This document shows, in pieces, positions 1 to 18,609 of a stretch of DNA of 18,609 nt. A program made the position numbers and the translations under genes. The stretch covers positions 2,258,009 to 2,276,617 of the forward strand of contig CP070719.1 of the NCBI GenBank assembly GCA_020350725.1, in the 5' to 3' direction. A model generated the notes under the pieces. The model did not search any database. It saw nothing but the letters and a program-made list of their open reading frames with translations, and was not told the DNA's origin. The number at the start of each line of letters is the position of its first letter. Positions within the stretch are counted from its first letter, which is position 1. The stretch comes from a bacterium (GTDB lineage: Bacteria; BMS3Abin14).

Positions 1-23
1 GAGACGCGGGGACCTACCCGAGG

Positions 24-78
24 GGGCGATGGGGCGAGAGGGCGATAGACGGACGCGGGGATTCGGGGACGCGGAGAG
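24..78. repeat. GC-rich GGGCGA/GACGCGG word repeats
   Basis: GGGCGA recurs at 24, 32 and 40 (8-nt steps), followed by GACGCGG-type words up to about 78. The same vocabulary returns at 17560-17606 and 18503-18515. No coding potential is seen here. Confidence 0.5.
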
Positions 79-127
79 AAAAAGCGGTTGTCATTGCGAA
101 CAGAAAACCGTGTGAAGCAATCCCGAT
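76..127 (+). repeat. Half copy of a dispersed GTCATTGCGA palindromic element
   Basis: Positions 76-99 are identical over 24 nt to 18380-18403, and the similarity continues through the shared word GTGTGAAGCAATC. The full copy near the window end folds into a long imperfect palindrome. This copy lacks the returning arm, so it looks like a truncated half element. Confidence 0.6.
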
Positions 128-140
128 GATGAAAAGCTTT

Positions 141-195
141 ACCACAGAGGACCACAGAGGCGTCCCTTGAGACGCCGCCACAGAGGGCCACAGAG
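141..195. repeat. Four CCACAGAGG decamers around a hairpin
   Basis: ACCACAGAGG occurs twice in tandem (141-150, 151-160). GCCACAGAGG then occurs about twice (177-195). Between them GGCGTC (159-164) pairs with GACGCC (171-176). The period here is 10, unlike the 7-nt arrays elsewhere in the window. No gene is seen. Confidence 0.55.
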
Positions 196-197
196 AT

Positions 198-328
198 GTT
201 TTCAGTTTTACATTTTGGATTTGGGACCTTGGATTGATCCCTAATGTCTAATGCTCTAATCTCTATTGCTCTGCTTCATAACTGTAAACAGTGAACCGGG
301 AACTGAGAGTCAGAAACTCAAATTATCC
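198..328 (+). repeat. Degenerate heptamer array running up to the LysE-family start codon
   Basis: From 198 the sequence reads as 7-nt steps of changing word type: GTTTTCA/GTTTTAC, then ATTTTGG/ATTTGGG, then TCTAATG/CTCTAAT/CTCTATT. From 280 it gives AACTGTA, AACAGTG, AACCGGG and AACTGAG. The last units reach the start codon at 331 and occupy the place where a ribosome binding site would be. The individual words are degenerate, so single units are weak evidence; the constant 7-nt step is the signal. Confidence 0.6.
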
Positions 329-330
329 CC

Positions 331-969
331 ATGAATTATCCTGCACTCTTCATATCCGCATTCATCGTGGCCCTGTCCGGCGCCCTGATGCCGGGCCCGC
401 TGCTGGCGGTTACCCTGGGACACTCACCCCGCCAGGGCTGGACGTTCGGCCCTCTGGCTGTTGTCGGACACGGAATCCTGGAACTGGGGCTGGTGTCCAT
501 GGTCTTTCTCGGTGCCGGCCCCCTTCTCCAGGCCACCGGGGTGCAGGCGGTGGTGGGACTGGCGGGGGGCATCATCCTGGTCTGGATGGGCAAGGGCATG
601 TATGTGACAGCCCGGTCTCCTGCCCCACCTGAGGCAGCCGAGAATGTCAACGGTCAGGGGAGAAGAGCCGTTCTGCTGGGAGCACTGACCAGTATCTCCA
701 ACCCCTACTGGACTCTCTGGTGGGCGACCGTAGGCCTGGCCTACCTGACCCTCGCTGCGGAAAAGGGGCCCTGGGGTATCGTCGTCTTCTTCCTCGGGCA
801 TATTTCCGGGGACTTGGCATGGTACACGGTTGTTTCCGCCACCGCCTCGCGGGGGGTCAGTCTTGCCGATATGAAGTTGTACAGGGTCATCATGGTCGTC
901 TGCTCGGGCGCTCTGGTCCTTCTCGGTCTGTGGTTCGTCCTCTACGGTGCGAAGCTTGTCCTGTCATGA
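331..969 (+). CDS. LysE/RhtB-family amino-acid exporter
   Basis: This 212-residue protein is almost entirely hydrophobic, with about six predicted membrane segments (roughly residues 5-27, 42-62, 68-88, 115-137, 145-167 and 187-209). The family signature is near the N terminus: a small-residue-rich stretch followed by MPGPLLAVT, the conserved PGP turn. An SNPYW motif follows in the fourth segment. LysE-family proteins export amino acids or related metabolites through the inner membrane; the substrate cannot be read from the sequence. Length fits the family. The start is ATG 331, but no good Shine-Dalgarno precedes it because the upstream region is a heptamer repeat. The gene stands alone, followed by an AT-rich intergenic tract. 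Confidence 0.85.
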   Translation: MNYPALFISAFIVALSGALMPGPLLAVTLGHSPRQGWTFGPLAVVGHGILELGLVSMVFLGAGPLLQATGVQAVVGLAGGIILVWMGKGMYVTARSPAPPEAAENVNGQGRRAVLLGALTSISNPYWTLWWATVGLAYLTLAAEKGPWGIVVFFLGHISGDLAWYTVVSATASRGVSLADMKLYRVIMVVCSGALVLLGLWFVLYGAKLVLS

Positions 970-1018
970 CGGCGGCCGGCCGGCGACCCCATAATTTTTT
1001 TGCCCGACCATGTCCCGA

Positions 1019-1255
1019 AGAATCCGCTTCCGAATAAAAATAAACAAAAAATATTTCCAGAATTTCATTTTTTTTGGGAAAAATATTTTCCTCCCATTAA
1101 TTGAGGACATGATTTATTGCTGCTTTCCCCTTTTAAATCGAAGATATATCAGGTAAATAAAGCATTTATTGACATGATATTTTTAGAAAAATATTGCTAA
1201 CAATTAATATTCCTAATAATATTAATTAAAACCTGGATTAAATTATTTTTTTGAA
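1019..1255. other. AT-rich intergenic tract with palindromes
   Basis: This stretch is strikingly AT-rich in a GC-rich genome: only 19 of the 110 bases at 1141-1250 are G or C. It holds a perfect 10-bp inverted repeat, AATTAATATT (1202-1211) and AATATTAATT (1218-1227), six bases apart. There is also a near-palindrome GGAAAAATATTTTCC at 1077-1091. It lies directly upstream of an AT-hook protein gene, so it could be the protein's own target; that is inference. Confidence 0.7.
1169..1197 (+). promoter_or_regulatory. Candidate promoter of the AT-hook gene
   Basis: A perfect TTGACA at 1169-1174 is followed after 17 bp by TATTGC (1192-1197, 3 of 6 consensus). Transcription would begin near 1204, inside the 10-bp inverted repeat at 1202-1227. 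The -35 is strong and the -10 is weak. Confidence 0.4.
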
Positions 1256-1266
1256 AGGAGCGCGTG

Positions 1267-1809
1267 GTGGAAAAAGAGCTCGAGAAAGTAAAGGGCGCTT
1301 TGGACGATTTCCGGAAGAAGGTCGTGGAGGTCGTCAAAAAGGGAAAGGGTGAGGCGGATAGGGTCGCCAGGCTGGCGCACCTGAAACTGGAGATCGGTTC
1401 TCTGAATCGCCAGAGAAAGGACCTCTTCGAGGAGCTGGGAGAGGCCTTTTACAGGAACTACCGGAAGCCGGGGAAAAACGCGGAGAAGACCGTCGCCGAT
1501 CTTGTCTCCCACGTCAACGAGGTGGAAAAACGTCTGGCCTCCTTCAGGCGGGACCTCAAGGCGGAGGAGAAGGTGACCGCCCCGGCCCGGAAGGGCCGCG
1601 GCAGACCTTCTAAACCTGCCTCAGCAAAGACCGGGGGGGAAGCGCCCAAGCGCCGGGGCAGACCGCCCAAATCGGCGGCAGCGAAATCAGGATCGGCCGC
1701 GCCCAAGCGGCGAGGCAGGCCCCCCAAGCCTGCTGCTGCCTCGAAGGCCGCCCAGGCCGGAACGCCCAAAAAGCGGGGCAGGCCGCCCAAATCGGAGAAA
1801 ACGGATTAA
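1267..1809 (+). CDS. Coiled-coil protein with four C-terminal AT-hooks
   Basis: This 180-residue, lysine-rich protein has two parts. Residues 1-105 are charged and heptad-like, probably a helical coiled coil for oligomerisation. The C-terminal 75 residues are Ala/Pro/Lys linkers carrying four AT-hook cores, (K/R)GRP(P/S)K, with GRP at about 112-114, 131-133, 150-152 and 171-173. AT-hooks insert into the minor groove of AT-rich DNA, so a nucleoid-associated or histone-H1-like regulator is likely. I do not recognise the N-terminal domain. Two adjacent GTG codons (1264, 1267) can start it; the Shine-Dalgarno AAAGGAG (1254-1260) is better spaced (6 nt) for 1267. The tail repeats also at DNA level, suggesting expansion by duplication. 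Confidence 0.8.
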   Translation: MEKELEKVKGALDDFRKKVVEVVKKGKGEADRVARLAHLKLEIGSLNRQRKDLFEELGEAFYRNYRKPGKNAEKTVADLVSHVNEVEKRLASFRRDLKAEEKVTAPARKGRGRPSKPASAKTGGEAPKRRGRPPKSAAAKSGSAAPKRRGRPPKPAAASKAAQAGTPKKRGRPPKSEKTD

Positions 1810-1829
1810 GGCCCCCTGAGCCGAAGACG

Positions 1830-1858
1830 CCGGTGGACCAGAGGTAATAGCCCACCGG
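1830..1858 (+). other. Inverted repeat after the AT-hook gene
   Basis: CCGGTGG (1830-1836) pairs with CCACCGG (1852-1858) across a 15-nt loop, shortly after the AT-hook stop codon. No T-tract follows, so this is at best a weak or Rho-assisted terminator, or an mRNA 3' structure. Confidence 0.35.
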
Positions 1859-1921
1859 TCACTTCCTCGCCTGTCTCTGGTGGGGGCCGGTGACACGCCC
1901 AGTCCGCTCGAGGTGATCCGA

Positions 1922-2338
1922 GTGCCTGAGAAGATAACACGGTTCGGGGTCTCGATTCCCGCCCGCCTTCTGAAAAGGTTCGATGAACACATCAGGGACG
2001 GCGGTTACGCAAATCGTTCCGAGGCCCTGCGCGACCTCATAAGGGACTATCTCGTCGAGCGGGAATGGCAATCGGATGTGGAGACCGTCGGCACGGTGAC
2101 CCTGGTCTACGATCACCACGTCAGAGAGCTGGCCGACGCCCTGACCAACATACAGCATGAGATCGGAGAGGCCATCGTATCCACCCTGCACATCCACCTG
2201 GACCATCACCTCTGTCTGGAGGTCATCGTCGTCAAGGGCAACAGCAGGAGGATCCGGCAGATGGCCGACCGACTCATCGGCCTGAAGGGAGTGGTTCACG
2301 GAAAGCTGACGGCAGCGACCGTGGGACGTTCCTTTTAG
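1922..2338 (+). CDS. nikR: NikR nickel-responsive transcriptional regulator
   Basis: NikR is a tetrameric ribbon-helix-helix repressor that binds Ni(II) and represses nickel-uptake genes. With GTG 1922 as start the protein has 138 residues, the usual NikR size. Residues 5-47 form the RHH domain (TRFGVSIPARLL, then GYANRSEALRDLIRDYL). Residues 55-138 form the ACT-like metal-binding domain. The high-affinity nickel ligands of E. coli NikR (H76, H87, H89, C95) are all present at a constant offset as H79, H90, H92 and C98, in LHIHLDHHLCLE. GTG 1922 is preferred over ATG 1880 because GAGGTGAT (1910-1917) sits 4-5 nt upstream and homology begins there. No nickel transporter or hydrogenase gene is nearby, so targets must lie elsewhere. 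Confidence 0.92.
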   Translation: MPEKITRFGVSIPARLLKRFDEHIRDGGYANRSEALRDLIRDYLVEREWQSDVETVGTVTLVYDHHVRELADALTNIQHEIGEAIVSTLHIHLDHHLCLEVIVVKGNSRRIRQMADRLIGLKGVVHGKLTAATVGRSF

Positions 2339-2543
2339 GAACGGTGGAAAGTGCAGGGTGCCGGGGGCACACTTCCGGCCGGATCACCCCTTTTCGGAGA
2401 GGGTCTATTCCATAGATACGGGTCGAACCCGGTTGCGGCGGCTCAATCATATCCGGACCGAACCGACCGCGGGGTGTGCCATCGCAGAGTCCAGGCGTTG
2501 CTGACGGATGGCGTTGCCTTTTTCATTCTGGAATCCCCCGGCA

Positions 2544-3263
2544 TCAAAAAGGTCTGAAGTCGGCTGGACCTGTTTCGGGATTAAGGGTGATCTTCCGTAT
2601 CTCCGTAGTCCCCGTGTGAAACCCCGAAGCCCAGTTTTCCTCGTGGTGGGCATACAGGATCCCGTCCACCTCCTTGAAGTCGGAGTATTCCGTCTCGAAG
2701 TGCGTCTTGACGGTTTCGGTGTTCAGGATCGCCTGACTGAACACGATACGGGCGGTTTTCGGATCGGCAAACAGGCGGATAATGAGACCGGGTTCCAGAA
2801 TAATCTGCATCCCGATGGTCATGCGATCACCCACTTTGAGGGCGGGGATCTGGGTGACTTCCTCCCTTCTCTCTGAAAGGATCCAGGGTATGTCGGCCCT
2901 TGCCGCCTGCAGGATCATGGATTTGAGGAGATGGCCACCCACCTCCTTGATCCCCGCGCCGGAAGGATCGGTGCGCCATCCGCGTCCCCGATCCAGATAT
3001 CTCCTTTCCGGATTTGCCCCGTAGGCCAGATCCACATAGAGGCGGTCAGGTCGGGCGAAGAGCCTGACCATGGAGCCTTCCGTCTGCCTCATCTTCGCCT
3101 TTACGGTCCCCTCCATACGGTAGGTCCTGATCGTGTCCAGTCTTTCCCCGCCGTAGGCGTCGAGGATCCTGTTCACCAGCCGGTCCATAGCCGCATCGCC
3201 ATGCAGGGGAGCGGGGGAAAGGACGATAGGAAGCAGGAGTAAAAGGAGATGTTTTTTCCACAT
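2544..3263 (-). CDS. LolA-like periplasmic / outer-membrane lipoprotein-sorting family protein
   Basis: From ATG 3263 the protein has 239 residues. It begins with MWKK and a leucine-rich core ending near LHGDA, a typical Sec signal peptide cleaved around residue 23. The mature part starts with a short helix (DRLVNRILDAYGG), then many amphipathic beta strands (TYRMEGTVKAKM, RLYVDLAYG, KTHFETEYSDFKEVDGILYAH). It ends with TEIRKITLNPE, a pattern familiar from proteins annotated as outer membrane lipoprotein-sorting protein with a LolA/LolB-like fold. This is a family-level match from pattern only, and I cannot assign a lipoprotein partner. The ORF could extend upstream, but only the ATG at 3263 gives a signal peptide at the N terminus. 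No clear Shine-Dalgarno is visible. Confidence 0.65.
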   Translation of the reverse strand: MWKKHLLLLLLPIVLSPAPLHGDAAMDRLVNRILDAYGGERLDTIRTYRMEGTVKAKMRQTEGSMVRLFARPDRLYVDLAYGANPERRYLDRGRGWRTDPSGAGIKEVGGHLLKSMILQAARADIPWILSERREEVTQIPALKVGDRMTIGMQIILEPGLIIRLFADPKTARIVFSQAILNTETVKTHFETEYSDFKEVDGILYAHHEENWASGFHTGTTEIRKITLNPETGPADFRPF

Positions 3264-3384
3264 GATATTCAGGTGATGACATCGGGCCGCCCCGCGGTGC
3301 GGTCCCCGAGGGACGCCCGGAAGACTCCGGGGCGATACGGGTACGATTGTCCTGCCGGACACCGGACGATGCCCCTTCCCCTTC

Positions 3385-3412
3385 TTGACACCCTGCCCTC
3401 CGGAGTTATAAT
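3385..3412 (+). promoter_or_regulatory. Consensus sigma-70 promoter of tRNA-Val
   Basis: Perfect TTGACA (3385-3390) and perfect TATAAT (3407-3412) are separated by 16 bp. The tRNA begins 13 nt after the -10, so transcription should start only a few bases ahead of the mature 5' end. Confidence 0.85.
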
Positions 3413-3424
3413 CCCTAATAATCC

Positions 3425-3499
3425 GGGCGATTAACTCAGCGGGAGAGTGCTACCTTCACACGGTAGAAGTCACTGGTTCAAATCCAGTATCGCCCACCA
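3425..3499 (+). tRNA. tRNA-Val (anticodon CAC)
   Basis: The sequence folds as a complete 75-nt cloverleaf. The acceptor stem GGGCGAT pairs with ATCGCCC, and the D stem is ACTC/GAGT. The anticodon stem CTACC/GGTAG closes loop TTCACAC, giving anticodon CAC (reads GUG). The T stem ACTGG/CCAGT closes loop TTCAAAT. The discriminator base A and the 3' CCA (3497-3499) are genome-encoded. Confidence 0.95.
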
Positions 3500-3509
3500 C
3501 ATATAAATG

Positions 3510-3533
3510 GGGGCCGCCCGCTGGGGCGGCCCC
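3510..3533 (+). terminator. Hairpin terminator after tRNA-Val
   Basis: A 10-bp GC-only stem, GGGGCCGCCC (3510-3519) with GGGCGGCCCC (3524-3533), closes a 4-nt loop just 11 nt after the tRNA. The downstream run is only TGATCATTTA, so the U-tract is poor, but position and stem strength favour a terminator. Confidence 0.65.
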
Positions 3534-3685
3534 TGATCATTTATGGGAGAAATTTTCCCGCTCCATTTCCTTGCCAAGTTCCATTAGGGTCCGTCGTGGG
3601 GAATGCTGCTCAGGGGATATTCACCGGAAAAGAGAGCCCCGAAAGGGCAGAGCTCACTCGATTGTCATTCAGCATGAAATCTGAT

Positions 3686-4093
3686 CTAAGACTGAAACTT
3701 CGGAAAAGGAACCTTCCAATATCCGATGCCCTCGTCCTGGAGATCCTGTTCCTCTTCGACCGTCATGGTGCCGCGGATATTCCTGGCGTCTATCTCACCG
3801 AAATGTATCTTGATTGCCTCCTCGGCGAACTTGGGCCCCACGTTGTCGAAGTTCTTCTCGATGTACTCCATGAGGAGCTTGGTCTTCGAATGCTCAGGTG
3901 CCTGCCGGTGCCCGGACCTCTCCGGCGCCGACCTGGATATATGTCCCCCGCTGGGGACGATGTCGACTTCAGGGACACCGCACACCGGGCATGTCAGCCT
4001 CCCGAACGCGCTTTCGGTGTCGAACTCGTCCCGACCTTTGAACCAGCCTTCGAAGGTGTGTCCCTGTGAGCATTTCAGGTCGTAGATGATCAT
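3686..4093 (-). CDS. DUF1178 family protein
   Basis: This small soluble protein of 135 residues starts MIIYDLKCSQGHTFEGWF, the characteristic opening of DUF1178 proteins. A CPVCG motif near residue 36 follows. Together with Cys8 and His12 it probably forms a zinc-ribbon-like site. The second half (KFAEEAIKIHFGEIDARNIRG, then EEEQDLQDEGI) matches the family's conserved helical C terminus. Molecular function is unknown. ATG 4093 is chosen over GTG 4102 because GGGAG lies 8 nt upstream of the ATG but overlaps the GTG. It is monocistronic, with tRNA-Val downstream and divergent to the clpB side. Confidence 0.85.
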   Translation of the reverse strand: MIIYDLKCSQGHTFEGWFKGRDEFDTESAFGRLTCPVCGVPEVDIVPSGGHISRSAPERSGHRQAPEHSKTKLLMEYIEKNFDNVGPKFAEEAIKIHFGEIDARNIRGTMTVEEEQDLQDEGIGYWKVPFPKFQS

Positions 4094-4114
4094 GCCGTTC
4101 ACTCCCTATAGAAA

Positions 4115-4142
4115 GATTTAATCAAAAATGAGTTTATGTCAA
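4115..4142 (-). promoter_or_regulatory. Candidate promoter of the DUF1178 gene
   Basis: On the minus strand TTGACA (plus 4142-4137) precedes an AT-rich region containing TAAATC after 16 bp (plus 4120-4115); TTAAAT one base earlier is an alternative. The -35 is perfect and the -10 is poor. Confidence 0.4.
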
Positions 4143-4225
4143 TGTCTTATACTCCAGGAAAAAGTGAGCGAAGACGGCCACCTGAAATGGGTTTTTCCGG
4201 CCTGCGGACGCCTGTTCCTTGCCCC

Positions 4226-4462
4226 TCCCGATCTCCCATTTCCCATATCCCGCGTCCAATCTCCCATGTTCCATCTCCAATCACTAATCTCCGATCTCCA
4301 ATGTCTAATTCCAATCTCTAATGTCTATTTTTCAATCTCCCGTGTTCCATCTTCAATCTCTAATCTCCAATCTCTAATGTCTATTTGCCAATCTCCAATG
4401 TCCAATCTCTAACCTCCAATGTCTAATGTCTAATTCCTAATCTCTATTTCCCAATCTCCCTT
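4226..4462 (+). repeat. Heptanucleotide array, 34 units, consensus (C/G)TC(C/T)AAT
   Basis: All 237 bases divide into 33 heptamers and a single hexamer (4310-4315). Common units are CTCCAAT, CTCTAAT, GTCTAAT and GTCCAAT. Variants include CTCCCAT, GTTCCAT and GTCTATT. The array fills most of the 482-nt gap between the DUF1178 gene and clpB. No spacer sequences, ORF or RNA-like fold was seen. It ends about 47 nt before the clpB promoter candidate. Confidence 0.9.
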
Positions 4463-4508
4463 ATCCGCTGTAACTGTTCGGAAATTAACATCAATATCGG
4501 CATCCCGA

Positions 4509-4536
4509 TTGACACGAACCCGCCAGTGGTTAACTT
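4509..4536 (+). promoter_or_regulatory. Weak promoter candidate upstream of clpB
   Basis: TTGACA (4509-4514) is followed after 16 bp by TAACTT (4531-4536, 3 of 6). Neither a CIRCE inverted repeat nor a recognisable heat-shock sigma-32 promoter was seen between the heptamer array and clpB. Confidence 0.3.
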
Positions 4537-4575
4537 CAGCTGGGATAGATCTTCAGTGACGCGGGAGGATCGCAA

Positions 4576-7167
4576 ATGGCGGTTAATTTCGACAGGCTGA
4601 CCATCAAGGCCCAGGAAGCATTCCAGGAGGCCCAGAGAGAAGCTGAAAGCAGGAGCCATCAGCAGATCGATGTCGAACACCTTTTCCGGGCCCTTCTCGA
4701 TCAGGAGGGCGGAGTGGTCGTCCCTCTTCTGGAGAAGATCGGCGTTGATCCTGGGTCGATCAGGACGAAAATCGATGCTGAATTGGACCGCCTGCCCAAG
4801 GTCACCGGACTGACCCAGGTCTACATTTCCCCCCGTCTCAACGCTCTCTTCAACCTGGCTCAGAAGGAAGCGGAAGGTCTGAAGGATGAATACATCAGTT
4901 CCGAGCACGTCTTCCTCGCCATGATCGATGAGAAGGGTGGGACGACGGCCCGGGTCCTGAAGGACGGACAGGTCAGCAGGGAAAAGGTCCTGGAGGCGCT
5001 GATGAGCGTCAGGGGCAGCCGTCGGGTTACCGATCAGAATCCGGAGGAGAGCTACCAGGCCCTCATGAAATACGGCAGGGACCTGACCGACCTGGCCCGA
5101 AGGAGGAAACTGGATCCCGTGATCGGCAGAGACGATGAGATCCGCAGGGTCATCCAGGTCCTCTCACGTCGGACCAAGAACAACCCGGTTCTCATCGGGG
5201 AACCCGGGGTGGGCAAGACAGCCATTGCGGAGGGGTTGGCCCAGAGGATCGCCGGCGGAGACGTCCCAGAAGGTCTCAAAAAGAAGAGGATCGTCGCCCT
5301 CGACATGGGGGCCCTGGTTGCGGGCGCCAAATACCGGGGCCAGTTCGAGGAGAGGTTGAAGGCCGTTCTGCACGAGGTGGAGGAAGCGGCCGGGGAGATT
5401 ATCCTTTTCATCGATGAGCTCCATAACCTCGTCGGCGCCGGCAGGGCCGAGGGTTCCATGGATGCCTCAAATATGCTCAAGCCTGCTCTTGCGCGCGGTG
5501 AACTGAGATGCGTCGGTGCCACGACACTGGACGAATACAGAAAATATATTGAAAAAGACGCAGCCCTTGAACGGCGGTTCCAGCCCACCTTCGTCTCCGA
5601 ACCTTCCGTGGGGGACACCATCGCCATTCTCAGGGGGCTCAAGGAGCGTTACGAGATCCACCACGGAGTCCGGGTCACCGATGCGGCTATCGTCGCCGCC
5701 GCCACCCTTTCGAACCGATATATCACGGATCGCTTTCTCCCGGACAAGGCCATCGACCTTGTGGACGAGGCGGCCTCGCGCCTCCGAATCGAGATCGACA
5801 GCCTCCCCCAGGAGATCGACGAGGTGGAGAGAAAGATCATCCAGCTTCAGATCGAAAGGGAGGCCCTGAAGAAGGAAGACGATCCCGGATCACGCGAGCG
5901 TTTGGACAAGATCGAGCGGGAACTTGCCGATCTCACCGAGAAAAGCTCCTCCATGAAGGCGCGCTGGCAGATGGAGAAGGAGACGATCCAGACCATCCGG
6001 GCTCTCAAGGAGGAGGTCGAACAGGTGAAGTACGGGGCCCAGAAGGCCGAAAAGGACGGGGACCTTGAATTGGCAGCGGAGCTCAAGTACGGAAAGATGC
6101 CCAAACTCGACGAGGATCTGGAGGAGGCCAACAAGCGATTGACGGAACTGACGGCCGAACAGCGGATGCTCAAGGAAGAGGTGGATGCAGAGGATATCGC
6201 CGAGATCGTATCGAAGTGGACCGGTGTCCCGGTTACCCGCCTTCTCGAGGGCGAGATGGACAAGCTCATCAGGATGGAGGAGCGCATCGGAAGGAGGGTG
6301 ATCGGTCAGGCCGAGGCGGTTACCGCCGTGTCCAACGCGGTCCGGCGCGCCAGGGCGGGCCTCCAGGATCCGAACCGTCCCATCGGCTCCTTCATTTTCA
6401 TGGGGCCGACGGGTGTCGGGAAGACGGAACTGGCAAAGGCCCTGGCCGAGTTCCTCTTTGACGACGAAAATGCCATGGTCAGGATCGACATGTCCGAGTT
6501 CATGGAAAAACATGCCGTGGCGAGGCTCATCGGAGCGCCGCCGGGCTACGTCGGGTACGAGGAGGGGGGGTATCTCACGGAGGCCGTCAGGCGCAGGCCG
6601 TACAGTGTCATCCTCATCGACGAGATCGAGAAGGCCCATCCCGAGGTGTTCAACATCCTGCTCCAGATGCTGGATGACGGCCGCCTCACCGACGGTCAGG
6701 GACGGACGGTGGATTTCAGAAATACAGTTGTGATCATGACCTCGAACATCGGCAGCAGCTACATAGCTGAACTTCAGGGACAGGACGACGGGGAGATGAG
6801 AGAGCGCGTCACGGAAGCGCTCAGGACCCATTTCAGGCCCGAATTCATCAACCGGATCGATGATGTCATCATCTTCCATTCCCTGGACATGGATCAGATC
6901 AAGGCCATTGTTCAGATCCAGCTGTCGAGGTTGGAGGCAATGCTCGAGTCGAGGGGTATCGGGCTTGAGGTCACGGCCGCCGCCCTGGACCATATCAGCA
7001 GGGAGGGTTACGATCCCGTTTACGGAGCCCGTCCCCTCAAGAGGGTTATCCAGAAGTCCATTCAAAACGTCCTCGCCGTGGATATCCTGTCCGGCAAGTT
7101 CACGGACGGAGACACGGTCATTGTGGACGCGACAGACGACCGGATAGTGCTTTCGGGGAAAAAATAG
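4576..7167 (+). CDS. clpB: ATP-dependent disaggregase ClpB
   Basis: ClpB is a hexameric AAA+ chaperone that, with DnaK, pulls polypeptides out of aggregates in the cytoplasm. The 863-residue length is typical. In order: N-terminal double Clp-N domain (about 1-145); first AAA+ domain with Walker A GEPGVGKT (208-215) and Walker B ILFIDE (276-281); a coiled-coil M domain (about 400-530, rich in Glu/Lys heptads) that separates ClpB from ClpA/ClpC; second AAA+ domain with Walker A GPTGVGKT (610-617) and Walker B LIDE (to 682-683); and the C-terminal D2-small domain ([15 protein letters not shown]). ATG 4576 has GGGAGGAT (4563-4570) at good distance. The gene appears monocistronic and is convergent with the histidine kinase gene. 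Confidence 0.98.
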
Positions 7168-7174
7168 GGGTCGT

Positions 7175-7202
7175 AGTTCCCGGTTCCCAGTTCACGGTTT
7201 CC
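7175..7202 (-). repeat. Heptamer array after clpB (GTGAACT family, minus sense)
   Basis: Four consecutive 7-nt units, AGTTCCC, GGTTCCC, AGTTCAC and GGTTTCC, lie just after the clpB stop codon. Read on the minus strand they are GTGAACT/GGGAACC words, the same family as 7309-7343 but in inverted orientation. Confidence 0.7.
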
Positions 7203-7217
7203 AGGTATTGAAACGGC

Positions 7218-7277
7218 GGGACTTCCATCACCGGACCATCCCGGTCAGAGTATCCTTTGCCTGCCGCCGGAAGTCCC
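7218..7277. other. Nested inverted repeats at the clpB/kinase convergent junction
   Basis: GGGACTTCC (7218-7226) pairs with GGAAGTCCC (7269-7277). Inside lies a smaller hairpin, ACCGG (7230-7234) with CCGGT (7241-7245). Together with the inverted heptamer arrays on both sides the junction is symmetric. It could serve as a bidirectional end structure, but no T-tracts are present. Confidence 0.45.
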
Positions 7278-7308
7278 TCGGCTTCCTTCAGGGTTTGAGT
7301 TTCCGGAA

Positions 7309-7343
7309 AACTGTGAACGGTGAACTGTGAACTGAAAACTGCC
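7309..7343 (+). repeat. Heptamer array abutting the kinase stop codon (AACTGTG family)
   Basis: Five units in 7-nt steps, AACTGTG, AACGGTG, AACTGTG, AACTGAA and AACTGCC, end two bases from the stop codon of the minus-strand kinase gene at 7346. Confidence 0.75.
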
Positions 7344-7345
7344 CT

Positions 7346-9082
7346 CTACCCCTGCTTGATCGGCAGGGTAAAGTGGAAAGTACTTCCCTTTCCGTGGATG
7401 CTTTCCAGCCAGATCTTCCCGCCGTGGAGCTCGACCATCGACCTGGCGATATAGAGGCCCAGTCCGGCACCGGGGTGATTGCGCGCGGCTCCCTGGTCGA
7501 CCTGGAAGAACTGTTCGAAGACCTTCTGCTGGAGGTCCTCAGGGATCCCGATGCCCTGATCCGCGATGCTTACCTGGACGAGGTCGCTGCGGTCGCTTTC
7601 CCTGCGTCCCTCAATGAGCTTTGCCCTGATGGACACCGGGGATCCCGGTGGAGAGAACTTCAGGGCATTGCCCAGGAGATTGACCAGGATCTGGGTGACC
7701 TTCTCGGGGTCGGCCTCGATCTCCGGAAGATCCCTCCCCAATTCGATGTCAACCTGAGGCTCCGATTCGGTGATGTGTCTGGTCGAACTGAGAGCTTCGT
7801 TGAGCGCTTCCTGAAGCCGCATGAGCTTGAACCGGCAGGCGATCTTGCCGGCCTCGATCCGTCCCGTATCCAGAATGTCATTGATGAGAGCGAGCAGATC
7901 CTTTCCCTTCCTGAGGATCTGCCTCGTGTATTCCTTCTGCTCTCCGGTGAGGGGTCCCACCTGTTCCTCGGACAGGAGTTCTGAAAAGCCGATTATGGAT
8001 GTCAGGGGAGTTCTCAGCTCGTGGGATACGGTCGACACGAATTCCGATTTGATGTTGCTCAGAAACTCCAGTTCCTGATTGGCCCGCACCAATTCCTCAT
8101 TGATCTTCTCCAGCCTCATGGACCTGGATTCCAGCATCTGATAGAGGCTGGCGTTTTTCAGGGCATTGGTGCTGGCCCCGGCAATGACGCGGACAATGGC
8201 GACCTCCTCCTCGTTGAAGCTCCTGCCCTTCCGTGCGGATCTGAGGAGAAGGGCGCCCATGACCTCGCCCCGGTAGGTGAGTGGTGCGGCGAGTATCGAC
8301 TGGTAGCCAAGGGGTTCGATGAGGTCCCGCACCTCCTCCATGAGAGGGTCCGTCCGGATGTCCTCGATCACAACAAGATCCCCCGTGCGAAAGGACTTGA
8401 CGACCTCGGGGTATTTGCTCAGATCGATGGAGATCTCCTGGAGGTTGGGATCCTCGTGGGAGACAAGAACGGTTCCCTTGAGACCGTTCTTGTCCACGTC
8501 CCATGATCCCTCGACGACGAGGATGGAGCAGCGCTCGGCCTGAAGAACGGCAGCGGTTTTCTCCACCAGGATATAGAGGATCTGCTTCAGGTCCAGCGAA
8601 GCGGTGGTTGTGTCCAGCACCTCGTAGGCGAGGCGGAATTTTCTCGTTCTGTCCTTGAGGCTGTCGAGGAAGAACTTCTGTTCAAGATTGACCCGTGTCC
8701 TCGCAAGGACTTCAGCCGGGGTGAAAGGTTTCGATATGTAATCCGTCGCCCCGGACTTGAGTCCTTTTACGATATCCTCTTTCTTGCCGAGGGACGTGAT
8801 CATGAGGATGGGGGTCGAGGATATCTCGGGGTCCTTTCGAACGGCCTTGCAGACCTCGTATCCAGAGAGACGGGGAAGGACGATATCCAGGCAGACCAGG
8901 TCCGGTTTCTCGCGGCGCATCTTGTCAAGGCCTATGGAACCGTCCTCAGCGACCGAGACGGTGTAGCCCTCAGCCCCGAAGATGTTCATCAGGATGTCCC
9001 GGGAGATCGGGTCATCCTCGATGATGAGGATATGACCCTTGCGGGAAGATCCTTTTGACACGAGGGTGTATAAGTTTTTCAT
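7346..9082 (-). CDS. Receiver-GAF-histidine kinase signalling protein
   Basis: This 578-residue cytoplasmic protein has no membrane segment or HAMP. Residues 15-135 form a response-regulator receiver with acidic pocket EDD (22-24), phospho-acceptor Asp66 in CLDIVLP, and the conserved Lys in SKPF. Residues about 155-325 form a GAF domain. After a short coiled coil comes HisKA with VSHELRTPL and phospho-acceptor His354. The ATPase domain has an N box (NLLGNALKF), G1 (DQGIGIPE) and G2 (GAGLGLYIA). The start is ATG 9082 rather than the longer ORF start at 9139, because a strong promoter (9121-9150) overlaps the longer N terminus. No partner response regulator is adjacent. Input and output are unknown; gapA is divergently transcribed next to it. 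Confidence 0.9.
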   Translation of the reverse strand: MKNLYTLVSKGSSRKGHILIIEDDPISRDILMNIFGAEGYTVSVAEDGSIGLDKMRREKPDLVCLDIVLPRLSGYEVCKAVRKDPEISSTPILMITSLGKKEDIVKGLKSGATDYISKPFTPAEVLARTRVNLEQKFFLDSLKDRTRKFRLAYEVLDTTTASLDLKQILYILVEKTAAVLQAERCSILVVEGSWDVDKNGLKGTVLVSHEDPNLQEISIDLSKYPEVVKSFRTGDLVVIEDIRTDPLMEEVRDLIEPLGYQSILAAPLTYRGEVMGALLLRSARKGRSFNEEEVAIVRVIAGASTNALKNASLYQMLESRSMRLEKINEELVRANQELEFLSNIKSEFVSTVSHELRTPLTSIIGFSELLSEEQVGPLTGEQKEYTRQILRKGKDLLALINDILDTGRIEAGKIACRFKLMRLQEALNEALSSTRHITESEPQVDIELGRDLPEIEADPEKVTQILVNLLGNALKFSPPGSPVSIRAKLIEGRRESDRSDLVQVSIADQGIGIPEDLQQKVFEQFFQVDQGAARNHPGAGLGLYIARSMVELHGGKIWLESIHGKGSTFHFTLPIKQG

Positions 9083-9089
9083 TGAGGTA

Positions 9090-9110
9090 AAGTGATAAGT
9101 GACACTTGAT
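9090..9110. repeat. Short heptamer run in the kinase leader
   Basis: AAGTGAT, AAGTGAC and ACTTGAT follow each other in 7-nt steps between the predicted transcription start and start codon of the kinase gene. Three units alone could be chance, but similar GATAAGT units recur at 18203-18223. Confidence 0.4.
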
Positions 9111-9120
9111 AGTTTGCGTA

Positions 9121-9150
9121 AATATAAGGGAAATTTCATTCCCTTGTCAA
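9121..9150 (-). promoter_or_regulatory. Promoter of the histidine kinase gene, with palindromic spacer
   Basis: On the minus strand, perfect TTGACA (plus 9150-9145) and TATATT (plus 9126-9121, 5 of 6) are 18 bp apart. Transcription should start near 9114, about 30 nt before ATG 9082. The spacer is an inverted repeat, AGGGAA (9127-9132) and TTCCCT (9139-9144), well placed as an operator. The promoter is divergent from that of gapA. Confidence 0.65.
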
Positions 9151-9175
9151 GAAAACATTGTGTTCAGAAAAAAGT

Positions 9176-9203
9176 TTGACTTGAGGTCGGCTAAACTTAT
9201 AAT
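9176..9203 (+). promoter_or_regulatory. Promoter of gapA
   Basis: TTGACT (9176-9181) and perfect TATAAT (9198-9203) are 16 bp apart. Transcription should start near 9210, giving a leader of about 56 nt. Its -35 lies only 25 bp from the -35 of the divergent kinase promoter. Confidence 0.75.
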
Positions 9204-9265
9204 CTCCATGCTGACCCCCCCTTTGCCAACTGTTTTCAACCAATCCCGGAAGGAGGAGAGAACCC

Positions 9266-10285
9266 ATGTCCGTTCGAGTTGCTATTAACGGATTCGGCCG
9301 TATTGGACGATTGGCGATGAGAAGCGCCCTGCAGGACCCGTCCCTCGAGTTTGTCGCTATCAACGACCTGACGGATGCCGAGACCCTCAACTTTCTTTTC
9401 TGTCACGATTCAGTACATGGCTGCCTGCCCAGTGAATTGAGGCCCACCACTGAGGGGAATCGCATGATCCTTGGCCGGCAGGAGATCCAGGTCCTGTCGG
9501 AGAAGGACCCCGCCAACCTGCCCTGGAAGGACCTGGCAGTTGATGTGGTCCTGGAGTGCACAGGCCTGTTCAGATCGCGTGACGCGGCGGCCAAGCATCT
9601 GGACGCGGGAGCGGGGCACGTGGTCATCTCCGCGCCCGGCAAGAATCCCGACATCACGGTTGTCATGGGAGTAAACCATGAGCAGGTGGACAGGGGTAAA
9701 CACAGGATCATCTCCAATGCCTCCTGTACGACGAACTGCCTCGCTCCGGTGGCAAAGGTCCTGGACGAGAGCTTCGGCATCGTGCACGGCATAATGACCA
9801 CGGTGCATGCCTATACAAACGACCAGCGTATTCTGGATCTACCCCATTCCGACCTCAGGAGGGCGAGAGCGGCTGCGCTGTCCATGATACCCACCACCAC
9901 GGGCGCCGCTTCGGCCGTCGCGGAGGTCCTCCCCCAGCTCAAGGGCAAACTCGACGGCATCGCTGTCCGTGTACCCACTCCCAACGTGTCCCTGGTGGAT
10001 CTCACGGTGGAGCTCGAGAACGGTACCGATGCTGCAGGGATCAACGCCGCCATCAAGAAGGCCTCCGAGGAGAAACCCCTCGCGGGATATCTGGCCTACA
10101 GCGAGGAACCTCTTGTTTCCATCGATTTCAACGGTTGGGAGGCCTCATCCATCGTCGACGCTCCCATGACCAAGATGGTGGACGGGACGATGGCCAAAGT
10201 GCTCGCCTGGTACGACAACGAATACGGATATGCCGCCCGGCTCAGGGACCTGGCGAAATATCTCTATGGAGCCGAAGTTGCTTAG
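9266..10285 (+). CDS. gapA: Glyceraldehyde-3-phosphate dehydrogenase, type I
   Basis: GapA interconverts glyceraldehyde 3-phosphate and 1,3-bisphosphoglycerate with NAD(H). The 339-residue protein has the Rossmann motif INGFGRIGR at 8-16 and an acidic residue in AINDL, as in NAD-preferring enzymes. The active site is SNASCTTNCLAP with catalytic Cys154, and His181 in TTVHAYT activates it. DLRRARAA and WYDNEYGY complete the usual signatures. ATG 9266 is preceded by AGGAGG (9251-9256). It is the first gene of gapA-pgk-tpiA-secG and overlaps pgk by 20 nt, implying a common transcript and translational coupling. Confidence 0.98.
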   Translation: MSVRVAINGFGRIGRLAMRSALQDPSLEFVAINDLTDAETLNFLFCHDSVHGCLPSELRPTTEGNRMILGRQEIQVLSEKDPANLPWKDLAVDVVLECTGLFRSRDAAAKHLDAGAGHVVISAPGKNPDITVVMGVNHEQVDRGKHRIISNASCTTNCLAPVAKVLDESFGIVHGIMTTVHAYTNDQRILDLPHSDLRRARAAALSMIPTTTGAASAVAEVLPQLKGKLDGIAVRVPTPNVSLVDLTVELENGTDAAGINAAIKKASEEKPLAGYLAYSEEPLVSIDFNGWEASSIVDAPMTKMVDGTMAKVLAWYDNEYGYAARLRDLAKYLYGAEVA

Positions 10286-11468
10286 TACGAAGACCGTAGA
10301 GGACGTGAGCTTCCTCGGGAAGCGGACGCTGGTTCGAGTGGACTACAACGTCCCCCTGGACGGTGACGGGAATATTACCGACGACACCCGGATCAGGTGC
10401 ACCCTGCCCACCATCAACCACATACTGGACGGCGGGGGTATCGTTATCCTCATGAGCCATCTCGGAAGGCCCAAGGGACAGGTCCGGCCCGAGATGAGCC
10501 TTGCTCCCATAGCCAAGCGTTTGAGCCGTCTTCTCCATCAGGAGGTTCGGATGGCCCCCGATTGCGTGGGTGACGAAGTCAAGGACCTCGTCAAGCAACT
10601 GCGCCCCGGCAACGTCCTTCTCCTGGAGAACCTTCGGTTCCACAGGGGCGAGACGGATAACGATCCTGCCTTTGCCAGGGAGCTCGCCTCCCTGGCCGAT
10701 ATCTACGTTGATGACGCCTTTGCCACCGCCCACAGGGAGCATGCATCGGTGGTGGGTGTTCCCGCCATCCTCAAACCGGCCGTCGCCGGATTCCTTATCA
10801 AGAACGAGATCAGCTATTTCAACAAGGCCTTGGAAGACCCGGTGAGACCCCTCGCCGGCATCCTCGGTGGAGCAAAGGTGTCGGACAAGATCAAGGCCAT
10901 CATGAGATTGCTCGAAAAGGTGGACAAGATCCTCGTCGGCGGGGGGATGGCCTTTACTTTCCTGAAGTCCATGGGGTACAGCGTCGGGAAATCGCTGGTC
11001 GAGGAGGATATGCTGGAACTGGCCCAGGAGATCATGGGCAAGGCCAAGGAGAAGGGCATCCCCTTTTACCTCCCGGTCGATGTGGTGGCTGCGGAAGCCA
11101 GGGAGGAAAAAGCCTATCCGGTGGTGTTTCCGGCGCAGGAGATCCCCGAGGGTTACATGGGACTCGATATCGGGCCGGCCACCATTACCCTTTTCCGGCA
11201 GGCCCTTTCCACCGCCCGGACGATCGTGTGGAACGGCCCCATGGGTGTTTTCGAGTATCCCCAGTTCAGCAATGGCACCTTCGCCATGGTGGACGCTCTT
11301 GCCGGATCCAGCGCCATGACCATCCTGGGCGGCGGCGACACGGACGTTGCCGTTCAACTGACGGGAAATTGGGATAAAATAGATTATATCTCAACCGGCG
11401 GCGGCGCCTTTCTCAAGCTGGTTGAAACGGGTCAGCTGCCGGGTATAAACGCCCTCGAGCACGACTAG
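10266..11468 (+). CDS. pgk: Phosphoglycerate kinase
   Basis: Pgk transfers phosphate between 1,3-bisphosphoglycerate and ADP, the step after GapA. The 400-residue monomeric enzyme shows the N-domain substrate motif LVRVDYNVPLD (22-32), MSHLGRP, and the hinge region GGAKVSDKI. The C-domain nucleotide site has GGGMAFTFLK, WNGPMGVFE and GGGDTDVAV. ATG 10266 lies inside the end of gapA. The in-frame ATG at 10230 would add 12 residues with no homology, so it is rejected. No strong Shine-Dalgarno precedes 10266, consistent with re-initiation by ribosomes finishing gapA. Confidence 0.97.
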   Translation: MEPKLLSTKTVEDVSFLGKRTLVRVDYNVPLDGDGNITDDTRIRCTLPTINHILDGGGIVILMSHLGRPKGQVRPEMSLAPIAKRLSRLLHQEVRMAPDCVGDEVKDLVKQLRPGNVLLLENLRFHRGETDNDPAFARELASLADIYVDDAFATAHREHASVVGVPAILKPAVAGFLIKNEISYFNKALEDPVRPLAGILGGAKVSDKIKAIMRLLEKVDKILVGGGMAFTFLKSMGYSVGKSLVEEDMLELAQEIMGKAKEKGIPFYLPVDVVAAEAREEKAYPVVFPAQEIPEGYMGLDIGPATITLFRQALSTARTIVWNGPMGVFEYPQFSNGTFAMVDALAGSSAMTILGGGDTDVAVQLTGNWDKIDYISTGGGAFLKLVETGQLPGINALEHD

Positions 11469-11483
11469 GCATACCCGGGGAGG

Positions 11484-11512
11484 TTGACAGACCGCTTGGT
11501 CAGTGATATAGC
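11484..11512 (+). promoter_or_regulatory. Internal promoter candidate for tpiA-secG
   Basis: TTGACA (11484-11489) and TATAGC (11507-11512, 4 of 6) are 17 bp apart in the 74-nt pgk-tpiA gap. The inverted repeat GACC-N4-GGTC (11490-11501) lies in the spacer. It could let tpiA and secG be expressed apart from gapA-pgk. Confidence 0.5.
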
Positions 11513-11542
11513 CCGCCATCAATGCCGGAGGAGGTTGAGTCA

Positions 11543-12301
11543 ATGCCCGTGCCCCTGATGGTCGCCAATTGGAAGATGCACAAGACGGTCCCGGAGGCTG
11601 TTGACCTGGTTCAGGATCTGCTTCCCCAGATCCGGGAAGTCAGGGATGTGGAAGTGGCCGTCGCCCCTCCTTATACGGCACTCCATGCTGTTGGAAAGGC
11701 GATTGAGGGAACCCCTGTCGAGCTGGCATCCCAGAATATGTTCTGGGAGCTCGAGGGCGCTTTTACCGGCGAGATCAGTCCCGGGATGCTGCGGGATCTG
11801 AATTGCCGTTACGTCATCCTCGGCCACTCCGAGAGGCGGCAGTACTTCGGCGACGGGGACGGTGAGGTCGCCCGGAAAGTGAACACGGCCCTTGTCGAGG
11901 GTCTTGTCCCGATCCTGTGTGTGGGAGAGACTCTGGGCGAGAGGGACTACGGCAAGACATTCGAGGTCGTCCAGAGACAGGTGCTGAGCGGGCTCGACGG
12001 ATCCGTGGTCGACCGCGGTGATGAACTGGTGATCGCTTACGAACCGGTCTGGGCCATCGGAACCGGAAAAACCTCCAGCCCCGGGGCGGCACAGGAGGTG
12101 CACAGCCACATTCGAGGCCTGGTCAAGAGCCTCCTGGGGGAGGAAACCGGTCGTGATATCAGGATCCTTTACGGCGGTTCCGTCAAGCCGGACAACATCG
12201 ATGGCCTCATGGCCATGGACGACATCGACGGCGCTCTCGTCGGTGGGGCGAGCCTCGATGCGGCAAGTTTCGCCCGCATTGTCAGGTTCAAGGGAATGTA
12301 A
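11543..12301 (+). CDS. tpiA: Triose-phosphate isomerase
   Basis: TpiA interconverts dihydroxyacetone phosphate and glyceraldehyde 3-phosphate, feeding GapA. The 252-residue TIM barrel carries NWKMHK with Asn9 and Lys11, the catalytic His95 in LGHSERR, and the catalytic Glu167 in AYEPVWAIGTGKT followed by the flexible loop. GGSVKPDN and GGASLD form the phosphate-binding end. ATG 11543 is chosen over ATG 11522 because GGAGGAGG (11527-11534) lies 8 nt upstream of it and the earlier start would be inside or ahead of that site. secG starts 17 nt after the stop. Confidence 0.98.
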   Translation: MPVPLMVANWKMHKTVPEAVDLVQDLLPQIREVRDVEVAVAPPYTALHAVGKAIEGTPVELASQNMFWELEGAFTGEISPGMLRDLNCRYVILGHSERRQYFGDGDGEVARKVNTALVEGLVPILCVGETLGERDYGKTFEVVQRQVLSGLDGSVVDRGDELVIAYEPVWAIGTGKTSSPGAAQEVHSHIRGLVKSLLGEETGRDIRILYGGSVKPDNIDGLMAMDDIDGALVGGASLDAASFARIVRFKGM

Positions 12302-12318
12302 GGAGGATTGAGGAAAAA

Positions 12319-12702
12319 ATGGTGATCATTCTTCTTAAAATACTTCACATACTGGTTGCGGTTTTCCTGATACTGGTCGTGCTTCTGCAGACCGGGAAGG
12401 GAGCCGAGATGGGTGCCGCATTCGGCGGTGCCAGCCAGACGGTCTTCGGCGGCGGCGGGCCCGCAGGATTCATGGCCAAGCTGACGACGACGGCGGCCGT
12501 CGTGTTCATGCTCACATCCCTCGGACTGGCCTACCTGTCTTCCGGCGGCCGGTCCCAGGTTGACACCTTGCCGGCCAGCCAGCCGGTGCAGGAGTTGCCC
12601 GTTCTGCCCACTGAGGGTCAATCAGACATCCCGGCGGAAGTGCCGCCCTCCGGGACCGATATCCCTGAGGCGGGCCAGCCGGTGGAGGAACCCTCCCGGT
12701 AG
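12319..12702 (+). CDS. secG: Protein translocase subunit SecG
   Basis: SecG is the small third subunit of the SecYEG translocon in the inner membrane. The 127-residue protein has two hydrophobic helices (about 4-24 and 52-74) separated by the conserved loop LLQTGKGAEMGAAFGG, followed by S-x-TVFGG. The C-terminal 50 residues are Pro/Glu/Ser-rich and predicted disordered, longer than in E. coli SecG but common in other phyla. Shine-Dalgarno GAGGA at 12310-12314 lies 4-5 nt before ATG 12319. It follows tpiA closely. It converges on the LysM gene with only 15 nt between stop codons, and no terminator was seen. Confidence 0.93.
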   Translation: MVIILLKILHILVAVFLILVVLLQTGKGAEMGAAFGGASQTVFGGGGPAGFMAKLTTTAAVVFMLTSLGLAYLSSGGRSQVDTLPASQPVQELPVLPTEGQSDIPAEVPPSGTDIPEAGQPVEEPSR

Positions 12703-12717
12703 TTGTCGCTCGATACC

Positions 12718-13752
12718 CTAAGGGGTCGGGGAAACAGTCCTGGCTCCGGGTCCTATCTCACGGCTGCTCTCGGTGACCTTGGCCAGAGACGTTTTCTCCC
12801 TGGGAATGACGATCTCGATTTGACCGATGACCTCGGGCGGAGCTTTGGCGGGTTTGCCGGTCATCTCGGCCAGAATATTCAGGACGTCCCCCGTTCTGAG
12901 GCCCTGATCGGTTCCAATGTCCAGAAAGAGGACGTCACCCCTGCCCATCAGCCGTTTGCCGTCCGGGTTGACCAGAACATATCCCTCGATTCCCGGCTCC
13001 GTCCCACCGCCCCTTTTCCTGTGCCAGGTGACGTACTGGATGTGCTTCATGACGTTGTCGCCAAGCTGGACCTCCCTGTATACCTCTCCGACCATCGCGG
13101 TGGACAGGTCGCCGTTGGCCGCGACCACCGAGAGGTCTCCCAGGATCCGGGCCAGATAGCCTACCTTTTCATCAGTGCGGGGGTGGCGCACCTCGTCGAA
13201 GACCCGGACGATGGAGTACCTCTCGCCCACCTCGAGAGGTGCCTCCTCGGGCGTGGTAACGTAGACTTTCTGCCCGGTGGAGATGAGCATCCGATCCTCC
13301 TCCATGGAGGAAATAGTCCCAAGGCCGATCTCATTCTTGTCGACGATGAACCCGTGGGTCGCGAGAGCCTCGATGAGTTCGTGGGTGATCGCTTCAGGGA
13401 CGGTGACGGGCTTAGGTTCTTCCACTTTTGCCACAGGTTTCGGTGGCGGGGGAAGGGCCGGCTTGGCCTCCACGGGCCTCGGCGGGATGATCATGGCTGC
13501 GGACGGTATCAGGATCCGCTGGCCGGGATAGATCAGGTGAGGATTTTCGATGTCCCGGTTGACGTTCCACACCTGAGGCCAGACGAAGGGGTCGTAAAGA
13601 TAGTAGGATGATATGTCCCAGAGGGTGTCACCCTTCTGGACCACATGCACCCTCTCCTCGGTATCGGACAGCACGTGGGCCGGCTGAAACAGGATCAAGG
13701 CGGGGACGAGGGTGCAGATTGCGGCAACCGCAGCCAACGAGAGAGACCTCAT
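12718..13752 (-). CDS. LysM-domain secreted envelope protein
   Basis: This 344-residue protein starts with a signal peptide (about 1-29, MRSLSLAAVAAICTLVPALI). Residues 35-83 form one LysM domain: VVQKGDTLWDISSYYLYDP, then NPHLIYPGQRILIP. LysM binds peptidoglycan glycan strands. A Pro/Lys-rich linker (about 88-117) leads to a long C-terminal beta-rich region of the type seen in FimV/LysM proteins of delta-like bacteria; its function is unknown. ATG 13752 is chosen over the ORF start at 13824: AAGGAG lies 7 nt upstream, the signal peptide then starts the protein, and the promoter at 13796-13824 covers the longer N terminus. It lies downstream of the bamD-TPR pair. Confidence 0.85.
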   Translation of the reverse strand: MRSLSLAAVAAICTLVPALILFQPAHVLSDTEERVHVVQKGDTLWDISSYYLYDPFVWPQVWNVNRDIENPHLIYPGQRILIPSAAMIIPPRPVEAKPALPPPPKPVAKVEEPKPVTVPEAITHELIEALATHGFIVDKNEIGLGTISSMEEDRMLISTGQKVYVTTPEEAPLEVGERYSIVRVFDEVRHPRTDEKVGYLARILGDLSVVAANGDLSTAMVGEVYREVQLGDNVMKHIQYVTWHRKRGGGTEPGIEGYVLVNPDGKRLMGRGDVLFLDIGTDQGLRTGDVLNILAEMTGKPAKAPPEVIGQIEIVIPREKTSLAKVTESSREIGPGARTVSPTP

Positions 13753-13795
13753 GACAAACTCCTTTTTGAAGACACCTTCAGTAAACCCGTGAAAA

Positions 13796-13824
13796 ATCAT
13801 AGGCTCCATGCCCAGCCCTGTCAA
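13796..13824 (-). promoter_or_regulatory. Promoter of the LysM gene
   Basis: On the minus strand, perfect TTGACA (plus 13824-13819) and TATGAT (plus 13801-13796, 5 of 6) are 17 bp apart. The start site would be near 13788, giving a 36-nt leader to ATG 13752. Confidence 0.75.
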
Positions 13825-13852
13825 GAAATCCTTCTATTGCCGCCGGCCGGGC

Positions 13853-14584
13853 TCAAAGGGTTTCCTCCTGGTTCTCGAGGAAACTCAGGTACATCCTGGC
13901 TTTCGGGTTCATTGGATGGGTTTTCAGAACCTCTCTCCACTCGGCGGCCGCCCGGTCGAGGAAGCCGCGGGAGAAATAAGTGATCCCCAGCTGGATGCGA
14001 GCATCCAGAAAATCCGGCCTCGCCGCCGCGGTCCTGGCGAAGACCTCGAGGGCGTCATCGAAATGCCCCATCTCTCTCAGGATCACCCCCATTTTCACCT
14101 GAACATCTGCGAAGCCGGGGGCGAGATCGAGGGCCTTTCTGTACTCGTCCAAACCCTCCTCAAGCAGGCCGAGCTCCCTGTATATGTCGCCGACCTCAAC
14201 ATGTTTGTTGGCCAGCTTGCCGGCGACGAAAGGGTCAAGGGAAACCTGTCTGCTCGTGACCCTGTTCTGGGCCCTCTGCACCACGTCCTTGGCCTCTTCA
14301 TATCGGCCGATCTCGTTGAGAGTCACGGCGAGGTTCAGGGAGGCCTCGGTGTAGTCCGGGTTAACCCGGACTGCCTTGGCCAGAAATTCCTTCGCACGGA
14401 GATAATCTCCCTTCTTAAAATAGAGCTGACCGATCCTGTTGCACACGTCGGCGAACTCGGGGTTTTTCTGGTGGAGCTCGATGAGAATGGATTCCGCCTC
14501 GTCAAGTCGGTCCCCGGCAATAAGGGCATCCACTTCTGTCAGGCTCAGTTCAACGGAGACCGGTTCCGTCTGTTTTTCCTTCAT
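13853..14584 (-). CDS. Tetratricopeptide-repeat protein
   Basis: This 243-residue soluble protein is built from about six TPR units. Each has the helix-turn-helix pattern of small residues and a terminal Pro, for example ADVCNRIGQLYFKKGDYLRA, TEASLNLAVTLNEIGRYEEA, ADVQVKMGVILREMGHFDDA and LDARIQLGITYFSRGFLDRA. TPR arrays bind peptides; no catalytic domain or signal peptide is present, so it is probably cytoplasmic. Its ATG overlaps the bamD stop codon in an ATGA arrangement (14581-14584), so translation is likely coupled to bamD. GAAGGTGG precedes the start by 3 nt. A role in envelope assembly is inference from context. Confidence 0.85.
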   Translation of the reverse strand: MKEKQTEPVSVELSLTEVDALIAGDRLDEAESILIELHQKNPEFADVCNRIGQLYFKKGDYLRAKEFLAKAVRVNPDYTEASLNLAVTLNEIGRYEEAKDVVQRAQNRVTSRQVSLDPFVAGKLANKHVEVGDIYRELGLLEEGLDEYRKALDLAPGFADVQVKMGVILREMGHFDDALEVFARTAAARPDFLDARIQLGITYFSRGFLDRAAAEWREVLKTHPMNPKARMYLSFLENQEETL

Positions 14585-15303
14585 GGCCCACCTTCTTCGC
14601 TGGCAGGGTTATCCAGATCCTTGGCTTCCCTCGCCCTGGCGGCGAGGGCCTCCGCCTCTCTTTTGATGTCCGGAGGGAATTGGCCCTCGAGGATCCCCGA
14701 GGTCCTCGAGAGAGCGGCCTCAGGCCTGTTTTTCTTGAGGTAATATTCAGCCACTTCGAGCTCGTGACGCCCCTCCTTCTCTATGAGAAGGCCGATCCAG
14801 TCCCGAGCCTCGGCGCCATGCCTGCCGTCCGGGTGATCTTCCAGGTATTCCTCGAGCAGGAGGCGGGCGTTGCGCAGGGGCTCTACGTCTCTGTCGTGGG
14901 GGATCTCCTTCCTGATGGTGAACAGGCCGATCCTCTTGCGCTGTATCAGGCGGATGTTGGCCAACGCCCTCATGTAAAGGGCCTCAGACGCGAGGGGTCC
15001 CGTCGGATAGTTGGAGAGATAGGAAGCGTATTGGGAATCGGCCAGGAGAAAGTTGCCAAGGCGGAAGTTGGATTCCCCTAGAAGAAACTGAACCTCGCCG
15101 CCGAGGGTGGTTCCGGCGGTGACGATTTTGAGGTCATCGAGGATTTTGACGGCTGAATCGTACTGCCTCTTGGTGTAGAGCTTACGGGCCTCCTCCAGGC
15201 TTTCGGCGGGACTGGTCTCCTTCTTGACGGGTGCGGAGCATGAAACGGTCCATGTGAGGAAGACAGTAAGGGTGAGAAGGATGTGCAGAAACCGGGTTTT
15301 CAG
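14581..15303 (-). CDS. bamD: BamD-like outer-membrane assembly lipoprotein with a CTG start
   Basis: BamD is the essential lipoprotein of the BAM complex that inserts beta-barrel proteins. The first ATG (14973) would remove the first half of the protein. The open frame continues upstream to a stop at 15343-15345 and encodes a lipoprotein signal: KTRFLHILLTLTVFLTWTVSC, with lipobox VSC and lipidated Cys22. TPR helices follow (LEEARKLYTKRQYDSAVKIL, QFLLGESNFRLGNFLLADSQ). The end, ELEVAEYYLKKNRPEAALSR, matches the BamD pattern. No in-frame ATG, GTG or TTG exists upstream of 14973. CTG 15303 has AAAGGAG 6 nt upstream and lies 34 nt after a predicted transcription start. The product is 240 residues, normal for BamD. 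CTG 15306 is a less well spaced alternative. Confidence 0.8.
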   Translation of the reverse strand: MKTRFLHILLTLTVFLTWTVSCSAPVKKETSPAESLEEARKLYTKRQYDSAVKILDDLKIVTAGTTLGGEVQFLLGESNFRLGNFLLADSQYASYLSNYPTGPLASEALYMRALANIRLIQRKRIGLFTIRKEIPHDRDVEPLRNARLLLEEYLEDHPDGRHGAEARDWIGLLIEKEGRHELEVAEYYLKKNRPEAALSRTSGILEGQFPPDIKREAEALAARAREAKDLDNPASEEGGP

Positions 15304-15344
15304 CAGGGGCTCCTTTTGAAGCTTGCGTTGGACGATCCGGTCCT

Positions 15345-15374
15345 AGTATGGTGAAGAAGCGGGTTGGGTGTCAA
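15345..15374 (-). promoter_or_regulatory. Promoter of bamD
   Basis: On the minus strand, TTGACA (plus 15374-15369) and CATACT (plus 15350-15345, 4 of 6) are 18 bp apart. Transcription from about 15337 fits translation from the CTG at 15303. Confidence 0.6.
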
Positions 15375-15450
15375 GTTTAAGCTGTGGGAAAGAGGATCTG
15401 ATGTGCAAGAGGCCCGTATTCCTGAACGGCAGGGAAAATATGCCCTTACT

Positions 15451-15464
15451 TGTCATGGATGACA
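15451..15464 (+). promoter_or_regulatory. Perfect palindrome TGTCAT-GG-ATGACA upstream of the metallo-hydrolase gene
   Basis: Two 6-bp arms are separated by 2 bp, 26 nt before the ATG of the RNase Z-like gene and in the divergent gap with bamD. It has the form of a dimeric repressor site, but no promoter was clearly identified around it. Confidence 0.3.
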
Positions 15465-15489
15465 GGGTCTCATCTGCCGGGAGCCCGCT

Positions 15490-16272
15490 ATGATCGTCAC
15501 GATCCTCGGATCCGGGACGTCTGTTCCTCAGAGGGCGCGGTCCGCGCCCGGTTCACTGGTCAGGGTGGGAAAACGCTGTCTCCTTGTGGATGCCGGGACA
15601 GGGGTCATCTGGAACCTGCTCAGATTCGCCGGGATCGGATTGGACAGGCTCGGCGGCGTGCTCCTGACACACCTTCATATCGATCACTGTGCAGACCTCG
15701 CCCCGATGCTGTTCGCCCTGCGGTCGGTCGAACTGCCACGATCGGCTCCCCTTCTCGTCGCCGGTCCCGAGGGGACCGAGAACTACTACAAAAGCCTCCA
15801 TGGACTCTACGGGCGGTGGGTCGAACCCGCGGACTATGAGCTTTCCGTCAAGGACCTGAGGGGTGAGGTTCTCAGGTGGGAGGGTTTCGAGATCAGGAGT
15901 GCCCGGACTGAGCATTCCCTGGAAAACATCGCCTACCGGATCACGGACGAGGAATCAGGGAGAAACTGCCTGTTTACCGGGGATGGACAGCCAACTGAAT
16001 CGCTGATTGCCATGGCGGGGGGGGAGGTCGACATCCTGATAGCCGAATGCGCCGTGCCTCCGGAGGATACCGAGATGGGACATATGAACCCGGCCCAGGC
16101 GGGTGCCCTGGCAAGTGACTGCGGAGCGAGGCTCCTGGTCCTGAACCACCTGAACCCGGGCTGTCAGAGGGAGGCAGTGGCCAGTGAAGCCGCCCGATAT
16201 TTTTCGGGCAAGATCCTTGTAGCGGAAGATGGAATGAGTGTGTCGCTGGAGAGTGTTGAGTCAGGCGGGTGA
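15490..16272 (+). CDS. RNase Z-like metallo-beta-lactamase-fold hydrolase
   Basis: This 260-residue protein begins ILGSGTSVPQ, the first strand and glycine turn of the RNase Z/arylsulfatase branch of the metallo-beta-lactamase fold. Zinc ligands are visible: HLHIDH (His61, His63, Asp65, His66), His142 in TEHSLENIAYRI, Asp165 in FTGDGQPT and His220 in LNHLNP. GHMNPAQAGALA matches the conserved helix of RNase Z-like proteins. True RNase Z trims tRNA 3' ends. The protein lacks an obvious exosite insertion, and both tRNAs in this window encode CCA, so another hydrolase role is possible. GGGAG (15479-15483) lies 6 nt before ATG 15490. The gene is divergent from bamD. Confidence 0.85.
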   Translation: MIVTILGSGTSVPQRARSAPGSLVRVGKRCLLVDAGTGVIWNLLRFAGIGLDRLGGVLLTHLHIDHCADLAPMLFALRSVELPRSAPLLVAGPEGTENYYKSLHGLYGRWVEPADYELSVKDLRGEVLRWEGFEIRSARTEHSLENIAYRITDEESGRNCLFTGDGQPTESLIAMAGGEVDILIAECAVPPEDTEMGHMNPAQAGALASDCGARLLVLNHLNPGCQREAVASEAARYFSGKILVAEDGMSVSLESVESGG

Positions 16273-16297
16273 TCCCCGGCCGGCAGCCTGACGGGCC

Positions 16298-16405
16298 CTA
16301 CTCCTCCTTTTCGAAACTGTTGGCTGCGCCGCACGCACTGCACTTGCGTGGTTTACACCGACCCTCCTTGGTTTCGCCGCACTCCTTGCACTTGAATGTC
16401 GCCAT
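16298..16405 (-). CDS. RCKP-type rubredoxin-like miniprotein
   Basis: This 35-residue protein was found by reading the minus strand. It opens MATFKCKECGETKEG and continues RCKPRKCSACG, ending in SFEKEE. Cysteines sit at 6, 9, 17, 22 and 25, giving two CxxC knuckles (C6/C9, C22/C25) that can bind one zinc or iron. The arrangement, with the RCKP tetrapeptide in the middle, matches a known family of tiny rubredoxin-like proteins. It resembles the C-terminal rubredoxin part of rubrerythrin. It follows perR on the same strand, which suggests a link to peroxide or redox stress. The Shine-Dalgarno is weak (GGAAAGGA, about 11 nt upstream). Confidence 0.8.
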   Translation of the reverse strand: MATFKCKECGETKEGRCKPRKCSACGAANSFEKEE

Positions 16406-16431
16406 GGCGTTCAGGGTCCTTTCCAGAAAAG

Positions 16432-16515
16432 GTTTCCAGGTTCCATGTTCCAGGGCACGGGTTTCAGGGTTCGGGGAAAGAAGGTGGCACCTGGTACCTG
16501 GAACATGGAACTACT
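16432..16515. repeat. Heptamer array between perR and the RCKP gene
   Basis: Twelve steps of exactly 7 nt fill the stretch up to the perR stop codon (16516). Units such as GTTTCCA, GGTTCCA and TGTTCCA stand on one side; CACCTGG, TACCTGG and AACATGG stand on the other. The two sides are inverted: GTTCCATGTTCCAGG (16440-16454) is the exact reverse complement of 16497-16511, so the RNA can form a 15-bp hairpin. Confidence 0.75.
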
Positions 16516-16932
16516 CTAAGAGCATTCCTCACATTGTCCGGTGAAGGCAACCTGTACACTCTGAACCCGGAAGCCCTCCAGTTCCGGTAATTCGGAGGAG
16601 AAAGACGAGGATTCCCCGGGGAATATGTCCCGTATACCGCGGCAGCTCCTGCAGAAGGCGTGATAGTGCTCACTGACGTCGGGGTCGTAATGGGCCCTTT
16701 CCGGATCGACGGACAGTTCGTTGATCTCACCGAGGTCCCTCAGGGTCTGGAGCGTTTTGTAGACGGTGGTAAAGGAGATCGACGGGTGGATCTCGAGGAC
16801 CTGATGGTATATGTTTTCCGCCGATGGGTGGTCCTTGTTGTCCATCAGCAGGGCGAAGATGCTCAGCCGTTGCGGTGTGATCTTCATCCCGGCTTCCCTG
16901 AACCGCTCCACAACCGTATCGATATCGTTCAT
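16516..16932 (-). CDS. perR: PerR-type peroxide-responsive repressor (Fur family)
   Basis: PerR is a dimeric metal-dependent repressor that is inactivated when peroxide oxidises its metal-bound histidines. From ATG 16932 the protein has 138 residues. The winged helix carries KITPQRLSIF and SFTTVYKTLQTL. Regulatory metal ligands match B. subtilis PerR at a constant offset of two: His35, Asp83, His89, His91 and Asp102, the last being Asp rather than the Glu typical of Fur. The structural zinc site is intact: CRSC (94-97) and CEEC (134-137). GTG 16992 could add 20 residues, but homology starts at 16932. Neither start has a clear Shine-Dalgarno. The RCKP miniprotein follows. A weak AT-rich candidate operator, ATTA-N4-TAAT, lies about 70 nt upstream. 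Confidence 0.85.
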   Translation of the reverse strand: MNDIDTVVERFREAGMKITPQRLSIFALLMDNKDHPSAENIYHQVLEIHPSISFTTVYKTLQTLRDLGEINELSVDPERAHYDPDVSEHYHAFCRSCRGIRDIFPGESSSFSSELPELEGFRVQSVQVAFTGQCEECS

Positions 16933-17179
16933 GGACCCAACCGCCTTATCTTTATTGAAGGACTGTAACCTATTCTCCCTGTTCGAAAACACACTTTATA
17001 GATTAAAAATAATTAGTGAAAAAGTAAACATCCAAATTGCACCGCCCTTCTCGCGCTGCGCGTGTGGAAATGAAGCAGAATGCAGGCGGCACTCCTGACC
17101 ACCCCGCAGTTTAGATAGCGGCCTGATTTCCGAGACAAAAACAGCCAGCGGGACCCGCTGTCCTAAGAGGAAGGGAGAT

Positions 17180-17392
17180 TTACCACAGGTGCCAATCCTT
17201 CCAATCCCTCTCGAGGAGGTCGAGGAAGAACCCGACCAGGGGAAAGTAGATCAGAAGGAAAGGCGCACATGATGAGAAGGTCAGCCAGAAGGGCGGCTCG
17301 GCAAGGGCCGACAGGAGAAGAACCAGGAGGAAGATGAGGGAGAAAAGCTTGGTGGACGTGTGCTTCCACCCGGCCATGGAATAACGCTTCAT
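17180..17392 (-). CDS. Small two-helix membrane protein of unknown function
   Basis: With ATG 17392 the product has 70 residues. A short basic N terminus (MKRYSMAGWKHTSTK) is followed by two hydrophobic stretches (about 14-31 and 34-58), with a Pro-Pro turn between them, and a charged C-terminal tail (ERDWKDWHLW). The frame is open to GTG 17452 and an internal ATG at 17377 also exists, so the start is uncertain; no good Shine-Dalgarno decides it. I recognise no family. A promoter and palindrome lie directly upstream (17441-17487), which supports a real gene. Confidence 0.5.
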   Translation of the reverse strand: MKRYSMAGWKHTSTKLFSLIFLLVLLLSALAEPPFWLTFSSCAPFLLIYFPLVGFFLDLLERDWKDWHLW

Positions 17393-17440
17393 CCTTGTCC
17401 AGGCCTGAGGTTTCAAGGTTCCCCCTTGCCGTGAAAATGC

Positions 17441-17452
17441 GTGAAATTTCAC
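17441..17452 (-). promoter_or_regulatory. Perfect 12-bp palindrome GTGAAATTTCAC (operator candidate)
   Basis: The palindrome sits at the predicted start of transcription of the small membrane protein gene. A second GTGAAA half-site occurs at 17431-17436, ten bases away. The GAAATTTCA core is shared with the kinase promoter spacer around 9130-9138. Confidence 0.45.
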
Positions 17453-17458
17453 ATGTAA

Positions 17459-17487
17459 AGTAAAAACAAGTTTCCCGGGGTTGTCAA
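17459..17487 (-). promoter_or_regulatory. Promoter candidate of the small membrane protein gene
   Basis: On the minus strand, perfect TTGACA (plus 17487-17482) and TTTACT (plus 17464-17459, 4 of 6) are 17 bp apart. Confidence 0.5.
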
Positions 17488-17529
17488 GGAAGAAGTTCCC
17501 CCTGCCTCCGGGGGTGAGGTGGGGGAAAT

Positions 17530-17564
17530 GAGTCCAGGGTCCAGAGGCCAGAGTCCAGAGGGGC
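17530..17564 (+). repeat. GAGTCCA heptamer array, copy 1
   Basis: Five units in strict 7-nt steps: GAGTCCA, GGGTCCA, GAGGCCA, GAGTCCA and GAGGGGC. Copies 2 and 3 lie at 18130 and 18518. GC-rich GGGCGA/GACGCGG words follow to about 17606. Confidence 0.8.
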
Positions 17565-17613
17565 GGACGGGCGAGGGGGAGAGGGGGCGAATAGCGGACG
17601 CGGAGAAAAAACG

Positions 17614-17843
17614 AATCACAAATTACGAATCACTAATCACGGCGGTCTCAACTGCGAACCGGGAACCGTGAACCGTGAATTAATCTTTACTGATCACGAA
17701 TCACAAGTCACTAGTCACGGCGGTCTCCCAACTGTGAACGGGGAACCGTGAACCGTGAACTGTCCTTTTGGATTTTGGATTTTGGTTTTTGGTTTTGTTG
17801 ACGAATCACAAATCACTGATCACGGTGGTCTCAACCGTGAACC
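17614..17843 (+). repeat. Three-copy composite heptamer block (AATCACG / GGCGGTC / GAACCGT words)
   Basis: The same succession occurs three times: AATCACA-type heptamers (from 17614, 17692 and 17804), a GGCGGTC or GGTGGTC bridge (17641, 17719, 17824), then GAACCGT-type heptamers (from 17656, 17736 and about 17832). A TTTTGGA/TTTTGGT heptamer run (17766-17793) lies between copies 2 and 3. Steps inside each run are 7 nt. There is no gene in 17453-17962; this block and its neighbours occupy most of it. Confidence 0.8.
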
Positions 17844-17860
17844 CTTCGACGGACTCAGGA
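17833..17860 (+). repeat. 28-bp inverted repeat, left copy
   Basis: This sequence matches the reverse complement of 18296-18323 at 26 of 28 positions. The core is CCCTTCGACGG-CTCAGG. The pair flanks a segment holding tRNA-Leu. Confidence 0.7.
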
Positions 17861-17925
17861 CAAGCTCACAGGTGGCCTGTCGGCCATGTTCTCGTCCCGC
17901 CTCCTTTTTTGGGCCTGCCGTGCCC

Positions 17926-17954
17926 AAAAAAAGCAGCCCTTTCGGGCTGCTTTT
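17926..17954 (-). terminator. Rho-independent terminator of tRNA-Leu
   Basis: A 7-bp stem, GCAGCCC (17933-17939) and GGGCTGC (17944-17950), closes loop TTTC. On the minus strand it is followed by seven U residues (plus A7 at 17926-17932) and preceded by four A residues. A second hairpin (GGGC 17911-17914 with GCCC 17922-17925) can pair the A-tract with T6 at 17905-17910. Confidence 0.88.
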
Positions 17955-17962
17955 GCGTCGAA

Positions 17963-18049
17963 TGGTGCCGAAGGCGAGACTCGAACTCGCACGGGCGTTA
18001 ACCCACCACCCCCTCAAGATGGCGTGTCTACCAGTTCCACCACTTCGGC
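17963..18049 (-). tRNA. tRNA-Leu (anticodon GAG)
   Basis: Read on the minus strand this is a complete 87-nt class II tRNA. The acceptor stem is GCCGAAG/CTTCGGC, and the D region contains GGTAGAC. The anticodon stem CCATC/GGTGG closes loop TTGAGGG, giving anticodon GAG. A long variable arm and a T arm with GTTCGAGTC follow, and the 3' CCA is encoded (plus 17963-17965). Confidence 0.95.
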
Positions 18050-18060
18050 GGCGAGGGGAC

Positions 18061-18088
18061 ATTATTTCAAAGGTTAATTTTTTGTCAA
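18061..18088 (-). promoter_or_regulatory. Promoter of tRNA-Leu
   Basis: On the minus strand, perfect TTGACA (plus 18088-18083) and AATAAT (plus 18066-18061, 5 of 6) are 16 bp apart, ending 11 nt before the mature tRNA. Confidence 0.75.
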
Positions 18089-18129
18089 GGGGAATGGCCA
18101 TTGGAGGGGAAGGGGGGGCGGGGAGAAGC

Positions 18130-18164
18130 GAGTCCAGAGTCCAGAGGCCAGGGTCCAGAGGGAA
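18130..18164 (+). repeat. GAGTCCA heptamer array, copy 2
   Basis: Units GAGTCCA, GAGTCCA, GAGGCCA, GGGTCCA and GAGGGAA, all in 7-nt steps. It is nearly identical to copy 3 at 18518-18552. Confidence 0.8.
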
Positions 18165-18195
18165 CGCATGGGCGAGGGGGCGAAGGATATATAGT

Positions 18196-18292
18196 TCTAA
18201 GAGATAAGTGATAAGAGATTAAGTATACTGAGCATTCCTTATCACATTTGACCTAGTACTTAGGACTCAGTTCCCAGTTCCCAGTTCACAGC
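18196..18292 (+). repeat. Heptamer runs of GATAAGT and CCCAGTT words
   Basis: TCTAAGA, GATAAGT, GATAAGA and GATTAAG (18196-18223) are followed later by ACCTAGT, ACTTAGG, ACTCAGT, TCCCAGT, TCCCAGT and TCACAGC (18251-18292). All within-run steps are 7 nt. No coding potential is seen. Confidence 0.65.
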
Positions 18293-18295
18293 CTA

Positions 18296-18323
18296 CCCTG
18301 AGCCCGTCGAAGGGTTCACGGTT
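18296..18323 (-). repeat. 28-bp inverted repeat, right copy
   Basis: Reverse-complement partner of 17833-17860 (26 of 28 matches). The pair encloses about 435 bp with tRNA-Leu, its promoter and terminator, and heptamer arrays. Confidence 0.7.
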
Positions 18324-18325
18324 AA

Positions 18326-18367
18326 TACCTGAAACATGGAATATGGAACCTGAGACATGGGATGTGG
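18326..18367 (+). repeat. AACATGG heptamer array
   Basis: Six 7-nt steps: TACCTGA, AACATGG, AATATGG, AACCTGA, GACATGG and GATGTGG. The same word family occurs at 16488-16508. Confidence 0.7.
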
Positions 18368-18393
18368 CTATCAGGCGGGGAGAAAAAGCGGTT

Positions 18394-18471
18394 GTCATTG
18401 CGAGCCGATACCGGTGTGAAGCAATCTCGACGGCCGAGACTGCTTCGGCCCTGAAACAGCCTCGCAGTGAC
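18394..18471. repeat. Full copy of the GTCATTGCGAG palindromic element
   Basis: The outer arms GTCATTGCGAG (18394-18404) and CTCGCAGTGAC (18461-18471) pair with one mismatch. The inner arms GAAGCAATCTCG (18418-18429) and CGAGACTGCTTC (18435-18446) pair at 11 of 12. The whole 78-bp unit is a long imperfect hairpin, as in small non-coding mobile palindromes. Partial copies lie at 76-127 and from 18568. Confidence 0.75.
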
Positions 18472-18517
18472 ATTCTTTACTTAGCGGTACAGACAAGGAC
18501 CAGACGCGGGGAGAAAA

Positions 18518-18552
18518 GAGTCCAGAGTCCAGAGGCCAGGGTCCAGAGGGGA
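18518..18552 (+). repeat. GAGTCCA heptamer array, copy 3
   Basis: Units GAGTCCA, GAGTCCA, GAGGCCA, GGGTCCA and GAGGGGA, all in 7-nt steps. It lies between two copies of the GTCATTGCGAG element. Confidence 0.8.
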
Positions 18553-18567
18553 ACGGAGAGTAACAAA

Positions 18568-18609
18568 GTCATCGCGAGCTGTCTATGAGCGAAGCGATCT
18601 CGGGGAAAG
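18568..18609 (+). repeat. Third GTCATTGCGAG-type element, cut by the window end
   Basis: GTCATCGCGAG (18568-18578) followed by GCGAAGCGATCTCG (18589-18602) matches the left half of the element. The right half would lie beyond the window. Confidence 0.6.

Follow-up and report, generated by a model that had tools for sequence, protein, structure and literature searches.

Heptamer repeats have been known for decades; the usual explanations are slippage, phase variation, G-quadruplexes or regulation. Among repeats with long units, those of seven nucleotides outnumber all other classes in most of the genomes covered by a survey (Mrazek 2007, as cited in PMC4679880). The heptanucleotide LSSRs of that survey and cyanobacterial STRRs share with the arrays reported here a period of 7, an intergenic position, many words and a sporadic occurrence across phyla; however, they are variable-length tracts, whereas the arrays here are mostly fixed blocks of four units (quartets) in dispersed modules. 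The GGGAATC repeats of Xanthomonas are also heptads, mostly intergenic, mostly of four units and often in facing pairs, and their prominent arrays lie at different genes in two species (Rehm 2015, PMC4692102). The GGGGA(C/T)T repeats of Nostoc are likewise mostly intergenic heptads, but their arrays span 39-179 nt, unlike the quartets here (PMC4692102). Both were read as G-quadruplexes, whereas the four-unit mode here includes words without a three-G run. The TAACTGA direct repeats of Beggiatoaceae (MacGregor 2015, PMC4679880) form intergenic heptamer arrays with a patchy distribution in unrelated groups; they consist of one word just upstream of start codons, whereas here there are many words, depleted before starts. 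With heptanucleotide repeats published in Xanthomonas, Nostoc, Beggiatoaceae and Bacteroidetes, the view of an earlier note on this DNA that no equivalent had been described has to be given up.

Two other classes of small repeats are comparable in part. Rickettsia palindromic elements lie in frame within unrelated genes, as the arrays in PheS of two unrelated genera do, but are about 150 bp long and encode a conserved peptide, whereas a single quartet takes up about 31 nt and a pair about 64 nt. REPINs, with their RAYTs, are hairpin-forming inverted pairs dispersed in extragenic DNA, but no RAYT link was found for the heptad arrays here.

Period-7 arrays in the window and the genome

The window, which is the whole stretch of 18,609 nt analysed from contig CP070719.1 of a BMS3Abin14 genome, carries 14 non-coding lag-7 arrays (lag-7 score of at least 10), against a mean of 0.07 and a maximum of 1 in 300 Markov shuffles. 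The same test gives none at lags 5, 6, 9 and 11, two at lag 8 and one at lag 10. None of the 14 overlaps a called gene, which bears out the earlier observation of period-7 arrays with different words, all between genes. Of the sites then listed, 198-328 (lag-7 identity 0.46) and 9090-9110 (only 14 comparisons) are weak. The 11 words, which had been called unrelated, reduce to 7 families when rotations and the opposite strand are allowed for: {AGTTCCC, AACTGTG, GAACCGT}, {GGTTCCA, CACCTGG, AACATGG}, CTCCAAT, GAGTCCA, AATCACG, TTTTGGA and GATAAGT. The features are:

198-233, no strand: weak TTTTGGA-like heptad stretch (lag-7 segment, score 9.2)
280-308, no strand: weak AACTGTG/GAACCGT-like heptad stretch (lag-7 segment, score 8.8)
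4228-4446, minus strand: long degenerate CTCCAAT/TCTAATG array (reverse complement GATTGGA/GATTAGA) of about 30 units, score 60, TRF period 7, with higher-order copies of 49 and 76 nt (TRF periods 49 and 76)
7176-7199, minus strand: AGTTCCC array, an opposite-strand member of the GAACCGT family
7309-7341, plus strand: AACTGTG array, 33 nt
16434-16511, no strand: GGTTCCA (16434-16452) facing ACCTGGA (16485-16511), mutual reverse-complement relatives
17530-17560, plus strand: first GAGTCCA quartet, one copy of the dispersed module GAAAT-GAGTCCA(x4)-AGGGG
17611-17823, plus strand: mosaic of AATCACG, GAACCGT and TTTTGGA arrays linked by GGCGGTCTC
17766-17796, plus strand: TTTTGGA array within this mosaic, 31 nt
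18130-18158, plus strand: second GAGTCCA quartet
18198-18291, plus strand: GATAAGT array, then a partial inverted CTTATCAC arm, then a TACTTAG-CAGTTCC array
18327-18367, plus strand: ACCTGAA/ACATGGA array
18517-18546, plus strand: third GAGTCCA quartet

Copies of the module at 18198-18291 have a fixed length of 24 at other sites, and the folding of the window copy is no better than that of shuffles.

At the scale of the genome (G000), the excess was followed in a sample of 800 kb, made up of 40 stretches of 20 kb at even spacing. This sample contains 225 intergenic lag-7 arrays (163 per 100 kb) versus 9 coding ones (1.4 per 100 kb; 9 of 234 within called genes), and intergenic arrays at lags 3-6, 9-13 and 17-20 number 0-3 per 100 kb. 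The over-representation of 7-nt units mainly outside genes (163 versus 0-3 per 100 kb at most other lags) is that of LSSRs and STRRs. In masked autocorrelation, intergenic DNA reaches 0.312 at lag 7 versus about 0.26, and coding DNA 0.249. A lag-7 peak between genes, which had been proposed earlier as a check, is present in this sample. Period-8 arrays form a smaller, separate and mostly G-rich class (44 in the 800 kb sample); the idea that they are period-7 arrays with insertions was rejected, as 0 of 44 overlap a period-7 array. Arrays favour no type of intergenic region: their density per 100 kb is 177 in divergent, 182 in co-directional and 205 in convergent ones, and a promoter- or start-linked function was dropped on this ground; arrays are depleted in the 25 nt before start codons. 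Although the source genome is a MAG whose scaffolds contain gaps of 100 N, mis-assembly is an unlikely source of the arrays because they recur across independent assemblies within the family.

Dispersed words and the four-unit length

Identical words recur at dispersed sites, and the arrays are pieces of dispersed modules. The GAGTCCA word has 192 matches genome-wide versus 1 for its reversed control, the TTTTGGA word has 109, and 83% of arrays overlap sequence matched at least 3 times in other intergenic regions. In the tested modules the number of units is fixed: 28 GAGTCCA copies have an identical 27-nt span between their flanks, with differing substitutions and exactly four units kept, and 9 of 9 GATAAG modules are of equal length. 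Length variation by whole units, which slippage would produce in LSSRs and STRRs, is thus missing from these modules. It is found in some genera, where arrays are long and vary in unit number, with a maximum near 15 units in G001.

The same size is evident in unrelated metagenomic contigs picked by a few anchor words: array lengths there have a sharp maximum at 31-32 nt, which corresponds to about four units. At independent IMG/VR sites TTTTGGA has four units at 59 sites versus five at 4, and GGATTGC four at 57 versus five at 5; for other words on unrelated contigs, 294 arrays have four units, 123 three and 106 five. Lengths drawn from a geometric distribution gave a broad curve when run through this detector. 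Heptad words without a GGG run (AATCACG, GAGTCCA) also show the four-unit mode, and the main words of G000 contain no GGG, unlike G-quadruplex repeats, whose units each have a run of three or more G. No flank consensus was found around 57 quartets.

Several possible rules for the words were explored. A universal GA at a fixed position fits the abundant words of G000 but fails in the family, where 49 word representatives give z = 0.6 for the GA count. An avoidance of self-complementary dinucleotides (z = -2.9) is suggestive only. GAGTCCA was discarded as a cross-phylum word, being essentially limited among 41 genomes to the family of the BMS3Abin14 genome; TTTTGGA differs in this respect. Plasmids gave no match to the 31-nt block in a BLAST search whose low-complexity filter may have masked matches.

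Turnover and arrays within genes

Each of the seven family members for which enough DNA was sampled carries 90-200 arrays per 100 kb, and the words differ; a period conserved while the sequence changes, as first noticed in the window, is therefore seen genome-wide and family-wide. Turnover is fast. Two species of 86% identity (G003 and G009) were compared at six orthologous intergenic regions with an array: none of the six shares it, and the array-bearing region is the longer one in each case. MITEs have terminal inverted repeats and leave target-site duplications; no such duplication could be made out in a handful of fairly diverged alignments with empty sites. Inverted pairs predominate in G008 (11 versus 3), G287 (4 versus 1) and G051 (3 versus 0), but not in G000 (11 versus 19); those of G287 adjoin gene ends. 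Word turnover in the genera of G187 and G290 was read from pattern counts.

One gene bears an in-frame insert. Two unrelated genera (G040 and G187) each have the word of their own genus in PheS; the codon site is the same in both, and the reading frame is kept. The G040 protein has an insert of about 10 residues relative to the solved PheS 4p71, coincident with the heptad array, and the G187 array is an inverted pair of its own genus word that folds strongly. In the aconitase of G040, the array stands where G290 has a loop of similar length and is not a clean added insert, an observation that counts against insertion en bloc.

Origin of the quartets

Our best explanation, which we hold to be somewhat more probable than its negation, is that the arrays are small interspersed families of quartets, copied and inserted en bloc, with few words per genome. 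A quartet would be a block in which a 7-nt unit occurs about four times, 27-33 nt long with a mode of 31-32, and would be inserted whole, either singly, as a hairpin-capable inverted pair, or joined into larger mosaics, and each genome would use a few words of its own. Copies would afterwards diverge by substitution, and unit slippage would lengthen some arrays. In the BMS3Abin14 lineage quartets would survive only between genes, probably because gene insertions are purged. We infer that the spread is by copying rather than by selection on a binding site, and that some host or selfish machinery does the copying; any reason for a 7-nt unit has the same inferred standing. A broader reading, that an unrecognised copying system in several unrelated lineages inserts four-unit cassettes of 31-32 nt with genome-specific words, and that a site can switch its word while keeping the period, is put forward tentatively, as a possibility. 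It counts against this cassette model that neither an enzyme to mobilise the quartets, nor a duplication of the target site, nor a consensus in the flanks was found, that some genera, with G001 as the extreme, have long arrays of variable unit number, which fit slippage, and that the equal copy length in G000 partly comes from descent as modules.

A local mechanism acting on length 7, which the earlier note had suggested, fits poorly as the main cause, given words common to dispersed sites and a quantised length. In one form, replication slippage with a preferred 7-nt step would build arrays locally, and frameshift selection would remove those in coding DNA. The extreme period-7 specificity in several lineages, the arrays of G001 and the published 7-nt indels between Cyanothece strains (PMC4679880) speak for it, as does a proposal ascribed to Mrazek (2007), that 7 nt is the stretch contacted by DNA polymerase. 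Local slippage, however, would predict independent words per locus and smoothly falling lengths, and is thus not supported as the main cause: words are common to hundreds of sites, arrays are pieces of modules whose unit number is fixed between the flanks, lengths fall on four units, inserts inside genes match the genome-wide word, and frame-preserving 21-nt tandem copies show no excess in genes of the genome sample. We regard it as unlikely. Less likely again is that selection keeps the arrays as sites, each of four units, at which a protein binds DNA or RNA. The four-unit mode across words, the regulatory role in translation suggested for TAACTGA repeats in the literature, and the position of the G287 pairs would suit such sites, but the lack of a region-type preference and of arrays kept at orthologous sites (0 of 6) would not, and a sequence-specific protein binding every 7 bp, another earlier suggestion, is hard to reconcile with the replacement of words between genera.

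Two enzymes were considered as proteins tracking the arrays. REPIN-like elements mobilised by RAYT (Y1) transposases would explain the inverted pairs in several genomes and the G187 hairpin, and Y1_Tnp genes occur in most array-rich genomes (19 in G051, 10 in G187). However, G007, which is 98% complete and bears arrays, has no Y1_Tnp, and such genes occur in 69 of 117 unselected genomes. One of the two RAYTs of G000 (L049) is flanked by its own non-heptad repeat, GGGGTCGCATCTTGCCTTTTAACCTT, and no heptad array lies less than 2 kb from it; RAYT is weakened as a candidate, and this origin appears improbable. A reverse transcriptase or telomerase-like enzyme adding heptamers from an RNA template would account for genome-specific words, a constant period and word replacement. 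RVT_1 has no match in G000, a 100%-complete genome, or in 9 other family members, and is present in only 2 of 12. Reverse transcriptase was thus rejected as the tracking protein, the heptamer-templating enzyme once envisaged, if it worked by reverse transcription, has no candidate, and we consider this origin very improbable.

Heptamer repeats were already known; the quantised length, the word turnover and the insertion within a gene are new. The fixed four-unit size across words and unrelated lineages, the gain and loss of whole blocks and the in-frame insert in an essential gene point to a small mobile or copied element. They make an old question testable, namely which agent inserts blocks of 31 nt and why the step is 7.

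Period 7 and dispersed modules in G000

To characterize the arrays genome-wide, we sampled G000, a 2.78 Mb MAG in a single scaffold bearing the window at G000:C1:2258009-2276617, as 40 evenly spaced stretches of 20 kb, with genes called by our own hexamer scorer; these 800 kb include 38 gaps of 100 N. Intergenic arrays number 225 at lag 7 and 0–4 at lags 3–6 and 9–13, so the 7-nt period described in the earlier note is real and specific; lags 14, 21, 28 and 35, all multiples of 7, are also raised. The 44 arrays at lag 8 in these 800 kb are a distinct, mostly G-rich class, none overlapping a 7-nt array (examples are GAGGGGGC and GATGGGGC, e.g. L025:10696 and L031:2062). No array preference among divergent, co-directional and convergent regions was found in G000 intergenic DNA, and depletion is limited to the final 25 nt ahead of start codons.

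The 11 words first listed group into seven word families, and same-word arrays in G000 have flanks and unit order in common, as in these modules:

GAGTCCA module: GAAAT-GAGTCCA-GAGTCCA-GAGGCCA-GCGTCCA-G-AGGGG
AATCAC module: AATCAC(x4)-GGCGGTCTC-AACCGTGAAC

In G000, 83% of arrays fall in sequence with at least three matches among other intergenic regions. Where the flanks are fixed, array length is identical in 28 GAGTCCA copies, despite substitutions among them, and in nine of nine GATAAG copies; some TTTTGGA arrays are solitary, with unrelated flanks.

The window's genes are ordinary ones, which from their translations and general knowledge we take to include ClpB, GAPDH-PGK-TPI and a sensor kinase; the best matches of its PGK are uncultured Deltaproteobacteria/Proteobacteria MAGs (identity up to 60%). 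At window 17000-18609, arrays are interleaved with the dispersed repeats GTCATTGCGA..GAAGCAATCTC and CCTGAGCCCGTCGAAGGG, and a tRNA-Leu lies among them (17963-18049). A period-10 repeat, ACCACAGAGG/GCCACAGAGG, occupies window 141-195, and similar CCACAGAGG words were found again in the G000 sample.

Word turnover within the family

All seven adequately sampled relatives (G001–G004 and G007–G009; too little of G006 was sampled for inclusion) carry 90–200 arrays per 100 kb of intergenic DNA, with lags 4, 5, 6, 10 and 11 nearly empty. Because they share this lag-7 density with differing words, the main point of the earlier note, a constant period with changing sequence, holds at the family level.

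Array words in relatives of G000
G001: TACTTGG, AGGGCGC
G003: GAGTCCA, AACGTTC
G007: TTTTGGA
G008: GACACTA

G003 and G009 show 86% identity and are syntenic along the compared contig. On this single contig pair, hence in small numbers, none of six orthologous intergenic regions has an array common to both genomes, each array being in one genome only, and the array-carrying region is longer than its orthologue in all six.

Array length and origin

At low threshold, array lengths in G000 peak at 27–32 nt. To exclude shared descent within one genome, IMG/VR contigs were searched with 17-nt anchors of two main words (anchors of two others matched just 10 and 9 contigs), so the counts that follow are from anchor-selected contigs. 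Of the 133 independent TTTTGGA sites, four-unit arrays account for 59 and five-unit arrays for 4; the corresponding counts for GGATTGC are 57 and 5, out of 103 sites. For other words in these contigs the maximum is again at four units, with 294 such arrays vs 123 three-unit and 106 five-unit ones. The overall histogram peaks at 31–32 nt, a peak absent from the broad curve given by geometric lengths simulated through the same detector. Four units are also the commonest class of Xanthomonas heptads, where they are tied to G-quadruplexes (Rehm and co-workers, PMC4692102); here, however, the mode also holds for words without GGG, which argues against a G-quadruplex explanation.

Local slippage, one of the mechanisms suggested in the earlier note, should yield words that are independent of each other and lengths that fall off; it fits poorly, since the words belong to dispersed modules with shared flanks and the lengths are quantised, but it may lengthen arrays in genera such as G001. 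RAYT transposases as movers do not track the arrays: they are common generally (69 of 117 unselected genomes), absent from the array-bearing G007, and the one examined in G000 has its own separate repeat. Reverse transcriptase is absent from G000. We hold with moderate confidence that the best reading is one in which quartets would be copied en bloc.

This RAYT-like gene of G000 (L049:18414-19410, ~1,208.4-1,209.4 kb) has an inverted 26-nt repeat, GGGGTCGCATCTTGCCTTTTAACCTT, on either side. The repeat has no relation to the heptads and is found at scattered sites in the genome, with 10 copies in the sampled stretches.

Heptads in other lineages and within genes

G000, G007, G040, G051 and G287 are rich in TTTTGGA arrays, and G035 and G182 have fewer. 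Of 290 genomes, only G238 has the reversed control in abundance; this genome is itself rich in heptads and uses words of its own, GGTTTTA and AATTGGA, including telomere-like TTTTAGG runs (L264, G238:C1:1-20000). Heptads are also present in named contigs from one KSB1 and one Omnitrophota bacterium, and were not found in small samples of most of 20 unselected genomes. In G287, of an unrelated family, TTTTGGA arrays of ~31 nt form facing pairs within one intergenic region (L193:15940-16142, L191:10304-10334, L255, L256); in the clearest, one array sits just past a stop codon and the other just ahead of the next gene. Two 31-nt TTTTGGA-like arrays also face each other in G051 (L263:594-669), 14 nt apart, with a strong hairpin (z = -6.5).

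Four of six distinct TTTTGGA sites read in G040 (L195 and L249 counting as one) are intragenic. In its PheS, the array coincides with ~10 residues extra vs the solved enzyme 4p71; at the same site G187, of the same family, has GGATTGC as an inverted pair with a strong fold (z = -7). Because GGATTGC has 42 matches in G187 vs 3 in G040, and TTTTGGA 3 vs 62, each genus bears its own word at one and the same PheS codon, by either repeated insertion into a permissive loop or in-place word replacement. The G040 aconitase array is less clean, as G290 has a heptad-free loop of similar length.

Abundant heptanucleotide repeats, facing pairs and the four-unit mode have been published in separate lineages (PMC4692102, PMC4679880). 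New relative to the open-access literature searched are the array density in the family of G000, a period that stays constant while words turn over between genera, modules of fixed length, a length quantum that holds for different words and lineages, and in-frame inserts, each with its own word, at a single gene site.
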